Below, one piece after another: positions 1-64,000 of a stretch of 64,000 nucleotides of DNA. How positions within the stretch are numbered: position 1 is the stretch's first letter; each line of letters starts with the position of its first letter. The notes beneath the pieces were generated by a model. It did not search any database and had not been told where the DNA came from. It saw nothing but the letters and a program-made list of their open reading frames with translations. The position numbers and the translations under genes are program-made. This DNA comes from Mycobacterium barrassiae (GTDB lineage: Bacteria > Actinomycetota > Actinomycetes > Mycobacteriales > Mycobacteriaceae): the NCBI RefSeq assembly GCF_025822765.1, contig NZ_JACKUK010000016.1:64458-128457 (forward strand), in the 5' to 3' direction.

Positions 1-1
1 A

Positions 2-30
2 TTGACTTGGGTGACACAGTAATGAATACT
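2..30 (+). promoter_or_regulatory. Possible promoter of the glycosyltransferase gene
   Basis: A -35-like TTGACT (2-7) is followed after 17 bp by a -10-like AATACT (25-30), about 40 bases before the first start codon. The 4-bp arms TACT and AGTA lie close downstream. This is a visual match only. Confidence 0.3.
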
Positions 31-70
31 ACACCACAGTAGGCATTCGCCGGGGAGGCGGTGGGACGCG

Positions 71-1378
71 ATGTCATCGATATTGATCGTCGGATTTTCC
101 GCACACGGTCACGTAGCCCCCCTGCTGGCCGCCGCTGAAAACTTCGTGAAGCGCGGCGACGACGTTCGCTTCATCACCGGTGCGCTGTTCGCCGACAAGG
201 TTGCCGCCTCTGGTGCGACGTATATACCTGTGCATCCGGACGCCGACTTCGACGAGCAACCGCTGAACGAGCGATTTCCCGAACGCGCCGCGCTTACAGG
301 GCGGAAGGCCATTGCCTTCGATATCGAGCAGGTCTTCGCCAAGCCTGCCAGGCCCCAATACGAAACGATCATGGCCGCGCTCGCAGTACGCCCTGCCGAC
401 GTGGTCATCGCCGACATCGCTTCGCTCGGCGCGGCGTTCCTCCTCGGTCACCCGCGTCCGGACCGGCCACCGGTGATCATGTGCGGGGTCATCCCGGTTA
501 CCCTCCAGAGTCGCGACACCGCCCCGTACGGCATGGGACTGATGCCGGCCGTAATTGGGAACCGAGCGCGAAATGCATTGCTGACAGCCGTTTCTCGTCG
601 CGTCCTGCGCGAGGGGTTTGCAGCCATCGACGCGGCCCACCGACAGGTGCATGGCATCGACATGCCCTTCACGTTCATGGATTGGGGCCGGCACGCTGAG
701 GCCATCGCGCAGTTCTGTGTTCGGTCGTTCGACTACCCGATGTCCGACGCTCCGCCCAACCTCCACTTCATCGGGCCGCTGTCTCCCACGTGTTCGCAGA
801 CGCCGGTGCCGGACTGGTGGTCCGATCTGGACGGAAGCCGACCCATCATCCATGTCACGCAGGGGACGATTGCCAACACCGACTACAGCCAAGCCATCGC
901 GCCGACGCTGCGCGCCCTGGCCGACGACGACGTTCTGGTCGTGGTCAGCACGGGCGGTCGACCCGTCGACACCCTGCCGCCGTTGCCTGCCAACGCGCGC
1001 GCGGCGACCTTCCTGCCCTACGACGAATTGCTGCCGCGCACTTCGGTTTTGGTGACCAACGGCGGATACGGCGGCGTTCAGTACGCCCTGCGATACGGTG
1101 TGCCGATCGTTGCGACCGGCGGTAAAGAGGACAAGCCCGAGGTCGGCGCGCGCGTCGCATGGTCCGGTGTCGGGCGACGTCTCAAAACCGAACATCCGAC
1201 GCCGAAGGCGATGCGCCACAACATCCTCGCGGTCTTGAACGATCCGCGCTACCGCCAAGCCAGCGGGCGCATCGCGGTGGACATGGCCTCGGCCCCCGGG
1301 TTCGCCGGCCTGGCCGACATTGTCGACCGGCTCACCGGCCGACCCGCTGCCGCAGGAGCCGGGACCGCCCAGCATTGA
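71..1378 (+). CDS. GT1-family (UGT/MGT-like) glycosyltransferase
   Basis: A 435-residue protein with the two-domain GT-B layout of nucleotide-sugar glycosyltransferases. The N-terminal acceptor domain opens with GFSAHGHVAPLLA (residues 8-20). The C-terminal donor-binding domain has the NGGYGGVQYALRYGVPIV region near residue 330, the usual UGT/MGT signature. Length fits macrolide- and glycolipid-type enzymes. The likely role is transfer of a sugar from an activated donor to a hydrophobic acceptor in the cytoplasm; the acceptor cannot be read from sequence. The start follows a purine-rich stretch, GGTGGGA. It is first in a block of five co-directional genes, and 75 bases separate it from the membrane-protein pair. 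Confidence 0.85.
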   Translation: MSSILIVGFSAHGHVAPLLAAAENFVKRGDDVRFITGALFADKVAASGATYIPVHPDADFDEQPLNERFPERAALTGRKAIAFDIEQVFAKPARPQYETIMAALAVRPADVVIADIASLGAAFLLGHPRPDRPPVIMCGVIPVTLQSRDTAPYGMGLMPAVIGNRARNALLTAVSRRVLREGFAAIDAAHRQVHGIDMPFTFMDWGRHAEAIAQFCVRSFDYPMSDAPPNLHFIGPLSPTCSQTPVPDWWSDLDGSRPIIHVTQGTIANTDYSQAIAPTLRALADDDVLVVVSTGGRPVDTLPPLPANARAATFLPYDELLPRTSVLVTNGGYGGVQYALRYGVPIVATGGKEDKPEVGARVAWSGVGRRLKTEHPTPKAMRHNILAVLNDPRYRQASGRIAVDMASAPGFAGLADIVDRLTGRPAAAGAGTAQH

Positions 1379-1453
1379 CCGCCTAGTTGCCGATCGGCTA
1401 CCGTGCGAGTTGCCGATCGGCAACTGACGCTACGCATGGGATTAGGTCCGACG

Positions 1454-2155
1454 ATGAAACGACGTGACGGCGAGTTGATCATGCTCTGGGCGTTGCCCGC
1501 GATGGTGATCATCTGGGTGTCGGCGTTCCTGCTGTTCCCCGGGTTCCTTCACCCGATGTCGCCGACCATGTCGGCCGAGGAGGTCGCCGGCTTCTACCGC
1601 GATGACACCGCGCGGATCCGTTACAGCATGATCCTGTTCAACTGGTTCGGCGTCGGTCTGATCCCCACCGTCATCCTGTTGGCGATGCAGGTACGCAAGA
1701 TGGCGCACCGGACGCCGATCCTGTCCTTCTGCCTCATCGCTTGCGCGGGCGGGCCGCCGACATTGTTTCTCATCGCGAACATGTTCTGGCTGCTGGGATC
1801 TTTCCGGCCCGAGCGTTCCCCCGAACTCACCCAGTTGCTCAACGACCTCGCGTGGGTCACGTTCACCGTCCTGGTGCCCTACCTCATCGCCCAGTGCCTG
1901 GTGTTGGCGCTGGCGATCTACTGGGATCGCCAAGACCAACCGGTGTTCCGGCCGTGGGTGGCACACTTCAACCTGCTCGTCGCGGCCGCGCTGGTGCCGG
2001 CGGCGTTCGGTGCGGTGACGTTCGAGGGCCCGTTTGCATGGGATGGCGTGTTGACGTTCTGGGTCAAGAACATCGCGATCGCCGTCTGGATCGTGGTGAT
2101 GGGGGTTGTTCTCGCTCAGAACATTCGCCGGGCGGAAGTTCGTGTGGCCGCATGA
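1454..2155 (+). CDS. Polytopic membrane protein, paralogue of the next gene
   Basis: A 233-residue protein with about six hydrophobic segments, near residues 9-27, 57-77, 89-112, 133-155, 168-188 and 200-222. I do not recognise a named family. A frame opens upstream at 1403, but the ATG at 1454 (MKRRDGEL) starts just before the first membrane segment and is preferred. It overlaps the next gene by 4 bases (ATGA). The pattern GSFRPERSPEL then FAWDG recurs in the next protein as GALRPDRDPEL then FAWNG, so the two are paralogues. The oxidase subunit III/IV-like genes downstream suggest a shared membrane complex, which is inference. Confidence 0.75.
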   Translation: MKRRDGELIMLWALPAMVIIWVSAFLLFPGFLHPMSPTMSAEEVAGFYRDDTARIRYSMILFNWFGVGLIPTVILLAMQVRKMAHRTPILSFCLIACAGGPPTLFLIANMFWLLGSFRPERSPELTQLLNDLAWVTFTVLVPYLIAQCLVLALAIYWDRQDQPVFRPWVAHFNLLVAAALVPAAFGAVTFEGPFAWDGVLTFWVKNIAIAVWIVVMGVVLAQNIRRAEVRVAA

Positions 2156-2979
2156 GCGCCCCGACGACCGAAGCGGCGCCGCCAAGCGATTCACGGCTGG
2201 GCCGTGTGGTCTGGAACTTCCGCTATCACCCCAAGCGCGAGTTGTGGTTCGCGTGGTGGGTGATGGTCGTCTTCTACCAGTTGTACGGTGTGCTGTTCTT
2301 CCTCGTGACGCGGGTGCAGCCACCGCCGAGCCCTGACTGGGACACGCCATTGGTGGTGCAGTGGTTCGCCGATCGCCACCTCGGCCTGCTCACCGGGTTC
2401 GGCGTCGTGTTCCTGATCTCGGGGATGTGTGCGCCGATGAATGCCCTACTCGCATATTCGATGTGGCGGATGTCGGTCAGTCGCGTCTTCGCGTACTCGT
2501 ACCTGATCATGTATTCGCTCGCCGCCCTGCCCGGCATGCTTGTGATGGCGATCGCGATGACCGTCGGCGCACTGCGACCGGACCGGGACCCCGAACTGAT
2601 CGTGTGGATGTATGACTTCGCGTTCCTGTCGTTCAGCGGAACGATGGGGGTCTTCCTGGTCGGTTCAGTGGTCTGGCTGGTGGCGATCCTGCTCGACAAG
2701 AACAACGTGTTTCCGAAGTGGTTCGCCTATCTGGGGCTGTGCAATGCGCTGACCGAAGTCGTCGTCGCACCGGCCTGGATTTTCCAGCGCGGCGCATTCG
2801 CGTGGAACGGTGCGATCGCGTGGTGGATCAACATGGTCGTATTCATCACCTACACCGCGGCGTTCATCGTGCTATTGCGAAAGATGATCGAGCGCGAGGA
2901 TTTCTGCACCGGACCGCTGCCTGACCTGCCACCCAAAGGTGTGGCCGAACCTGCCGAATCCGTGGAGACGAGTCGATGA
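2152..2979 (+). CDS. Polytopic membrane protein, paralogue of the preceding gene
   Basis: A 275-residue integral membrane protein with six or seven hydrophobic segments after a charged N-terminal stretch of about 30 residues. It shares a central GALRPDRDPEL motif and a C-terminal FAWNGAIAWWIN motif with the preceding protein (GSFRPERSPEL, FAWDGVLTFWVKN). I recognise no enzyme motif and no conserved heme-ligand pattern that would make it an oxidase core subunit. The start ATG overlaps the previous stop, and its own stop overlaps the next start by 4 bases, so translation of the three genes is probably coupled. Function unknown. Confidence 0.75.
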   Translation: MSAPTTEAAPPSDSRLGRVVWNFRYHPKRELWFAWWVMVVFYQLYGVLFFLVTRVQPPPSPDWDTPLVVQWFADRHLGLLTGFGVVFLISGMCAPMNALLAYSMWRMSVSRVFAYSYLIMYSLAALPGMLVMAIAMTVGALRPDRDPELIVWMYDFAFLSFSGTMGVFLVGSVVWLVAILLDKNNVFPKWFAYLGLCNALTEVVVAPAWIFQRGAFAWNGAIAWWINMVVFITYTAAFIVLLRKMIEREDFCTGPLPDLPPKGVAEPAESVETSR

Positions 2980-3572
2980 CCGACCTCGCTGACGCCGAGT
3001 CGAAACGGCTCGAAAACAAGCCGCAACGGCGAGTGCCCGGTCAGCCGGACATGTGGTTGTTCGTGCTTTTCGAAGCTCTGCTGTTCACCGGCTACTTTTC
3101 CGTCTACCTGGCCCTGCGCACTCAGAACGAGGACCTCTTCCTGCAATCCCAGGCGGATCTGGACCTACGCATCGGAGTCTTCAACACCATCGTCCTGCTG
3201 ACGAGTTCGTGGGCGATCGCCCGATGCGTCCGCGCCGCGCGCGACGGTCTGCACCACACGGCGATGACCTACGCATACGTCACCGTCGGTCTCGGCGTCA
3301 CCTTCGTGATCTCGAAGGTCGTCGAATGGATCCTGGAAATCCGGATGGGGAACACGTTCACCAGCGATGAGTTCTTCCAGCACTACTTCTTCCTCACGTC
3401 ACTGCACTGCATTCATGTATTGATCGGCTTCATCGTGCTGGGTGTGGTCGTGTATCAGTTGCGGAGTCCGGCGCGACGTTCCCAGGAGCTGGTCGAGACG
3501 GGTGCAACATATTGGCACACAGTGGATTTCCTGTGGGTTCTCATCTTCGCAATGCTCTACGTCGTGAGGTGA
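2976..3572 (+). CDS. Cytochrome c oxidase subunit III family protein (NorE-like)
   Basis: A 198-residue membrane protein with about five membrane segments. It carries the heme-copper oxidase subunit III signature: LTSLHCIHVLIGF in the fourth segment and YWHTVDFLWVLIFAMLYVV at the C terminus. Its short length matches the NorE-type members that accompany quinol or nitric-oxide reductases rather than seven-helix CoxC. Subunit III does not carry the catalytic heme, so it acts as an accessory subunit. No subunit I or II gene lies in the window. It is coupled to the membrane-protein pair upstream (4-base overlap) and followed after 3 bases by a subunit IV-like gene. Confidence 0.85.
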   Translation: MTDLADAESKRLENKPQRRVPGQPDMWLFVLFEALLFTGYFSVYLALRTQNEDLFLQSQADLDLRIGVFNTIVLLTSSWAIARCVRAARDGLHHTAMTYAYVTVGLGVTFVISKVVEWILEIRMGNTFTSDEFFQHYFFLTSLHCIHVLIGFIVLGVVVYQLRSPARRSQELVETGATYWHTVDFLWVLIFAMLYVVR

Positions 3573-3575
3573 TCG

Positions 3576-3872
3576 GTGAGCAACACGTTCAACAAGAGGC
3601 TGCTGATCGTCTGGTCGATCCTGACGATGTTGACGCTGGTTTACGTCTGGCTGGACAACTCTGCTGACGAGAAGGGCACATTGCACGCCAGCACCGTCGT
3701 CACCGTCAGTGCAATCGCGATCGCACTGATCAAGGTGCGCATCATCTTCCGCGAGTTCATGGAGGTACGCCACTCTCCGGTGTGGCTGTGCCGCCTCACC
3801 GACGGTTGGGTGGTGCTCGTCGCCTCTTGCCTGCTGGGTAGCTACTTCATCGGCTCAGCTGTCGCCGGCTGA
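3576..3872 (+). CDS. Prokaryotic cytochrome c oxidase subunit IV-like membrane protein
   Basis: A 98-residue protein with three hydrophobic segments, matching the size and layout of the small caa3-type oxidase subunit IV family. The start is GTG at 3576, three bases after the subunit III-like stop. The position directly behind a subunit III-like gene is the usual one for this family, which supports the call more than any single residue. It closes the first block of co-directional genes. Its stop is followed by a palindrome (3881-3942) that separates it from the convergent flavoprotein gene. Confidence 0.7.
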   Translation: MSNTFNKRLLIVWSILTMLTLVYVWLDNSADEKGTLHASTVVTVSAIAIALIKVRIIFREFMEVRHSPVWLCRLTDGWVVLVASCLLGSYFIGSAVAG

Positions 3873-3880
3873 CTTCTTCC

Positions 3881-3942
3881 CGCGAGCAGACGTGAACCCC
3901 CCTTTTTCGCCGGCGTGTCGGGGGTTTTTGCGACTGCTCGCG
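3881..3942. repeat. Family A palindrome between convergent genes, possible bidirectional terminator
   Basis: The left arm begins CGCGAGCAGACG and the right arm ends CTGCTCGCG, so the ends pair around a central GCCGGCGTGTCGGG. Runs of C, T and G give the centre a terminator look. It lies exactly between two convergent stops (3872 and 3943). A second copy with the same arms and the same GCCGGCGTGTCGGG centre is at 15459-15522. Confidence 0.7.
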
Positions 3943-5553
3943 CTAAGAGGTGACCCGCGCGGACACCGCCATCCCTGCGCGGTACCCGAAAACCATTGCG
4001 GGGCCGAGCGTCCCACCCGCGCCGCCATAGGCCTTACCCGTCGCGCCTGCCATCGCGTTGCCCGCAGCGAACAGCCCCGGAATGGCCCCGCCGTTGACGT
4101 GCAACACCCGGCCGTCGCGATCGGTGCGCGGCCCACCCTTGGTACCCATCGCCCCGATGGATACCGGTACGGCGTAGTACGGCGGCGTGTCGATGGGCCC
4201 GAGGGTCTTTCCCGCGGGCGTGGTGGCCTTGTCGTCACCCCAGTACCCGTCGTAAGCGCTTGCGCCGCGGCCGAAATCGGGGTCCTGCTCATGCGCGACG
4301 TTCTCGTTCCACGCCTCGAGCGTCGCCGCAAGTCCGGCTGCGTCGATACCCGTCTTCTCGCCCAGCTCCGTCAAGTCGGCCGACGGGGTGAACCAGTCCG
4401 GCGCCTCGTCGCCGGGCAGGATGCCGAGGAACCCGTACCGCTTGAGGTGCTGTGAGTCGAAGACGATCCACGCGGGATCGTTGGCGTAACCCTGCTTGGG
4501 GTCGAGGTAGTGGAACGGGCCCGCCATCGAGTTGTATTCACCGGCCTCGTTGAGGAATCGCCGGCCCGCGCGGTTGACGATGATGCTTCTGGGCCTGGTG
4601 CGTTCGAGTCGGACGCTGCGGCTGCGTGGCTGACCTTCGAACGTGTCGCCGGGCAGCTGGACGATCGGCACCCACCACGCCTCGCCCATATTGGCCAGGT
4701 CTGCGCCGTGCGCCATGGCCATCCGCAAGCCGTCGCCGGTGTTGTTCGGCGGTGACACCGCGCCCCGCATCGGGCCCCGCAGATACGCCTCGACCAGCTT
4801 CGGGTCCCACTCGAACCCGCCCGTGCCCAGCACTACACCGCGATGCGACCGGACGTTGAACTCCTTGTCGCCCTGAATGATCCGGACGCCGGTGATTCCC
4901 AACGCGTCGGCGAAAAGCTCGACGGCGCGGGCATTGGTCTGCGGGACCACCCCCCGGTCGAGCAATCCTTTCAACAGTCCGGCGATCAGGGCGGTGCCCG
5001 CCACGCAGTAGTCGCCCGATTCGTCGTCGACCGATGCGTGGATGCGCGCCCGTGTCTCCGCGTCGATGCCGACGTTGCTGAAGTCGGCGGGAAACGACGT
5101 GATGCGCTCACTCCACTCGTCGAGCCTGGACCGATCGAACGGTTTGGCGTTCAGCGACCGGCCGCCTCCCGGGCGGCCGCCGGGGAGTTCAGGCTTGTAG
5201 TCCGGAAAGCCCTCGGCCACCTCGAACTGCAATTCGCTGTGGGCCTCGACGAAATCGAGCATCTCCGGCCCGGTGCGAACGAACGTCTCCACCAGGTCGT
5301 CGTCCATATACCCGAGCGACTGCGCGCGCAGATAGCTCATTGCGTCCTCGACCGTGAGCTCACCTTCGGAGGCGCGGTTGTGCGCCGGGATCCAGATGAT
5401 GCCCCCGGAAACCGCTGTGGTGCCGCCGACGGTCGCGGCCTTCTCATACACCTCGACGGTGGCCCCGTTGACGGCGGCAGTGAGCGCTGACGTCAGCCCG
5501 GCGCCGCCACTGCCGAGCACGACCACGTCGACCTCGTGATCCCAATTGGTCAC
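3943..5553 (-). CDS. FAD-binding dehydrogenase, 3-ketosteroid delta1-dehydrogenase (KstD)-like
   Basis: A 536-residue flavoprotein of the fumarate reductase/KstD superfamily. It has an N-terminal dinucleotide site (VVVLGSGGAGLTSALTAA), a GGTTAVSGGIIWIP motif, a PDYKPELPGG motif near residue 120, and a C-terminal PPYYAVPVSIGAMGTKGG region with AGNAMAGATGKAYGGAGGTLG, typical of KstD-like enzymes. KstD enzymes introduce a ring double bond next to a ketone; the substrate here is unknown. The start is GTG with AAAGGA eight bases upstream. It lies 29 bases behind the IclR gene, probably in the same transcript. A paralogue sits in the divergent operon at 9891-11663. Confidence 0.8.
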   Translation of the reverse strand: MTNWDHEVDVVVLGSGGAGLTSALTAAVNGATVEVYEKAATVGGTTAVSGGIIWIPAHNRASEGELTVEDAMSYLRAQSLGYMDDDLVETFVRTGPEMLDFVEAHSELQFEVAEGFPDYKPELPGGRPGGGRSLNAKPFDRSRLDEWSERITSFPADFSNVGIDAETRARIHASVDDESGDYCVAGTALIAGLLKGLLDRGVVPQTNARAVELFADALGITGVRIIQGDKEFNVRSHRGVVLGTGGFEWDPKLVEAYLRGPMRGAVSPPNNTGDGLRMAMAHGADLANMGEAWWVPIVQLPGDTFEGQPRSRSVRLERTRPRSIIVNRAGRRFLNEAGEYNSMAGPFHYLDPKQGYANDPAWIVFDSQHLKRYGFLGILPGDEAPDWFTPSADLTELGEKTGIDAAGLAATLEAWNENVAHEQDPDFGRGASAYDGYWGDDKATTPAGKTLGPIDTPPYYAVPVSIGAMGTKGGPRTDRDGRVLHVNGGAIPGLFAAGNAMAGATGKAYGGAGGTLGPAMVFGYRAGMAVSARVTS

Positions 5554-5582
5554 GTGCTCAATCCTTTCGGCTGAGGCGATCC

Positions 5583-6311
5583 TCAGGACAGGACCGCGGA
5601 CAGTTCGTTGGCCGCCTTGATCACCGCGTCTTTACCGCGCATCACCACATCCTCGCGATGGGAAATGAGATTGATGCATGTCGGCGGTGACGGCGGCTGT
5701 CTGCGCACGGGAACGGCCAACCCGTAAGTGTTCGGCTCGATCTCACCGTGGGTGATGACCCAGCCCTGCTCGCGGGTCTGCGGGACGAGATCGCGTTCGC
5801 CGGGCCGCGGCGGCATGCTCGCCAGCAGCGCGATGCCGGCCGCACCGCGGTCCAGCGGGTAGCGGCTGCCCTCGTGAAAAGCGAGTTGGTAGTACACGTT
5901 TGTCGGCACGATCACCGCGATGGCCACCTGCTGGTCGCCCTCGGCCACGAGCAGCGACACCGTGCTGCCGAGTTCGTCGGCCAGCGCGCGCAGCGTAGGC
6001 AGACTCAACTGGCGCACATGATTGTCGAACGATGCACCGAGCACCGCCAGCGCAGCGGCCGCCCGGTAGCGGCCGTCCTCTCCCTTGGCCACGAGGCGGT
6101 ACGCCGACAGCGTGGAAAGCAAGCGGTACGCGATCGTCCGGTGCACGCCGATATCGTCGGCGACCTGTTGTGCCGTCAGCCCCGACCGGGACGTGGCGAC
6201 CAGCTGCAACGCGGCCAGACCGCGCGCCAATGTCTGTGAGCCGGGCGCACCTGTCGGCGCGGCATTGGCGCTGGCCCCGCCGACCGAATCAGACCCAACC
6301 GAACCAGACAT
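5583..6311 (-). CDS. IclR-family transcriptional regulator
   Basis: A 242-residue regulator with an N-terminal winged helix (roughly residues 25-85, including SGLTAQQVADDIGVHRTIAY) and a C-terminal ligand-binding domain, as in IclR, MhpR and PcaR-type proteins. I prefer the ATG at 6311 because AGGAAG lies just upstream. An ATG at 6335 would add eight residues but has a weaker ribosome site. It is divergent from the mhp-like operon, and a perfect 14-bp palindrome (6370-6383) in the shared promoter is a good candidate operator. IclR proteins near aromatic catabolic operons are often substrate-responsive activators. Confidence 0.9.
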   Translation of the reverse strand: MSGSVGSDSVGGASANAAPTGAPGSQTLARGLAALQLVATSRSGLTAQQVADDIGVHRTIAYRLLSTLSAYRLVAKGEDGRYRAAAALAVLGASFDNHVRQLSLPTLRALADELGSTVSLLVAEGDQQVAIAVIVPTNVYYQLAFHEGSRYPLDRGAAGIALLASMPPRPGERDLVPQTREQGWVITHGEIEPNTYGLAVPVRRQPPSPPTCINLISHREDVVMRGKDAVIKAANELSAVLS

Positions 6312-6369
6312 CCGACTTCCTGACTTCCTTGACATCTACCACTCAGGAGAGTGATGCTCTGACTATAGT

Positions 6370-6383
6370 GCACGTATACGTGC
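6370..6383. promoter_or_regulatory. Perfect 14-bp palindrome, candidate IclR operator
   Basis: GCACGTATACGTGC is its own reverse complement. It sits in the 136-bp region between the divergent IclR gene and the mhp-like operon. IclR proteins bind such palindromes; assigning it to this IclR is inference from position. Confidence 0.5.
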
Positions 6384-6410
6384 GATAAATGAGCACAGTG
6401 CTTACAAAAT

Positions 6411-6429
6411 ACGAGAATTCAATTCTCGT
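6411..6429. promoter_or_regulatory. 19-bp palindrome, GAGAA-N5-TTCTC operator copy 1
   Basis: ACGAGAATTCAATTCTCGT has perfect 9-bp arms around one central C. It lies 18 bases before the GTG of the mhp-like operon. The core GAGAA-N5-TTCTC recurs at 38070, 38880 and 46743, each time in a promoter region, and with one mismatch at 37208. It is therefore a likely site of a shared regulator. Confidence 0.65.
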
Positions 6430-6447
6430 CGTCAAGAGAGGTGACGA

Positions 6448-7341
6448 GTGCCGGAATCGTCCCGACGACTGGCAGACGCGGATTTCGAGAGTGTCTGGAG
6501 CGACCTCCAAGGCGTCGCGTTCTCGCAGGGGTACCTCGACGCGGGCGGAGTGCGCACGCGTTATGTCCACGCCGGTGATCCGGACAAACCGGTGCTCGTC
6601 TTTCTGCACGGTTCGGGCGGGCACGCCGAGGCCTACGTCCGAAATCTGGAGGCGCATGCCGAGCATTTCTCGACATGGTCGATCGACATGCTCGGGCACG
6701 GATATACGGACAAGCCCGGACATCCGTTGGAGGTAGAGCACTATCTCTCCCATCTGATGGCATTCCTCGACGCGATCGGTGCACAGCGCGCCCACATCAG
6801 CGGTGAGTCGCTCGGCGGCTGGGTGGCCGCGCGCGCCGCCGTCGACCAGCCCGACCGGGTCGATCGACTGGTGCTCAACACCGCGGGCGGATCGCAGGCC
6901 GACCCCGAGGTGATGAAGCGCATCGTCACGCTGTCGATGGCGGCCGTGGAGAACCCGACGTGGGAAACGGTCCAGGCGCGCATCAAGTGGTTGATGGCCG
7001 ACAAGTCCAAGGATTACGACGACATCGTCGCCAGCCGCCAACGGATCTACCGCCAGCCGGAATTCGCCTCCGCGATGAAAGACATCATGGCGCTGCAGGA
7101 TCCGGAGATCCGCGCGCGAAACTTGCTCGGCCCGAAGGAATACGGGTCGATCACCGCGCCCACGATGGTGGTGTGGACCAGCGATGACCCGACGGCCGAC
7201 GTCGACGAGGGACGCCGAATCGCGTCGATGATCCCCGGTGCCCGGTTCGAGCTGATGCCCGGGTGCGGGCACTGGCCACAGTACGAGGACCCCAAGACGT
7301 TCAACCGGCTCCACCTCGACTTCCTGCTGGGACGCCTATGA
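6448..7341 (+). CDS. Alpha/beta hydrolase, MhpC/HsaD-like C-C bond hydrolase
   Basis: A 297-residue alpha/beta-hydrolase. The catalytic triad is visible: Ser121 in GESLGGW, Asp246 in SDDP and His275 in GCGHWPQ. The oxyanion region is [11 protein letters not shown]. Enzymes of this type hydrolyse the ring-opened product of extradiol catechol cleavage, which fits the mhpA- and mhpB-like genes directly downstream. The start is GTG with an AGAGAGG ribosome site. It is the first gene of a ten-gene operon and overlaps the hydroxylase gene by 4 bases. Assignment to meta-cleavage hydrolysis rests on context as much as on sequence. Confidence 0.8.
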
Positions 7342-9026
7342 GCACCGAGCGGGTGGACGTCGTCATCGTCGGTGCCGGACCTTCGGGGCTGACGCTGGCG
7401 AACATCCTTGGGCTGCAGGGCGTCCGGACGCTCATCGTCGAGGAGCGCGACACGCTCATCGACTACCCGCGTGGGGTCGGTCTCGACGACGAGGCGCTGC
7501 GCACCTTCCAGTCCATCGGTCTGGTCGACCGCGTCCTGCCGCACACCGTGCCGAACCAGATCCTGCGCTTCTTCGACGCCAAACGCCGGTTGCTCGCCGA
7601 AATGGCGCCGCCTGACGCGCGTTTCGGCTGGCCCAAACGCAACGGCTTCGTCCAGCCGATGGTCGACTCGGAACTGTGCGGCGGGTTGGAGCGATTCGAC
7701 CATGTCGAGGTTCGGTGGGGGCACCGGATGGAGAGCTGCGTTGAAACCGACGACGGCGTCACCGTCGGATTCGCCGATGGCAGGGATCCGGTGCACGCCC
7801 GCTACGTCGTCGGATGTGATGGCGGCCGTAGCGCCACCCGCCGCTTGATGGGGGTGTCGTTCGATGGAACGACGTCGTCGACCCGCTGGCTGGTGGTCGA
7901 CGTCGCGAACGATCCGCTCGGTCATCCGAACAGCGAGGTGGGAGCCGATCCCGCCCGCCCATACGTGTCGATCTCGATCGCGCACGGCATCCGCCGCTTC
8001 GAGTTCCTCATCCACGACGACGAGTCCGACGAACTCGCCGACGATCCGGCGTTCGTCAGACGCATGCTCGCACAACGTGTTCCGCATCCAGATCGGGTCG
8101 ACATGATCCGCCATCGCGTGTACACCCACCACTCGCGCATCGCGGGCTCGTTCCGCGAGGGCCGCCTCTTGCTGGCCGGCGACGCCGCACACCTGATGCC
8201 GGTATGGCAGGGCCAGGGCTACAACAGCGGCATCCGCGACGCCGCCAACCTCGGGTGGAAGCTCGCCGCGGTGGTCAACGGCCAAGCCGGCGACGCCCTG
8301 CTGGACACCTACGACGTCGAGCGTCGCAAACACGCGCGCGCGATGATCGACCTGTCCACGATGGTGGGACGGGTCATCTCGCCGACCAACCGACGGGTGG
8401 CAGCCCTGCGCGACCGGGTGATTCACGGCGCGTCGCTGGTGCCAACCTTGAAGCGTTATGTGCTGGAGATGCGGTTCAAGCCTATGCCGCGTTATCAGCA
8501 GGGGGCGGTGTGCCATGCCGACTACAGCGCGCCCAACTCGCCGACCGGCACGCTGTTCATCCAGCCCCGCGTCGACACCCGAACAGAACAGAACGTGCTG
8601 CTCGACGATGTCTTCGGTCCCGGCTTCGCCGTGCTGTGCTGGAGCAACAACCTGCGCGCCGTTCTCGGCGACGAAGCGTTCAACCGTTGGAAAGCGTTGG
8701 GGGCCAGATTCGTCGAGGCGCGGCCCATGACCCAGCTGCAGTGGCCCGGCCACGATGACCCCGATGTGGTCGTCGTCGGCGACCGGACGGGCGCGCTGAA
8801 GTCCTGGTTCGACGTCTACACCGACTCCGTGTTGTTCGTGCGGCCCGACCGCTGCATCGCAGGTGCCTGCATCGCGCAGCGCGCGCCCGAAATGAGCGAA
8901 TCGCTTTTCGGCGTCCTCTGTCTCACCCAGGAAGGAGGCTCGAGTTCAAATGGCGACACTGGCCCTGTGCTGCATGTCGCACAGTCCGCTACTGAACCTT
9001 CCGGGACCGTCACAGGATCTTCTTGA
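7338..9026 (+). CDS. mhpA: FAD-dependent aromatic hydroxylase, MhpA-like
   Basis: A 562-residue single-component flavin monooxygenase closely resembling E. coli MhpA (3-(3-hydroxyphenyl)propionate 2-hydroxylase) along its length. It has [17 protein letters not shown] at the N terminus, an [19 protein letters not shown] block, and [18 protein letters not shown] near residue 280 for FAD binding. It would add a second ortho hydroxyl to a phenol, giving a catechol for the next enzyme. The start ATG overlaps the hydrolase stop by 4 bases. The last 26 codons overlap the dioxygenase gene by 77 bases, so the C-terminal tail may be unconserved. The exact substrate is uncertain. Confidence 0.88.
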
Positions 9027-9894
9027 CGACATCGAGTTGGCCCTGGCGGCGGCGCGCGACTTCGTCACCGACTTCGATCCCGAACTGGTCGTGGTGTTCT
9101 CACCCGACCACTACAACGGGTTCTTCTACCGGACCATGCCGCCGTTCTGCATCGGCACCGCCGCGCAGGGGGTCGGCGACTACGGCACCTACGCGGGCCC
9201 GTTGGCCGTGCCCGAGGACATCGCCGCCGACTGCGCACGCGCAGTGCTCGAATCGGGTGTGGACGTGGCGCTTTCGGCCAGCATGGACGTCGACCACGGC
9301 ACGGTTCAGCCGCTGCAGAACCTGTTCGGCGACGCGACGTCCAAGCCGGTTATCCCGATCTTCATCAACTCCGTCGCCACCCCGCTCGGACCGTTGCGGC
9401 GTGTCCGTGCGCTCGGCGCCGCTGTGGGTACCTACCTGGCGACCCTGGGCAAGCGCGTCCTCGTCGTGGGATCCGGCGGTCTGTCGCACGATCCGCCGGT
9501 GCCGACGCTGGCCACCGCACCGCCTGCGGCGTTGGGGCGCATCGTGCACGGCGAACCGATGACACCGGAGCAGCGGCAGGCGAGGCAGGTGGCGGTGATG
9601 GATGCGGCGCAGGCCTTTGCGCACGGCGACAGTCCACTGCAACCGCTGAACCCCGACTGGGACCAGGCGTTCCTGGAGTTGGTCGATTCGAATCGACTCA
9701 GTGACGTGGACGGCTGGTCGAACAGCTGGATCGAGCAGCAGGCCGGTCACTCCGCACACGAAATCCGCACGTGGGTGGCGGCATTCGCGGCGCTGGCCGC
9801 CCACGGTCGCTACGAGACGGGACATCGGTTCTACCGCGCGGCGCCCGAGTTGATCGCCGGCTTCGCCGTCAGGACGGCGGTGTGCAACCCATGA
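8950..9894 (+). CDS. mhpB: Extradiol catechol dioxygenase, MhpB-like (class III)
   Basis: A 314-residue protein, the same length as E. coli MhpB (2,3-dihydroxyphenylpropionate 1,2-dioxygenase). Shared blocks include [17 protein letters not shown] and [13 protein letters not shown]. The catalytic histidines align as His116 (VDHG) and His180 (GLSHDPP), one position from His115 and His179 of the E. coli enzyme. It uses Fe(II) and oxygen to open the catechol ring beside the hydroxyls. GAAGGAGG lies upstream inside the hydroxylase gene, somewhat far from the ATG. Its product would go to an MhpC-like hydrolase. The stop overlaps the next start by 4 bases. Confidence 0.9.
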
Positions 9895-11663
9895 CCACCG
9901 AAACGTTCGACCACACCGTCGATGTGCTCGTCATCGGCTCCGGCGGTGGCGGGATGACCGCGGCGCTGGCTGCCGATGCGTTCGGTCTCGACACCCTGGT
10001 AGTCGAGAAGTCACCGCAGTTCGGCGGCTCCACCGCGCTGTCGGGCGGGGGCATCTGGGTGCCGGGCGCGCCGTCGCAGCGCGCTGCGGGCTACGCGCCC
10101 GATCCGGACGGCGTGTTCGAGTACCTGCGGCGCATCACTGGCGGGTTGGTCAGCGATGCGCGGCTACGCAAATACGTCGACAGCGCACCGGAGATGATGG
10201 AGTTTCTCGAGAAGCGCAGCCGGTGGTTCGAATTCGTCTGGAAGCCCGGCTATGCCGACTACTACCCGGAGCTGCCGGGCGGCTCGGAACTCGGCAGCAC
10301 GATCAATGTGCCCGCGATCGACCTGCGCAAGCTGGGCGATGAGGAGCAGAACCTGCTGCAGCCATTGGCCCTGGCGCCCAGGGGAATCTGGTTCGCCCCC
10401 AAGGACCTTCGGCTGTTCTATCAGGTGCGCCAGAACTGGCGGGGCAAGGCCGTTCTGGTGAAGCTGATCTGGCGGATGTTCCGGGCGCGGGTGTTCGGTG
10501 ACCGGATGGCCGCGATCGGCCAATCACTGGCGGCCAGGATGCGACTTGCGCTCAAGGAGCAGAACATCCCGCTGTGGCTCAGTTCGCCGATGACCGAACT
10601 CATCACCGACGTCGATGGGACAGTGACCGGCGCGGTGGTCGAGCGTGAGGGCCGTCAGCTGCGCATCGGTGCGCGGCACGGCGTCATTCTTGCGGCCGGC
10701 GGCTTCGATCACGACATGGAGTGGCGCAGGCAGCATCTGCCGGTGCTCGAGAAGGACTGGAGCTTCGGCAATCCCGCGTCGATGGGTGACGGGATCCGGG
10801 CAGGGGAGAAGGTCGGCGGTTCGACCGATCTGCTCGACGAGGCGTGGTGGTTTCCCGCCATGTGCTGGCCCGACGGCAGGCTGCAGTTCATGCTCAACGA
10901 ACGCATGATGCCGTCGCAGTTCGTGGTCAACGGCGAGGGCAAGCGGTTCATCAACGAAGCCGCGCCATACATGGACTTCGCACACGCGATGATCGAGGGC
11001 CAGAACTCCGGTGTCTCCCATATCCCGTGCTGGCTGATCACCGACATCCGCTCGTTCCACCGTTACATCGTCGGTGGGCATCTGCCGATTCCCAAGGTGC
11101 CCTTCGCGCCGGTGCCGACCGGATGGAAGGTGCCGAAGGCGTGGCTGGAGTCCGGAGTCGTGGTGGAGGGCAACAGCTTCGAAGAGCTGGCGACGAAGAT
11201 CGGCGTTCCGCCCGCGCAGCTTCGCGCGACCGCCGACCGCTTCAACGACCTTGCGCGCAGAGGCCACGACGATGACTTCAACCGCGGTGACTCCGCCTAC
11301 GACAACTACTACGGCGACCCGACCCTGCCCAACCCCAACCTGTACCCGCTGCAGAAACCGCCGTACTACGCGTTCCAGATCATCCTCGGCGACCTCGGCA
11401 CCTCGGGTGGGCTGCGCACCGACGAGCACGCCCGGGTGCTGCGCTCCGATGACAGTGTCGTCGAGGGGCTGTACGCCGTCGGCAACACCTCCGCCGCGGT
11501 GATGGGACGCAGCTACGCAGGCGCAGGCGCGACCATCGGGCCCGCGATGACCTTCGGGTACGTCGCGGCCAAGCACATCGCAGACCAGTTGCCCGACACA
11601 ACCGTTCAGTCGGGTACCCAGACCGATTCGACACTCGATTCCGATCGAAAGGTAACGAAATGA
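9891..11663 (+). CDS. FAD-binding dehydrogenase, KstD-like, second copy
   Basis: A 590-residue flavoprotein of the KstD superfamily. It has [21 protein letters not shown], then [22 protein letters not shown] near residue 125, [18 protein letters not shown], and a C-terminal [18 protein letters not shown]. The DYYPELPGG and PPYYA blocks correspond to regions carrying catalytic tyrosines in characterised KstD proteins, by recollection. It is longer than its paralogue at 3943-5553 through an insert near residues 140-200. Both neighbouring overlaps are 4 bases, so it is tightly coupled to the ring-cleavage genes. It may aromatise or desaturate an alicyclic ketone before hydroxylation, which is inference. 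Confidence 0.8.
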
Positions 11664-12997
11664 AGATCTCGCTGTTCTACGAATTCCCGCTGCCGCGGCC
11701 GTGGAGTGAGGACGACGAGCACAAGCTCTTCCAGGACGGCCTCGATGAGGTGGAGGCCGCAGACAAGGCCGGCTTCTCGACGGTGTGGCTCACCGAGCAC
11801 CACTTCCTCGAGGAGTACTGCCACTCGACAGCACCCGAGATCTTCCTGTCCGCAGCGAGCCAGCGCACCAAGGACATCCGGCTCGGCTTCGGCATCATGC
11901 ACCTGCCGCCCGCGGTCAACCACCCCGCCCGCGTGGCCGAGCGAGTCGCCACCCTCGACCTGATCTCCAACGGCCGGGTGGAATTCGGCACCGGTGAGTC
12001 GTCCTCGGTGGGCGAGCTCGGTGGGTTCGGCATCGATCCCGCCGACAAGCGCGCGATGTGGGAAGAGGCACTGGAGGTCTCGATCCGCTGTATGACCGAG
12101 GAGCCGTTCACCGGTTTCAAGGGCCAGCACATCGAGATGCCTCCGCGCAACGTCGTCCCCAAGCCGCTACAGAAGCCGCATCCGCCGGTATGGGTCGCGT
12201 GCACCCGGCCCGCTTCGGTGTCGATGGCCGCGCAAAAGGGCCTCGGTGCACTGAGTTTCGCCTACACCGGCCCCGGCCCGCTGGCCGAGCGTGTTAACGG
12301 CTACTACAAGGAGTTCGAAGAGAGTGCCGTGCCCGTCACACCGCAGATGAACCCCAACATTCTCGCCATCGGCGGCGATCTGTCGATGATGGTGGCCAAG
12401 ACCGACGAGCAGGCCATCGAGCGCCTCGGAATGGGTGGCGGTTTCTTCGCGTTCGGGATCATGCACTACTACATGACCGGCATGCACACGCCCGGCCGGA
12501 CCGGGGTGTGGAAGCGCCACCTCGAAGAGATCGAGAAGGATCCGAGCATCGTGTACGGCCCCGGCCGTGGGCCGATCGGCAGCCCCGCGACCGTGCGGGA
12601 GTTCCTGCGCGGCTACGAGGAAAGCGGCGTCGACGAACTGATCCTGCTCCTCACGCCGCGCCGCCACGACGAGACGATGGAATCCATCGAGCTCATGGGC
12701 AAGGAGGTACTGCCCGAGTTCATCGAGCGCGACGAAAAGGCCAGGGCGGAAAAGGCCAAGCGCCTCGAGCCCGTCCTCGAGCGCGCCGAGGCACGCCGGC
12801 CGAAGTCGAAGGCGCCGCTGTTCGACGAGACATATGCGTTCGGCGGTCTGCCCACGGGCCGCGAAAACTACACTGCGAACGAGGTGTCCCTGGCGATGGA
12901 TGAGATGACCGCGGGTATCGAGGCGGCCGCGGCGCAGCTCAAGTCGGGGGAGGGGTGGACGAGCAGGAATCCTTCCGCGGACGCGAGGAGCGAATGA
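11660..12997 (+). CDS. Luciferase-like (LLM class) flavin-dependent monooxygenase
   Basis: A 445-residue bacterial-luciferase-fold protein, longer than the usual 300-350 residues because of a charged C-terminal extension (RDEKARAEKAKRLEPV). N-terminal hallmarks include WLTEHHFLEEY and NHPARVAERVATLDLISNGRVEFGTGES. Such enzymes use reduced FMN or F420 with oxygen for hydroxylation or Baeyer-Villiger reactions. An FMN reductase gene lies four genes downstream (14859-15449), which would make a two-component system. The ATG overlaps the previous stop by 4 bases and has AAAGG upstream. A short direct repeat lies at and just after its end. Confidence 0.82.
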   Translation: MKISLFYEFPLPRPWSEDDEHKLFQDGLDEVEAADKAGFSTVWLTEHHFLEEYCHSTAPEIFLSAASQRTKDIRLGFGIMHLPPAVNHPARVAERVATLDLISNGRVEFGTGESSSVGELGGFGIDPADKRAMWEEALEVSIRCMTEEPFTGFKGQHIEMPPRNVVPKPLQKPHPPVWVACTRPASVSMAAQKGLGALSFAYTGPGPLAERVNGYYKEFEESAVPVTPQMNPNILAIGGDLSMMVAKTDEQAIERLGMGGGFFAFGIMHYYMTGMHTPGRTGVWKRHLEEIEKDPSIVYGPGRGPIGSPATVREFLRGYEESGVDELILLLTPRRHDETMESIELMGKEVLPEFIERDEKARAEKAKRLEPVLERAEARRPKSKAPLFDETYAFGGLPTGRENYTANEVSLAMDEMTAGIEAAAAQLKSGEGWTSRNPSADARSE

Positions 12998-13032
12998 CGG
13001 AGGCGGACGCGAAGAGCAGCACTGAATGACCC

Positions 13033-13851
13033 ATGGTCCAGACTGACGAGCTGTGGCGCTACGACGGCCGTCGGGCCGTTGTGACCGGATGCGCCTCGGG
13101 CATCGGCGCCGAAGTGGCTCGGCAGCTGTCCGATCTCGGTGCCGAGGTGGTCGGTCTCGATATCCGAGAACCCGACTTCGACATCGGGGAGTTCATCGCC
13201 CTGGACCTCCACGATCCGGAGTCGATCGACGCCGCGGCGGCGTCGATCGGCGGCCGCGTCGACGCCTTGTTCAACGTCGCCGGGGTGTCGTCAGGCATCC
13301 GGGACCCGCTACGGGTGGTCACCATCAACTTCCTCGGCACTCGACGGTTCACCGAGGCGGTGGTGCCGTCGATGCCGGCGGGGTCGGCCATCGCCTGCGT
13401 GTCCTCACTGGCCGCATCCGCCTATCGGCAGAACGCCGCGGTCACCGCCGGTCTGGTGGGCACCAAGACGATGGCCGAGGGGATCGAATGGTGTGAACGC
13501 CATCCCGATGCGGTCGCCGAAGGCGGTGGTTACCGGCTGTCCAAGGAGGCGATCATCCTGTACGGGATGGCCAACGTGGTCGCTCTGGGCGCCAAGGGCA
13601 TTCGTATCAACTGCACCGCACCCGGCGTCACCGACACCCCGATCCTCGACCAGTTGCGGTCGGCGTACGGCCAGGAGTTCCTGGATTCCTTCCACACTCC
13701 TCTCGGCCGCGCCGCAACACCTGACGAACAGGCCAGCGTCCTAGTCTTCTTGAACAGCAAGGCAGCCAGTTACATCACCGGACAGGTGATCTGGGTGGAC
13801 GGCGGCACCATCGGCGAGACGGATCTCGCCGACTCGGTGTCGCGACGATGA
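13033..13851 (+). CDS. SDR oxidoreductase, coniferyl-alcohol/3-alpha-hydroxysteroid dehydrogenase-like
   Basis: A 272-residue classical short-chain dehydrogenase. It has the TGCASGIG cofactor motif near residue 19 and a YRLSK catalytic motif with Tyr167 and Lys171. DIREPDF after the second strand points to NAD(H) preference. An insert before the active-site tyrosine (GTKTMAEGIEWCERHP) and the overall pattern recall coniferyl-alcohol dehydrogenase and Comamonas 3-alpha-HSD. The ATG at 13033 has only a weak ribosome site. It follows the luciferase-like gene by 35 bases and precedes the cyclase-family gene by 10. It probably oxidises an alcohol on the pathway intermediate. Confidence 0.82.
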   Translation: MVQTDELWRYDGRRAVVTGCASGIGAEVARQLSDLGAEVVGLDIREPDFDIGEFIALDLHDPESIDAAAASIGGRVDALFNVAGVSSGIRDPLRVVTINFLGTRRFTEAVVPSMPAGSAIACVSSLAASAYRQNAAVTAGLVGTKTMAEGIEWCERHPDAVAEGGGYRLSKEAIILYGMANVVALGAKGIRINCTAPGVTDTPILDQLRSAYGQEFLDSFHTPLGRAATPDEQASVLVFLNSKAASYITGQVIWVDGGTIGETDLADSVSRR

Positions 13852-13861
13852 GAGGCGAACT

Positions 13862-14851
13862 ATGGCCAGCATGAAGGACTTCCGCCGGGTCGCCGACGAC
13901 GTGCGCAACTGGGGTCGTTGGGGTGACGCCGACGAGCTGGGCACGCTCAACTTCATCACCAGCGAGAAGGTCCAGCAGGCGGCCGGTCTGGTCAAGCACG
14001 GCAAGGTCTTTCCGCTCGGGGTGGACTTCGGCTCCTCCGGGCCACAGGGCGCGTTCCACTTCAGGCAGAACCCGCTGCACGTGATGACCATCGACGGCGG
14101 CGATGCGAGCACCCTGGCCCAGTACGGTCCGTCATGGCTGAAGAATCCGGCGGCGACCCAGCTCAGCGAGTTCGCGGTCAGCGGCCCGATGCGGTTCAAC
14201 GACGACGTCATCATCATGCCGTTGCAGGCCGCGACCCAGTGGGATGCCCTGTCGCACGTGTACTACGAGGACCAGCTGTACAACGGCTTCCCGGCGAGCT
14301 CGGTGACCAGCCTGGGCGCCTATCACTGCGGCATCGACAAGGTCGACAGCAAGGGCATCACGTCCCGCGGCGTCCTTCTCGACATCGTGCGTCTGCGCGG
14401 CGTCGAGACCTTCTGTGATCTCGGCGATCCCATCACGCCTGCGGAACTCGACGAGGCCGCTCGCAACCAAGGCGTCACCGTCGAACGTGGCGATATCGTC
14501 CTGGTCCGAACCGGTTGGTGGACAAGGTTTCTGCAGACCGGCGACGGTGGCGAACCGGGCGCGGGTCTGGACTGGACGTGCGCGTCGTGGATGCACGATC
14601 ACGAGATCGCCGCGATCGCGGCCGACAACCTGATGGTGGAGAACCCGGTGTCGGGCGTCGACGGTGCCTTCCTGCCCATGCACATGCTGTGTCTGCGCGA
14701 TATGGGGCTGATGCTCGGGGAATACTGGGATCTGACCGCGCTCGCCGCCGACTGCGCGGCCGACGGTGTCTACGAATTCCAGCTCATCGCACCGCCGTTG
14801 CGGGTGACCGGCGCCGTCGGTTCACCGATCAATCCGATCGCCATCAAGTAG
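13862..14851 (+). CDS. Cyclase-family protein (kynurenine-formamidase-like fold), variant metal motif
   Basis: A 329-residue member of the putative cyclase family, which includes metal-dependent amide and lactone hydrolases. The family motif HxGTHxDxPxH appears here as QAATQWDALSH, so two of the three histidines are glutamines while Asp and the last His remain. This occurs in a subgroup of the family and may mean a changed metal site. PMHMLCLRDMGLMLGEYWDL is conserved near the C terminus. In this operon it could hydrolyse a lactone or enol product made by the luciferase-like oxidoreductase, but that is speculation. Seven bases separate it from the FMN reductase gene. Confidence 0.75.
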   Translation: MASMKDFRRVADDVRNWGRWGDADELGTLNFITSEKVQQAAGLVKHGKVFPLGVDFGSSGPQGAFHFRQNPLHVMTIDGGDASTLAQYGPSWLKNPAATQLSEFAVSGPMRFNDDVIIMPLQAATQWDALSHVYYEDQLYNGFPASSVTSLGAYHCGIDKVDSKGITSRGVLLDIVRLRGVETFCDLGDPITPAELDEAARNQGVTVERGDIVLVRTGWWTRFLQTGDGGEPGAGLDWTCASWMHDHEIAAIAADNLMVENPVSGVDGAFLPMHMLCLRDMGLMLGEYWDLTALAADCAADGVYEFQLIAPPLRVTGAVGSPINPIAIK

Positions 14852-14858
14852 GGGGGTC

Positions 14859-15449
14859 ATGTCGACACGCACCACCACCGGCGGCGCTCCGCTGGTCGTC
14901 GGACTCGGCGGAACGTTGCGCGCCAACTCGTCGACGGAACGTGCACTTCGCTACTGCCTGGACTCGGTCGAACGTCAGGGCGGTCGCACCCGATTCTTCA
15001 GCGGACCGGATCTCGACCTGCCGATGTACGCGCCGCATGAACTCGAACGCACCCCGCAGGCGCTGGAACTGGTCAAGGCGCTGCGCGACGCCGACGCCGT
15101 CGTCGTCGGATCACCCGGCTACCACGGGGCGATCTCCGGTCTGGTGAAGAACGCTCTCGATTACATCGAGGATCTTCGAGAAGATCCACGCGTGTACCTG
15201 GACAACACCCCGTGGGGCTGCATCAGCTGCGCGTACGGCTGGCAGGCGGCGGTGAACACGCTCGGGCAGCTGCGTTCCATCGGGCACGCGCTGCGGGCGT
15301 GGCCGACGCCGCTCGGGGTGGCCATCAATTCGGCCGACAAGATCTGGGATGAGGCAGGCGACTTGGCCGACACCGCGGTGCGCGACCAACTCGACATGCT
15401 GGCCTCGCAGGTGCTCACCTTTGCCCGCACCGCCTGGGAAACCACGTGA
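14859..15449 (+). CDS. NAD(P)H-dependent FMN reductase
   Basis: A 196-residue flavodoxin-fold reductase. The phosphate loop is GTLRANSSTERAL near residue 18, and the flavin-contact motif is GSPGYHGAISGLVKNALDY near residues 85-105, both standard for NADPH-dependent FMN reductases. It would supply reduced FMN to the luciferase-like monooxygenase at 11660-12997. A strong G-run precedes the ATG. Its stop overlaps a possible GTG start of the next hydrolase gene by 4 bases. The family call is firm; the partnership is inferred from operon membership. Confidence 0.85.
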   Translation: MSTRTTTGGAPLVVGLGGTLRANSSTERALRYCLDSVERQGGRTRFFSGPDLDLPMYAPHELERTPQALELVKALRDADAVVVGSPGYHGAISGLVKNALDYIEDLREDPRVYLDNTPWGCISCAYGWQAAVNTLGQLRSIGHALRAWPTPLGVAINSADKIWDEAGDLADTAVRDQLDMLASQVLTFARTAWETT

Positions 15450-16354
15450 ACGCCTCCAGCGCGAACAGACACAAAGAGCACGGAGGTGCCGGCGTGTCGG
15501 GACAATTTGCGTCTGCTCGCGCAGAGAGAAAGTCCATTCTGGTCGACGGTATGGCGACGGGGTATCTCGAAGCGGGACAGGGCGATCCGGTTGTTCTGCT
15601 GCACGGTGGTGAGTTCGGCGTCAACGCCGAGATCGCCTGGGAGAACAACATCGCCGCACTCGCGCAACGGCATCGCGTGCTCGCCCTGGAGATGCTGGGG
15701 TTTGGCGAGTCCGCGAAGGTCATCGACTTCAACGACGGCCGCGGCATGCGGATCCGTCACATCGCGCGGTTCTGCGAAGCGGTCGGCGTCGAATCGGCCC
15801 ACTTCGTCGGGAATTCGATGGGTGCGGTCAACCTTTTCGTCGACTCGACGTCGGACTCGCCGGTGCTGCCGGTGCGCAGCATGGTGATGATCTGTGGTGG
15901 CGGCGAGATCCAACGCAACGAGCACTCGGCCGCCCTCTACGACTACGACGCCACCGTCGAGGGGATGCGCAGGATCGTCGAAGCCCTCTTCTACGATCCG
16001 TCCTATCCCGCCGACGACGAGTACGTGCAGCGGCGATACCAGTCGAGCATCGCCCCCGGTGCCTGGGAAGCGCTGGCGGCAGCGAGATTTCGCCGACCGG
16101 GACTCGAACCGCCGCCGCTACCGTCGAGCAAGCGGGCCTACGACCGCATCACGGTGCCGACGCTGGTGATCGAAGGTGGCGGCGACAAACTGCTGCCGCG
16201 CGGCTGGGCGGCTGAGATCGCCGGCCAAATCCCCTCCGGCCGTTCGGCGGTGATCCTCGATGCGGGACACTGCCCGCAGATCGAACAGCCGGCGGCGGTC
16301 AACGACCTGCTGCTGGCTTTCCTGGCCGAGCAGCGCGAAGGAGCGGCGACATGA
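15446..16354 (+). CDS. Alpha/beta hydrolase, MhpC-like, start inside a palindrome
   Basis: A 302-residue alpha/beta-hydrolase if translation starts at the GTG at 15446, which overlaps the previous stop by 4 bases. The conserved fold only begins around KSILVDGMATGYLEAG (residue 30 onwards). The nucleophile is in VGNSMGAVN and the histidine in AGHCPQIEQP. About 21 N-terminal codons are supplied by a Family A palindrome (15459-15522). A second GTG at 15494, preceded by GGAGG, lies inside the palindrome and would give 286 residues. It is the second C-C or ester hydrolase in the operon; its substrate is unknown. It overlaps the SDR gene by 4 bases. Confidence 0.8.
   Translation: MNASSANRHKEHGGAGVSGQFASARAERKSILVDGMATGYLEAGQGDPVVLLHGGEFGVNAEIAWENNIAALAQRHRVLALEMLGFGESAKVIDFNDGRGMRIRHIARFCEAVGVESAHFVGNSMGAVNLFVDSTSDSPVLPVRSMVMICGGGEIQRNEHSAALYDYDATVEGMRRIVEALFYDPSYPADDEYVQRRYQSSIAPGAWEALAAARFRRPGLEPPPLPSSKRAYDRITVPTLVIEGGGDKLLPRGWAAEIAGQIPSGRSAVILDAGHCPQIEQPAAVNDLLLAFLAEQREGAAT
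15459..15522. repeat. Family A palindrome overlapping the hydrolase 5' end
   Basis: The arms GCGCGAACAGACACAAA and TTTGCGTCTGCTCGCGC pair at 15 of 17 positions. The centre holds GCCGGCGTGTCGGG, shared with the copy at 3881-3942. It provides a possible GTG start (15494) with a GGAGG ribosome site. Confidence 0.75.
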
Positions 16355-17163
16355 CAGACGAACTGGCGGGCAAGGTCGCGATCGTCACGGGCGGCGCGTC
16401 CGGTCTCGGCGAGGGGCTGGCACGCCGATTCGCGGCTGAGGGCGCCAAGGTGCTGATCGCCGATGTGGACACAGACAGCGGTGCGGCGCTCGCGGCGGAC
16501 ATCGGCGCCAACGCGCTGTTCGTCGAGGCCGACGTGTCCGACATCGAGCAGGTGAGCGGGCTCGTATCGACAGCCGTCGACCGCTTCGGGGGCCTGCACG
16601 TCATGGTCAACAACGCGGGGGTGTCGGGCACGATGCACCGCCGCTTCCTCGACGACGACCTCGCGGACTTCCACAAAGTGATGGCCATCAACGTGCTCGC
16701 GGTGATGGCCGGCACGCGTGATGCCGCCCGGCACATGTCCAAACACGGCGGCGGCTCGATCATCAACCTCACGTCGATCGGCGGAATCCAGGCCGGCGGC
16801 GGTGTGATGACCTATCGGGCGTCCAAGGCCGCTGTCATCCAGTTCACCAAGTCCGCGGCGATCGAGTTGGCGCACTATGAGATTCGGGTGAATGCCATCG
16901 CGCCCGGCAACATCCGCACGGCGATCGTGCGCAAGTCGGCGGCGGGGGAGGATCTCGAGAAGCTCGAACAGTTCGAGGCCAAGATCCGTGAGCAGATGCG
17001 CAACGACCGCCCACTCAAGCGTGAAGGCACCATGGAGGATGTCGCCGAAGCGGCGCTCTACTTCGCCACGGATCGTTCGCGGTACGTCACAGGCACCGTG
17101 CTCCCCGTCGACGGTGGCACGGTGGCGGGCAAGGTGATCGTGCGTAAGCCGAAGAGTGACTAG
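16351..17163 (+). CDS. SDR oxidoreductase (3-oxoacyl/hydroxysteroid dehydrogenase type)
   Basis: A 270-residue classical SDR. It has TGGASGLGEG near residue 13, DVD after the second strand (NAD preference), NNAGVSG, and the YRASK active-site motif. It is the last gene of the ten-gene operon. The ATG overlaps the hydrolase stop by 4 bases, and its stop overlaps the stop of the convergent hydrolase gene. It likely acts as an NAD-dependent alcohol dehydrogenase or ketoreductase on a pathway intermediate. The substrate cannot be predicted from sequence alone. Confidence 0.85.
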   Translation: MTDELAGKVAIVTGGASGLGEGLARRFAAEGAKVLIADVDTDSGAALAADIGANALFVEADVSDIEQVSGLVSTAVDRFGGLHVMVNNAGVSGTMHRRFLDDDLADFHKVMAINVLAVMAGTRDAARHMSKHGGGSIINLTSIGGIQAGGGVMTYRASKAAVIQFTKSAAIELAHYEIRVNAIAPGNIRTAIVRKSAAGEDLEKLEQFEAKIREQMRNDRPLKREGTMEDVAEAALYFATDRSRYVTGTVLPVDGGTVAGKVIVRKPKSD

Positions 17164-17879
17164 CGGCCGTCCACGCGGTCGACATGCTCGCAGACCAGCC
17201 GGGGGTATCGGCCGCGGTCGGGACGGAAGATGTCGTGGGGTGAGTCGTTGAACTCGACGAGATGTGCGTCCGGAAACAGCGCGCGGTAACGCGACCATTG
17301 CTCGTCGCCGACGAGGAAGCGTTCGCTACTGCGCACCGCGAGCAGTGGAAGTTGCTGTCGGGCAAGGGGTTCCCACAACGACCGCGGCTGCGCGGCGCCG
17401 AACGTCTTGTTCGCGGCGTCCTCGTCGAGCCGCTCACTCACCGGAGTGCCGCGCCAGCGGCCGCCGAGCAGCCGACGCGAGATCTCGGGCGTCAGCACCT
17501 TCTCCTCTGGCACGTAGTCGCCGATCGCGATCGACCTGACCCGCTCGACGTTGTCGATCACCCATGTCAGCGCATAGGCGGTACCTCTGGAGAACGTCGC
17601 CACGTGCACCGGGCCGTCGGTGACGGCGTCCACCACCGCCCCGATGTCGGTGCTCAACGTCGCGGCGTCGTAGCCGTTCGCCGGGGAGCTACTTCGGCCA
17701 TGTCCCCTGAGATCGACGACGACAGTCCTGCGGCCGAACAGCGACAGGATTTCGGCGTAGTCCTCGGCGACGCACGTCATGCCCGGCACGAACACCACCG
17801 GCGCGCCGCGATCATCACCGCCGGAGTCGAGGTAGTGGATGCGTGCATCGCCGTTATCGATGAACCGCGAATCAGCCAT
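17160..17879 (-). CDS. Alpha/beta hydrolase
   Basis: A 239-residue alpha/beta-hydrolase with a nucleophile elbow ATFSRGTAY and a late histidine in NDSPHDIF. RGHGRS near residue 65 is typical of the fold. I chose the ATG at 17879; a GTG at 17891 would add four residues, and neither has a clear ribosome site. It is divergent from a TetR gene and convergent with the mhp-like operon, whose last stop it overlaps by 4 bases. Being alone on this strand, it may be controlled by the TetR whose gene starts 106 bases away. The substrate is unknown. Confidence 0.75.
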   Translation of the reverse strand: MADSRFIDNGDARIHYLDSGGDDRGAPVVFVPGMTCVAEDYAEILSLFGRRTVVVDLRGHGRSSSPANGYDAATLSTDIGAVVDAVTDGPVHVATFSRGTAYALTWVIDNVERVRSIAIGDYVPEEKVLTPEISRRLLGGRWRGTPVSERLDEDAANKTFGAAQPRSLWEPLARQQLPLLAVRSSERFLVGDEQWSRYRALFPDAHLVEFNDSPHDIFRPDRGRYPRLVCEHVDRVDGR

Positions 17880-17984
17880 GGTCAGGGGCACTCTATGCGT
17901 CCGCCGACGGGTCCGGGACGCCTATCCGCCAAGAATTTAAATCAGTCGCTTGACTTAACTGCTGTGACGGGGTTCACTGGGCGG

Positions 17985-18641
17985 GTGACCACAGCCAGCA
18001 GGCCTGTTCGCACCGAACGGGCCTCCATCACCCGCGAAGCGATCCTGGCCGCGGCCGAGCGGCTGTTCGCCGAACACGGGGTCTACGCCGTTTCCAACCG
18101 CCAGGTCAGCGAGGCGGCCGGGCAGGGAAACAACGCCGCCGTCGGGTATCACTTCGGCACCAAGGCCGACCTCGTCCGGGCCATCGAACAGAAGCACCGG
18201 GTGTCGATCGAGCGGCTGTTGGCCCGGATGGTGGCCGACACCGGCGAGTCCACGGAACTGCGCGACTGGATCGCGTGCATGGTGTGCTCGCTCACCGAAC
18301 ATCTCGATCAGCTCGGCAACCCGACGTGGTACGCGCGCTTTGCCGCCCAGGCGCTCGCCGACCCCGCCTACCAGAAGATCGTCGTGAAGGACGCGCTCGC
18401 GTCGCCGTCGCTGGTGAGCGTCGTCGAACGCATCACGCGCTGCCTGCCCGACCTGCCGATGACCGTTGTCACCGAACGCAACATCATGGTGCGCAACCTG
18501 ATGATGCACACCTGTGCCGATTTCGAGCGCGCATTCGCCGAAGGGACGGCCACGCCCCGCACCACGTGGAGCTCGGTGGCCTCAGGTCTCATCGACGCCA
18601 TCGTCGGGCTGTGGCGGGCGCCCATCACGGAGCGACCGTGA
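17985..18641 (+). CDS. TetR-family regulator
   Basis: A 218-residue TetR protein. The N-terminal helix-turn-helix spans about residues 15-65 (ITREAILAAAERLFAEHG, NNAAVGYHFGTKADLV); the rest is a helical ligand domain. The start is GTG at 17985. The upstream region has a small inverted repeat, AGTC-N4-GACT, which could be its operator. It heads a nine-gene operon with a ferredoxin, P450 and CoA-pathway genes, and is divergent from the hydrolase at 17160-17879. Its stop overlaps the ferredoxin start by 4 bases, so it is probably autoregulated together with the P450 system. Confidence 0.85.
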   Translation: MTTASRPVRTERASITREAILAAAERLFAEHGVYAVSNRQVSEAAGQGNNAAVGYHFGTKADLVRAIEQKHRVSIERLLARMVADTGESTELRDWIACMVCSLTEHLDQLGNPTWYARFAAQALADPAYQKIVVKDALASPSLVSVVERITRCLPDLPMTVVTERNIMVRNLMMHTCADFERAFAEGTATPRTTWSSVASGLIDAIVGLWRAPITERP

Positions 18642-18832
18642 AGGTGAGCGTCGATCAGGACAAGTGCGTGTCCTCCGGCATGTGCGTCATGAATGCCGGC
18701 GAGGTGTTCGACCAGCGCGACGACGACGGTGTCGTGGTGCTGTTGATCGAAGAGCCGGGTCCCGACCTGGCCGAGGAAACCCGAAAGGCGGCCGCGGCGT
18801 GTCCAGCCCTGGCCATCCACATCGAGGAATGA
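18638..18832 (+). CDS. Small ferredoxin of the P450-associated 3Fe-4S type
   Basis: A 64-residue ferredoxin with cysteines at 10, 16 and 55, in the arrangement C-x5-C and a late CP, typical of single-cluster ferredoxins that feed actinobacterial P450s. The start is GTG, overlapping the TetR stop by 4 bases. The P450 gene begins 10 bases downstream, so this is very likely its electron donor. No ferredoxin reductase is encoded nearby, so one must come from elsewhere. Its gene is short and easily missed. Confidence 0.88.
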   Translation: MKVSVDQDKCVSSGMCVMNAGEVFDQRDDDGVVVLLIEEPGPDLAEETRKAAAACPALAIHIEE

Positions 18833-18842
18833 CGGAGATTTG

Positions 18843-20078
18843 ATGTCAGACACCCTTGCCGCAGAACAGGTTTCGGCCGACGTTCCGGAGTATCCGATGG
18901 AGCGTGACGCGCGGTGCCCGTTCGCACCTCCGTTGCCGATTCTCGAGATGGGCGAGTCCAAGCCGCTGTCGCGAGTGCGGATCTGGAACGGCACCACACC
19001 GTGGCTCATCACCGGGCACGAGGTGGCGCGGGCGTTGTTCTCCGACTCGCGTGTCAGCGTCGACGACCGTCGCGAAGGCTTCCCGCATTGGAACGAGCAC
19101 ATGCTCTCCACCGTGTACAAGCGGCCGCGGTCCGTCTTCACCTCCGACGCCGAGGAGCACACCAGGTTTCGCCGGATGCTGTCCAAGCCGTTCACATACA
19201 AACGTGTCGAGGGCCTGCGCACCGCCATCCAGGAGGTCACCGATCAGTGCATCGATGAGATCCTCGCGGGCCCGCAACCCGCCGACATCGTCGCGAAGCT
19301 CGCACTTCCCGTGCCCACCAAGGTGATCAGCGAGATGCTCGGCGTCCCCTACGAGGACCATGAGTTCTTCCAACACCACGCCAACGTCGGGCTGGCGCGC
19401 TACGCCACCGCCGAAGAAGGCCAGAAGGGGGCGATGAGCCTCCACAAGTACCTGATCAACCTGGTCGAGAAGAAGATGGAAGAGCCTTCCGAGGATGCCG
19501 TCTCCGATCTGGCCGAGCGGGTGACCGCAGGAGAGATCAGCGTCAAGGAGGCCGCCCAGCTGGGCACCGGCCTGTTGATCGCCGGCCACGAAACGACCGC
19601 GAACATGATCGGCATCGGCGTGCTCGCCTTGCTCGAGAACCCCGAACAAGCGGCGCTCCTTCGTGATTCGAACGATCCGAAGTTCATCGCCAACGCCGCC
19701 GAAGAACTGATGCGCTACCTGTCGATCATCCAGAATGGCCAGCGCCGCGTGGCCATCGAGGACATCGAGATCGCCGGCGAGACCATTCGCGCGGGTGAGG
19801 GCATCATCATCGATCTCGCGCCTGCGAACTGGGATGCGGCGGCCTATCCCGAGCCCGACCGGCTCGACTTCACCCGTGATGCCGGCCAGCAGCTCGGATT
19901 CGGTTACGGCAGGCATCAGTGCGTCGGGCAGCAGCTCGCGCGCGCCGAACTGCAGATCGTGTTCCACACCCTGCTGCGACGAATCCCGACGCTCGCGCTG
20001 GCGATCCCGTTCGACGATGTGCCCTTCAAGCACGACCGCCTCGCCTATGGCGTCTATGAACTTCCGGTGACCTGGTAG
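18843..20078 (+). CDS. Cytochrome P450
   Basis: A 411-residue soluble class I P450. The oxygen-binding helix has AGHETT (residues 247-252), EELMR provides the ExxR pair, and the heme-binding loop is FGYGRHQCVGQQLARAE with the axial cysteine at 360. The N-terminal PMERDARCPFAPP is CYP105/107-like. I do not assign a CYP number. The ATG at 18843 is preferred over a TTG three bases earlier. It is paired with the ferredoxin just upstream. The likely role is hydroxylation of a hydrophobic substrate at the start of this operon's pathway. Confidence 0.92.
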   Translation: MSDTLAAEQVSADVPEYPMERDARCPFAPPLPILEMGESKPLSRVRIWNGTTPWLITGHEVARALFSDSRVSVDDRREGFPHWNEHMLSTVYKRPRSVFTSDAEEHTRFRRMLSKPFTYKRVEGLRTAIQEVTDQCIDEILAGPQPADIVAKLALPVPTKVISEMLGVPYEDHEFFQHHANVGLARYATAEEGQKGAMSLHKYLINLVEKKMEEPSEDAVSDLAERVTAGEISVKEAAQLGTGLLIAGHETTANMIGIGVLALLENPEQAALLRDSNDPKFIANAAEELMRYLSIIQNGQRRVAIEDIEIAGETIRAGEGIIIDLAPANWDAAAYPEPDRLDFTRDAGQQLGFGYGRHQCVGQQLARAELQIVFHTLLRRIPTLALAIPFDDVPFKHDRLAYGVYELPVTW

Positions 20079-20120
20079 CACCGACAGACTTTGGCCCACA
20101 GCCCGATTGGAGTACCAACG

Positions 20121-21296
20121 ATGTCCACCCCAACAGTGCAGAGCACTCTCTACCCGCCCGAGGGCTTCGGCGCACCCAAGCACCGTCAGGGACACTCGAC
20201 CGGCACCGTGGTCGGGTTGCCCGAGGGCACCGAGATCTTCTCCGCCGACAACCACATCTCGGTCGCCGACGACATCTTCTACGACCGCTTTCCCGAAGAA
20301 CTCAAGGGTGCGGCGCCGCGCATCTGGTATGAGGACGGCGCGTACATGGTCGGCATGAAGGGCAAGGCGTGGACCGGTGGGGACTTCGGCCGCGTGCTGA
20401 TGCAGTACGACGATCTCGCCGGCGCCGCCTCGAACAACATCGAGGCACGGATCCGCGAGCTCAAAGAGGACGGCATCGACAAGGAACTGGCGTTCCCCAA
20501 CGCGGTGCTGGCTCTGTTCCACTACCCGGACAAGGCGCTGCGCGAGCGGGTGTTCCGGATCTACAACGAGCACATCGCCGACCTCCAGGAGCGCTCCAAG
20601 GGCCACTTCTACGGCGTCGGGTTGATCAACTGGTGGGATCCGAAGGGCACCAGGAGCACCCTGGAGGAGCTGAAGTCGCTGGGGCTCAAGACGTTCCTGC
20701 TGCCGCTGAACCCGGGCAAGGACGACGAGGGCAACATCTACGACTACGGCAGCACCGATATGGACGCCGTCTGGGACGAGATCGAGGAGGCCGGGCTGCC
20801 GGTCAGTCACCACATCGGTGAGACGCCGCCGAAGACTCCGTGCCAGAACAACAGCGTCGTGGTCGGCATGATGGTGAATGTCGACTCGTTCCGCGAGCAG
20901 TTCGCCAAGTACGTGTTCTCCGGGATTCTGGATCGGCATCCGAAGCTGCGCATCGGCTGGTTCGAGGGCGGGATCGCCTGGGTGCCAACGGCTCTGCAGG
21001 ATGCCGAGCACATGCTGGCTTCCTACCGGCACATGTTCAACCATCAGCTGGAGCACCCGGTCAATCACTACTGGGCCAACCACATGAGCGCGTCGTTCAT
21101 GGTCGATCCGCTCGGCCTGCAGCTGGTCGACCGCATCGGCGTCGACAACGTGATGTGGTCATCGGATTACCCGCACAACGAGAGCACATTCGGGTATTCC
21201 GAAAAGTCGCTGGCATCGGTCGTGGAGACGGTGGGTCCGGAGAACGCGGTGAAGATCGTCAGCACGAACATCAAGAACTTCCTGGGTGTCGCGTGA
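20121..21296 (+). CDS. Amidohydrolase-2 family protein (metal-dependent hydrolase or decarboxylase)
   Basis: A 391-residue TIM-barrel protein of the amidohydrolase-2/ACMSD-like family. Likely metal ligands appear in SADNH near residue 40, VSHHIGE near 230 and WSSDYPHNES near 345. Members include aromatic decarboxylases and ring-opening hydrolases. The ATG at 20121 has no strong ribosome site and lies 42 bases after the P450. Its stop overlaps the M24-type gene by 4 bases. A related protein is encoded at 46982-48277. Decarboxylation of an acid made by the P450 is one possibility, but this is inference. Confidence 0.8.
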   Translation: MSTPTVQSTLYPPEGFGAPKHRQGHSTGTVVGLPEGTEIFSADNHISVADDIFYDRFPEELKGAAPRIWYEDGAYMVGMKGKAWTGGDFGRVLMQYDDLAGAASNNIEARIRELKEDGIDKELAFPNAVLALFHYPDKALRERVFRIYNEHIADLQERSKGHFYGVGLINWWDPKGTRSTLEELKSLGLKTFLLPLNPGKDDEGNIYDYGSTDMDAVWDEIEEAGLPVSHHIGETPPKTPCQNNSVVVGMMVNVDSFREQFAKYVFSGILDRHPKLRIGWFEGGIAWVPTALQDAEHMLASYRHMFNHQLEHPVNHYWANHMSASFMVDPLGLQLVDRIGVDNVMWSSDYPHNESTFGYSEKSLASVVETVGPENAVKIVSTNIKNFLGVA

Positions 21297-22534
21297 CGAC
21301 ATTCGCCTCCCGTTCCGCACTGCTCGACATCCCTGACCTACCGGATCGCGCCAGGATGTACCGCGAATGCGGTGCCCGGCTGCGAGACGCCATGAAGGAC
21401 AAGGGCGTCGACGCGCTCGTGTTGCTCGGTAACGGCAACGTGGTGTACGCGACGGGCGCGAGCTGGCCACTGCTGGACGCCGGCCTGTCGCACGTCGAGC
21501 GACCGATTGCGGTCGTCCTCGCCGACGACGAGCATCCGCACCTCTACATGCCGTTCCGCGAGGGCAGCTCCTTCGAGTCCGAACTGCCCGCCGATCATGT
21601 CCACGGTCCGCTCTACCTCGAATTCGACGAGGGTGTCGAGCATTTCGCGAAGGTGCTGGCCGGCCTGGTGCCTGCCGGCGCCTCGGTCGCGGTCGACGAA
21701 CTGACCGGCGCGATGCGCAGGGCGACGGACCGGCTGTTCCCCGGCGGCCCACCATCGGACGCCGCGCAGGTGGTCGGACCCGCGAAACTGGTCAAGACCG
21801 TCGACCAGATATCGGCGATCCGCAAGGCGTGTCGCATCACCGAAGAGGCCGTCGTCGACGTGCAGCGTTCTCTCGCCCCCGGCGTGCGGCAGATCGACCT
21901 GTCGGCCGCATTCGTCAGGCGCGCGTTCGAACTGGGCGCGACGGCCAACATGCTCGAGGCCATCTGGCAGGTGATGCCGACAACCAAGAACAGCGGCTCG
22001 GTTTGGACCACCACCGGTGATCTTGCGCTGCCGCTGCTGACGACCGAGAAGGAACTGGCGAAGGGCGATGTGCTCTGGACCGACGTCAGCATCACCTACG
22101 AGGGGTACTGCTCCGACTTCGGCCGCACCTGGCTGGTGGGCGAGGAACCGTCCCCCCGGCAACAGGCGCAATTCGACAAGTGGCGCGAGATCCTCGATGC
22201 GGTCCTCGCAGTCACCAAGGCGGGGGCGACGTCCGGTGATCTGGCGCGTGCAGCCATCGCCGCCAACGGCGGTGCGAAGCCGTGGCTGCCGCACTTCTAC
22301 CTGGGTCACGGCATCGGCACTAACGCCGCCGAGATGCCGATGATCGGAACGGATCTGGGCCAGGAGTTCGATGACAACTTCGTCTTCCCGGCAGGCATGG
22401 CGCTCGTACTCGAGCCCGTCGTCTGGGAGGACGGCACCGGCGGTTACCGCAGCGAGGAGATCGTGATCATCACCGAAGACGGGTACCAGTCCATCACCGA
22501 CTATCCCTACACGCCGTACGGGGTGGCCTCGTGA
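21293..22534 (+). CDS. M24-fold metallohydrolase (Xaa-Pro dipeptidase/creatinase-like), intact metal site
   Basis: A 413-residue pita-bread-fold protein. Metal ligands expected for M24 are all visible: two Asp in WTDVSITYEGYCSDFGRTW, His in YLGHGIGT, and Glu in VLEPVVW and YRSEEIVI. Relatives include peptidases but also creatinase, ectoine hydrolase and the DMSP lyase DddP, so in a catabolic operon it may not be a peptidase. The start is GTG, overlapping the amidohydrolase stop by 4 bases. A degenerate paralogue follows with another 4-base overlap, suggesting a heteromeric pair. Confidence 0.82.
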   Translation: MTTFASRSALLDIPDLPDRARMYRECGARLRDAMKDKGVDALVLLGNGNVVYATGASWPLLDAGLSHVERPIAVVLADDEHPHLYMPFREGSSFESELPADHVHGPLYLEFDEGVEHFAKVLAGLVPAGASVAVDELTGAMRRATDRLFPGGPPSDAAQVVGPAKLVKTVDQISAIRKACRITEEAVVDVQRSLAPGVRQIDLSAAFVRRAFELGATANMLEAIWQVMPTTKNSGSVWTTTGDLALPLLTTEKELAKGDVLWTDVSITYEGYCSDFGRTWLVGEEPSPRQQAQFDKWREILDAVLAVTKAGATSGDLARAAIAANGGAKPWLPHFYLGHGIGTNAAEMPMIGTDLGQEFDDNFVFPAGMALVLEPVVWEDGTGGYRSEEIVIITEDGYQSITDYPYTPYGVAS

Positions 22535-23667
22535 GCGACGAGATACTGCCCGACGACCCGGCCCTGCGCACGAGCCGCCGCGATCGTGCACTGGCCCAGA
22601 TGGAAGCCAATGACCTCGACGTCCTCGTGCTCGGACGCCAAGCCAACGTCCGCTACCTGACCGGGGCTCCGCAACTGTGGGTGGCGGGCACCCGTCCGTT
22701 CGCGCCGATCTGCGTCGTGGTCCGGGAGACCGGCGAGATCCACCTCAACAGCAGCTGGGATGAGGGGATGCCGGAGGAGATCGGACACGACCACCTCTAC
22801 GGCCTGGCGTGGAACCCGATGACGATCATCGAGGTCCTGAAGAACATCAAGGGTGCCGCCGAGGCAAAACGTGTCGGAACCGACGCGCTCTCACCGACTT
22901 TCGGCCAACTCCTGCCGATGGCCTTTCCCAACGCCGAACTCGTCGACGGCGAGGTGGCGATGCGCGCGGCCCGCCGGATCAAGACCGCCGAGGAGATCCG
23001 TACGCTGCGCGGGGCCCTCAAGGTCGCGGAGGACGCCCTTGCGGCCGCGGTCGCCGAGCTCGCACCGGGGGTCAGCGAACAGGCGCTCACCGGTGTGATG
23101 CTGGAGGCGATGGCCGCCGGCGGCGTCAGCACATCGGCCACGCAGGACGGCGCGTGGATAACGCCGCGCGAGCAGTCCTGGCGAGTGGGCAAGCGTGATC
23201 GCAAGGTTGCCGACGGTGACCTGGTGGCGTTCGCGGCCGGTGCGCTCGCCAACGGCTACGTTGGCGAGGTGGGAGGTACCTGGCCGGTGGGCAACGTGAA
23301 GGGTGCCGACGCCTTGTTCGGGCGCTCGAACCGACTGTGGGACAGGCTGGTTGCCGCATGTCAGCCCGGAGCGCCCGCCAGCGACCTGTTCGCCGCGTAC
23401 GACGCCGCGGGTGAGTCGCTGCCCCCGATGCCGGTCGCACACGGCCTCGGCCTTGGATTCGATCCGCCGGTGATCTCTCCCGACCTGGTGAAGACCTCGG
23501 CCGACGAGCGCCTGGACCCGGGTTCGGTGCTGGCCGTCACGGCGTACGTGTGGGAGCCCGGCGTCGGTGCGGTGTTCCGCCGCGACGCCGTGCTCGTCAC
23601 CGACTCCGGACCCGAAGTGCTCACGGCAAGCCCATCACCGGCGCAGGCCGCCGCCGGAATCAGCTGA
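22531..23667 (+). CDS. M24-fold protein with missing metal ligands (probable pseudoenzyme subunit)
   Basis: A 378-residue M24-fold paralogue of the preceding protein. The two aspartates expected after GDLV are not there: the region reads GDLVAFAAGALANGYVGEV, with Ala and Glu. His remains in VAHGLGLGF and one Glu in VWEPG, but the last Glu position reads FRRDAVLV. Loss of at least three ligands makes independent metal catalysis unlikely. The start is GTG with a 4-base overlap. It may be a structural or regulatory partner of the intact copy, or may use a different chemistry. The fold call is firm; the role is inference. Confidence 0.78.
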   Translation: MSDEILPDDPALRTSRRDRALAQMEANDLDVLVLGRQANVRYLTGAPQLWVAGTRPFAPICVVVRETGEIHLNSSWDEGMPEEIGHDHLYGLAWNPMTIIEVLKNIKGAAEAKRVGTDALSPTFGQLLPMAFPNAELVDGEVAMRAARRIKTAEEIRTLRGALKVAEDALAAAVAELAPGVSEQALTGVMLEAMAAGGVSTSATQDGAWITPREQSWRVGKRDRKVADGDLVAFAAGALANGYVGEVGGTWPVGNVKGADALFGRSNRLWDRLVAACQPGAPASDLFAAYDAAGESLPPMPVAHGLGLGFDPPVISPDLVKTSADERLDPGSVLAVTAYVWEPGVGAVFRRDAVLVTDSGPEVLTASPSPAQAAAGIS

Positions 23668-23676
23668 GGAGAATCA

Positions 23677-24645
23677 ATGTCTGACAACGGAAGTCGGCCG
23701 TCGCCCGAAGAGCTGATCCTCTACGAGAAGGACCCGAAGACCAAGATCGCGACGATCACCTTCAACCGTCCCGAGTACCTGAACGCGCCGACGTCGTTGG
23801 CGCGGCTGCGCTACGCCGATCTGCTGCGGGCGGCCACCGTCGACAACGACGTCAAGGTCGTCGTGATCCGTGGCGTCGGCGACAACCTCGGCAGCGGGGC
23901 CGACCTTCCGGAGTTCATGGAGGGCTACGACAACACCGACCTGCGGCTCGCCGAGTTGCGTCTCGAGGACGAAGGCGTCGGCGAGGTGAAGTATCCGCCG
24001 GCGGGCACCTTCCGCAGCGGTGCGACGATCAGTGCCTGGTACGCGAACGTGCAGGCGGGCAACCGCCCGCTGCAGGAACTGAAGAAGATCAGCATCGTCG
24101 AGGCCAAGGGCTACTGCTACGGCTGGCACTTCTATCAGTGTGCCGACGCCGATCTGGTGATCTCGTCCGACGACGCCCTGTTCGATCATCCGTCGTTCCG
24201 CTACTACGGGTGGGGACCGCGGATGTGGACCTGGATCCAGATGATGGGGCTGCGCAAGTTCCAGGAGATGGTCTTCACCGGACGGCCGTTCACCGCCGCC
24301 GAGATGTACGACTGCAACTTCCTCAACAAGGTGGTGCCGCGCGATCAGCTCGAGGCCGAAGTCGAGAAGTACGCCCGGGCGTGTGCGCGTAACCGGCCCG
24401 TCGACACCGTCTTCCAGCAGAAGATCTTCTTCGAGGTCTACAAGCAGCACCAGGGCGAGTACATGGGCAGCCTGCTGTCCGCGTTCTTCGAATCCATGGG
24501 AAGCGGTGTGGCCAACGACGATACGGATGACCTCGACATGATGGAGGCCATCGACAGCGGATTGGCGGGTGCCGTCAACGACAACGACAGCAAGTTCCCG
24601 CCCGACTTCCGGCTGAGCAAGTCGAATCGCAAGAAGGACAAGTAA
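23677..24645 (+). CDS. Enoyl-CoA hydratase/isomerase family protein
   Basis: A 322-residue crotonase-fold protein, longer than the usual 260 residues because of an insert after the first oxyanion loop (GVGDNLGSGADLPEFMEG). The second CoA-binding stretch is KGYCYGWHFYQCADADLVISSDDALFDHPSF. The C terminus is rich in charge (SNRKKDK). It would hydrate or isomerise a CoA-bound enoyl intermediate, or cleave a ring in retro-Claisen fashion as some family members do. It lies 9 bases after the M24 pair and 26 before the fused CoA transferase, which could activate its substrate. Confidence 0.82.
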   Translation: MSDNGSRPSPEELILYEKDPKTKIATITFNRPEYLNAPTSLARLRYADLLRAATVDNDVKVVVIRGVGDNLGSGADLPEFMEGYDNTDLRLAELRLEDEGVGEVKYPPAGTFRSGATISAWYANVQAGNRPLQELKKISIVEAKGYCYGWHFYQCADADLVISSDDALFDHPSFRYYGWGPRMWTWIQMMGLRKFQEMVFTGRPFTAAEMYDCNFLNKVVPRDQLEAEVEKYARACARNRPVDTVFQQKIFFEVYKQHQGEYMGSLLSAFFESMGSGVANDDTDDLDMMEAIDSGLAGAVNDNDSKFPPDFRLSKSNRKKDK

Positions 24646-24671
24646 CAGACGGCGCGCACGCGAGGAGCACA

Positions 24672-27104
24672 ATGGTTAACGCGCCGCTGACCGGCTACAC
24701 CGTCGTCGACCTGTCCGTCGGCATCGTGGGTGCCTACTGCACCAAGCTGCTGGCCGACGCCGGCGCCACGGTGATCAAAGTCGAGCCGCCCGAAGGTGAT
24801 CCACTGCGCCGGTGGTCGGCGTCGGGTGCCGAGATCGCCCCGGGTGACGACGGCGCGTTGTTCAGCTATCTGGCCTGTTCCAAACACAGCGTGGTCGCCG
24901 ACCCGGAAGCCGACATCGACTACGTCAACGGGTTGCTCGACGGCGCCGACGCGGTCGTGTGGTCGCGCGGTTCCAGCGTCGCCGAACACGTCGTGTTCAC
25001 ACCTGCCGCGATCCTGTCAGCGCACCCCCACCTGACCGTTACGTCGATCACTCCGTTCGGGTTGGACGGCCCCTGGTCAGACCACCCCGCAACGGAATTC
25101 ACGCTGCAGGCGTGGTCCGGGGGGATCGTCGGCCTCGGCCGCGGTTCGGCCGACCGGGCGCCGGTATATGTCGGCGGGCAGGTCGGTGAATACCTCGCGG
25201 GTGCGTACGCCAGCGCCGCGACGCTGGCCTCGCGGTTGCGGGGTGGCGCGGAACTGGTCGACGTGTCGATGTTGGAGACCCAGATCCTCGGCCTCACCTA
25301 CTACCCGGTGGCCTATTACGAGATGCTCGGCAGGCCGTGGCGGGATGCCCGGCGGTTGACCGTGCCGGGGATCGCCCGCGCCAAGGACGGCCTGATCGAT
25401 ATCGGATGTGGCACCGCGCAGCAGTGGTTCGACCTGTGCGCGATGACCGGCCACCAGGACTGGATCGACGAGGACTCGCCGCTGTCCATCACGGAGCAGG
25501 CCAACGAGAAGGCCGACGAGCTCTACGCGTGGGTGCAGAGTCACACCGTCGACGAGATCAGGGACCTGGCGACAGCGTTCCGCATCCCGAATGCCCCGGT
25601 CGCCAACGGCGCCAACATCGTCGGCCTCGACCACTTCGTGGAACGCGGGTCCTTCGTCTCGAACCCCCGCGACGGATTCGACCAGCCCGGCCCGCCCTAC
25701 CGGACGACACCGGCTCTCCTGGACGCGCCCGCGCCTGCGCCGCGGCTGGGCGAACACACCGACTTGTATCGCCGAAATAGCGTTCCGGGCGGCGAAAGCG
25801 AACATCCAGCGACCCGGAATGCTATTTCGGCGAGGACGGGGTTGCCGTTCGAGGGGTTACGCATCCTCGACATGACGACCTTCTGGGCGGGGCCGTCGTG
25901 CACACACATCCTCGCGATGCTGGGCGCCGAGGTCATCCACGTCGAGTCGACTCGGCGGCCCGACGGCACCCGGCTGATCGCCGGCATACCGGTCACCGAG
26001 GAGCTGTGGTGGGAGAAGTCGCCCATCTTCTCGGGACTGAACACCAACAAGAAGGGGTTGACGCTCGACCTGCAGAGCGCCGCCGGCCGCGATCTGCTGA
26101 ATCGGCTCATCGCCACCTGCGACGTGATCGTCGAGAACTTCACCCCGCGGGTGGTGGACCAGATCGGGCTGGATTTCGCTGCCGTGCAGGCTAGCCGGGC
26201 CGACGTGGTGATGCTGCGGATGCCCGGCTTCGGGCTGGACGGTCCATGGCGGGACAATCCGGCGTTCGCCTACGTGATCGAGGCGGCGTCCGGAATCAGT
26301 TGGCTGACCGGCTATCCCGACCGCAACCCGTACGAGCCCTATTCGGTCGGCGATCCGAACGCCGGCATCCATGCCCTCAATGCGCTGCTGATCGCCCTGG
26401 AGCATCGGCGTCGCACCGGGCAGGGTGTCCTGGTCGAGGCCGCGATGGTCGACGCCGCGATCAACGTCGCCGCCGAACAGGTCATCGAGTACTCGGCCTA
26501 CGGTGCGCTGCTCGAGCGCGACGGCAACCGTGGGCCGACCGCGGCGCCGCAGAACCTCTACCGCACCAACGAGATCGACGAGTTCGGCCGCGCCGACTGC
26601 TGGGTCGCCGTCGCCGTGGCGACCGACGAGCACTGGGCGGGCCTGTGTGAGGCCGTCCACAACGGCGACTGGGCTGCCGATCCCGAGTTGAGCACCGCGG
26701 CGGGCAGGCGCGCCCGTCATGACGCCATCGACGGGTACCTCGCCGCATGGTGTGCGGACCGCACCGGCGACGAGATCGTCGTCGCGCTGTGGGAGCACGG
26801 TGTGCCGGTGGCCAAGGTCTTGCAGCCGCACCGCCAGACCGAGATTCCGCAACTGGCCGCCCGCGGCTTCTTCGAGGACGTCGGGCATCCGGTCAACACC
26901 CGTACGCCGCACAGCACGCTGCCGTTCCGGATGTCGCGTGGTCCGGAGCGCGTCCACGTCGAGCCCGCCCCGCTGCTCGGCCAGCACAACCACGAACTGC
27001 TGACCGAGCTCGGGCTGACCGCAGACGAGATCGCCGACCTCGAGGCCAGTGGTGTGATCGGCAATGCCCCGGCGATGGGGCCAAGCAAGGCGAAGACGGG
27101 CTAG
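24672..27104 (+). CDS. Tandem-fused CaiB/BaiF (class III) CoA transferase
   Basis: An 810-residue protein made of two class III CoA-transferase domains, about residues 1-365 and 390-800; single-domain members are about 400 residues. The second domain starts LPFEGLRILDMTTFWAG, and its catalytic Asp is visible at 561 (VGDPNAG). In the first domain the equivalent site reads VGEYLAG, with Glu173 instead of Asp. Only the second half may therefore form the usual anhydride intermediate. The linker between the domains (residues 367-387) is encoded by a 63-bp palindrome. It probably transfers CoA onto an organic acid for the hydratase encoded just upstream. Confidence 0.85.
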   Translation: MVNAPLTGYTVVDLSVGIVGAYCTKLLADAGATVIKVEPPEGDPLRRWSASGAEIAPGDDGALFSYLACSKHSVVADPEADIDYVNGLLDGADAVVWSRGSSVAEHVVFTPAAILSAHPHLTVTSITPFGLDGPWSDHPATEFTLQAWSGGIVGLGRGSADRAPVYVGGQVGEYLAGAYASAATLASRLRGGAELVDVSMLETQILGLTYYPVAYYEMLGRPWRDARRLTVPGIARAKDGLIDIGCGTAQQWFDLCAMTGHQDWIDEDSPLSITEQANEKADELYAWVQSHTVDEIRDLATAFRIPNAPVANGANIVGLDHFVERGSFVSNPRDGFDQPGPPYRTTPALLDAPAPAPRLGEHTDLYRRNSVPGGESEHPATRNAISARTGLPFEGLRILDMTTFWAGPSCTHILAMLGAEVIHVESTRRPDGTRLIAGIPVTEELWWEKSPIFSGLNTNKKGLTLDLQSAAGRDLLNRLIATCDVIVENFTPRVVDQIGLDFAAVQASRADVVMLRMPGFGLDGPWRDNPAFAYVIEAASGISWLTGYPDRNPYEPYSVGDPNAGIHALNALLIALEHRRRTGQGVLVEAAMVDAAINVAAEQVIEYSAYGALLERDGNRGPTAAPQNLYRTNEIDEFGRADCWVAVAVATDEHWAGLCEAVHNGDWAADPELSTAAGRRARHDAIDGYLAAWCADRTGDEIVVALWEHGVPVAKVLQPHRQTEIPQLAARGFFEDVGHPVNTRTPHSTLPFRMSRGPERVHVEPAPLLGQHNHELLTELGLTADEIADLEASGVIGNAPAMGPSKAKTG
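25770..25832. repeat. 63-bp palindrome inside the fused CoA-transferase gene
   Basis: The left arm CGCCGAAATAGCGTTCCGGG (25770-25789) and right arm CCCGGAATGCTATTTCGGCG (25813-25832) pair at 19 of 20 positions around a 23-base spacer. The total length is a multiple of three, so the frame stays open. It encodes the linker between the two CoA-transferase domains. Confidence 0.85.
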
Positions 27105-27113
27105 CCTCGACCG

Positions 27114-27911
27114 GTGGCCATCGATCCGTCCAACATCCTGCTAACCGGTCGTGTCGCGGTGGTGACCGGCGGGGGAGCAGGGATCGGACGTGGTGTCGCA
27201 GCGGGTCTGGCGGCCTTCGGGGCCTCGGTCGCGATATGGGAACGCGACCCGGATACCTGCGCCTCGGCCGCCGAAAGCATTGGCGCACTGGGGATCGTCG
27301 TCGATGTCCGCGACAGCGAGCAGGTCGACGCGGCGCTGCAGCGCACTGTCGACGAACTCGGCGAGGTGTCGATCCTGGTCAACAATGCGGGCGGCACCTT
27401 CAAGGCGCCGCTATTGGAGACCAGTGAGAACGGGTGGGATGCGCTGTACCGGAGCAACCTTCGCCACGTGCTGCTATGCACCCAGCGGATCGCGAGGCGG
27501 CTGGTCGCGGCAGACACCGGGGGCAGCGTCATCAACGTGACGTCGATCGAGGGCGTGCGGGCGGCGCCGGGCTATGCGGCATACGCGGCGGCGAAGGCCG
27601 GCGTCGTCAACTTCACCAAGACCGCCGCCCTGGAGCTCGCGCCGCACGACATCCGGGTCAACGCCCTGGCCCCCGACCTGACCGTCACCGAGGGTCTCAT
27701 GCAGCTGTCACCGGGGCTCGACCCGGCCAACCAGCGGATGATTCCGATGGGCCGCGCCAGCCATGTCGACGAACTAGCCAGCGTCGCAGTCTTTCTCGCT
27801 TCGGACATGTCGGGCTACATCACCGGGCAGACCATCCACGTCGACGGCGGCACGCAAGCGTCGAGCGGCTGGTACCACCATCCGGAGACCGGCGAGTATC
27901 AGCTCGGCTAG
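27114..27911 (+). CDS. SDR oxidoreductase
   Basis: A 265-residue classical SDR. It has the TGGGAGIGRG cofactor loop near residue 18, NNAGGTF, and a YAAYAAAK segment providing the YxxxK pair. WERDPDT after the second strand and DV before the third suggest NAD(H). The start is GTG at 27114, nine bases after the CoA transferase. It is the last gene of the TetR-P450 operon and is followed by a palindrome (27925-27971). It probably dehydrogenates a hydroxyacyl-CoA or an alcohol intermediate, but the substrate cannot be told. Confidence 0.85.
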   Translation: MAIDPSNILLTGRVAVVTGGGAGIGRGVAAGLAAFGASVAIWERDPDTCASAAESIGALGIVVDVRDSEQVDAALQRTVDELGEVSILVNNAGGTFKAPLLETSENGWDALYRSNLRHVLLCTQRIARRLVAADTGGSVINVTSIEGVRAAPGYAAYAAAKAGVVNFTKTAALELAPHDIRVNALAPDLTVTEGLMQLSPGLDPANQRMIPMGRASHVDELASVAVFLASDMSGYITGQTIHVDGGTQASSGWYHHPETGEYQLG

Positions 27912-27924
27912 TGGCGGGTTGCCG

Positions 27925-27971
27925 CTAACGGGTTGATTACCCGCACCACATGCGTGCAATCAACCCGTTAG
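27925..27971. repeat. Palindrome between convergent genes (family C)
   Basis: CTAACGGGTTGATT (27925-27938) and its exact complement AATCAACCCGTTAG (27958-27971) flank a 19-base spacer. It sits between two convergent genes, and the right arm contains the TAA stop of the minus-strand SDR. A terminator role is plausible. Confidence 0.75.
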
Positions 27972-28801
27972 TGCGTCCAGCCCTCGGCGATCTGGTCTTC
28001 GAAGGCTCGGTCGATGCGCTCGAACCTGCGCTGGATCGACGCTCGTGCGGCCTGATGCGGGACGATGTAGAGCCGGTTGGCCAGGATCGCGTCGGCCGTC
28101 AGGCGCGCGACGTCTTCCGCCCGCACTTCCGGATCGGTTGACGCCGACGGCAACTCCTGTGGGGGCGCGGACGACGACGGCGGCCCATAGTCTGCGCTCC
28201 GGACGCGCTCGCTGTTGGCCATCAGGTCGGTCGCGACGATCATCGGGCACAGCACCGAAACACCGATGCCGTTGGCCCGCACCTCGCGTTGCAGCGTCTC
28301 AGCCAGCGCGACGACACCGTACTTGGCCACGCAATACGGACCGAGACCTACGTTGGGGATCAGCCCGGCGAACGACGATGTGAACACGATATGACTGTCG
28401 TCCTCCTGCGCGATCAGTCGCGGCAGAAACGCCTCGACGCCATGGATGGGCCCCCACAGATCGACGTCGATCACGAAGCGCCAGTCGTCGTGGCTGGTGT
28501 CCACGATCGAACCGGCGTACGCGATGCCGGCGTTGTTGAACACCACATGCACGGTGCCGAACACGTTGAACGCCTCGTCGGCGAGATGAACGACATCGTC
28601 GAGCTTGCGGGTGTCACAGACCACGCCGTGCACTTCGACCCCGTCGTTGCGCAGCGCCGAAATCGCCTCGGTCAGCCCCGCCTCGTTGATGTCGGCCAGC
28701 ATCAGGCGCGCGCCGCGTCGGGCGAACTCCTTTGCGGTCGCCAGGCCGATTCCGCTGGCCCCTCCGGTGATGACTGCTGAGCGCCCAAGGTAGTTGTCCA
28801 C
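27968..28801 (-). CDS. SDR oxidoreductase
   Basis: A 277-residue short-chain dehydrogenase with TGGASGIGLA near residue 13, ADINEAG after the second strand, NNAGIAY, and YCVAK as catalytic Tyr and Lys. The C terminus is extended past the substrate loop (about residues 205-277). The start is GTG at 28801. Its stop codon lies in the right arm of a palindrome. It follows the epimerase-like gene by 18 bases and is probably co-transcribed with it. The resemblance is to mycobacterial SDRs of unknown substrate. Confidence 0.83.
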   Translation of the reverse strand: MDNYLGRSAVITGGASGIGLATAKEFARRGARLMLADINEAGLTEAISALRNDGVEVHGVVCDTRKLDDVVHLADEAFNVFGTVHVVFNNAGIAYAGSIVDTSHDDWRFVIDVDLWGPIHGVEAFLPRLIAQEDDSHIVFTSSFAGLIPNVGLGPYCVAKYGVVALAETLQREVRANGIGVSVLCPMIVATDLMANSERVRSADYGPPSSSAPPQELPSASTDPEVRAEDVARLTADAILANRLYIVPHQAARASIQRRFERIDRAFEDQIAEGWTH

Positions 28802-28819
28802 GGCGCGAACACTATGCGG

Positions 28820-29896
28820 TCAGGCGGAGTCGGTCGGCCGAATCCACGTGGGGTCGCCCAAATGGGTGCGAATCGCGCCCCACGGATCGGCGTACTGCCC
28901 GGGCGCCTTCCAGTACACCCCGCGGCGTTTCATGACCTCCCGCACGATCGGCGTGATGAGGCGCGCCGGATGACGCTTCCATCCGAATTTGTCGGCGAGT
29001 TCGGCCATCATGTCCGACCACGAGTAGTGCTGGAACTGCAGTGCTTCCTGCGCGCGGGTGGTATCCATCCAGTCGGTCACGAACCAGTCGGTGGCGCTTT
29101 CGGGGTCACCGAATCGCCCGGGTGCGAACGCGCCGGGCATTCCCAACGCCGCGACGAGGTTCGACGAGAGGTCGCCGTAACAGGTGCGGTGCGAATCGTC
29201 GCCGGCGATCAAAAGGATCTCGCGCGCCACGTCCGCAGTGGTCGCGGCCGCGCAGGCCCACGCGACATCCCGGACGTCGACGGTCTGCACCCGGTTGTCG
29301 CTCGGCAGCGCGCTTTGGAACAGCATGGCGTCGGTGCTGAGCGGCAGCGCCGACAGATCGCTTGTGAGCACACCACCGAACCGCAGGACCACCCACTCCA
29401 GGCCCGACGATTGCACGATCTCCTCGGCTTCCGCCTTGGTGCCGCTGTAAATATCGCAGGGCCGCATCGGGTCGTTCGCGGTCAGCGGTGACGGAGTCAG
29501 GTGCGGATTGCGAGGGCCGAACACCGCATTGCTGGACGCGTGCACGAACCGGGGCGGATTCTGCTGCGCCTCGGCGATGCGGACAAGCGTCGCGGTCGCG
29601 TCGACGTTGACTCGCCGCGCCACCTTGGGGATCCGATAGATTGCGGGGGCGATGATCGCCGCCAGGTGGATGATCGCGGTCGGAGCTACCTCGGACACCA
29701 GGCGCTGGACCTGATCCGCGTCGGTGAGGTCGGCCCATCGGAACTCGGCGCCGGCGGGAAGCTTCGCCGCGGCCTTGCGGTTGGCCAGCGTATCGAGATC
29801 GGCGACGACCACCCGACGGCCGTCGGCCGCGAGGCGTCGCACGGTTGCGGAGCCGACCAGGCCGAAGCCGCCGGTGACGAGCACAACGTCGGTCAT
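28820..29896 (-). CDS. NAD-dependent epimerase/dehydratase (extended SDR)
   Basis: A 358-residue extended SDR. It has the TGGFGLVG loop near residue 9, VADLDT, and YSGTK as the active-site Tyr and Lys. The C-terminal half resembles the family's substrate domain. I chose the ATG at 29896 with GGGAG upstream, rather than an in-frame ATG nine codons earlier. It is divergent from the acyltransferase gene at 29998. An 11-bp palindrome (29939-29949) in between may be an operator. 3-beta-HSD-like activity is one option for this family in mycobacteria, but nothing here proves it. Confidence 0.8.
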   Translation of the reverse strand: MTDVVLVTGGFGLVGSATVRRLAADGRRVVVADLDTLANRKAAAKLPAGAEFRWADLTDADQVQRLVSEVAPTAIIHLAAIIAPAIYRIPKVARRVNVDATATLVRIAEAQQNPPRFVHASSNAVFGPRNPHLTPSPLTANDPMRPCDIYSGTKAEAEEIVQSSGLEWVVLRFGGVLTSDLSALPLSTDAMLFQSALPSDNRVQTVDVRDVAWACAAATTADVAREILLIAGDDSHRTCYGDLSSNLVAALGMPGAFAPGRFGDPESATDWFVTDWMDTTRAQEALQFQHYSWSDMMAELADKFGWKRHPARLITPIVREVMKRRGVYWKAPGQYADPWGAIRTHLGDPTWIRPTDSA

Positions 29897-29938
29897 TCGG
29901 CTCCCTACCTGCGGATATGACATTCTCTTTTTACGAAA

Positions 29939-29949
29939 GTATCATACTC
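29939..29949. promoter_or_regulatory. Small palindrome in a divergent promoter
   Basis: AGTATCATACT has 5-bp arms around a central C. It lies in the 101-base gap between the epimerase gene (-) and the acyltransferase gene (+). It may bind a repressor; no matching regulator gene is adjacent. Confidence 0.35.
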
Positions 29950-29997
29950 GGATCACCGGCCTGGTAGCTGGCCGCCAGAAGTGGGAACACGGACGCC

Positions 29998-30801
29998 ATG
30001 AGCAACGGGGTGGACAAGCCAGAGGTCGCCAAATGGGATCCCGGGTTCACCCGGCAGATCGTCAACCGGGTCGGCCCACTCATCAAGCGGTACTTCCGCG
30101 CCGAGGTCCGCGATCTGGATCGGATGCCCGGGGCCGGCGGCGCCCTTGTCGTGTCCAACCACTCCGGTGGCATGTTCACCCCCGACGTGCTGGTCTTCGC
30201 GCCGGAGTTCTACAAGCGGTTCGGCTTCGACCGTCCGGTCTACACACTCGGCCACGACGCGATCTTCGTCGGTCCGGTCGGGGACTTGCTGCATCGCGCA
30301 GGCGTCATCGAGGCGAACCCGGACAACGCCGCCCAGGCACTTCGGGACGGTGCCGTCGTGTTGGTGTTCCCGGGCGGCGACTACGACGCGTACCGTCCGA
30401 CCTTCACCGAGAACGTCGTCGACTTCAACGGCCGCAAGGGTTACGTGAGGACGGCCATCGAGGCCGGGGTGCCGATCGTGCCGATGGTCTCGATCGGTGC
30501 GCAGGAAACCCAACTGTTCCTCGCCCGCGGTGACTCGCTCGCCCGGCGGCTTGGGCTCAATCGGCTGCGGGCCGACATTCTGCCGATCAGCGTCGGCTTT
30601 CCGTTCGGCGTCTCGATCTTCTTCCCGCCGAACGTGCCGTTGCCGTCCAAGATCGTAACCCGGGTGCTCGATCCCATCGATATCGCGGCCGAGTTCGGCG
30701 ACGACCCCGATCTCGACATGGTCGATCTCCACGTTCGGGCCGTGATGCAGAAGGCGCTCGACGAACTCGCCCGCGAACGCCGCTTTCCTGTGCTTGGCTG
30801 A
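29998..30801 (+). CDS. Lysophospholipid/glycerol acyltransferase family protein
   Basis: A 267-residue acyltransferase. VVSNHSGGMFTPD (His55 the presumed catalytic base) and VFPGGDYDAYRP match the DGAT2/PlsC-like subgroup found in mycobacteria. It would transfer an acyl group from acyl-CoA to a lipid hydroxyl at the membrane. It is followed after 6 bases by an acyl-CoA synthetase gene, and a WS/DGAT gene converges on the pair. From memory, this acyltransferase, FadD12 and DGAT arrangement also occurs in the M. tuberculosis Rv1425-Rv1428c region. Lipid storage or modification is the likely role. Confidence 0.82.
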   Translation: MSNGVDKPEVAKWDPGFTRQIVNRVGPLIKRYFRAEVRDLDRMPGAGGALVVSNHSGGMFTPDVLVFAPEFYKRFGFDRPVYTLGHDAIFVGPVGDLLHRAGVIEANPDNAAQALRDGAVVLVFPGGDYDAYRPTFTENVVDFNGRKGYVRTAIEAGVPIVPMVSIGAQETQLFLARGDSLARRLGLNRLRADILPISVGFPFGVSIFFPPNVPLPSKIVTRVLDPIDIAAEFGDDPDLDMVDLHVRAVMQKALDELARERRFPVLG

Positions 30802-30807
30802 CGGATC

Positions 30808-32400
30808 GTGGCCGACACTCTAGGACTTCTGCAGACTCTCTGGCGCGCACGACTGGTCGCCCCGATGCGTCCGGACCGCTATCTGCGGATGGGCGCTGCG
30901 GTGCGCAGGGCCGGGATGACCGCCACCGTGGGATTCGCCATTGCCGCGCAGCGCTGCCCCGATCGGCCCGGGCTGATCGACGAGCGCGGTACGTTGACGT
31001 GGCGCGAGCTCGACGACCGTTGCGACGCGTTGGCGGCCGCGCTCCAGGAGATGGGACCCCCGAAAACCATTGCGGTGATGTGCCGTAACCATCGGGGCTT
31101 CATCGAGGCGCTCGTCGGTTCGAACCGAGTCGGCTCCGACGTGCTGCTGCTCAACACCTCGTTCGCGGGCCCTGCGCTGGCGGAGGTCGTCGAACGCGAG
31201 GGCGCCGACGTCGTGATCTACGACGAGGAGTTCACCGCGATCGTCGACCGGGCGCTCGAGGGTAGGCCCGACACCACGCGCATCCTGGGCTGGACCGATC
31301 GCAGCGATTTGCCGCTGACGGTGGACAACTTGATCGAAGGCCACCACGGCCAGCGGCCCAAGCCCAGCGAGCGCAAGAGCGACATCATTCTGCTCACCTC
31401 GGGGACGACGGGAACACCCAAGGGCGCCAAGCGTTCTGCAGGCAGCGGTGGTACGGGTGACCTGAAGGCGGTGCTCGACCGCACGCCGTGGCGTGCCGAG
31501 GAGCCGATCGTCATTGTCGCGCCGATGTTCCACGCGTGGGGCTTCTCGCAGTTGTTGTTCGCGGCACTGCTGGCGTGTCCGATCGTCACGCGGCGCAAGT
31601 TCGATCCCGAAGCGACGCTGGACCTCATCGACCGCTACCAGGCGACGGGCCTCGCGGTGGTCCCGGTCATGTTCGACCGGATCATGGATCTGCCCGACGA
31701 GGTGCGCAACCGCTACAGCGCCAAGTCGTTACGCTTCGCCACCGCGTCGGGATCGCGGATGCGCCCCGATGTGGTGATCAAGTTCATGGATCAGTTCGGT
31801 GACGTGATTTACAACAACTACAACGCCACCGAGGCGGGAATGATCGCGACCGCGACACCGCAGGATCTACGAGCGGCGCCCGACACCGCGGGAAAGCCGG
31901 CTGACGGCACTGAAATTCGTATCTACGACGACACCTTCAACGAGGTGCCCGCGGGGGAGACGGGGCGGATCTTCGTCCGCAGCGGCACCCTCTTCGACGG
32001 CTATACGTCGGGGAACACCAAGGACTTCCATGACGGCTTCATGTCATCGGGGGACGTGGGCTACCTCGATGCGGCGGGCCGACTGTTCGTGGTTGGCCGC
32101 GACGACGAGATGATCGTCTCCGGTGGCGAGAACGTGTACCCGATCGAGGTCGAGAAGACGCTGGCGGCGCACGACGACGTGGCCGAGGCAGCGGTTCTCG
32201 GAGTGGACGACGAGCAGTACGGGCAACGGCTCGTCGCGTTCGTGGTGCTCGAGGCTGGTGCGTCGACGACACCGGAGGAGCTCAAGCAACACGTGCGGGA
32301 GAATCTCGCGAATTACAAAGTGCCGCGCGAGATCACGGTGCTCGACGAGTTGCCGCGGGGCAGCACCGGAAAGATTCTGCGCAACGAACTGCGCCCGTGA
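30808..32400 (+). CDS. Acyl-CoA synthetase (AMP-binding, FadD12-like)
   Basis: A 530-residue ANL-family ligase. The AMP-binding loop is LLTSGTTGTPKGAK near residue 200. YNNYNATEAGM is the family's A5 motif, SSGDVGYLDAAGRLFVVGRDDEMIVSGGENVYP the hinge region, and the C-terminal lysine lies in GSTGKILRNEL. It converts a fatty or related acid to its CoA thioester using ATP. The start is GTG at 30808. It is coupled to the acyltransferase upstream and ends 2 bases from the convergent WS/DGAT stop. The resemblance to FadD12 is by overall pattern and neighbourhood. Confidence 0.88.
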   Translation: MADTLGLLQTLWRARLVAPMRPDRYLRMGAAVRRAGMTATVGFAIAAQRCPDRPGLIDERGTLTWRELDDRCDALAAALQEMGPPKTIAVMCRNHRGFIEALVGSNRVGSDVLLLNTSFAGPALAEVVEREGADVVIYDEEFTAIVDRALEGRPDTTRILGWTDRSDLPLTVDNLIEGHHGQRPKPSERKSDIILLTSGTTGTPKGAKRSAGSGGTGDLKAVLDRTPWRAEEPIVIVAPMFHAWGFSQLLFAALLACPIVTRRKFDPEATLDLIDRYQATGLAVVPVMFDRIMDLPDEVRNRYSAKSLRFATASGSRMRPDVVIKFMDQFGDVIYNNYNATEAGMIATATPQDLRAAPDTAGKPADGTEIRIYDDTFNEVPAGETGRIFVRSGTLFDGYTSGNTKDFHDGFMSSGDVGYLDAAGRLFVVGRDDEMIVSGGENVYPIEVEKTLAAHDDVAEAAVLGVDDEQYGQRLVAFVVLEAGASTTPEELKQHVRENLANYKVPREITVLDELPRGSTGKILRNELRP

Positions 32401-32401
32401 C

Positions 32402-33817
32402 TTAGGTTGCCGCGGGCGCGGGCGCCATCGCGGTGTCGACGGCGCGCAGCGGTGGCAGCCCGGCAGCCGACCGGATTTCTGTCAGACCGTGGATCATCGC
32501 GTCGGTGGCCTCATGGATGTCGTTGAACGTCTGATCGTCGGACAGGATCGAGATGTCCACCTGGTCGACGTAGCTCCACACCGTCATGTTGAACGCACTG
32601 CCCGCCGAGAGCACACCGATCGAGTAGATCTCGCTGACCGGCGCGCCGCCGATGTGGCCACGCTCGCGTGGACCGGGCACGCTGGACACCGCGACGTTCA
32701 TGAGCCTGTTGTGTGCGGCGCGCTTGGCCTGCCACCGCAGCACCGCCGGGGTCAGCGGCGGCGGCAGGTATTCCATCAGCTGACCCTGCAACTTCGGTCC
32801 GAGCAGTTCGTAGTTCTCCTTCGCCCGGGCGGTCGACAGCGAGGTCAACCGCACCCGCTCGAGCGGATCGTCGATGTGGACCGGCAACGACACCGAGAGT
32901 CCGCCGATCTCGTTGCCTGTCACGCGATCCGGTGACAGGTCGGTGCTGACGGGCACCGACGCCATCAGCGGTCGGTCGGCGCGCCCGTCGTACCGCAGGA
33001 GCAGTTCGCGGAGGCCGCCGGCGGCGGTGGCCAGCACGATGTCATTGAACGTGACGTCCAGCCGCTTGGCCGTCTCCTTGACGTCGGCCAGCGACAGCGA
33101 CGCGGTGGCGAAGGTCCGCCCGGGGGAGATGACGTGGTTGAGGAACGTCGGTGGGGTCTGGAACATCTTCGCCAGATCGGGATGGTCGCTGCGCTCTTTG
33201 GCGCGTCGCCGCAGCCGGGCGGCTCCTTTGGCTGCATCGCGCGCCAGTCGGGGTAGCGCAGCGACGTGTGCGACGTGGTCGCGCATCGCTTCCTTGACCA
33301 ACTCGTTCGACGACGGCGGCTCGCACGTCGCGTACTCGTCGCATTCGTCTTGCGCCGACCCCGTGAGGTCCATCAACCGGGCGAGCAGATTGGCCGACGC
33401 CACCCCGTCGGCCAGGGTGTGGTGCACCTTGCCGATGAGCGCGAAACGGTCGTCGGCCATGCCCTCGGCGAAGTGGAACTCCCACAGGGGCCGTGTGCGG
33501 TCCAGCGGTGTGCTCGCAATCCGGCCGATCACCTCGTCGAGTTCACGCCTGCCGCCCGGCGCCGGCACTTGCACGCGGCGCAGGTGATAGTCGAGGTCGA
33601 CCGGGCAGTCCTCCAACCACATCGGGTGGTGCAGTTTCAGTGGGATGTCGATGAGCCGGTACCGCAGCGGGTCGAGCAGGTGCAGGCGGCGGGCGATGGT
33701 CCTGCGGAACACGTCGAAGGTGAACTCACCCTCGTAGTCAGCCGCGTGGACGATCGCCACCTTCAGCGTGTGGGTATGGAGATTCGGCGTCTCGCTGTAC
33801 AACAGCATCGCGTCCAT
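32402..33817 (-). CDS. Wax ester synthase/diacylglycerol acyltransferase (WS/DGAT)
   Basis: A 471-residue (or slightly longer) WS/DGAT. The catalytic HHTLADG motif (HHxxxDG) lies near residue 131, and PLWEFHF precedes it. Family members usually begin MKRLNGMDAMLLYSET. Here the matching codon before KRLNGMDAM is CTG (33833-33835) behind a G-rich stretch, so the true start may be CTG at 33835, giving 477 residues; 33817 is the first ATG. It makes storage lipid by joining acyl-CoA to an alcohol or diacylglycerol. It converges with the FadD gene with only 1 base between the stops. Confidence 0.88.
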   Translation of the reverse strand: MDAMLLYSETPNLHTHTLKVAIVHAADYEGEFTFDVFRRTIARRLHLLDPLRYRLIDIPLKLHHPMWLEDCPVDLDYHLRRVQVPAPGGRRELDEVIGRIASTPLDRTRPLWEFHFAEGMADDRFALIGKVHHTLADGVASANLLARLMDLTGSAQDECDEYATCEPPSSNELVKEAMRDHVAHVAALPRLARDAAKGAARLRRRAKERSDHPDLAKMFQTPPTFLNHVISPGRTFATASLSLADVKETAKRLDVTFNDIVLATAAGGLRELLLRYDGRADRPLMASVPVSTDLSPDRVTGNEIGGLSVSLPVHIDDPLERVRLTSLSTARAKENYELLGPKLQGQLMEYLPPPLTPAVLRWQAKRAAHNRLMNVAVSSVPGPRERGHIGGAPVSEIYSIGVLSAGSAFNMTVWSYVDQVDISILSDDQTFNDIHEATDAMIHGLTEIRSAAGLPPLRAVDTAMAPAPAAT

Positions 33818-33905
33818 ACCATTGAGTCGCTTCAGATCCCACCCCCGTTCGGACGGGTCTATGCAACCACCGTCCGGCCATGATCGGGGGCTTTCTGCGA
33901 ATGAC

Positions 33906-34991
33906 CTATGTGCTGATCGCGTCCAGCGCCGCGCGCGTCTCCAGATCGATGAACGCCGCCGAATACCGCTGCGCCAGCGTGACCGAGATGGCCGCGGTCT
34001 GCCAGGCATCACCGCCCGACGACGTCGCCATCCAGATCGCCAGCCCGTGGGCTACCGACGCGCGGTAGCGCAGCCACACCTCGTCGGCGCTCGGCATCTC
34101 GTCGGCGGGCAGCGCGAGCGCGTTGCGGTACTCCTCGAGCAGGTCGCGCTCGGCCGTGCGGCGGTCCTCGATGGTCAGCGCGCCCTGCAGAAAGTAACCG
34201 AGGTCCAGCGACCAGTTGCCCCGGCGGGCCATCTGCCAGTCGAGGAACCCGACTTTGTCGCCGGGGGAGTCGTCGGGCAGCACGTAGGTGTTGCCGATGT
34301 GGGGATCGCCGTGCAGCAACGTCTGCACAGAGGTGGTGAGGGTGCCGATGTAGCGCGCCCAGATGTCGATGAAGAGCTCGGTTCCGTTGAGCGCGAGAAT
34401 CTCCGGCGCCACGGTGTCGCCCAGCCGTTCATGGGCGATGTGTAACGGCGCATATTGCATGCCCTCGAATGCGACGAACGGTTCGAGCCAGCCCAGCGCG
34501 GGCTCGGCGGCCACCCGTTCGCCCCAGAACCGACTGTGCATCCTGGCCAGGCCGCGAACCCCGTTGGCCACCTGGTCGACGGTCATCGGCCGGGTCGAGT
34601 CGCGTGGATCGGCACCGCGCGCGACGACGTCCTCCATGATCATCACGAAGTCCGAGCGGTCCTCGTCGATGAGCGCGGTGTACACGGTCGGATGGTCGAG
34701 CGGCAACTCGACCCCGCAGGTGAACAGCCGCGGCTCGTGATAGAGCCCGCTGGTCAATGCGACGAGCTCGGCATGGTCGGGGTCGACCGCCTTGGCGAAC
34801 ACCGTCGCCGGTCCAGAGCCCTCCGCGTACATCAGCGCCAGGCGTGCACGCCGGTTGGTGCCGTCGTCGCGCAGTGCGACGCGCACATCGTCCACGACGG
34901 CACCCGGATGATGACGCGACAGCGCCACCGTCATCCAGTCCGGGGTGATGTCATCCCAGCCGCGCGGCAGCGACAGCTCCGCGACAGTCAC
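33906..34991 (-). CDS. APH-type phosphotransferase family protein
   Basis: A 361-residue protein with the aminoglycoside-phosphotransferase/choline-kinase fold. It has LLHGDPHIGN (catalytic loop) near residue 225 and KVGFLDWQMAR (metal-binding Asp) near 245. Such proteins phosphorylate small hydroxylated molecules. Beside catabolic genes the comparison is with 4-hydroxyacyl-CoA kinases rather than antibiotic resistance. The start is GTG at 34991, 11 bases after a mycofactocin-type SDR gene with which it is probably co-transcribed. A second APH protein is encoded at 60153-61178. Confidence 0.8.
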   Translation of the reverse strand: MTVAELSLPRGWDDITPDWMTVALSRHHPGAVVDDVRVALRDDGTNRRARLALMYAEGSGPATVFAKAVDPDHAELVALTSGLYHEPRLFTCGVELPLDHPTVYTALIDEDRSDFVMIMEDVVARGADPRDSTRPMTVDQVANGVRGLARMHSRFWGERVAAEPALGWLEPFVAFEGMQYAPLHIAHERLGDTVAPEILALNGTELFIDIWARYIGTLTTSVQTLLHGDPHIGNTYVLPDDSPGDKVGFLDWQMARRGNWSLDLGYFLQGALTIEDRRTAERDLLEEYRNALALPADEMPSADEVWLRYRASVAHGLAIWMATSSGGDAWQTAAISVTLAQRYSAAFIDLETRAALDAIST

Positions 34992-35002
34992 AGTGAGGTG
35001 CC

Positions 35003-35842
35003 CTACTTCAGGCAGCTGCCGCCGTCGACCGGCAGCGTCACGCCGGTGATGTAACGCGCCTCGTCGGATGCGAGGAACAGCACCGCGTTGGCGATGTCCT
35101 CCGGCTCGACCCAACCGATCGGCAGCGTGTGCATCAGCTGGCCGACGACCTTCATGTCGTCCGGGCCCGGGTTCTCCAGGTCGGGGCGGAAGAGCTTCAT
35201 CGTCGGCTCATTCATGAACAGCGGGGTGTTCACGTTCGTCGGATGCACCGAGTTGACGCGGATGTTCTGTGCGCCGAGTTCGACGGCGAAGGTCCGCATC
35301 AGGCCCACCACACCGTGCTTGGCGGCGACGTAGTGGCCGGTGTGCGGGTAGGCCTTCAGGCCGCCGACCGAACTGGTCAAGATGATCGAGCCGCCGCGGC
35401 CACCCGCAAGGATATGTGGCACACCGGCTTTCACGGTCTTCCATACGCCGCCGAGGTTGACGTCGATCATGGCGGTCCAGTCTGTTTCGCTGGTCTTGTC
35501 CAGCGTCTGACCGCCGTTACCGATGCCTGCGTTGGCGACGATGACGTCTAGCCGGCCCAACTGCTCGACACCGGTGTCGACCGCCGCCTTCAAGGCGTCG
35601 TAGTCGCGGACGTCGACCTCGGCGGTGTAGATGCGGCGGTTGTGGCCCTTCACCAGATCTGCGGTCTCGGCCAGATCCTCGGGCGTCGACGGCTCGATCA
35701 GCTCGACGGTATCGACCTTCTTGCAGATGTCGACGGCGATGATGTCGGCGCCCTCCTGCGCCAACCGCACCGCATGCGCGCGGCCCTGTCCGCGTGCCGC
35801 GCCGGTGATGAACGCTACCTTGCCTTCTACGCGACCTGCCAT
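35003..35842 (-). CDS. Mycofactocin-type SDR oxidoreductase
   Basis: A 279-residue SDR of the class expected to work with the redox peptide mycofactocin. It begins MAGRVEGKVAFITGAARGQG, has a long insert after the second strand (KKVDTVELIEPSTPEDL), and uses YVAAK as the catalytic pair. Family members hold NAD tightly and pass electrons to mycofactocin; carveol dehydrogenase is an example. It is the same length as, and about 75-80 percent identical by eye to, the SDR at 54897-55736. It lies between an APH kinase gene and a P450 gene on one transcript. No mft biosynthesis genes are present here. Confidence 0.87.
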   Translation of the reverse strand: MAGRVEGKVAFITGAARGQGRAHAVRLAQEGADIIAVDICKKVDTVELIEPSTPEDLAETADLVKGHNRRIYTAEVDVRDYDALKAAVDTGVEQLGRLDVIVANAGIGNGGQTLDKTSETDWTAMIDVNLGGVWKTVKAGVPHILAGGRGGSIILTSSVGGLKAYPHTGHYVAAKHGVVGLMRTFAVELGAQNIRVNSVHPTNVNTPLFMNEPTMKLFRPDLENPGPDDMKVVGQLMHTLPIGWVEPEDIANAVLFLASDEARYITGVTLPVDGGSCLK

Positions 35843-35879
35843 GTCTTTCAGTCCTTTTGGTGTTGTTGGGTTATCGAAT

Positions 35880-37079
35880 TCACGAAACAAAAGTGGGCAT
35901 GGATTCCCAGCCGCGGACCGCCGTGGTCGGAGACGGACGCGCGTTCGCCCAGTCGACCTCCCACGTCGGGAACCGTTTGAGGATCTCCTCGAGCGCGATA
36001 CGGCCTTCCAAGCGCGCCAACGCATTACCCATACAGAAGTGCGTGCCTGCGCCGAATGTCAAGTGCGAGTGTTGCTCTCGGTGGATGTCGAAGACGTCGC
36101 CATCCGGCGGAAAACGGTGGCGGTCCCGGTTGGCGGCACCGACGAGAAGCAGCATCGCGCTTCCCTCCGGCACGGTTTGGCCGTAGTGCTCGGTGTCGCG
36201 TGCTACGTATCGCGCCATCTGCAGCGCCGGTGGCTCCCAACGCAGGATCTCTTCGATCGCCTGAGGAATCAGAGTCGGGTTCTCCACGAGTTCGCGGCGC
36301 TGGTCGGGATAGTCGGCCAGGGTCTTACCCGCCCACCCGATCAACCGCGTCGTGGTCTCGGCGCCAGCGGTGGCGACCACGGTGAGGTACATGAGCAGTT
36401 CATCGCGGCGCAGCCGTCGCACGGTGCCAGTCTCGTCGGTGAACTCGACATTGAGCAGATCGGTCATGATGTCGTCGGAGGGATGCTCGGTTCGGTAGTC
36501 GATGAACTCGGCGAACACCTCGCCGGACGCCATCAGCGTCCGCTCTCCCTGGAGCGTGGCCTCGCCGTGGTCGGCCACCCTGCGCTGATGTTCTTCCGGG
36601 ATGCCGAGCAGCATGCCGATCACGCGCATCGGCATCTGCTCGCCGAGATCGTTGACGAAGTCGAACTTGCCTGTGCCCACCAACGGGTCGAGGCACCGGG
36701 CGGTGAACTCGCGGATCTGTGGCTCAAGTGCGGCCACCTTGCGCGGCGTGAACATCCGCGACAACAGGTTGCGCTGGATGTTGTGCAGCGGCGGATCCTC
36801 GAAAATCAGTGTGCCGGGCGGGATCTCCATCCCCGACTTGATGATCTCGAGCAGTGCGCCCTTGCCGGATATGAACGTCTCGTGATCGATCAGCGCCTTG
36901 TTGACGTCCTCGTAGCGACTCAACGCATAGAAGTCATGCTTGTCGTTGTAGTACAAGGGTGCTTCTTCGCGAATGCGTGCGAACACCCGGTGCGGGTTCA
37001 TATTGAGTTCGACGCTGTATGGGTCGTAATACAACTCGTCTGCAGTCTGCACGTCGGAGTTCTCAGCACTGATCGTCAC
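35880..37079 (-). CDS. Cytochrome P450
   Basis: A 399-residue soluble P450. It has AGAETTTRLIG (oxygen-binding helix) near residue 237, EEILRWEPP (ExxR helix), and a heme loop FGAGTHFCMGNALARLEG with the axial Cys at 349. I do not assign a CYP number. The start is ATG at 37079, preceded by a 141-base promoter region holding a variant of the GAGAA-N5-TTCTC operator (37208-37222). The SDR downstream could oxidise the alcohol it makes. No ferredoxin gene is adjacent. Confidence 0.92.
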   Translation of the reverse strand: MTISAENSDVQTADELYYDPYSVELNMNPHRVFARIREEAPLYYNDKHDFYALSRYEDVNKALIDHETFISGKGALLEIIKSGMEIPPGTLIFEDPPLHNIQRNLLSRMFTPRKVAALEPQIREFTARCLDPLVGTGKFDFVNDLGEQMPMRVIGMLLGIPEEHQRRVADHGEATLQGERTLMASGEVFAEFIDYRTEHPSDDIMTDLLNVEFTDETGTVRRLRRDELLMYLTVVATAGAETTTRLIGWAGKTLADYPDQRRELVENPTLIPQAIEEILRWEPPALQMARYVARDTEHYGQTVPEGSAMLLLVGAANRDRHRFPPDGDVFDIHREQHSHLTFGAGTHFCMGNALARLEGRIALEEILKRFPTWEVDWANARPSPTTAVRGWESMPTFVS

Positions 37080-37207
37080 GGGGTCGCCTCTCGCTGGACC
37101 AGGGATGTGTAAGACAAATGACTGTCCTTTGTCTCACAACTCTGGCATCGGCGACTCAATGGTGTCAACCACAGACTCGTTTCGGGCAATTTATACTCTC
37201 CGCTTAA

Positions 37208-37222
37208 CAGAACGTGCTTCTC
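37208..37222. promoter_or_regulatory. GAGAA-N5-TTCTC-like operator, one mismatch
   Basis: CAGAACGTGCTTCTC matches the shared operator core at 9 of 10 arm positions with the same 5-base spacing. It lies upstream of the P450 at 35880-37079 and overlaps the thioesterase stop by 2 bases. It is weaker evidence than the perfect copies. Confidence 0.4.
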
Positions 37223-38039
37223 AATCTCGTTGCGCGAAGCGGACGAGAGCCTCCTGGCCATACGAGGCGACCAGTGAGCCGTCGCGGGTGAGCACGTCGC
37301 CCCGACCGAAGCTGCGGCCGTGTGCCAGCAGGGGACTGTGCTGGCGCAACAGCAGCCAGTCGTCGGTGCGGAACGGCCGATGGAACCACACGGTGTGCGA
37401 GGTGACCGCGGAGGCGAACGTCGTGCCGTTACCGCGCTGGTCGGCTCCCTCGATCGGACGCAGGGCGGTACCGATCAAGGTCAGGTCGGTGGCATAGGCG
37501 GCCAGCGCCGGCGCCAGTGCGGGGTCCACGTCCGGGGTGCGCATCCAGACCTCGAATTCCGGCGGGCCGACGGTCGGCGCGTTGAGGTCGACGGCCGCTC
37601 GCGTCTCCCACGGGATCAGGTCGAGTGGGATCTCGTGCTCCGGGCCGAGCACCGGTCCGACGTCTGCGATCTCCTGGTGTTCGGGTCCGTCTTCGAGGAC
37701 ATGCATGCTGATCGAGGCGGTGGCGATGACGCCCCGACTCTGCGATGCGGTGATCGTGACCGTGCCGAACGACCGCCCCTCATGGGCGCGAACGGCCTGA
37801 TAGCGAACCGGCTCGTCGGCCGTGCCTTCCCGGGTGAACACCGTGTGCTGCGATTTGACCGCCTTATCCGGGCAGGTCAGCCTCGCGATCTGGAGGAACT
37901 GGCCCAGGAGTTGGCCGCCGAACACCCGGTAGTACTCCAGTTGCTGATTGCGGCCCTCGAACTCTGCCGTTTCGCCGTTTTGCGTCGACGGTCGGGTGAT
38001 GTCCAGGCAGCCGAGTAGATCGGTCCAGAGATCGGGCAC
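37221..38039 (-). CDS. TesB-like acyl-CoA thioesterase II, altered active site
   Basis: A 272-residue double-hotdog protein, close to E. coli TesB in length. The C-terminal VWFHRPFRTDDWLLL and RDGSLVAS-x-GQEA match TesB. By eye, the TesB catalytic Asp (in LDH) is Ser here (TSHTVWFH) and the Thr position reads Pro, while the Gln is kept. It may be a weak or specialised thioesterase, releasing CoA from an acyl-CoA. The start is GTG at 38039 with a weak ribosome site. A perfect 17-bp operator copy lies 30 bases upstream. It precedes the P450 operon on the same strand. Confidence 0.78.
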   Translation of the reverse strand: MPDLWTDLLGCLDITRPSTQNGETAEFEGRNQQLEYYRVFGGQLLGQFLQIARLTCPDKAVKSQHTVFTREGTADEPVRYQAVRAHEGRSFGTVTITASQSRGVIATASISMHVLEDGPEHQEIADVGPVLGPEHEIPLDLIPWETRAAVDLNAPTVGPPEFEVWMRTPDVDPALAPALAAYATDLTLIGTALRPIEGADQRGNGTTFASAVTSHTVWFHRPFRTDDWLLLRQHSPLLAHGRSFGRGDVLTRDGSLVASYGQEALVRFAQRD

Positions 38040-38068
38040 TCGCCCAGTGTAAGTCAGATTCTCTTCGA

Positions 38069-38085
38069 CGAGAACGTAGTTCTCG
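38069..38085. promoter_or_regulatory. GAGAA-N5-TTCTC operator copy before the thioesterase gene
   Basis: CGAGAACGTAGTTCTCG contains the perfect core GAGAA-N5-TTCTC. It lies between the TetR stop (38098) and the thioesterase start (38039) and would control the thioesterase and perhaps the P450 genes beyond. Confidence 0.6.
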
Positions 38086-38097
38086 GTTTGATTCGAG

Positions 38098-38823
38098 CTA
38101 GCTGGCGGCGAATCCGTGAGCGCAGAAGTCCCAGAGTTCTTCCGCGGTGATGGGGTGCGACGCAGCGTCGGTGGAGTCCTCGCCGGTGGATTGCGCCGCG
38201 TTGAACATCACCGTCTGCATCGTCATGGCCGCCATCCGCTTCGGATTGATGCCTTCCCGCAGCTGACCTGCGGCGCTGGCCTCCTCCATGAGCTCGGTCA
38301 GCAGTGCCAAAAGCGGTGCGTGGGCGATCTTCACCTCGGACGGATGAGAGACCAGAAGTCGTGGAGCGAAGTCGGTGAACAGGGGCCGCTTGGCGGTGGG
38401 ATCCGGGCGCGACGACTCGAACAGCAGCTGAATGGCGACTTTCAGGCGCTCGATCGGCTCATCCGGGCCGCTGGTGGCCGCCCGGATCTGGTCCGCGGAG
38501 CGGGCAAGGGCGTCTTCGAACAGCGCCAGCAGCAACTCGTGCTTACCGTCGAACTGCAGGTAGAAGCTTCGCAGCGACTGACGCGAGCGGTCGACGACCT
38601 CTTGGACGGTGAAGTCGGTGCTGCCCTTTTCGATGATGATCGCCTGGGCGGCATCGAGGAATCTCTGAACGCGTTGCGCGGCCCGGAGCTTGGCGGTTTT
38701 GATCGATCGCTCGACCGCGCGCTGCTTCCAGGCGGGTTCTTCGCTGGGAATGGTCACGGGCGGCTCGGATGCTGCCCGATTTGGGAGAACATGGACTGAC
38801 TGTACCGGAGAACGCCTTGCCAT
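38098..38823 (-). CDS. TetR-family regulator, candidate owner of the GAGAA-N5-TTCTC operator
   Basis: A 241-residue TetR protein with a charged N-terminal extension of about 45 residues before the helix-turn-helix (DFTVQEVVDRSRQSLRSFYLQF, about residues 68-90). The remainder is the ligand-binding helical domain. I chose the ATG at 38823; upstream in-frame codons run through the promoter. It is divergent from an acyl-CoA dehydrogenase gene, and one perfect operator copy lies between them (38879-38895), with another just past its stop. It is therefore the best candidate for binding the copies at 6411 and 46742 too. The ligand may be an acyl-CoA, by analogy with KstR/FadR-type TetR proteins. Confidence 0.82.
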   Translation of the reverse strand: MARRSPVQSVHVLPNRAASEPPVTIPSEEPAWKQRAVERSIKTAKLRAAQRVQRFLDAAQAIIIEKGSTDFTVQEVVDRSRQSLRSFYLQFDGKHELLLALFEDALARSADQIRAATSGPDEPIERLKVAIQLLFESSRPDPTAKRPLFTDFAPRLLVSHPSEVKIAHAPLLALLTELMEEASAAGQLREGINPKRMAAMTMQTVMFNAAQSTGEDSTDAASHPITAEELWDFCAHGFAAS

Positions 38824-38878
38824 TGCGGTCCTCGACCCCCTCGCGGCCAACGTGTCAGAGATTGTAACTTTCTCACCT

Positions 38879-38895
38879 GGAGAATAGTATTCTCC
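38879..38895. promoter_or_regulatory. GAGAA-N5-TTCTC operator in a divergent promoter
   Basis: GGAGAATAGTATTCTCC has perfect 8-bp arms around one G. It lies between the TetR gene (-) and the acyl-CoA dehydrogenase gene (+), the normal place for a TetR autoregulatory site. Confidence 0.7.
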
Positions 38896-38956
38896 TTTTA
38901 CTGGTAACAGTAGTCTTACCAAAAATTTGATCCGTGCTCGTTTGAGGGAGCGTCGT

Positions 38957-40132
38957 TTGCAGCTGACGTTCGACGCTGACGTCGAGGCCTTCCGTGCGGA
39001 GTTCATCGCCTTCCTGGACGAGCATCTGCCCGCGGACCTCGAGGCGCTGGACCGTTCGCGCTCCAGCAGCGATGTTCCGGACTGGGCCAGGCGCTGGCAG
39101 CGGCTGATGTTCGACAACGGCTGGCTGATGCCGGGCTATCCGCCCGAGTTCGGCGGCCGCAATGCCACCATCCTCCAGCAGTACGTCCACCAGGAGGAGT
39201 TGGCACGTCGCAGGTGCTATCTCACATTCAACCCGCAGGGCGTCGGCATTATCTCCGCGTCGCTCATCTCGTTCGGCACCCCCGAGCAGCAGCGGCGCTG
39301 GGCCGTCCCGATATTGCGCGCCGAGATGACGGCGTCGCTGGGGATGAGTGAGCCGGGTGCGGGATCCGATCTCGCCTCCCTGCGCACCCGCGCCGAACTC
39401 GACGGCGACGAGTTCGTGGTCAACGGGCAGAAGGTGTGGACCTCCGGCGCCCATGACGCCGACGTGCTTCTGACATTCGTTCGCACTGATCCGAATGCCC
39501 CCAAACACAAGGGCATCAGCGTGCTGCTGATTCCGACCGACCTGCCCGGTGTGGTGCGGCGTCCGTTCGCCTCGGTGTGCGATGTGGGCGACCTCGATTT
39601 CAACGAGGTGTTCTTCAACGACGTCCGGGTCCCGGCCGAGAACCTCGTCGGGCCGCTGAACGGTGGCTGGCAGGTGGCCAACGGCTCGCTGGGCCACGAG
39701 CGGAACATGTTGTGGCTCAGCTACGCCGACCGGTTGGAAGAACTCATCGAGGACTTTCGCCCCGCCACGGCGCTCGACCGTGACCGCTACGCCAGGCTGG
39801 CCATGGACAATCAGGCGCTCCGCCTGCTCGGCTCGGTGGCACTGGCACGCGCCGCGCGCGGCGACGAGGACGCCGCGGCGCTTTCCGTCCTCAAGCTCTT
39901 CGGCTCCGAAGCGTCGCAGTCGGCAGCCGAGTACGCGCTCGCCGCGGCGGGCGCCGACGGCCTGGACTGGCCCGGTTTCTCCGGTACCTACAGCGCGCAA
40001 CACCTCGACCTCTACCGGAGCGCCTGGTTCGAGCGATACGTGCGGACGTTCGGCGGCACCATCGCCGGCGGTACCTCCGAGATTCAACGCAACATCATCG
40101 CCCAGCGACTGCTGGGCCTACCCCGCAATTAG
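38957..40132 (+). CDS. Acyl-CoA dehydrogenase
   Basis: A 391-residue FAD-dependent acyl-CoA dehydrogenase. It has LGMSEPGAGSDLASLRT (flavin and substrate loop), FVVNGQKVWTSGAH, and a C-terminal RTFGGTIAGGTSEIQRNIIAQRLLG. The start is unusual: TTG at 38957 has GAGGGAG six bases upstream and is preferred over an in-frame TTG at 38927. It would introduce the alpha,beta double bond into an acyl-CoA. It is followed after 8 bases by an enoyl-CoA hydratase gene, the next beta-oxidation step. It is divergent from the TetR gene and under a perfect operator copy. Confidence 0.88.
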   Translation: MQLTFDADVEAFRAEFIAFLDEHLPADLEALDRSRSSSDVPDWARRWQRLMFDNGWLMPGYPPEFGGRNATILQQYVHQEELARRRCYLTFNPQGVGIISASLISFGTPEQQRRWAVPILRAEMTASLGMSEPGAGSDLASLRTRAELDGDEFVVNGQKVWTSGAHDADVLLTFVRTDPNAPKHKGISVLLIPTDLPGVVRRPFASVCDVGDLDFNEVFFNDVRVPAENLVGPLNGGWQVANGSLGHERNMLWLSYADRLEELIEDFRPATALDRDRYARLAMDNQALRLLGSVALARAARGDEDAAALSVLKLFGSEASQSAAEYALAAAGADGLDWPGFSGTYSAQHLDLYRSAWFERYVRTFGGTIAGGTSEIQRNIIAQRLLGLPRN

Positions 40133-40140
40133 GAACAACC

Positions 40141-40923
40141 GTGTACATCGAATACGAAGTCGCCGACAAGATCGCCACCATCACCTTGAACCGGCCTGAG
40201 GCCGCCAACGCGCAGAACATCGAGTTCCTCGACGAACTGGACGCCGCGTGGACCCGGGCGGCCGAGGACAATGACGTCGCGGTGATCATCCTGCGCGCCA
40301 ACGGAAAACACTTCTCGGCCGGACACGACCTGCGCGGCGGCGGACCCGTCCCGGACAAGATTACGCTCGAGTTCATCATCCAGCACGAGCACCGCCGCTA
40401 TCTCGAGTACACGCTGAAATGGCGCAACGTGCCCAAGCCGTCGATCGCGGCCGTGCAGGGCCGCTGCATCTCCGGCGGCCTGCTGCTGTGCTGGCCGTGC
40501 GACCTGATCATCGCCGCCGACGATGCGCTGTTCTCCGATCCGGTGGTGCTGATGGGCATCGGGGGAGTCGAATACCACGGCCACACCTGGGAACTGGGCC
40601 CGCGCAAGGCCAAGGAGATCCTCTTCACGGGTCGGGCGATGACGGCCGACGAGGTCGCGAGCACCGGAATGGTCAACCGGGTGGTGCCGCGCGACCAACT
40701 CGATTCCGAGACCAGGGCGCTGGCCGAGCAGATCGCCAAGATGCCGAGTTTCGCGCTGCGCCAAGCCAAGCGGGCCGTCAACCAGACCCTCGACGTGCAG
40801 GGCTTCTACGCGGCCATCCAATCGGTGTTCGACATCCACCAGACCGGCCACGGCAACGCGCTGAGCGTGAGCGGCTGGCCGGTGCTGGTGAACCTCGATG
40901 ACATGAAGGCGAACATCCAGTAG
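40141..40923 (+). CDS. Enoyl-CoA hydratase
   Basis: A 260-residue crotonase-fold protein of normal length. It has HFSAGHDLRGG (first oxyanion loop), VQGRCISGGLLLCWPCDLIIAADDALFSDPV (second loop), and a C-terminal RQAKRAVNQTLD helix. The start is GTG at 40141. It is coupled to the acyl-CoA dehydrogenase gene upstream and likely hydrates its product. Its end converges on the minus-strand operon at 40938, with only 14 bases between the stops. The exact catalytic acid pair of canonical hydratases is not clear, so isomerase or lyase action is possible. Confidence 0.85.
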   Translation: MYIEYEVADKIATITLNRPEAANAQNIEFLDELDAAWTRAAEDNDVAVIILRANGKHFSAGHDLRGGGPVPDKITLEFIIQHEHRRYLEYTLKWRNVPKPSIAAVQGRCISGGLLLCWPCDLIIAADDALFSDPVVLMGIGGVEYHGHTWELGPRKAKEILFTGRAMTADEVASTGMVNRVVPRDQLDSETRALAEQIAKMPSFALRQAKRAVNQTLDVQGFYAAIQSVFDIHQTGHGNALSVSGWPVLVNLDDMKANIQ

Positions 40924-40937
40924 CAGCTGCAGGGCAG

Positions 40938-41729
40938 CTAAAGGTGGGCGAGGCGGGGAACCGAGCCGCGGGCCCGCAGCCCCGCCCCGGCCCTGCGCGT
41001 GAGTTCCTTTGAGCTACCGAGCAATCCGTCGAGAACCAGTGCGCGCTCGATGTGGTGGTGCAGCTCGTGCTCGGCGGTGAAGCCGATGCCGGCCAGCACC
41101 TGCTGGCAGTGTTTGGCCGCGGTCAGCGCGGCTTTGCCTGCGGCGGCCTTGCCCAGCAGCGCGGTCAGGTCGGGGTTGTCGTCGCCGGGCAGTGCCAGCG
41201 TCGCCTCTGCGCCTTCGATCGCCACCAGGGTCTCGGCCAGTCGGTGCCGGACCGCCTGGAAGGACGCGATCGGCTTACCGAACTGGACGCGGTCCAGCGC
41301 GTGTTGGCGCGCCAGCGACAGCATCGCCCGTGCCGAGCCCACCAGCCACCAGCCGACGGCGCGACGGGCATCGGGCAGCCGTGGATGCCCGCCCTCCTCG
41401 ACCCGCCGCAACGGCAGCCCGCCGAGCGTCGAGCTCTCGTCGGCCGTGACGTAGTCCCATACCACCCAACCTCCGCCCGCGTAGGGGAGCGCGGGGGTCG
41501 CGCCCTCGTCGGGGCTGGAGGCCAGCAGCACCACATCGTTGAGAACGGAGGCGTGCGAACCTGTTTCGCCAAGCAGGCGGAATACCAGAGGGATCGCCAC
41601 CTCGGACATGTCGGACAGCATCTCGGCCCAGCCGAGCTCGGCGAGTGCGGCGTCGAGTTCGGCGCCGGACGTCGACAGCATCGTCTTGCGCAGGCCGTCT
41701 TCGAGCAGTTCGAGCGATTCGTTGTCCAC
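40938..41729 (-). CDS. Reduced acyl-CoA dehydrogenase-like protein (probable partner subunit)
   Basis: A 263-residue protein resembling the C-terminal helical part of acyl-CoA dehydrogenases (RVQFGKPIASFQAVRHRLAETLVAIEGAEATL) behind a shortened and unconserved N-terminal half. Typical members are 370-400 residues. It lies 2 bases behind a full-length acyl-CoA dehydrogenase gene. In mycobacterial steroid catabolism, paired ACAD genes such as chsE1/chsE2 make heteromeric enzymes, so this is probably a non-catalytic or half-site partner. The GTG at 41729 has AAGGAG upstream. It is the last gene of the seven-gene Rieske operon. Confidence 0.72.
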   Translation of the reverse strand: MDNESLELLEDGLRKTMLSTSGAELDAALAELGWAEMLSDMSEVAIPLVFRLLGETGSHASVLNDVVLLASSPDEGATPALPYAGGGWVVWDYVTADESSTLGGLPLRRVEEGGHPRLPDARRAVGWWLVGSARAMLSLARQHALDRVQFGKPIASFQAVRHRLAETLVAIEGAEATLALPGDDNPDLTALLGKAAAGKAALTAAKHCQQVLAGIGFTAEHELHHHIERALVLDGLLGSSKELTRRAGAGLRARGSVPRLAHL

Positions 41730-41731
41730 GA

Positions 41732-42865
41732 TCACTCCTTCCCGAGGTCCAGCAGGCGGCGGGCGATGATGTTGCGTTGCACCTCGGCCGTGCCGCCGTA
41801 GATGGTGGCCGCCCGGGAGTACAGGTACTCGGTGCGCCATTCGGTGTCGTCGAGCTCGATGACACCGGGTAGCAGATCGCGGACGGTGTCGTACAGCTTT
41901 TGTTCGGCGCCGGCCAGCAACACCTTGTCGATCGAGGTGTCCGCTCCCAGCTTGTTGCCGTCGGCGAGCCGAAGCTGGGTGGCCCGTGACCGGCAGCGCA
42001 GCGTATGCAGTGCCAGGTAGGTCTCGCCCAACTCCGAATCCGCGCTCTGGCCAAGGCTTTTCACCTCGCCGACCAGTGCGTCCAACCGTGAGTACAGGTA
42101 GGCGATGCGCTGCCAGAAGCACGTTGAGCGCTCATAGGGCAGCAGGTCCATCGCGACCTGCCAACCGTCGCCGGGGTTTCCGAGCATCCGGTCGGCGGGC
42201 ACGACGACGTCGTCGAAGTAGACCTCGCAGAACTCGTCGACGCCGTGCATTGTGCGCAGGGGGCGGACGTCGACGCCCGGACTGTCCATGTCGACGAAGA
42301 AGGCGGTGATGCCCGAATGTCCCGGCCCAGTTCGGGTGAGCAGCACGCAACGCTTCGCGTACTGGGCGAAGCTGGTCCACACCTTCTGGCCGTTGATCAC
42401 CCACTCGTCGCTGCGCTGTTGGGCGCGGGTGCTCAATGACGCGAGGTCGCTGCCCGAGCCCGGCTCGGAGAAGCCCTGGCACCACGTCTCCTCGCCCGAC
42501 AGCAGGCGCGGCACCATCTCGGCGGCGAGTTCGGGTCGCGCGTAGTCGATCATCGTGGGGGTCAGCACTTCAAGCATCGAGTACGGACCCGGGTCGTCGA
42601 GCCGTCGGCCGACGACCTCCTCGCCGACGATGGCGCGCAAGATCATCGGCCCGCCGAGGCCGCCAGCGGATTCCGGCCAGCCCCATCGCATCCAGCCCGC
42701 GTCGTAAAGCTCCTTCAGCACGCGGGCGTGCTGCGTGTGCTTGGCGTTTAGCGAGTGGTCGCCGGGGGGCGGGGTCAGGTCGTGGCTGTCCAGCCACGCG
42801 ACCAACTGCGAGCGAAACTCGGCGACTGTCGCGAACTCGGTACCAGCCGTCAGTTCGCTGGTCAT
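41732..42865 (-). CDS. Acyl-CoA dehydrogenase, full-length partner
   Basis: A 377-residue acyl-CoA dehydrogenase. It has CQGFSEPGSGSDLASLSTR, WVINGQKVWTSFAQ and a C-terminal TIYGGTAEVQRNIIARRLLDLG. It would oxidise a CoA-bound side chain or ring. The ATG overlaps the stop of the SnoaL-like gene by 4 bases, and a reduced paralogue follows 2 bases later, so the two probably form a heteromer. Position at the end of a ring-hydroxylating operon suggests that it acts after the substrate has been activated to a CoA ester. Confidence 0.87.
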   Translation of the reverse strand: MTSELTAGTEFATVAEFRSQLVAWLDSHDLTPPPGDHSLNAKHTQHARVLKELYDAGWMRWGWPESAGGLGGPMILRAIVGEEVVGRRLDDPGPYSMLEVLTPTMIDYARPELAAEMVPRLLSGEETWCQGFSEPGSGSDLASLSTRAQQRSDEWVINGQKVWTSFAQYAKRCVLLTRTGPGHSGITAFFVDMDSPGVDVRPLRTMHGVDEFCEVYFDDVVVPADRMLGNPGDGWQVAMDLLPYERSTCFWQRIAYLYSRLDALVGEVKSLGQSADSELGETYLALHTLRCRSRATQLRLADGNKLGADTSIDKVLLAGAEQKLYDTVRDLLPGVIELDDTEWRTEYLYSRAATIYGGTAEVQRNIIARRLLDLGKE

Positions 42866-43296
42866 CCGGCCTCCGGCCGACCGATCGCGTGCGGTCGACC
42901 CGAGTCGTGCTCGCCGCTGCGGCGAATGAACGTCATGGCCCTGGTTTTCAGCCGCCAGCCGTCGTCGGTGCGGACGTAGGTGTCGTTGTAGTAGCCGATG
43001 CGCATGTCGTGTTTGGAGTGCTCGATGAAACACAACGGCTGTGTGCCGGTGGCCTTGTCGGGATCGCCGGCGTCAAGGGTCACCAGCGACGTGCCCGTCA
43101 TGAACAGGCCCTTGGGGGCGGCCTCGACGAGTTCGGGGAAGCGCGCCAACGTATACGTGGAACCGAACGCGCTGTACGTGCCGTCCGGCGTGAACACCGA
43201 GATCAGGCCGTCGATGTCGCCCTGCGTGATGGTGACCGCGTACTTGGCGAGCAGCTGCTGGATCTCGACGAGGTCGTCAGTTCTAGATGGCGTCAT
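42862..43296 (-). CDS. SnoaL/NTF2-like protein
   Basis: A 144-residue protein with the cone-shaped NTF2-like fold pattern: an N-terminal helix (DDLVEIQQLLAKYAVTITQGDIDGLISVFTPDGTY) and a C-terminal strand GWRLKTRAMTFIRR. This superfamily includes steroid isomerases, polyketide cyclases, limonene epoxide hydrolase and small subunits of ring-hydroxylating dioxygenases. In this operon either an isomerase role or a small (beta) subunit for the Rieske enzyme is possible; the sequence does not decide. It overlaps the amidohydrolase gene by 14 bases. Confidence 0.78.
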   Translation of the reverse strand: MTPSRTDDLVEIQQLLAKYAVTITQGDIDGLISVFTPDGTYSAFGSTYTLARFPELVEAAPKGLFMTGTSLVTLDAGDPDKATGTQPLCFIEHSKHDMRIGYYNDTYVRTDDGWRLKTRAMTFIRRSGEHDSGRPHAIGRPEAG

Positions 43297-44506
43297 TCTT
43301 GAAGACCTTACCGCCCTTCATTACAAAACTTACATCCCGTGTAACGGTGATATCCGCCAGCGGATCCCCGGGCACGGCGATGATGTCGGCGAGGTATCCC
43401 TCGGCGATGCGGCCGAGGTCCGGCTTGTCGATCAGATCCGCGGCGACGACCGTCGCCGCCCGCAGCACGGCGTCGGCAGGCATGCCCCAGTCGAACAACG
43501 TGACAAGTTCATCGGCGTTTTTTCCGTGCGGAATCGCGGGCGCGTCGGAGCCGACGGCGATCTTCACTCCGGCCTCATATGCCGCCTGTATCGAGGTACG
43601 CGCCTTCGGGAACATCTCGGCGGCCTTGTCCTGCAACTCCTTTGGAGCCCTCGACACATCCATCGCCTCGGCCAGTCGACGGGTGGTCACCAGGAACCGG
43701 TCGTTGTCCACCAGCATCTTGATGGCCTCGTCGTCCATCAGGAAGCCATGCTCGATGCAGTCGATACCGCACGCCACGGCGTGCTTGACGGCCTCGGCCC
43801 CGTGGGTGTGCGCGGCGACTTTCAGGCCGCGGCGATGCGCCTCGTCGACGATCGCCCGCAGTTCCTCATCCGAATAATGTTGTGCGCCAGCCTCGCCGGT
43901 CAGCGACATCACTCCGCCGGACACACACACCTTGATCACCAGGGCGCCGTGTTTGATCTGGTAACGGACGGCTTTTCGGACCTCGTCGACGCCGTTGGCG
44001 ATGCCCTCCTCGACCGTCAACTCGAGCGCACCGGGCATGAACGCGGCGAACATCGTCGGATCGAGATGCCCACCGGTCGGAGTGATGGCGTGACCCGCCG
44101 GCACAATGCGCGGACCGTCGATCCATCCCGCGTCGATGGCCTTGCCGAGCGACACGTCGAGCAGGTAACCGCCCGTCTTGACGAACAATCCGAGGTTGCG
44201 CACCGTGGTGAACCCCGCATGCAGGGTGCGCCTGGCGTTACCGATGGCGCGCAGCACCCGGGTCGCGGGATCGTCCTGCACCTGGGACAGGCCGGGGGTC
44301 TCGCCCCGCCCGCCCATCAGGAGGTTGACCTCCATGTCCATCAGGCCGGGCAGCAGGATGGCATCGCCCAGATCGATGATCTGATCGTCGGGGCCTGCCG
44401 TTCCGCCGACGCCGACGATCCGATCGTCTTCGATGCGAACGATTCCCGGCCGGACGATCTCGCCGGCGTCGACGTCGAGTAGACCCGCGGCCTTGAGGGT
44501 CACCAC
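43283..44506 (-). CDS. Amidohydrolase (imidazolonepropionase/prolidase-like) with altered first metal motif
   Basis: A 407-residue TIM-barrel amidohydrolase. The usual first motif HxH after PGLxD is absent: the region reads PGLMDMEVNLLMGG, so Glu and Asn replace both His. A later Lys (IKVCVSGG), HTH (AAHTHG), EHG and SDAPA are present, so the second metal site looks complete. It may be mononuclear. The start is one of two adjacent GTG codons, 44506 or 44503. It follows the small hypothetical gene by 2 bases. It probably hydrolyses a lactone, amide or ring in this pathway. Confidence 0.8.
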   Translation of the reverse strand: MVTLKAAGLLDVDAGEIVRPGIVRIEDDRIVGVGGTAGPDDQIIDLGDAILLPGLMDMEVNLLMGGRGETPGLSQVQDDPATRVLRAIGNARRTLHAGFTTVRNLGLFVKTGGYLLDVSLGKAIDAGWIDGPRIVPAGHAITPTGGHLDPTMFAAFMPGALELTVEEGIANGVDEVRKAVRYQIKHGALVIKVCVSGGVMSLTGEAGAQHYSDEELRAIVDEAHRRGLKVAAHTHGAEAVKHAVACGIDCIEHGFLMDDEAIKMLVDNDRFLVTTRRLAEAMDVSRAPKELQDKAAEMFPKARTSIQAAYEAGVKIAVGSDAPAIPHGKNADELVTLFDWGMPADAVLRAATVVAADLIDKPDLGRIAEGYLADIIAVPGDPLADITVTRDVSFVMKGGKVFKNDAI

Positions 44507-44508
44507 TG

Positions 44509-44838
44509 TTAGACCACCGGCTCCTTGATACAGGTGACGTAGGTGGCGCCGCTGTCGAGAACCCGCGGTTGCTTCCACACCTCGATGGGGAACGACACAT
44601 TCACCAGCGACTGCATCATGTGGATGAGAGCCTTTGCGTCGTCGGGCATTCCGTCCAGCGGGAACCTGGAATCGCAGTATTCCATCACAGCCTCGAGGCG
44701 TGGGAATGCGGTGTCGTAGAACTCCTGCATCTCTTCCATCGTGGAGGCCAGCCGCTTCTGGTAGCGATCCTCCTCGTTGGGCAGGCACCAATCGGAGAAC
44801 CGTTCGAGGTCGGCGAACTCGGGTGGCAACTTAGGCAT
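44509..44838 (-). CDS. Small conserved-looking protein, function unknown
   Basis: A 109-residue soluble, acidic protein. I recognise no family. It has an N-terminal segment LPPEFADLERFSDWCLP, a helical middle rich in Met and Glu (TMEEMQEFYDTAF), and a C-terminal strand-like SGATYVTCIKEPVV. It overlaps the Rieske oxygenase gene by 8 bases, so it is made together with it. Size and place suggest an accessory, chaperone or small subunit of the oxygenase, but that is inference only. No membrane segment or signal peptide is present. Confidence 0.7.
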   Translation of the reverse strand: MPKLPPEFADLERFSDWCLPNEEDRYQKRLASTMEEMQEFYDTAFPRLEAVMEYCDSRFPLDGMPDDAKALIHMMQSLVNVSFPIEVWKQPRVLDSGATYVTCIKEPVV

Positions 44839-46174
44839 TGATGGCGTCCTTCTTGCTGGGGTTCGACGTGGCGTGACCGTTGGTATCGCCGTTGGTCAGG
44901 CCCTTTTCCTTCTTGTACGCGTTGACGTAGTCCCATGCCGTCTTGTGCAGGTGACGCAGCAGAATCTCCTGATCGCACAACGGGAAGTCGGTGACGACCC
45001 GGGTACCGATCTGCGTCTGGGTGGCCTCCAGCGTGTTGGCGTCCTGGAACGCATACTCCTTGAACGTCACGGCCGCGAGCTCGTGGGCGAGCCGCTCACG
45101 GGTGTTGGTGGCCGGCACGAAGTACAGCGTGCACTCGAAGATGTGCTTGTCCACATCGGTGGGCCAGTAGTGGTAGGTGAGGTACCAACCCGGAGCCCAC
45201 AGCAGCAGGGTGAAGTTCGGGAAGAACTCGAACGAGTCCTGACCCCACGAGTGGTGGCGCGACGGGTTGACCGCCGGCGGCAACTCGTCGGGCAGGATGC
45301 CCTTGATCTTGGGCCGGTCCCATGGCCCGAACAGACCGCTGTGCAGCACGCGCTCGATCGGCTTGACCATGTTCTCGTCCTTCGGCGGGCTCATGCCCCC
45401 CCAGGACGAGATCATCGAGTGCTGACCCTTGATGTCGTAGTGCAGAGCCTCGAAACCGTAGCTCGCCAGCTTCTCGGCTTCCTCCTTGACCGCCTGCTTC
45501 ATGTGCAGGATCGGCGCGTGGTAGAACTCGACGAACGCGTCGATGAACAGCTTCCAGTTCGCATTGACTTCAGCTCGGTAGCTGTAGGTTTCGGTCATCT
45601 CGTGGAAGGGATAACCCTCCAGACCCTTCCCGAACTCGCCGAGGTACTCGGTCAATGGCTCGGCGTCGTTGTCGAAGTTGATGAAGATGAACCCTTCCCA
45701 CACCTCGCAGCGCACGGGCACCAGCCCGTAGTCGCCCTTGTCGAGGTCGAAGAACTCGTCCTCCTGCTGGACGAAGGTCAGGTCACCCTCGAGGCTGTAG
45801 CGCCAGGCGTGGTACTTGCAGGTGAACTGGCGGCACGTGCCCGAGACCTCCTCGCCCGGATAGTCGTTCCACACCAACTTGTTTCCACGGTGGCGGCACA
45901 GGTTGTAGAAGGCGCGAACCTTCTCCTGCTTGTCCTTGACGATGATGACCGACGTGCCCTTACCTGCGGACGGCATCTCCTTGGTGAAGTAGCTGCCCTT
46001 CTTGGGCAGCCGCTCCACGCGGCCGACGTTCAGCCAGCACTTGCGGAAGATGGCCTGCTGTTCGAGCTTCCACTGCTCGGGGTCGATCGAATCGGTGTAA
46101 TCGACCGGCGCAGTTCCTAGTTCGGGCCAGTTCTCAGTCCAACTGCCTGCCGCCGGCTTGGGGAAAAATGCCAC
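44831..46174 (-). CDS. Rieske non-heme iron ring-hydroxylating oxygenase, alpha subunit
   Basis: A 447-residue protein. The Rieske cluster ligands are in NLCRHRGNKL and FTCKYHAWRY (C-x-H and C-x2-H, about residues 90-116). The mononuclear iron site appears as DAFVEFYHAPILHMKQ. Such enzymes hydroxylate aromatic or alicyclic compounds with oxygen and electrons from a reductase. No reductase or ferredoxin gene is in this operon. A small unknown gene overlaps its end by 8 bases, and a CMD-like gene lies 7 bases before its start. It is probably the first oxidative step of the operon. Confidence 0.9.
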   Translation of the reverse strand: MAFFPKPAAGSWTENWPELGTAPVDYTDSIDPEQWKLEQQAIFRKCWLNVGRVERLPKKGSYFTKEMPSAGKGTSVIIVKDKQEKVRAFYNLCRHRGNKLVWNDYPGEEVSGTCRQFTCKYHAWRYSLEGDLTFVQQEDEFFDLDKGDYGLVPVRCEVWEGFIFINFDNDAEPLTEYLGEFGKGLEGYPFHEMTETYSYRAEVNANWKLFIDAFVEFYHAPILHMKQAVKEEAEKLASYGFEALHYDIKGQHSMISSWGGMSPPKDENMVKPIERVLHSGLFGPWDRPKIKGILPDELPPAVNPSRHHSWGQDSFEFFPNFTLLLWAPGWYLTYHYWPTDVDKHIFECTLYFVPATNTRERLAHELAAVTFKEYAFQDANTLEATQTQIGTRVVTDFPLCDQEILLRHLHKTAWDYVNAYKKEKGLTNGDTNGHATSNPSKKDAINA

Positions 46175-46181
46175 GGTTTGT

Positions 46182-46721
46182 CTACCTCTCTACGTGTTCT
46201 TCTGAGTCGGGTTCGACACCGAACGTGTTGATAGCCATGGCGAGTGCGCCATAGCAGCCGATAGTGAAGACGAGATCCATCCGTTGGCGCTCGTCGAGGT
46301 GCTCCGAGAGCGCCGCCCATGTCGCATCGGAGATCACCGAGTCGTCCTCGAGTTCATCGACGGCCGCGATGACCGCGCGATCGAGATCGTCGGTGGCCTC
46401 GCCGCGCTGGATGCCTTCGATGACCTCAGGGGTCAGGCCGGTCTCGCCACCCATGCGGACGTGGTGGCGCCATTCGTACTCGCAGTGGCGCCGGTGGGCG
46501 ACTCGCAGCACCGCCAGCTCGCGCAGCCGGTCCGACAGCGTCGACCCGTAGAGCAGGTGAAAGTTGAAACGCAGGAAGGCGCGGGTCAGCTTGGGGTGGC
46601 GGACGAGTGTGGCGACGAGGTTGCCCGCGGCTTCGGGGTTACGTCGCTCGACCGGCATGTTCTCCAGCGCCCGATCGACAGCGTCGTCCCACTGGTCAGC
46701 GGGGAGCGGTGAGACACGCAC
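46182..46721 (-). CDS. Carboxymuconolactone decarboxylase/AhpD-like protein
   Basis: A 179-residue all-helical protein of the CMD/AhpD family. The active region reads RHCEYEWRHHVRMGGETGL, with the Cys, Glu and paired His typical of the group. Members act as decarboxylases or as small peroxide-linked oxidoreductases. The GTG at 46721 is preferred because AGAGGAAG precedes it by six bases; longer starts would run through the operator at 46742-46758. It is the first gene of the Rieske operon, and its place suggests action on an oxygenase product. Confidence 0.82.
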   Translation of the reverse strand: MRVSPLPADQWDDAVDRALENMPVERRNPEAAGNLVATLVRHPKLTRAFLRFNFHLLYGSTLSDRLRELAVLRVAHRRHCEYEWRHHVRMGGETGLTPEVIEGIQRGEATDDLDRAVIAAVDELEDDSVISDATWAALSEHLDERQRMDLVFTIGCYGALAMAINTFGVEPDSEEHVER

Positions 46722-46741
46722 CGACGACTTCCTCTCGTTCA

Positions 46742-46758
46742 CGAGAATTAGATTCTCA
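46742..46758. promoter_or_regulatory. GAGAA-N5-TTCTC operator before the Rieske operon
   Basis: CGAGAATTAGATTCTCA contains the perfect core GAGAA-N5-TTCTC. It lies just upstream of the start chosen for the CMD-like gene, so a bound repressor would block the whole seven-gene operon. Confidence 0.65.
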
Positions 46759-46981
46759 TATTTCGCCAATAGATTTCCACCTTTCCCCCAGATGGTCAAT
46801 CCCGAACGTCAGATGTGCCGGTCAGTGGCCTGTCACTTAGCGCCAACGGCGCAGCAAGAAGGCCATGCGGGCGGTTTCGGACATTGATTCTCGCCGCAAG
46901 AGAAGCTAGTTTCCTCAGATAGAGAACACCACTGGGTAACTAGTGTTGGGGCCATCACAGGTTGCGACGGAGGGAACAGGC

Positions 46982-48277
46982 ATGAACAAAGAAGACATGA
47001 TCCTGATCAGCGTTGATGATCACATCGTCGAGCCGCCGGACATGTTCAAGAACCATCTGCCGAAGAAGTACCTGGATGAGGCTCCGCGGTTGGTGCACAA
47101 CCCCGACGGATCGGACACCTGGCAGTTCCGCGACATCGTGATCCCCAACGTCGCCCTCAATGCAGTGGCGGGCCGGCCGAAGGAGGAGTACGGCCTGGAA
47201 CCCCAGGGACTCGACGAGATCCGCCCCGGCTGTTACCAGGTCGACGAGCGAGTCAAGGACATGAACGCCGGCGGCATCCTCGGCTCGATGTGCTTCCCGT
47301 CGTTCCCGGGGTTCGCCGGGCGACTGTTCGCCACCGAGGATCACGAGTTCTCGCTCGCGCTCGTGCAGGCCTACAACGACTGGCATGTCGAGGAGTGGTG
47401 CGGGGCCTACCCGGCGCGGTTCATTCCGATGACTCTGCCGGTGATCTGGGATCCGGAGGCCTGCGCCAAGGAGATCCGCCGCAATGCCGCACGCGGTGTG
47501 CACTCGCTGACGTTCACGGAGAACCCCTCGGCGATGGGCTATCCCAGCTTCCACGACTTCGACCACTGGAAGCCGATGTGGGACGCGCTGGTCGACACCG
47601 ACACCGTGCTGAACGTGCACATCGGGTCGTCGGGCCGACTGGCCATCACCGCCCCGGATGCGCCGATGGACGTGATGATCACCCTGCAGCCGATGAACAT
47701 CGTGCAGGCCGCCGCGGACCTGCTGTGGTCGCGGCCGATCAAGGAGTACCCCGACCTGAAGATCGCGCTGTCCGAGGGCGGCACCGGCTGGATCCCGTAT
47801 TTCCTGGAGCGGGTGGACCGCACCTATGAGATGCACTCGACGTGGACGGGCCAGGACTTCAAGGGCAAGCTGCCGAGCGAGGTGTTCCGGGACCACTTCC
47901 TGACCTGCTTCATCGCCGACCCGGTGGGCGTGACGACGCGTCACCAAATCGGCGTCGACAACATCTGCTGGGAAGCCGACTATCCGCACAGCGACTCGAT
48001 GTGGCCCGGCGCGCCCGAACAACTCGACGAGGTGCTCAAGGCCAACAACGTGCCCGACGACGAGGTCAACAAGATGACCTACGAGAACGCGATGCGGTGG
48101 TACCACTGGGATCCGTTCACCCACATCTCCAAGGAGCAGGCGACCGTCGGCGCGCTGCGCAAGGCGGCCGAAGGCCACGACGTCAGCATCCAGGCGCTGT
48201 CGAAGAAGGAGAAGACCGGCGCCACCTTCGAAGACTTCGCGGCCAGGGCCAAGGAACTGACCGGCAACAAAGACTGA
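46982..48277 (+). CDS. Amidohydrolase-2 family protein
   Basis: A 431-residue TIM-barrel protein of the amidohydrolase-2/ACMSD-like family. Likely metal ligands occur in ISVDDHIVEP near residue 10, LNVHIGSSG near 220 and WEADYPHSDS near 330. Relatives are decarboxylases or hydrolases of aromatic and muconate-like acids. The ATG at 46982 has GGAGGG upstream and is preferred over a frame opening at 46943. It begins a co-directional set of six genes, divergent from the Rieske operon. A degenerate operator-like sequence lies at 46900-46914. It is related to the protein at 20121-21296. Confidence 0.82.
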   Translation: MNKEDMILISVDDHIVEPPDMFKNHLPKKYLDEAPRLVHNPDGSDTWQFRDIVIPNVALNAVAGRPKEEYGLEPQGLDEIRPGCYQVDERVKDMNAGGILGSMCFPSFPGFAGRLFATEDHEFSLALVQAYNDWHVEEWCGAYPARFIPMTLPVIWDPEACAKEIRRNAARGVHSLTFTENPSAMGYPSFHDFDHWKPMWDALVDTDTVLNVHIGSSGRLAITAPDAPMDVMITLQPMNIVQAAADLLWSRPIKEYPDLKIALSEGGTGWIPYFLERVDRTYEMHSTWTGQDFKGKLPSEVFRDHFLTCFIADPVGVTTRHQIGVDNICWEADYPHSDSMWPGAPEQLDEVLKANNVPDDEVNKMTYENAMRWYHWDPFTHISKEQATVGALRKAAEGHDVSIQALSKKEKTGATFEDFAARAKELTGNKD

Positions 48278-48285
48278 GTACCACA

Positions 48286-48338
48286 GCGATTTCGGCGTGC
48301 TCGGTAACGCTCAGCGAGACCCAGCACGCCGAAATCGC
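48286..48338. repeat. Family B palindrome, copy 1
   Basis: GCGATTTCGGCGTGCT (48286-48301) and its exact complement AGCACGCCGAAATCGC (48323-48338) flank a 21-base centre containing GCTCAGCGAGAC. It follows a gene end by 8 bases. Two close relatives are at 53921-53969 and 57891-57939. Confidence 0.85.
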
Positions 48339-48358
48339 CATGCAATGGAGGAGAACGC

Positions 48359-49537
48359 GTGTCCGGCGGTATGAGTTTCGAGCTGAGCGAGGATCAGCAG
48401 ACCATTCGTCAGGCCGTCGCCGAGTTGTGCAGCAAGTTCGACGACGAGTACTGGATGCGGAAAGACCTTGCGCACGAATTCCCGCAGGAGTTCTACGACG
48501 CGATCGCCTCCGGCGGCTGGCTGGGCATGACCATCCCGGAGGAGTACGGCGGACACGGGCTGGGCATCACCGAGGCCACGCTGCTCCTCGAAGAGGTCGC
48601 GCGGTCCGGGGCGGCGATGAACGGTGCCAGCGCCATTCACCTGACGATTTTTGGCATGCAACCGGTCGTCAAGCACGGGTCCGACGAACTGAAGGCCGCG
48701 ACTCTGCCGCGCATCGTCAACGGCGATCTGCACGTCTGCTTCGGCGTCACCGAACCCACTGCCGGGCTGGACACCTCGCGGATCACGACGTTCGCGAAGC
48801 GCGAGGGTGACAAGTACCGGATCAACGGCCGCAAGGTGTGGATCTCGAAAGCGCAAGAGTCCGAGAAGATCCTGTTGCTCACCCGGACCACGCCGTACGA
48901 CCAGGTCACCAAGAAGACCGACGGCATGACGCTGTTCCTGACGGATCTCAACCGCGACCACGTCGACATCCGGCCGATCAAGAAGATGGGCCGCAACGCC
49001 GTCAGCAGCAACGAGGTGTTCATCGACGATCTCGTGGTCCCTGTCGGGGATCGCGTCGGCGAGGAAGGCAAGGGCTTCAAGTACATCCTCGACGGGTTGA
49101 ACCCGGAGCGGATGCTGATCGCCGCCGAGGCGCTGGGCATCGGGCGCGTCGCCCTCGAGAAGGCCGTCAAGTACGGCAACGAGCGCGTGGTGTTCAACCG
49201 GCCCATCGGCATGAACCAGGGCCTGCAGTTCCCGCTCGCGGATTCCCTTGCCCGCCTTGATGCGGCTGAGCTCGTGCTGCGCAAGGCCACCTGGCTTTAC
49301 GACAACGGGAAGCCGTGTGGACGCGAGGCCAACACCGCAAAATACCTCTGTGCCGACGCCGGTTTCGGCGCCGCCGACCGCGCACTGCAGCTGCACGGCG
49401 GCATGGGCTACTCCGAGGAGTACCACGTGTCACGTTATTTCCGCGAGTCGCGGCTGATGAAGATCGCGCCCGTCAGCCAGGAGATGATCCTGAACTTCCT
49501 CGGCGAGCACGTGCTCGGAATGCCGAGGAGCTACTGA
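48359..49537 (+). CDS. Acyl-CoA dehydrogenase
   Basis: A 392-residue acyl-CoA dehydrogenase. It has CFGVTEPTAGLDTSRITTFA, YRINGRKVWISKAQ, ALQLHGGMGYSEEYHVSRYFRES near the C terminus, and the LNPERMLIAAEALGIG block. The start is GTG with GGAGGAG six bases upstream. It is separated from the amidohydrolase by a family B palindrome. It would introduce a double bond into the CoA ester supplied by the CoA transferase encoded downstream. A 17-codon open frame overlaps its last base. Confidence 0.87.
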   Translation: MSGGMSFELSEDQQTIRQAVAELCSKFDDEYWMRKDLAHEFPQEFYDAIASGGWLGMTIPEEYGGHGLGITEATLLLEEVARSGAAMNGASAIHLTIFGMQPVVKHGSDELKAATLPRIVNGDLHVCFGVTEPTAGLDTSRITTFAKREGDKYRINGRKVWISKAQESEKILLLTRTTPYDQVTKKTDGMTLFLTDLNRDHVDIRPIKKMGRNAVSSNEVFIDDLVVPVGDRVGEEGKGFKYILDGLNPERMLIAAEALGIGRVALEKAVKYGNERVVFNRPIGMNQGLQFPLADSLARLDAAELVLRKATWLYDNGKPCGREANTAKYLCADAGFGAADRALQLHGGMGYSEEYHVSRYFRESRLMKIAPVSQEMILNFLGEHVLGMPRSY

Positions 49538-49590
49538 TGGGCTATTTCGATCTCACCGCGAGCGAGATAGCCGGCGGCATGGTGATGTAG
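49537..49590 (+). other. 17-codon open frame between two operon genes
   Basis: ATG to TAG encoding MGYFDLTASEIAGGMVM. The start overlaps the acyl-CoA dehydrogenase stop by one base, and the stop is 4 bases before the CoA-transferase ATG. It could be a leader that couples translation, a remnant, or chance. No ribosome site is clear. Confidence 0.25.
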
Positions 49591-49594
49591 TTAC

Positions 49595-50809
49595 ATGAAT
49601 GCGCCGTTGACGGGCGTGACCGTCGTAGCGATGGAGCAGGCCGTAGCCGCTCCGATGTGCACCCGCGTGCTCGCCGATTTCGGGGCGCGCGTGATCAAAG
49701 TGGAGAACCCCAACGGCGGCGACTTCGCCCGCGCCTACGACGACGTCGTCAACGGACCCGGCGGAATGGCTGCGCACTTCGTCTGGTGCAACCGCGGCAA
49801 GGAATCGGTCACTCTCAACACGAAATCGCCTGAGGGACTGGATCTGTTGCACCGGCTTCTCGACCGTGCCGACGCCTTCGTATCCAACCTCGCGCCGGGA
49901 TCGACGGCCAGGATGGGGATCTCGGCCGCCGACCTGGCGGTGCGCCACCCCAACGTCATACCCGTCGAGATTGACGGCTATGGCCCCGGCGGGCCCATCT
50001 CGCACAAGCGCGCGTATGACCTTCTGGTGCAGGCGGAATCGGGTTCGTGTGCCGTCACCGGCTACCCGGGGATGCCTGCCAAGCCCGGGCCCGCGGTGGC
50101 CGACTTCACGACGGGTCTGTACGCCGCGATCTCCATTCTCGCGCTGTTGTTCGCGCGGGGGAGACGTGAAGACGGCGCCGCGGCGCCCGCCGTCGAACTG
50201 AGCCTGTTCGACGTGATGACCGATGTCATGGGTTACGCGCTGACCTACACCCAGCATTCGGGCATTGACCAGGAGCCCCTCGGTGTGGGGTCACCCGCGG
50301 TCGCGCCTTATGGGGCGTATCCGACCCGCGACGGCCAGACGGTGGTGCTGGGCACGACGAACGATCGTGAGTGGCAGCGCGTCGCCCGCGAGATCATCGA
50401 CCGGCCCGACCTCGCCGACGACCCGCGCTTCGCCACCAATCCGGAGCGTTGCGTGCACCGGGAGATCCTCGACGAGGCCATCCGATCCTGGTGTGCCCAG
50501 CATGATCTGGCCGAGATTCAGAAGATCGCCGACGCCGCGGGCATCGGCAATTCGCGTTACAACCTGCCCAGCGAGGTCGTCGTGCACCCGCACCTGACCG
50601 CGCGCGATCGGTGGCGCACGGTCGCCACGCCGGTGGGCGAGATCCAGGCGTTGCGTCCGCCGCCGGTGATCACCGGATTCGAACAGCCGATGGGCGCGAT
50701 ACCGGGGCTCGGCGAGCACACCGACGCCGTCCTGAGCGAATTGGGTTTGACCGCAGACGAACTCAGCCGGCTTCGGGCCGACGGCGTGATCGGGCCGGCA
50801 CACCCGTGA
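49595..50809 (+). CDS. CaiB/BaiF class III CoA transferase
   Basis: A 404-residue single-domain CoA transferase. It opens PLTGVTVVAMEQAVAAPMCTR, and the catalytic Asp is visible at 170 in VADFTTGLYA, matching Asp169 of formyl-CoA transferase. It moves CoA from one acid to another, activating the pathway substrate without ATP. It overlaps the hydratase gene by 4 bases and lies between two acyl-CoA dehydrogenase genes, so it probably starts this beta-oxidation-like set. It differs from the fused enzyme at 24672-27104 in being a single domain. Confidence 0.88.
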   Translation: MNAPLTGVTVVAMEQAVAAPMCTRVLADFGARVIKVENPNGGDFARAYDDVVNGPGGMAAHFVWCNRGKESVTLNTKSPEGLDLLHRLLDRADAFVSNLAPGSTARMGISAADLAVRHPNVIPVEIDGYGPGGPISHKRAYDLLVQAESGSCAVTGYPGMPAKPGPAVADFTTGLYAAISILALLFARGRREDGAAAPAVELSLFDVMTDVMGYALTYTQHSGIDQEPLGVGSPAVAPYGAYPTRDGQTVVLGTTNDREWQRVAREIIDRPDLADDPRFATNPERCVHREILDEAIRSWCAQHDLAEIQKIADAAGIGNSRYNLPSEVVVHPHLTARDRWRTVATPVGEIQALRPPPVITGFEQPMGAIPGLGEHTDAVLSELGLTADELSRLRADGVIGPAHP

Positions 50810-51603
50810 GCGAGGACCAGGTGCTGCTGTGCGAGGACCGCGACGGGGTCTGCACGCTGACTCTCAACCGGCCCGACCGCAAGAACGCGATCAACGCGCA
50901 GTTGTGGGAGGAACTGGCCGACGCACTGCGCGCCGCCGCGCGAGACACCGAATTACGCGCACTGGTGGTCACGGGTGCGGGCGGGGCGTTCTGTTCCGGC
51001 GCGGATATCGCCACGGGCGAGGACATCCATCCCCGGCACAAGCTGCGGCGGCTCACTGAGGTCGCACTCGCGCTGCACGAGCTGACCGTCCCCACCATCG
51101 CGAAGGTGAACGGCGTGGCCGTCGGCGCGGGCTGGAACCTGGCCCTCGGCTGCGATCTCGTCGTCGCGACGCCGGAGTCGCGGTTCTGTCAAATCTTCTC
51201 CAAGCGTGGCTTGTCGGTCGATCTCGGCGGGTCGTGGCTGCTGCCCAAGCTCGTCGGTCTGCAGCAGGCCAAACGGCTGGTGCTGCTGGCCGACATGATC
51301 GACGCCGAGGAGGCGCGGTCGCTGGGCCTGGTGACCTGGATCAAGGGGGCCGACGAGATCGACGCGTTCGTCGCCGAGCTCGCGGGACGTCTAGCCGCAG
51401 GCCCGCCCGTCGCGCTGGCCCAGAGCAAGGCCCTGCTCAACGATGGCGCCAACGCCACATTGCGCGAAGCGCTGGCCAATGAGGCCCGAGCGCAACCGGG
51501 AAATTTCGCCACTGCAGACTCAACGGAGGCGTATGCCGCATTCGCACAGAAACGCGATGCGACGTTCACCGGCCAATGGGCAGTACCAAGATTGGAGAAG
51601 TGA
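50806..51603 (+). CDS. Enoyl-CoA hydratase/isomerase family protein
   Basis: A 265-residue crotonase-fold protein. It has AFCSGADIATG (first oxyanion loop), KVNGVAVGAGWNLALGCDLVVATPESRFCQIF (second loop), and a C-terminal AYAAFAQKRDATFTG motif shared by PaaG/PaaF-type members. The start is GTG, overlapping the CoA-transferase stop by 4 bases. It probably hydrates the enoyl-CoA made by one of the flanking dehydrogenases. The thiolase gene follows after 2 bases. No 3-hydroxyacyl-CoA dehydrogenase gene lies in this set. Confidence 0.86.
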   Translation: MSEDQVLLCEDRDGVCTLTLNRPDRKNAINAQLWEELADALRAAARDTELRALVVTGAGGAFCSGADIATGEDIHPRHKLRRLTEVALALHELTVPTIAKVNGVAVGAGWNLALGCDLVVATPESRFCQIFSKRGLSVDLGGSWLLPKLVGLQQAKRLVLLADMIDAEEARSLGLVTWIKGADEIDAFVAELAGRLAAGPPVALAQSKALLNDGANATLREALANEARAQPGNFATADSTEAYAAFAQKRDATFTGQWAVPRLEK

Positions 51604-51605
51604 AG

Positions 51606-52751
51606 ATGCGCGAAACAGTCATCGTCGAGGCGGTGCGCACCCCCGTCGGGAAGCGCAACGGCGGACTGTCGGAGATGCACGCCGCTGACCTGTCCGCGAT
51701 CGTCCTCAATGCGCTGATGGAGCGGGCGGGGGTGGACCCCGAGATCGTCGATGACGTGGTGTGGGGTTGCGTCTCACAGGTGGGCGACCAGTCCAGCAAC
51801 ATCGGCCGTTACTCGGTGCTGGCCGCGGGCTGGCCCGAGCACATCCCCGGTACGACGGTCAACCGCGCCTGTGGTTCGAGCCAGCAGGCGCTCGACTTCG
51901 CGGTGCAGGCGGTCATGTCAGGCCAACAGGACGTCGTCGTCGCAGGCGGCGTCGAGGTGATGAGCCGGGTACCGCTCGGGGCGGCCAGGGCCACCGGCAT
52001 GCCGTACGGCCCCAAAGTCCTTGAGCGGTATGGCGACTTCTCGTTCAACCAGGGCATCTCCGCAGAGATGATCTCACAGAAGTGGGGCTTTTCGCGGACC
52101 CAGCTCGACGAGTATTCGGTGCGGTCCCACGAACTGGCGGCGGCCGCACAGGACAGCGGGGCGTTCGAGACCCAGATCATGCCCGTCTTCACCGACGGCG
52201 AGCCCGTCGTCGCCGATGAAGGGGTGCGGCGGGGGACCACCGTGGAGAAGCTGGCCGGCCTCAAGCCGGCGTTCAAGGAGGACGGTGTCATCCATGCGGG
52301 CAACTCGTCGCAGATCTCCGACGGCGCCGCAGCGCTTTTGGTGATGGCCGCCGAGAACGCCATGGCGATGGGACTTCGGCCGATCGCGAGCTACCGCGCC
52401 GGTGCGGTCACCGGGGCCGATCCGGTGCTGATGCTGACGGGTCCGATTCCCGCGACCGAGAAGGTGCTACACAAGGCGGGCGTCACCATCGACGAGGTCG
52501 GTGTCTTCGAGGTCAACGAAGCGTTCGCGCCGGTGCCGTTGGCCTGGCTGGCCGAAACGGGTGCCGACGAGGCGAAACTCAACCCGCTGGGTGGGGCCAT
52601 CGCGCTCGGCCATCCGCTCGGCGCCTCAGGGGCGGTGCTGATGACGCGGATGCTCAACCACATGCGCGACAACGGAATTCGCTACGGGCTACAGACCATG
52701 TGCGAGGGCGGCGGCACCGCCAACGCCACCTTGGTAGAACTCATCGCATAG
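51606..52751 (+). CDS. Thiolase (acetyl-CoA acyltransferase)
   Basis: A 381-residue thiolase. The acylated Cys89 is in NRACGSSQQAL, followed by GGVEVMSRVP, then NEAFAPVPLAW, GGAIALGHPLGASGA and the second Cys in TMCEGGGTANATL, all hallmarks of degradative thiolases. It cleaves a 3-ketoacyl-CoA to release acetyl-CoA or propionyl-CoA. The ATG at 51606 is preferred over a frame opening at 51576 because it starts at the conserved MRETVIVEAVRTP. It lies 14 bases before an acyl-CoA dehydrogenase gene. Confidence 0.92.
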   Translation: MRETVIVEAVRTPVGKRNGGLSEMHAADLSAIVLNALMERAGVDPEIVDDVVWGCVSQVGDQSSNIGRYSVLAAGWPEHIPGTTVNRACGSSQQALDFAVQAVMSGQQDVVVAGGVEVMSRVPLGAARATGMPYGPKVLERYGDFSFNQGISAEMISQKWGFSRTQLDEYSVRSHELAAAAQDSGAFETQIMPVFTDGEPVVADEGVRRGTTVEKLAGLKPAFKEDGVIHAGNSSQISDGAAALLVMAAENAMAMGLRPIASYRAGAVTGADPVLMLTGPIPATEKVLHKAGVTIDEVGVFEVNEAFAPVPLAWLAETGADEAKLNPLGGAIALGHPLGASGAVLMTRMLNHMRDNGIRYGLQTMCEGGGTANATLVELIA

Positions 52752-52765
52752 GACGGATATAACGC

Positions 52766-53914
52766 GTGCGCAGAGACCTGTTCACCGAAGACCACGAAGC
52801 CTTTCGCGAGCTGGCCCGCGATTTCGTCGAGAAGGAGGTGGTTCCGCACTACCCCGAGTGGGAGAAGGGCGGACGCATGCCTCGCGACGTGTTCAAGCAC
52901 ATGGGCGCGCTCGGCATGCTCGGCATGGCCATTCCCGAGGAGTACGGCGGCGGCGGTGCACCGGATTACCGCTACAACGTGGTGTTGCAGGAAGAGGCAG
53001 CGCGGGCGCTGGTCACGCTGTCGACGGTGCGCACGCAGCTCGAGGTGATCCTGCCGTACTTCCTGCACTACGCGAACGAGGAGCAGCGCAAGCGCTGGTT
53101 CCCGGGACTCGCGGTGGGCACACTGTTGACCGCCGTCGCGATGACGGAACCCGGTACCGGGTCCGACCTGGCCGGCATGCGTACCAGCGCGGTGCGCGAC
53201 GGTGACGACTGGATCCTCAACGGCGCCAAGACCTTCATCACCGGCGGCATGCAGGCCGACCTGGTGATCGTCGTGGCACGCACGTCGACCGATCCCGACA
53301 ACCGGCGAAAAGGGTTGACACTGTTCGTTGTTGAGGACGGCATGCCCGGGTTCACCCGCGGCCGCGAACTGGAGAAGATGGGCTGCAAGGTCCAGGACAC
53401 CGCCGAGTTGTCGTTCGTCGACGTCCGCGTGCCGAACGCCAACGTGCTCGGTGAAGAGGGGGAGGCGTTCGGCTACCTGGGCCACAACCTGCCGCAGGAA
53501 CGGCTGACCGTGGCCGTCGGTTCGGTGGCGCAGGCGCGCTCGGCGATCGCCGCGGCGATCGACTACACCAAGAACCGCAAGGCATTCGGCACACCCGTCG
53601 CGTCGTTCCAGAACACAAAATTCGAACTGGCCGCCTGCTCAACCGAGGTGGAGGCAGCCCAGGCGATGCTCGACCGGGCGGTGTCGCTGCATGTCGAGGG
53701 TGAGCTGTCGGCCGCCGATGCCGCCCGGGTCAAGCTGTTCTGCACCGAGATGCAACAGCGGGTGGTGGACCGCTGCCTGCAGCTGTTCGGCGGATACGGC
53801 TACACGATGGAGTATCCGATCGCCCGGCTCTACACCGATGCGCGCGTGGCCCGGATCTATGCCGGGACCAGCGAGGTGATGAAGGTGATCATCGCCAAGT
53901 CGCTCGGCCTCTGA
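52766..53914 (+). CDS. Acyl-CoA dehydrogenase
   Basis: A 382-residue acyl-CoA dehydrogenase. It has AVAMTEPGTGSDLAGMRT, WILNGAKTFITGGMQADLVIV, LFGGYGYTMEYPIARLYTDARVARIYAGTSEVMK and the LPQERLTVAVGSVAQ block, a common long-chain FadE pattern. The start is GTG at 52766. It is the last gene of the set that begins with the amidohydrolase at 46982. A family B palindrome follows within 7 bases and separates it from the convergent luciferase-like gene. Its substrate is probably an acyl-CoA of this pathway. Confidence 0.88.
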   Translation: MRRDLFTEDHEAFRELARDFVEKEVVPHYPEWEKGGRMPRDVFKHMGALGMLGMAIPEEYGGGGAPDYRYNVVLQEEAARALVTLSTVRTQLEVILPYFLHYANEEQRKRWFPGLAVGTLLTAVAMTEPGTGSDLAGMRTSAVRDGDDWILNGAKTFITGGMQADLVIVVARTSTDPDNRRKGLTLFVVEDGMPGFTRGRELEKMGCKVQDTAELSFVDVRVPNANVLGEEGEAFGYLGHNLPQERLTVAVGSVAQARSAIAAAIDYTKNRKAFGTPVASFQNTKFELAACSTEVEAAQAMLDRAVSLHVEGELSAADAARVKLFCTEMQQRVVDRCLQLFGGYGYTMEYPIARLYTDARVARIYAGTSEVMKVIIAKSLGL

Positions 53915-53920
53915 TTTTGC

Positions 53921-53969
53921 GATTTCGGCGTGCTGAGTCTCGCTGAGCGAGACCAGCCACGCCGAAATC
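53921..53969. repeat. Family B palindrome, copy 2, between convergent genes
   Basis: The outer arms GATTTCGGCGTG and CACGCCGAAATC pair exactly, and the inner GTCTCGCTGAGCGAGAC (53937-53953) is itself a perfect palindrome. It lies between two convergent stops, and its last bases form part of the minus-strand stop codon. It is a good candidate for a bidirectional terminator. Confidence 0.85.
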
Positions 53970-54891
53970 ACTGGGGAAGCTGGGGTTTCACGTCCTCGAT
54001 CACCCATTGCGCGTAGTCGAGGTACTCGTCGACACATGAGACGGGCGGGAGCGGTACCGCGCTGACGGTCACACCCTGTTCGCTGAGCCAACTCAGCTGG
54101 TGCACGATCTCGCCCGCGCTCATTCCCGGGCGGCCGTGGGGGTCATGGCGTGCTACGTGACCCTCGCCTACCCGATTCGTACCTAGACCGTGCACCACAT
54201 CGAAGTGCCTACCATCGTAGGTCGGCTGGGACTTGATGAAGTCCACGCGCTGGGCGATCTGTTCGGGTGGCGTCAGGAATGACCACCATCCCGTCGCGTA
54301 CTTCGCCGCCCTGCGTAGCGCGGCATCGGCATCGCCGCCTATCCAAATGGGTAGGTGTGGCTTCTGAATTGGCTTGGGCTCGAAGGCGATGTTGGCGAAC
54401 GAGACGTACTTGCCCTCGAAACTGGGGGAATCGCTTGTCCACAACTCGATGATCGCCGCCAGGTATTCGTCTGCGATGCGGCCACGCTCACGGAATGGGA
54501 CGCCGAGCAGTTCGAACTCCCCCTCGAGCCAGCCCACGCCGAACGTGACCATCATCCTGCCGCTGCTCATCCAGTCGGCCGTGGCAAGTGCCTTGGCAAG
54601 GACGATCGGATGTTGCAGCGGCAGCACCGTGATACAGGAATTGAGCAGTATCCGCTCGGTCGCACCGGCGAGGTATGCCTGTGCCACAGTCGATTGCAGG
54701 TAATGCGGCCCCGACAATTCGACGTGGTCTTCCGGGATCACAAAATGCTCTGGTACGGCGATCATGTCGTATCCCCACTCGTCGGCGCACTTGGCCATCC
54801 GAGTCTGGTCGGCGCCGGTGACGGTCGCCTCCCATGGCTGCGACATCGCTTTGAGACGCAGCATGTGAGGGAGATTGAAGACGAGCTTCAC
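53968..54891 (-). CDS. LLM class F420-type oxidoreductase
   Basis: A 307-residue luciferase-fold protein of the F420-dependent type common in mycobacteria. Hallmarks are AVPEHFVIPEDH, TFGVGWLEGEF and PIWIGGDADAALRRAAKYATGWW. The start is GTG at 54891, 5 bases after the mycofactocin-type SDR stop, so the two are probably co-transcribed. It would reduce or oxidise a substrate using F420 or FMN. Its TGA stop lies in the right arm of a family B palindrome. It is shorter than the luciferase-like enzyme at 11660-12997, and the two are not close relatives. Confidence 0.83.
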   Translation of the reverse strand: MKLVFNLPHMLRLKAMSQPWEATVTGADQTRMAKCADEWGYDMIAVPEHFVIPEDHVELSGPHYLQSTVAQAYLAGATERILLNSCITVLPLQHPIVLAKALATADWMSSGRMMVTFGVGWLEGEFELLGVPFRERGRIADEYLAAIIELWTSDSPSFEGKYVSFANIAFEPKPIQKPHLPIWIGGDADAALRRAAKYATGWWSFLTPPEQIAQRVDFIKSQPTYDGRHFDVVHGLGTNRVGEGHVARHDPHGRPGMSAGEIVHQLSWLSEQGVTVSAVPLPPVSCVDEYLDYAQWVIEDVKPQLPQ

Positions 54892-54896
54892 ACGTG

Positions 54897-55736
54897 CTAC
54901 TTGAGCATGCTGCCGGCGTCGACAGTGACGGGAAGGCCGGTGATGTAACGGGATTCGTCGGAGGCCAGGAACAGCACCGCATTGCTGACATCGACGGGCT
55001 CGACCCAGCCGACGGGAAGCACGTGCATGAACTGTGCGGCGACCGCGAGGTCGTCGGGACCCGGGTTCTCCAGATCCGGGCGGAAGAGCTTCATCGTGCC
55101 CTCATTCATGAACAGCGGCGTGTTCACGTTGGTGGGGCAGACGGCGTTGACGCGGATCGAGTGTTGTCCGAGTTCGACGGCGAATGTGCGCATCAGTCCG
55201 ATCACGCCGTGCTTGGCGGCGATGTAGTGGCCGGTGTGCGGGTATGGCTTCAAGCCGCCGACCGAGCTGGTGAGGATGATCGAACCGCCGCGACCACCCG
55301 ACAGCAGATGGGGGACAGCGGCTTTCACCGTCTTCCAGACGCCCGACAGGTTGACGTCGATCATGTCGGTCCAGTCGTCTTCGCTGGTCTTGTCCAACGT
55401 CTCTCCACCGTTGCCGATGCCTGCGTTGGCGACGACGATGTCCAATCGCCCGAGCTGTTCGACGCCGCTGTCGACGACGGACTTGACCGCGTCGTAGTCA
55501 CGGACGTCGACTTCGGCGGTGACGATGCGGCGGTTCAGGCCTTTGACCAGGTCGGCGGTCTCGGCCAGATCGTCGGGAGTCGCGGCGGGGATATCGTCAT
55601 TGCTGGAAATCCGCTTGCAGACGTCGACAGCGATGATGTCGGCGCCTTCCTCGGCGAGTCGTACCGCGTGACTGCGGCCCTGACCGCGTGCCGCGCCGCT
55701 GATGAACGCAACCTTGCCTTCTACTCGCCCAGCCAT
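54897..55736 (-). CDS. Mycofactocin-type SDR oxidoreductase, second copy
   Basis: A 279-residue SDR, the close paralogue of the one at 35003-35842. It has the same MAGRVEGKVAF start, the family's insert after the second strand, NAGIGNGGETLDKTSEDDW and YIAAK as the catalytic pair. It is expected to oxidise an alcohol with a tightly held NAD and hand the electrons to mycofactocin. Its promoter holds a near-perfect 30-bp palindrome (55761-55790) that shares its half-site with the palindrome beside the TetR gene at 55885. That TetR and a P450 are the likely regulatory and metabolic partners. Confidence 0.88.
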   Translation of the reverse strand: MAGRVEGKVAFISGAARGQGRSHAVRLAEEGADIIAVDVCKRISSNDDIPAATPDDLAETADLVKGLNRRIVTAEVDVRDYDAVKSVVDSGVEQLGRLDIVVANAGIGNGGETLDKTSEDDWTDMIDVNLSGVWKTVKAAVPHLLSGGRGGSIILTSSVGGLKPYPHTGHYIAAKHGVIGLMRTFAVELGQHSIRVNAVCPTNVNTPLFMNEGTMKLFRPDLENPGPDDLAVAAQFMHVLPVGWVEPVDVSNAVLFLASDESRYITGLPVTVDAGSMLK

Positions 55737-55760
55737 GTCATCACCCTCGGTTCATGTGTT

Positions 55761-55790
55761 GGTCGGTCGATCAAAATTGATCGATCGACC
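55761..55790. promoter_or_regulatory. 30-bp near-perfect palindrome, operator before the SDR
   Basis: The arms begin GGTCGGTCGATCAA and end TTGATCGATCGACC around a central AA; only one arm position fails to pair. The half-site TTGATCGATCGA recurs in the palindrome at 56545-56560. It lies 25 bases upstream of the SDR start. Confidence 0.7.
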
Positions 55791-55884
55791 AGGATCGTGG
55801 CATCGATCGCCTTGGCTGTCAACCAGTGATGCCGATCCGACCGTGCGGGTCCCAAGCGGCGCGGCTGTGTCGGTCCCGGCGGCT

Positions 55885-56529
55885 TTACGACCGTCGCCGC
55901 TGGCCCGTCAGCAAGTCGAACTGTCGTTCCATGAAGGCGCGCATATCGTCGTGGCCGAGTGTCACGTCGACGGCGTCCTCGTTGGACAGGCTGCGGGCGA
56001 TCTGGGCAATGAGCATGGAGATCACCACCGGCGGGTACTCGTCGAGGTCGATACCTCTGGCCCGCAAGGCGACGGCGACGGCAGCTGTCTCGATGTCGCG
56101 CACCCGCTCTGCGTACGCTTTCAACTCGGCGCGAATTGCCTTGCGATGGTTGGCCAATGCCATGAACTCGAGGTTTAGACCCGTCGTCCGTACATCACTG
56201 TTGATCTGCCACAGCATTCGCAGCGGGTCGTCATGCGTGAGCGCGGCGCGCATGTTCTCCAAGGAGACCTCTGCACCCGCGCGCAGGACCTCGACGAACA
56301 AGTCGTCCATGGTAGGGAAGTAGTAGTACACCAGCGCTTGCTTGACACCGGCTTCCGCTGCCACCCGCCGTGATGTCGCGGCCGCATAGCCCTCGTCGCG
56401 CATGATCTTTGCGGTTGCCTCGATCAGGCGCTCGCGCGCACCGGATTCGGCGGACTTGCCCCTGTCCGAGGCGGCCGGTCCGGTACCCGCTCGATTGGTT
56501 GACCGTCCGCCGGCCCGCGTGGTAGGCAT
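55885..56529 (-). CDS. TetR-family regulator
   Basis: A 214-residue TetR protein with a 30-residue N-terminal extension rich in Gly and Arg, then the helix-turn-helix (AATSRRVAAEAGVKQALVYYYFPTMDDLF, about residues 48-77) and a helical effector domain. It sits between an SDR gene on the same strand and a divergent P450 gene. Palindromes with the same TTGATCGATCGA half-site lie before both neighbouring transcription units (55761-55790 and 56545-56560). It therefore probably represses itself, the P450 and the SDR together. The ligand is unknown. Confidence 0.87.
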   Translation of the reverse strand: MPTTRAGGRSTNRAGTGPAASDRGKSAESGARERLIEATAKIMRDEGYAAATSRRVAAEAGVKQALVYYYFPTMDDLFVEVLRAGAEVSLENMRAALTHDDPLRMLWQINSDVRTTGLNLEFMALANHRKAIRAELKAYAERVRDIETAAVAVALRARGIDLDEYPPVVISMLIAQIARSLSNEDAVDVTLGHDDMRAFMERQFDLLTGQRRRS

Positions 56530-56544
56530 GGGGCATCCTAACAG

Positions 56545-56560
56545 TTGATCGATCGATCAA
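56545..56560. promoter_or_regulatory. Perfect 16-bp palindrome between TetR and P450
   Basis: TTGATCGATCGATCAA equals its own reverse complement. It lies 15 bases before the TetR start (-) and about 40 before the P450 start (+), a normal autoregulatory position. The half-site matches the palindrome at 55761-55790. Confidence 0.7.
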
Positions 56561-56599
56561 TTTTGCACGCGGCGACCCAGCATCGAAAGGACGGCTTCG

Positions 56600-57880
56600 A
56601 TGACCGACCTCGCATTGGCCGACTTCTTCTCGGACCAGGCGATCAGTCAGGATCCGTACGACTATTGGGATGCCCTGCGCGCGAAAGGCCCGGTGGTCCG
56701 CGAGCCGCACCACGGCGTCGTCGCCGTGACGGGTTATCGGGAAGTGATGGCGGCGTTCAAGGATCACGAATCGTTCTCCGCCGTGAACGCCATCGGCGGA
56801 CCGCTCCCGCCGTTGCCGTTCGTGCCCGAGGGCGACGACATCTCCGAGCAGATCGAGGCGCACCGTCACCTGTTTCCGATCTATGAGCACATGGTCGTGA
56901 TGGATCCGCCGGCCCACGAGCGGGCCCGGTCACTGCTGAGCAAGCTGCTCACGCCGCGGCGACTGAAGGAGAACGAGGACTACATGTGGCAGCTGGCCGA
57001 CAGCCAGCTCGACCACGTCATCTCGGCCGGTCGTTGCGAGTTCCTCTCGGAGTATGCGAAACCCTTTGCCACATCGGCGATCATCGACCTGCTCGGTGTG
57101 CCGGAGGAGGACCGGCCGGAGTTCCTCGCAGCACTGGGCGCCGAGCGCCCCGACGGGTCCCGGGTGGGAGCACTCGATGGCGAGCCGGTTGGTTCCGACC
57201 CGCTGCAGTATCTCGATGACAAGTTTGCCGGTTATCTCGCCGACCGTCGCCGCCAACCGCGTAACGACGTGCTGTCGGGGATGGCCACCGCCGTCTATCC
57301 CGACGGCTCGACGCCTGAGCTGATGGAGGTGGTCAAGCCGGCGACGTTCCTGTTCGCCGCCGGACAGGAGACCGTCACCAAGCTGCTCAGCGCGGCGGTG
57401 CAGGTGCTCGGCGACCGGCCGGATTACCAACAGCTCCTCCGCGAGCAACCGGACCGGATTCCGGCGTTCATCGAGGAGTCCCTGCGCATGCACTCGCCGA
57501 CGAAGGTCGACTTCCGGCTGGTCCGGAAGACCACCACGCTCGGAGGTGTGCATCTGCAGGCCGGCACTGTGGTGATGCTCTGCCTCGGCGCCGCCAACCG
57601 CGACCCGGAGAAGTTCGAGGATCCCCACGAGTTCCGCCCCGGCCGCAAGAACGTGCGCGAACACATCGCGTTCGGCCGCGGCATCCACACCTGCGCCGGG
57701 GCGCCATTGGCGCGCGTCGAGGGGCGGATCACCGTGCAACGGCTGCTGGACCGCACCCGCGAAATCTCCATCAACGAGGCGGCACACGGGCCCGCAGGCG
57801 ATCGTCGGTACGCCTACGAACCCACATTTTTGCTGCGCGGCCTCACCCAACTGCACATCGAATTCACCCCTGCCACCTAG
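56600..57880 (+). CDS. Cytochrome P450
   Basis: A 426-residue P450. The oxygen-binding helix reads AAGQETVTKLLSA near residue 254, IEESLRMHSPTK gives the ExxR pair, and the heme loop FGRGIHTCAGAPLARVEG carries the axial Cys365. The helix has Gln-Glu-Thr rather than the more usual Glu-Thr-Thr. The ATG at 56600 has AAAGGA upstream. It is controlled by a divergent TetR through a 16-bp palindrome. The SDR under the matching palindrome would oxidise its alcohol product. No ferredoxin gene is adjacent. No CYP number is assigned. Confidence 0.92.
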   Translation: MTDLALADFFSDQAISQDPYDYWDALRAKGPVVREPHHGVVAVTGYREVMAAFKDHESFSAVNAIGGPLPPLPFVPEGDDISEQIEAHRHLFPIYEHMVVMDPPAHERARSLLSKLLTPRRLKENEDYMWQLADSQLDHVISAGRCEFLSEYAKPFATSAIIDLLGVPEEDRPEFLAALGAERPDGSRVGALDGEPVGSDPLQYLDDKFAGYLADRRRQPRNDVLSGMATAVYPDGSTPELMEVVKPATFLFAAGQETVTKLLSAAVQVLGDRPDYQQLLREQPDRIPAFIEESLRMHSPTKVDFRLVRKTTTLGGVHLQAGTVVMLCLGAANRDPEKFEDPHEFRPGRKNVREHIAFGRGIHTCAGAPLARVEGRITVQRLLDRTREISINEAAHGPAGDRRYAYEPTFLLRGLTQLHIEFTPAT

Positions 57881-57890
57881 CTGACCTGGC

Positions 57891-57939
57891 GATTTGGGCG
57901 TGCTAGGTCTCGCTCAGCGAGACCAGCCACGCCCAAATC
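57891..57939. repeat. Family B palindrome, copy 3
   Basis: The outer arms GATTTGGGCGTG and CACGCCCAAATC pair exactly. The inner GGTCTCGCTCAGCGAGACC (57906-57924) is a perfect palindrome around one C. It starts 11 bases after the P450 stop. The outer C-to-G change is matched in both arms, so pairing is conserved. Confidence 0.85.
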
Positions 57940-57978
57940 ACAGAAGCGATTTCGATGAGACCCTTGTCACAGCCGACA

Positions 57979-58006
57979 AACCTACCTACTGTGTGTTCAC
58001 TAGGTT
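57979..58006. promoter_or_regulatory. Inverted repeat before the TetR gene, possible operator
   Basis: AACCTA and TAGGTT flank a 16-base spacer, about 20 bases before the TetR start at 58026. This is a plausible autoregulatory site, but the arms are short. Confidence 0.35.
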
Positions 58007-58025
58007 GGTTCAACGAAGGAGCCCC

Positions 58026-58634
58026 GTGTCAGCCCCACGGCCCTATGCGAGCCTCCTCGCCAAAGGCGAGGATCGCAGGCAGCGGATACTCGCTGTGGCG
58101 GAGCGGCTGCTGGCCCGCAACGGCTGGCGCAATACGTCGCTGGCACAGATAGCCAAGGAAGCCGGAGTGACGCCGGCGGGGTTGTTGCACCACTTCGAAT
58201 CCAAGGAGCAGTTGCTCAACGCGGTTCTCGACGCCCGCGATGCCGACGACGAGATCCACGCGGACTACCGCTCGGGAGATCTGGTCAGCGAACTCACCCG
58301 CGTGCCCGAGCGCTTCGACCGCGCACCCGAGCTGGTCGGCACGTTCACGGTCCTGTTGGTCGAGAACATCGCCCCCGATGCGCCGTTGCACGACCGGTTG
58401 CACCACCGCTACCGCGAGGCCGCGAACATCATCATCGAGCTCATCAAACGCGGCCAGAGTGACGGCCGGTATCGCCCAGACGTCGATGCGGCCAGTAAGG
58501 CCGTCGAGATTCTCGCCTTTATCAACGGAATGGAGACCCTATGGCTACTCGATCCCTCAATCCCGCTGACCGAGGTGTTCAAGGGGTACGCGGAGTCTCT
58601 GGGACGCGACTTGTCGCCGCGGAGCCCGATGTGA
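58026..58634 (+). CDS. TetR-family regulator
   Basis: A 202-residue TetR protein. The helix-turn-helix is about residues 18-65 (RQRILAVAERLLARNGW, TSLAQIAKEAGVTPAGLLHHFESKEQLL), followed by a helical effector domain. The start is GTG at 58026 with AAGGAG upstream. Its stop overlaps the start of a protein of unknown function by 4 bases, so the two are translationally coupled. The regulon is unknown; the inverted repeat just upstream suggests autoregulation. Confidence 0.87.
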   Translation: MSAPRPYASLLAKGEDRRQRILAVAERLLARNGWRNTSLAQIAKEAGVTPAGLLHHFESKEQLLNAVLDARDADDEIHADYRSGDLVSELTRVPERFDRAPELVGTFTVLLVENIAPDAPLHDRLHHRYREAANIIIELIKRGQSDGRYRPDVDAASKAVEILAFINGMETLWLLDPSIPLTEVFKGYAESLGRDLSPRSPM

Positions 58635-59134
58635 GGTACCGGCTGGACGTCGTCGCTCCGACCGTGGTCGACGCGGTGCGCTACGCGGGCGGCTGGATCT
58701 ATGACCGGGTGATGGCCGGATGGGACGTCACCGTTCTCGTCGCCAACCCGGACGATCTGACGCCGCTGCACATCCTCGGTGCGCAGACGATGGACCTCGA
58801 GTCGGTGCTGGAGGACTGGGAGGACCGGCCCCATCCGCAAACCGTCGCCGTCGCGGCCGATCTCTTCGACCGCGATCCGCGCGTGCTCGCGCACGTGCGT
58901 AATGCGCTCGACCAAGGCGCCACCGAGGTGACCCTGTGGGGTGAGAGCCTGCCCGCCGATCTGAACGACAGCGTCGACTCTGCCTCACACCACTTGAGCG
59001 CTGCCGCACGGGCTTTCAAGTCCCGCGCGCTCGCGGCGGCCAATGATCCGGAGGCAGGCGCCGTCACGGCCAGCGAGACCTTCCGCTGCGGGTTGATGGC
59101 CTCCGTCGCCGCCGATCTGGTGCCCGCCAGCTAG
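58631..59134 (+). CDS. Protein of unknown function coupled to TetR
   Basis: A 167-residue soluble protein I cannot place in a family. The first half looks alpha/beta (RLDVVAPTVVDAVRYAGGWIYDRVMAGWDVTVLV), and the second half is helical and rich in Ala. The start is GTG at 58631, overlapping the TetR stop by 4 bases. A frame opens upstream at 58541 inside the TetR gene but adds sequence unlike the rest. It could be a ligand-sensing or partner protein for the regulator. A family D palindrome follows the stop by 1 base. Confidence 0.7.
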   Translation: MRYRLDVVAPTVVDAVRYAGGWIYDRVMAGWDVTVLVANPDDLTPLHILGAQTMDLESVLEDWEDRPHPQTVAVAADLFDRDPRVLAHVRNALDQGATEVTLWGESLPADLNDSVDSASHHLSAAARAFKSRALAAANDPEAGAVTASETFRCGLMASVAADLVPAS

Positions 59135-59135
59135 A

Positions 59136-59188
59136 GCGATTTGTGTGCGTTTAGGCGCGCCGACCGCTCCTGAACGCACACAAATCGC
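59136..59188. repeat. Palindrome between convergent genes (family D)
   Basis: GCGATTTGTGTGCGTTTAGG (59136-59155) and CCTGAACGCACACAAATCGC (59169-59188) pair at 19 of 20 positions around 13 bases. It fills almost all the space between two convergent stops (59134 and 59191), fitting a bidirectional terminator. Confidence 0.8.
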
Positions 59189-59190
59189 AA

Positions 59191-60156
59191 TCAGGTGAGG
59201 TCGATCAGGATCTTGCCGATGGCACGCCCGTGGGCGACATGCTTCAGCGCCTGAACCGTCTCGGTGAGCGGATAGACCGCTCCCACGTGCGGTCGCACCC
59301 GGCCGCTGACCAGATGCTCGCGCAGTTCGTCCTCGTTGCGGCTGAACTCGTCCGGCGGGACATCCTGGAACTGGAAGCCCAACACCGCGATTCCCTTCAC
59401 CAACACCAGGTTCAGCGGGATGCGCGGGATGTCGCCCGAGGCGAAACCCACGGTGACGAACCGTCCACCCCGCCCCAGTGAACGCAGCGCGGGCTCGGAC
59501 AGCTCGCCGCCTACCGGGTCGATGACCGCCGCGGCGCCGCCCGGCAGTGCGGCCTTGAGCGCGCCGCGCAGGTCGTCCTTCTTGTAGTTGACCAGGTGCC
59601 GTGCGCCGTATGACGCTGCGACGTCGAGCTTTTCGTCCGACGAAGCGACCGCCGTGACCGACGCCCCGAGTTGCACCGCCAGTTGCACCGCCGCCAGCCC
59701 CACACCGCCGCCCGCGCCGAGCACGACCACCTCATCGCCCGACTGCAGCCGCGCCACCGACCGCAGCGTGTGGTACGCCGTGCGGTAGGCGACGCCGAAG
59801 GCCGCGGCGGTGCGGTCGTCGACGCCGTCGGGGATTCGGGTGAGTCCGGCCGCCGCGACCGCGACCTCCTCGGCGAACGCCCCGTACATGCCGGTACCCG
59901 TGACCCGGTCGCCGACCGCGAAACCCTCGGTGTCCGAGCCGGTTTCGACAATGACTCCGGCGAACTCGCTACCCGGAACGAACGGCGCCGGAACGCTGAT
60001 CTGGTACTTGTCGGCGATCAGCAGCACATCGGGGAAGTTCACCGCCGCGGCGGCGACGCGCACCCGAACCTGTCCCGCCTCGACCGCCGGGGACGGTCGT
60101 TCCTCGATGCGGACCACGTCCGGCGGTCCGTACGCCGGGCAGACCGCCGCTCTCAC
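59191..60156 (-). CDS. NADPH:quinone oxidoreductase-like zinc-independent MDR protein
   Basis: A 321-residue medium-chain reductase of the quinone oxidoreductase type. The NADPH loop is VLGAGGGVGLAAVQLA near residue 150, and VPGSEFAGVIVETG and GVAYRTAYHTL are family blocks. The zinc ligands of alcohol dehydrogenases are absent. It would reduce an enone or quinone, or an enoyl-CoA double bond. The GTG at 60156 overlaps the kinase stop by 4 bases. It is the last gene of the five-gene operon that begins with the TetR cut by the window end. Confidence 0.85.
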   Translation of the reverse strand: MRAAVCPAYGPPDVVRIEERPSPAVEAGQVRVRVAAAAVNFPDVLLIADKYQISVPAPFVPGSEFAGVIVETGSDTEGFAVGDRVTGTGMYGAFAEEVAVAAAGLTRIPDGVDDRTAAAFGVAYRTAYHTLRSVARLQSGDEVVVLGAGGGVGLAAVQLAVQLGASVTAVASSDEKLDVAASYGARHLVNYKKDDLRGALKAALPGGAAAVIDPVGGELSEPALRSLGRGGRFVTVGFASGDIPRIPLNLVLVKGIAVLGFQFQDVPPDEFSRNEDELREHLVSGRVRPHVGAVYPLTETVQALKHVAHGRAIGKILIDLT

Positions 60157-61178
60157 CGGTAGTCGCTGGACTCGGCGAGATCGGCCGCCGACCGCATCAA
60201 GTCCACGATGACGGGCCCGTAGGCGAGCAGTTTCTCGTTGTCGCCCGCCCGCTGGAAACCCTGCTCCAGCACAATGGCGAGCTTCCACTTGGCCAGCACC
60301 AAGTAGTAGTCGAGATCGTCGACCTGGCGGCCGGACACCTTCGCATAGTGGTCGATCACCGCCGTGCGCGAGGGCATTCCGCGCATGTCGACGTAGCTCA
60401 TCGCCGACGGCGCGTCGGTGTCTTCCGGCCAACTCTGCACCATCCACCCGAGATCCAGCTTGGGGTCGCCCACCGTGCCCATCTCCCAGTCGACGATCGC
60501 CGCCAACTGCGCGGGCGCACCATGCCGGTACATCACGTTCGCGAACTGATAGTCGCCGTGCATCAGACCGGGGATGAAGTCGAGCGGACGGTGGTTGCGC
60601 AGCCATTCGGTCGCGACGTCGAGGCCGTCGATATCGCGGCCCTTGATGCGTTCGAAGAACCCGATCCAGCGGTCGACCTGTCGCTCGTGGAAGCCATCCG
60701 GACGTCCAAGATCCTGCAGCCCCTTGGCCTTCCAGTCGACTTTCGACAACAGTGCGATGCCCTCGGCCAGTTGAAAGGACAGTCCCGGCCGAGTCGTGAG
60801 ATCGCTGTTGAACGGCTCCGGCCACTTGCCGTGCTGGTCCATGGGGGACCAGCCGTCGACGAAACCCATCAGATAGAAGGGCCTGCCGAGCACTTCGGGA
60901 GCCGGGCAGACGCCGACGGCCGCGGTGTGCGGCACATCGGTGCCGTCTAGGGCCTCGATGATCCGCCACTCGCGCAGGATGCCCTTGTCGCGGTCGGGCG
61001 GGGCCCCCGGTGGCGGCATCCGGAGCACGCAACTGTGCTCACCGCGGCGCAGTTCGTAGATGACGTTCTGAGTGCCGCCGGACAGGAACCTGGTTTCCAG
61101 TGGCTCGCCCTTACCGGGCAGTGCCGCCTCGTCCATCCATGCCGACAGTCGTGAAACGTCGATGTCGTTCTCGCTCAC
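60153..61178 (-). CDS. APH-type kinase, likely acting with the ACAD10/11-like enzyme
   Basis: A 341-residue aminoglycoside-phosphotransferase-fold protein with GLMHGDYQFANVMY (catalytic loop) near residue 200 and AIVDWEMGTVGDPKLDLGW (metal site) near 225. The family's ACAD10/11-type members phosphorylate the 4-hydroxyl of hydroxyacyl-CoAs. In Pseudomonas putida, LvaA does this in levulinate breakdown. The start is GTG at 61178, overlapping an ACAD10/11-like gene by 4 bases, the same functional pair that is fused in animal ACAD10 and ACAD11. The role here is inference from pairing and motifs; antibiotic resistance is unlikely. Confidence 0.83.
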   Translation of the reverse strand: MSENDIDVSRLSAWMDEAALPGKGEPLETRFLSGGTQNVIYELRRGEHSCVLRMPPPGAPPDRDKGILREWRIIEALDGTDVPHTAAVGVCPAPEVLGRPFYLMGFVDGWSPMDQHGKWPEPFNSDLTTRPGLSFQLAEGIALLSKVDWKAKGLQDLGRPDGFHERQVDRWIGFFERIKGRDIDGLDVATEWLRNHRPLDFIPGLMHGDYQFANVMYRHGAPAQLAAIVDWEMGTVGDPKLDLGWMVQSWPEDTDAPSAMSYVDMRGMPSRTAVIDHYAKVSGRQVDDLDYYLVLAKWKLAIVLEQGFQRAGDNEKLLAYGPVIVDLMRSAADLAESSDYR

Positions 61179-62476
61179 AGGTTGCCGACCTCGTGCTCGA
61201 GGAATTCGGCGTACTTCGCCTGGGCCGCCTCCCGCTTGCGCGGCGTCCACTCGGTCGGCCAGGTGTCCTCGGTGGCCTGGTAGTCCCGCAGCACCTGCTT
61301 GGCAACGGTGGTCTTGTGCACCTCGGTCGGACCGTCAGCCAATCCCATCACCGCGGCACCCGTCACCATACCCATGAACGGCATCTCGTTGGTGACGCCG
61401 AGCGCCCCGTGCACTTGCATTGCCCGCCAAGCGATGTCGTGCAGCACCGTCGGCATGGCGACCTTCACCGCGGAGATGTCCTTACGCACCTTCTTGTAGT
61501 CGTTGTATTTGTCGATCTCCCACGCGGTGTAGAGAACCATCAGTCGGAACTGCAACAGCTGCGCATACGAATCGGCGATGTAGCCCTGCACGAACTGCTT
61601 GTCCGAAAGCCGGCTGCCCTGGGTCTCTCGGCTCAGCGCCCGCTCACACATCATGTCGAGTGCTCGCTGGGACAGTCCGATGGTGCGCATCGCGTGATGG
61701 ATGCGGCCACCGCCGAGCCGGGTCTGGGCGATGACGAACGCCTGGCCCTCGCCTCCGAGCAACGCCTCGGCCGGTACGCGCACGTTGTCGTAGTGGATCA
61801 GCGCGTGTCCGCCCTGGCCCTCGGGTTCGCCGTAAAGGCCGATGTCGCGCACGATGTTCACGCCTGGTGTGTCGGTGGGGACGAGGAACATCGACATGCC
61901 TTGATAGGCGCTCACGTCCGGATTCGTCACTGCCATCACGATGAGGAACGAGGCCGTTCGGGCATTGGACGAAAAGAACTTCCAACCGTTGATCACCCAG
62001 TCGTCACCGTCGCGGACCGCCCTGGTCTTGAAGAGGGTGGGATCTGCGCCCGCATGCGGTTCGGTCATCGAATAGCAGGAGAACAACTCACCGTTCAGCA
62101 GCGGCATGAGGTACTTCTGCTTCTGATCCTCGGTGCCGTAGTGCGCGATGATCTCGGCGTTACCGGTGTCGGGGGCTTGGCAGCCGAACACGATCGGCGC
62201 CCACTGTGAACGGCCGAGGATCTCGTTGAGCAACGCGAGCTTCAGCTGGCCGTAGCCCTGCCCTCCGAGCTCGGGTCCGAGATGCGTCGCCCACAGACCG
62301 CGCTTGCGCACCTCTTCCTTGAGTGGGTCGACCGCGTCGCGCCGTTTGCCCTCCAGCGGCACGAACTGCTGGTGTGGGAACGCCAGGTCCAGCGGCTCGA
62401 CCTCCTCGCGGACGAACTCGTCGGCCCAGTCCAGCACCTTCTGATACTCGGGGTCGGTCTCGAAATCCCACGCCAT
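61175..62476 (-). CDS. ACAD10/11-like acyl-CoA dehydrogenase family protein
   Basis: A 433-residue acyl-CoA dehydrogenase-fold protein. LGGGRIHHAMRTIG and ADGPTEVHKTTVAK match the ACAD10/11 branch rather than ordinary FadE. Other blocks are CYSMTEPHAGADP and WVINGWKFFSSNAR. In this branch, the partner kinase phosphorylates a 4-hydroxyacyl-CoA and the ACAD then eliminates phosphate to give an enoyl-CoA. The ATG at 62476 has AAGGGAG upstream. The kinase gene overlaps its stop by 4 bases. The alcohol dehydrogenase gene lies 17 bases upstream. Confidence 0.87.
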   Translation of the reverse strand: MAWDFETDPEYQKVLDWADEFVREEVEPLDLAFPHQQFVPLEGKRRDAVDPLKEEVRKRGLWATHLGPELGGQGYGQLKLALLNEILGRSQWAPIVFGCQAPDTGNAEIIAHYGTEDQKQKYLMPLLNGELFSCYSMTEPHAGADPTLFKTRAVRDGDDWVINGWKFFSSNARTASFLIVMAVTNPDVSAYQGMSMFLVPTDTPGVNIVRDIGLYGEPEGQGGHALIHYDNVRVPAEALLGGEGQAFVIAQTRLGGGRIHHAMRTIGLSQRALDMMCERALSRETQGSRLSDKQFVQGYIADSYAQLLQFRLMVLYTAWEIDKYNDYKKVRKDISAVKVAMPTVLHDIAWRAMQVHGALGVTNEMPFMGMVTGAAVMGLADGPTEVHKTTVAKQVLRDYQATEDTWPTEWTPRKREAAQAKYAEFLEHEVGNL

Positions 62477-62493
62477 CGTGGTCTCCCTTCGAT

Positions 62494-63504
62494 TCAGGTG
62501 AACGTGACGACGACCTTGTCGGCGGCGCCCGGGGTGGTGGCCATTCGCAACGCCTCATCGACGTCGTCGAATGGGATTGTGTGGCTGACGATCTCGGCGT
62601 ACTTCTCCCAGTTCGCGACGAGGTCCGCGGTGACCTCGAAAATCTCGTCGGGATAGCCCATCGATCCGACGATCGTGATCTCGTTGCTCATGACGCTGAG
62701 GAAGTCGACGGACACGGGTTCCTTGTGGACCGCGACGATGCCGAGGCGTGCACCCGTCTTCGCGGCACCGATCGCCGACGAGATCACCACGGGGACACCG
62801 GCGGCGTCGAGATAGATATCGGTGTCCGCCTTGCCGGGGAACATCGACTCACCGGGACCGTGCAGATCGACGAGACGTGCGGCGAGGTCTTCGTTCTCGG
62901 TGTTGATCACCGCATCTGCGCCCACTTTCAGCGCCTTGTCGAGCCGGCTCGGAATCAGGTCGACCACGACGATGTGGGCCACGCCAAGGGATCTGAAGGC
63001 CATCGTCGCGCCCAGCCCGATCGGGCCTGCGCCGAACACCACTACTTTGTCGCCCGGTGCCGGCCGGCACTGGTTGACCGCGTGCCGGGCCACTGCCATC
63101 GGCTCGTTGAGCGCTGCCACCTCGAACGGGACGTGATCGGGTACCACTTCCAGGCTCTTGCCGCGTACGGCTTCTTCGATGAGGAGGTACTCGGCCAGGG
63201 CGCCGCCCGGGCCGCCGTTGCCGATGAATCCGGAAGGCGCGGCCAGTGGGTTGATGACGACGTGGTCGCCGACGGCGATTCCGGTGACGGCACTGCCGAT
63301 CTCGACGATCTCGCCCGCCGGTTCATGTCCCAGCGGTTGGCACCCCTGTCGAGGTGGTATCCCGCCCATGGCGATGTACAGCGAATCGGAACCGCAGATT
63401 CCGCACGCCCGCATTTTGACCAGGACGTCGTTCGGCCCGACCGTGGGTGTCGGTACGTCGAGCACCTGAGTTTCACCGGGCGCGGTCACCATCGTCGCTT
63501 TCAT
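62494..63504 (-). CDS. Zinc-dependent medium-chain alcohol dehydrogenase
   Basis: A 336-residue MDR dehydrogenase. The catalytic zinc ligands are visible: Cys in CGICGSD near residue 37 and His/Glu in LGHEPAG near 60. The NAD loop is VVFGAGPIGLGATMAF near 160. The structural-zinc loop with four cysteines is missing (NPLAAPSGFIGNGG), as in a subset of the family. It would interconvert an alcohol and a ketone. The ATG overlaps the stop of the TetR gene by 4 bases, so regulator and enzyme are made together. Confidence 0.87.
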   Translation of the reverse strand: MKATMVTAPGETQVLDVPTPTVGPNDVLVKMRACGICGSDSLYIAMGGIPPRQGCQPLGHEPAGEIVEIGSAVTGIAVGDHVVINPLAAPSGFIGNGGPGGALAEYLLIEEAVRGKSLEVVPDHVPFEVAALNEPMAVARHAVNQCRPAPGDKVVVFGAGPIGLGATMAFRSLGVAHIVVVDLIPSRLDKALKVGADAVINTENEDLAARLVDLHGPGESMFPGKADTDIYLDAAGVPVVISSAIGAAKTGARLGIVAVHKEPVSVDFLSVMSNEITIVGSMGYPDEIFEVTADLVANWEKYAEIVSHTIPFDDVDEALRMATTPGAADKVVVTFT

Positions 63505-64000
63505 CTCGCCGCCTTCAGATTGAACCCTGCGATCAGGGCCGCGATATCGTCAGTCACCAGCTCGGCGAATGACCGGTCGCCGAAACCGCCTGATGCCCAA
63601 TGCCGCACGCCCTCGCTGACATGCATCCCGGCGAGATGCGACAGGTGCTTCACGTCGACACCTGCCGCGAGCTTGCCGTCGTTCTGAGCCTTGGCGAACA
63701 GGTCGCCGAACATGTCGGCATCGATGTCGCTCTGCTCGCGTCCGGACAAGATCCGGTGCTCGTGCCGGTACCCCTCGAGGATCGTCTCGACGATGAGATC
63801 GCGCGGGTTGCGCGCCATCGAACGTTCGAGGCTGCGCAGCGCCTCCGCGATCACGTTCTCGATGTCATAGTCGGTGTCGAGCATCGCGCGCACGGTTTTC
63901 TGCGCCGCCCGCGTCGACAGCAGGCCGACTTCGAACAACACGTCCTCTTTGGCCGGGAAATAGAAGTAGAACAGTGCGCGGGACACGCCCGCAGCCCGGC
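63501..64000 (-). CDS. TetR-family regulator, cut by the window end
   Basis: The last 166 or so residues of a TetR protein. The visible part starts inside the helix-turn-helix (AAGVSRALFYFYFPAKEDVLFE) and continues through the helical effector domain. The start codon and first helix lie beyond base 64000. It is the upstream gene of an operon with alcohol dehydrogenase, ACAD10/11-like, kinase and quinone reductase genes, and overlaps the first by 4 bases. It probably represses its own operon. A GTG in the visible part is not the true start. Confidence 0.85.
   Translation of the reverse strand, partial: RAAGVSRALFYFYFPAKEDVLFEVGLLSTRAAQKTVRAMLDTDYDIENVIAEALRSLERSMARNPRDLIVETILEGYRHEHRILSGREQSDIDADMFGDLFAKAQNDGKLAAGVDVKHLSHLAGMHVSEGVRHWASGGFGDRSFAELVTDDIAALIAGFNLKAAR

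Follow-up and report, generated by a model that had tools for sequence, protein, structure and literature searches.

The window analysed here, a stretch of 64,000 nucleotides of Mycobacterium barrassiae DNA, carries catabolic genes together with two candidate regulators. A family search recovered IclR, alpha/beta hydrolase, MhpA-like, MhpB-like, TesB-type thioesterase, TetR, acyl-CoA dehydrogenase, P450 and Rieske oxygenase proteins, bearing out the identities named in an earlier, sequence-only reading of this DNA. The gene for the IclR-family regulator (5583..6335, minus strand; PF01614 and PF09339) is divergent from an mhp-like operon on the plus strand, and an exact predicted operator (6413..6427) lies between them. 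The operon starts with an HsaD/MhpC-like alpha/beta hydrolase gene (6448..7341), for which the top NCBIfam model is HsaD at 136 bits, under its cut-off of 400. Also on the plus strand, all with uncertain starts, are genes for an MhpA-like flavin hydroxylase (7263..9026; NF004828, 1122.8 bits, cut-off 853), an MhpB-like extradiol dioxygenase (8950..9894; NF009910, 538.8 bits, cut-off 291) and a KstD-like FAD dehydrogenase (9771..11663; NF009473 "FAD-binding protein", 1106 bits, cut-off 837), the last of which scores lower against the KstD models, under their cut-offs.

The second regulator gene, tetR (38098..38823, minus strand; PF00440), encodes the 241-residue TetR-family protein P0001, the probable binder of the operator, and is flanked by two exact predicted sites. 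One (38070..38084) separates its 3' end from the start of a TesB-type acyl-CoA thioesterase gene (37221..38039, minus strand; TIGR00189, 129.5 bits, under the cut-off of 292.85). The other (38880..38894) lies in the divergent promoter that tetR shares with an acyl-CoA dehydrogenase gene (38927..40132, plus strand; Pfam acyl-CoA dehydrogenase domains), after which comes an enoyl-CoA hydratase gene (40141-40923; NF006140, 392.8 bits, cut-off 280). A degenerate predicted operator, CAGAACGTGCTTCTC (37208..37222), overlaps the stop of the thioesterase gene and precedes a cytochrome P450 gene (35880..37079, minus strand; PF00067). The fourth exact site (46743..46757) is located between a divergent gene for an Amidohydro_2-family protein (46943..48277, plus strand; PF04909) and a minus-strand operon encoding a carboxymuconolactone-decarboxylase-family (CMD) protein (46182..46799; PF02627) and a Rieske ring-hydroxylating oxygenase alpha subunit (44831..46174; PF00848 and PF00355). 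Because the longest CMD reading frame runs across this site, its true start is probably later.

The four perfect copies of GAGAA-N5-TTCTC and the one-mismatch copy before the P450 gene were thus found where the sequence-only reading had placed them. Its operator length of 17 bp had to be dropped, since the word common to the sites is 15 bp long, with GAGAAY-N3-RTTCTC as the tighter form. Of its claim that the flanks are palindromic, the 19-bp stretch at 6411-6429 is indeed palindromic (18 of its 19 letters match the reverse complement, the exception being the odd central base), but flanks are not generally conserved: when 47 sites from five genomes were gathered with the 15-bp pattern, every flanking base stayed at or below 47%. 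At the inner Y position, 85% of these 47 sites have T.

The exact word is rare. In the window it occurs four times, versus none in 100 dinucleotide shuffles; with one mismatch allowed the count rises to five, where shuffles average 1.08 and five is reached in 2 of the 100. Across the whole genome (5.9 Mb), GAGAA-N5-TTCTC has 11 exact copies and its reversed control two, and the tighter word has nine and zero, respectively. All nine are on a single contig (C16:55999-199419, 143 kb), and none lies deep in a gene; the share of this region classed as not deep is 17.8%. The remaining two of the 11 have G..A as inner bases; the copy on contig C34 overlaps the first codons of a predicted gene, and that on C11 is about 520 bp upstream of the nearest called start. 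Scatter through coding sequence, which would have refuted the sequence-only reading, was looked for and not found for the exact word. The one-mismatch copies are scattered (129 versus 37 in the control), and a scan for them was abandoned as a regulon list because it is unspecific. Single degenerate copies consequently need conservation as support, which was used instead. This applies to the P450 copy, which has one mismatch to GAGAA-N5-TTCTC and two to the tighter word, and which we had considered a chance match; this view was overturned by 48 orthologous P450 promoters, 41 of which carry GAGAA-N5-TTCTC at -200..-80 with one mismatch or none, compared with 2 of 48 for the reversed control and a mean of 0.16 in shuffles. 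When 30 of the 89 mhp promoters found were read, the window's included, 24 had an exact site, one a one-mismatch site, four the form GAGAAY-N3-RTTTCC, and one had no site. Of the 72 named loci in which the sequence upstream of tetR extends for 7.5 kb or more, 67 have an exact Rieske site 5.0-9.6 kb away on that side.

Conservation beside orthologous tetR genes, another check raised by the sequence-only reading, came out in its favour. In all 80 named loci, which are the closest 80 of 395, an exact site is found at -63 to -72 of tetR, and in 54 of the 80 another follows within 400 bp of the tetR stop. The arms of the promoter operator are 100% identical in the 80 loci, and the aligned stretch averages 69%; the part adjoining the operator is 97% conserved, almost equal to the operator itself. 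Our genus sample consisted of 118 genomes, 95 of which have a TetR orthologue, 22 have none, and one (G070) has a fragment, with its single site directly upstream of that fragment. The 95 positive genomes hold a mean of 8.9 exact sites (at least five in 91 of them), the 22 negative genomes a mean of 0.41 and a maximum of two, and the 118 together 854 sites versus 15 in the control. These counts are not independent, since the genomes are related to one another and the named loci are the nearest 80 among 395. The word, its rarity, its placement, its conservation and its co-occurrence with TetR are direct results of computation. The sequence-only reading had named the TetR protein as the probable binder, which this genus-wide co-occurrence supports, as does genome G056, where no IclR or mhp hydrolase match was found and a perfect site lies at -64 of tetR. 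Two genomes, G026 and G063, count against it: they retain tetR (76-80% identity) but have no site with up to one mismatch in the tetR neighbourhood examined; in that of G088 only a two-mismatch remnant is present.

The helix-turn-helix, the predicted fold and the palindrome beside its own gene together point to P0001 as a TetR-family protein. Its N-terminal TetR_N helix-turn-helix (residues 56-101; PF00440, 31 bits, cut-off 24) is nearly invariant across 27 orthologues and paralogues (74-100% identity). The AlphaFold model has ten helices (mean pLDDT 75.4, pTM 0.66), and a Foldseek comparison with solved TetR proteins supports an all-helical TetR fold with a ligand domain at the C-terminus (best E 3.3e-06, query TM-score about 0.6). 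A plasmid collection searched for an annotated relative of P0001 gave no match.

The claim that the sites tie these genes into one regulon is well supported, and the regulon extends past the window. Outside it, the word precedes pairs of acyl-CoA dehydrogenase genes, amidohydrolase genes and a gene for a FadD3-family ligase, and the regulon probably includes an ALDH-yrbE-mce operon, which is preceded by a weaker but conserved form of the word: a one-mismatch word, together with a TTTCC variant, was present in all 30 promoters read of 78. That this link rests on weak sites is a point against the model. The Mce genes of the island encode two MlaE permeases and six MlaD/Mce4_CUP1 proteins. Close orthologues of the ALDH are found in 78 genomes, all TetR-positive. 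MceA, tried as an island marker, matches 98 of 116 genomes and is unusable, because it also picks up paralogous operons of TetR-negative genomes (in G044 at 68% identity). An exact site stands before a korA-like gene in G020 and G089; the region upstream of the korA-like gene in the window's genome has no word with up to two mismatches, and korA was rejected as a core regulon member.

Taken together, GAGAAY-N3-RTTCTC is very probably the operator of the TetR repressor encoded at 38098-38823, which would control catabolic and Mce promoters. Binding, repression and inducer are what we infer from sequence. A TetR dimer most likely binds the 15-bp palindrome and would repress its own gene, together with roughly a dozen promoters over some 146 kb, by covering the promoter or early leader; autoregulation is most likely. 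Release would come from a pathway intermediate, probably a CoA thioester, so that P0001 is perhaps a CoA-thioester sensor. The promoters would drive ring oxidation (P450, Rieske), aromatisation and meta-cleavage (KstD-like, MhpA-like and MhpB-like enzymes), and CoA activation and beta-oxidation (ligases, paired acyl-CoA dehydrogenases, enoyl-CoA hydratase and thioesterase), and a Mce-type importer would be driven through the weaker sites. The whole would be a large catabolic gene region for a ring-containing compound, probably equipped with its own uptake system.

The KstR regulon of mycobacteria governs cholesterol catabolism with Mce4. We give about even chances to a broader reading, in which most sampled mycobacterial species have a parallel Mce-linked ring-degradation programme for an unnamed substrate, run by an acyl-CoA-sensing TetR repressor not yet described that has an operator and an importer of its own. 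On this reading some lineages duplicated the repressor, and one copy shifted to a second operator type, GAGAAG-N3-CTTCTC. Such a change of operator after duplication would be a natural example of altered specificity. What the analysis offers for this large, unexplained catabolic island is a regulator, an operator and a list of genes that can be put to the test. The island's regulator is common to 95 of the 118 sampled genus genomes, and a Mce importer would be tied to a specific group of degradation enzymes. Should the model hold, deletion of one repressor would switch on that whole group, which would make the substrate searchable. In the open-licence PubMed Central literature, degenerate spellings of the word gave no match, and none of the papers listed by further searches announced word or regulon, which is weak evidence of absence.

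It is hardly credible that the word is a chance string or a shared promoter element and not an operator. It is located in promoter regions and its one-mismatch copies are common, but its number follows one regulator across genomes, and both arms are constant while the centre varies. More deserving of attention, though still improbable, is that the IclR-family protein binds the sites and TetR is merely a member of the regulon. An exact site lies between the IclR gene and the mhp-like operon, 89 of 116 genus genomes have an IclR orthologue and each of these is TetR-positive, and the four TetR-positive genomes that are IclR-negative hold only 0-2 sites; this near-equal conservation of IclR is a point against the TetR model. 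However, the site at -64 of tetR in G056 exists without an IclR match, G045 keeps 10 sites yet has two stops in its IclR frame, none of the 10 exact sites listed by place in G034 (11 counted) is at IclR, and the tetR site recurs in every one of the 80 closest loci.

Even with the sites as one shared operator, the genes might serve several co-induced pathways, a possibility we regard as real but unlikely. The island contains at least five P450s, at least five Amidohydro_2 proteins and at least three CoA-transferase family III genes, numbers beyond the needs of a single short route, and the korA-like gene that has a site in some genomes belongs to central metabolism. On the other hand, IclR and the mhp hydrolase have identical distributions (89 of 116), that of tetR is nearly the same, and the 78 genomes with the close mce-operon ALDH are TetR-positive without exception. 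The enzyme families would fit one pathway for one ring-containing hydrophobic substrate; those found favour none of the steroid-like, terpenoid and aromatic-acid readings. It is very improbable that KstR itself binds the sites and that the island is part of the sterol regulon. The AGAAC half-site is indeed common to both operators (PMC1995591), and the island has a FadD3-family ligase and KstD-like, ChsH2-like and Mce genes. However, the KstR operator given there is TAGAAC-N2-GTTCTA, and the tetR-promoter word has a 3-bp spacer and an outer G, not a 2-bp spacer and an outer T, in 80 of the 80 named loci. P0001 matches KstR (chain 5ua2) only at E 0.008, rank 24 among the 25 PDB sequence matches listed, which argues against orthology. 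Finally, the 22 P0001-negative genomes hold 0-2 sites, and KstR, whose presence is taken here from a published study, reportedly has orthologues in every mycobacterium of that study but M. leprae (PMC4482099).

Among known systems, the best fold matches of P0001 are the FadR-type TetR repressors of Bacillus and Thermus, several of which were solved with acyl-CoA (3whc, 3anp); identity is 15-22% among the matches listed, and FadR-type proteins repress fatty-acid genes, whereas the targets here differ. KstR2 of M. tuberculosis (4w1u) shares the TetR fold at Foldseek rank 44, with 20% identity to P0001. KstR2 regulates later ring-degradation steps, FadD3 included, and its operator, AnCAAGnnCTTGnT, is unlike the word described here. 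Balhana et al. 2015 (PMC4482099) likewise predicted palindromes in divergent promoters of conserved mycobacterial tetR genes; Table 2 there covers 30 regulators bearing M. tuberculosis gene numbers, whereas none of the genomes searched here was identified as M. tuberculosis. There is also a likeness to KstR, an autoregulated TetR protein with a short palindrome of AGAAC half-sites and a large catabolic regulon (PMC1995591), the link of which to Mce4 is mentioned in PMC4881515. Differences include the 15-bp length and G/C outer pair of the word and the MhpA/MhpB type of the meta-cleavage enzymes. The regulator most likely works as KstR does with Mce4, yet is distinct from it in both operator and protein.

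The exact word GAGAA-N5-TTCTC is present at all four places at which the sequence-only reading had put it in the window, where 100 shuffles gave none, and the one-mismatch copy at window 37208 is likewise present. In the whole source genome (5.9 Mb, 99.98% complete) the exact word occurs 11 times and its reversed control twice. Nine of these copies fall within positions 55999-199419 of C16, the contig that holds the window (at 64458-128457), and all nine read GAGAAY-N3-RTTCTC, a tighter 15-bp form found nine times genome-wide against none for its control. The other two, on contigs C11 and C34, have G..A as inner bases; on C11 the word is about 520 bp upstream of the nearest called start, and on C34 it overlaps the opening codons of a predicted gene. 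Copies scattered in coding sequence had been named as evidence against an operator, and none of the nine C16 sites lies deep in a gene (product 1.8e-7, with "not deep" covering 17.8% of the 50-205 kb region in our own gene calls, 150 bp of each 5' end being freed). By these calls, each either precedes a called start by no more than 75 bp or falls in the opening 124 bp of an ORF that, having been called from its longest start, may be too long. The proposed genome-wide scan with one mismatch is not selective (129 copies against 37 for the control).

In C16 coordinates, the genes behind the site at 55999 are a 2Fe-2S ferredoxin gene (-) and a CoA ligase gene (+) followed by two acyl-CoA dehydrogenases, and those behind 61745 encode an SDR (-) and a MeaB-type GTPase (+). 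The site at 70870 (window 6413) has behind it the gene of an IclR-family regulator (window 5583-6335, -) and the mhp-like operon (+); that at 102527 (window 38070), a thioesterase gene; that at 103337 (window 38880), the TetR-family gene tetR (window 38098-38823, -) and an acyl-CoA dehydrogenase; that at 111200 (window 46743), the CMD/Rieske operon and an amidohydrolase; and that at 148101, a P450. The sites at 163622 and 163498, the latter with one mismatch, go with an acyl-CoA dehydrogenase pair and two amidohydrolases, and the site at 199405 with an amidohydrolase followed by a FadD3-family ligase (NF005801, 762.5 bits against a cut-off of 657). The tandem sites at 163498 (L020:3498) and 163622 stand where the amidohydrolase and acyl-CoA dehydrogenase genes diverge. 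Weaker sites at 176907 (one mismatch) and 177072 (GAGAAY-N3-RTTTCC) have downstream of them an ALDH, a CoA transferase, two MlaE/YrbE permeases and six MlaD/Mce4_CUP1 proteins, and another at 202188 (one mismatch) is directly upstream of two genes that we read as encoding Mce-associated membrane proteins, no Pfam family being named for either at the cut-offs used. The word GGAAAY-N3-RTTCTC at 195377 is inside the over-long 5' end of a ChsH2-like zinc-ribbon/OB-fold gene (194942-195535) that precedes a thiolase/lipid-transfer-type gene (193784-194929), both within the island. We do not count as sites two other one-mismatch matches, at 14846 (within a gene) and at 190528 (upstream of a small protein). 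The island also holds further TetR-type genes (PF00440; window 17262-18641, C16:63130-63735 and C16:63818-64561) and a wax ester synthase/DGAT-type acyltransferase gene (PF03007; window 32402-34012) without an exact operator of its own.

Conservation of the sites beside orthologous TetRs was borne out. An exact site precedes tetR in 80/80 named loci (80 kept of 395, all from Mycobacterium, Mycolicibacterium or mycobacterial MAGs, from which we take Mycobacterium sensu lato as the genus), centred at 63-72 bp, mostly 64, and a second lies at most 400 bp past the tetR stop in 54 of the 80. When these promoters are aligned, both arms are 100% identical around a variable centre, the stretch averaging 69%, and a neighbouring stretch bearing TACAAT reaches 97%. 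The Rieske site is present in 67/72 loci; for the P450, 41/48 have a copy with no more than one mismatch (reversed control 2, shuffle mean 0.16). Among 30 of 89 orthologous mhp promoters, 24 carry the exact word, one a one-mismatch copy, four the RTTTCC form and one none, the reversed control at two mismatches matching 1/30. The mce-operon promoter has a one-mismatch word and a second, TTTCC-form word in all 30 read of 78 close orthologues. The asymmetric GAGAAY-N3-RTTTCC recurs beside the mce-operon site (L195:1471) and in place of the exact word in four mhp promoters (L263, L267, L271 and L273), and is perhaps a weaker operator class. In four genus genomes (G034, G020, G089 and G100) most fetched sites precede genes orthologous to those of the window's genome, and all four repeat the tandem arrangement at the acyl-CoA dehydrogenase pair, in which the sites are 123-124 bp apart; in these and in the window's genome, the first tandem site has A at the outer position (AAGAAY). 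An exact site lies about 245 bp upstream of a korA-like gene (POR domains) in G020 and G089, and in G034 and G063 one comes after the same upstream gene as at the korA-like loci (L178:4001, L194:4001, L172:4001, L238:1501); the window's genome has no such site before its korA-like gene.

An orthologue of the TetR (best E 7e-85 or better) occurs in 95 of the 118 genus genomes and is absent from 22 (best E 1e-27 or worse), G070 having a fragment with a site 64 bp upstream. TetR-positive genomes average 8.9 exact sites and TetR-negative ones 0.41, and at least five are found in 91/95 of the former versus 0/22 of the latter; 854 sites are found over all 118 genomes, and 15 with the reversed word. 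Seven TetR-negative genomes carry nine sites, all inside a predicted ORF, that of G097 also being 15 bp upstream of another ORF. Four additional genomes reached via named loci have 10 (M. senegalense), 9 (M. houstonense), 11 (Mycobacterium sp. DL99) and 9 (M. hippocampi) sites, with none for the reversed word in each.

The TetR is the best candidate for the binder for three reasons: no site seen is more constant than the one in its own promoter, site counts follow it across genomes, and G056, which has no match to IclR, mhp hydrolase or MceA, nevertheless keeps a perfect site 64 bp before tetR. The TetR-positive genomes with fewer than five exact sites are G026 (1), G056 (2), G063 (1) and G088 (0). 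Evidence against the TetR as binder comes from G026 and G063, where no site adjoins tetR, and from G088, where, among fragmentary genes, tetR has only a two-mismatch remnant nearby. G088 is a 3.2-Mb genome in which the tetR frame is intact (L228, G088:C43), the adjoining island genes are fragmented and the operator is decayed, as if the system were being lost.

The IclR-family regulator is conserved nearly as widely as the TetR. That it is the binder instead is unlikely, but co-occurrence alone does not dismiss this reading: IclR-positive genomes (89/116) are all TetR-positive, and where the TetR occurs without IclR, in four genomes, there are only 0-2 sites. However, G045 keeps 10 sites though its IclR frame holds two stops. 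IclR may also control the mhp-like operon locally.

Two TetR copies, 74-79% identical, occur in six genomes (G016, G022, G069, G073, G085 and G100). In the three examined (G016, G022 and G100), the usual site stands at about -63 of one copy, while the other has the palindrome GAGAAG-N3-CTTCTC at about -67 (L234:7603, L181:4771, G016:C1:715934; G016 distances derived from coordinates), which is possibly a natural shift of operator specificity. The variant copy adjoins thiolase and ChsH2-like genes in G022 and G100. In G022 its helix-turn-helix has very few changed residues and does not show what underlies the operator change.

The AlphaFold model of the TetR is all-helical (28 sequences, mean pLDDT 75.4, pTM 0.66). 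Among solved structures, the model best matches Bacillus and Thermus FadR repressors, several of them acyl-CoA-bound, followed by EthR2, Rv0078, KstR2 and also RolR with resorcinol. A CoA thioester is a reasonable guess for the inducer, and only a guess because identity is low (14-24% among the 50 matches listed). Without substrate, a TetR dimer would hold the site-bearing promoters off; uptake and activation of the substrate would yield an acyl-CoA intermediate that frees the TetR from them, raising in concert the levels of the importer, the ligases, the oxygenases and the enzymes of meta-cleavage and beta-oxidation. Sites this near to gene starts are consistent with a block to RNA polymerase or to the early transcript. 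The conserved TACAAT of the tetR promoter starts 13 bp past the operator, and therefore the operator, in our reading, may cover the predicted -35 region.

The predicted enzymes fit the breakdown of a hydrophobic substrate whose ring is alicyclic or aromatic: KstD-like dehydrogenases could aromatise the ring, MhpA-like and MhpB-like enzymes could hydroxylate and then open it, and CoA enzymes could shorten the side chains and the opened ring. The ChsH2-like and thiolase-type pair of the island is reminiscent of the aldol cleavage of steroid side chains. A common purpose of the regulated genes is favoured, since mhp hydrolase and IclR have the same distribution (89/116 genomes, each of them TetR-positive) and the TetR is also present in all 78 genomes that have a close orthologue of the mce-operon ALDH. 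MceA does not track the TetR, matching in 98/116 genomes by paralogy, with 68% identity in TetR-negative G044. The island holds at least five P450s and five amidohydrolases, which leaves room for more than one route.

An operator regulon under the TetR has good computational support, and the Mce operon may be a member through weaker predicted sites. We found no earlier description of this operator or regulon in the open-licence papers searched, and one may exist elsewhere. The arrangement works like that of the KstR regulon with Mce4, and the KstR operator, TAGAAC-N2-GTTCTA (PMC1995591), has a half-site in common with the word described here. By operator and by the similarity of the regulators, it is a different regulon from that of KstR.
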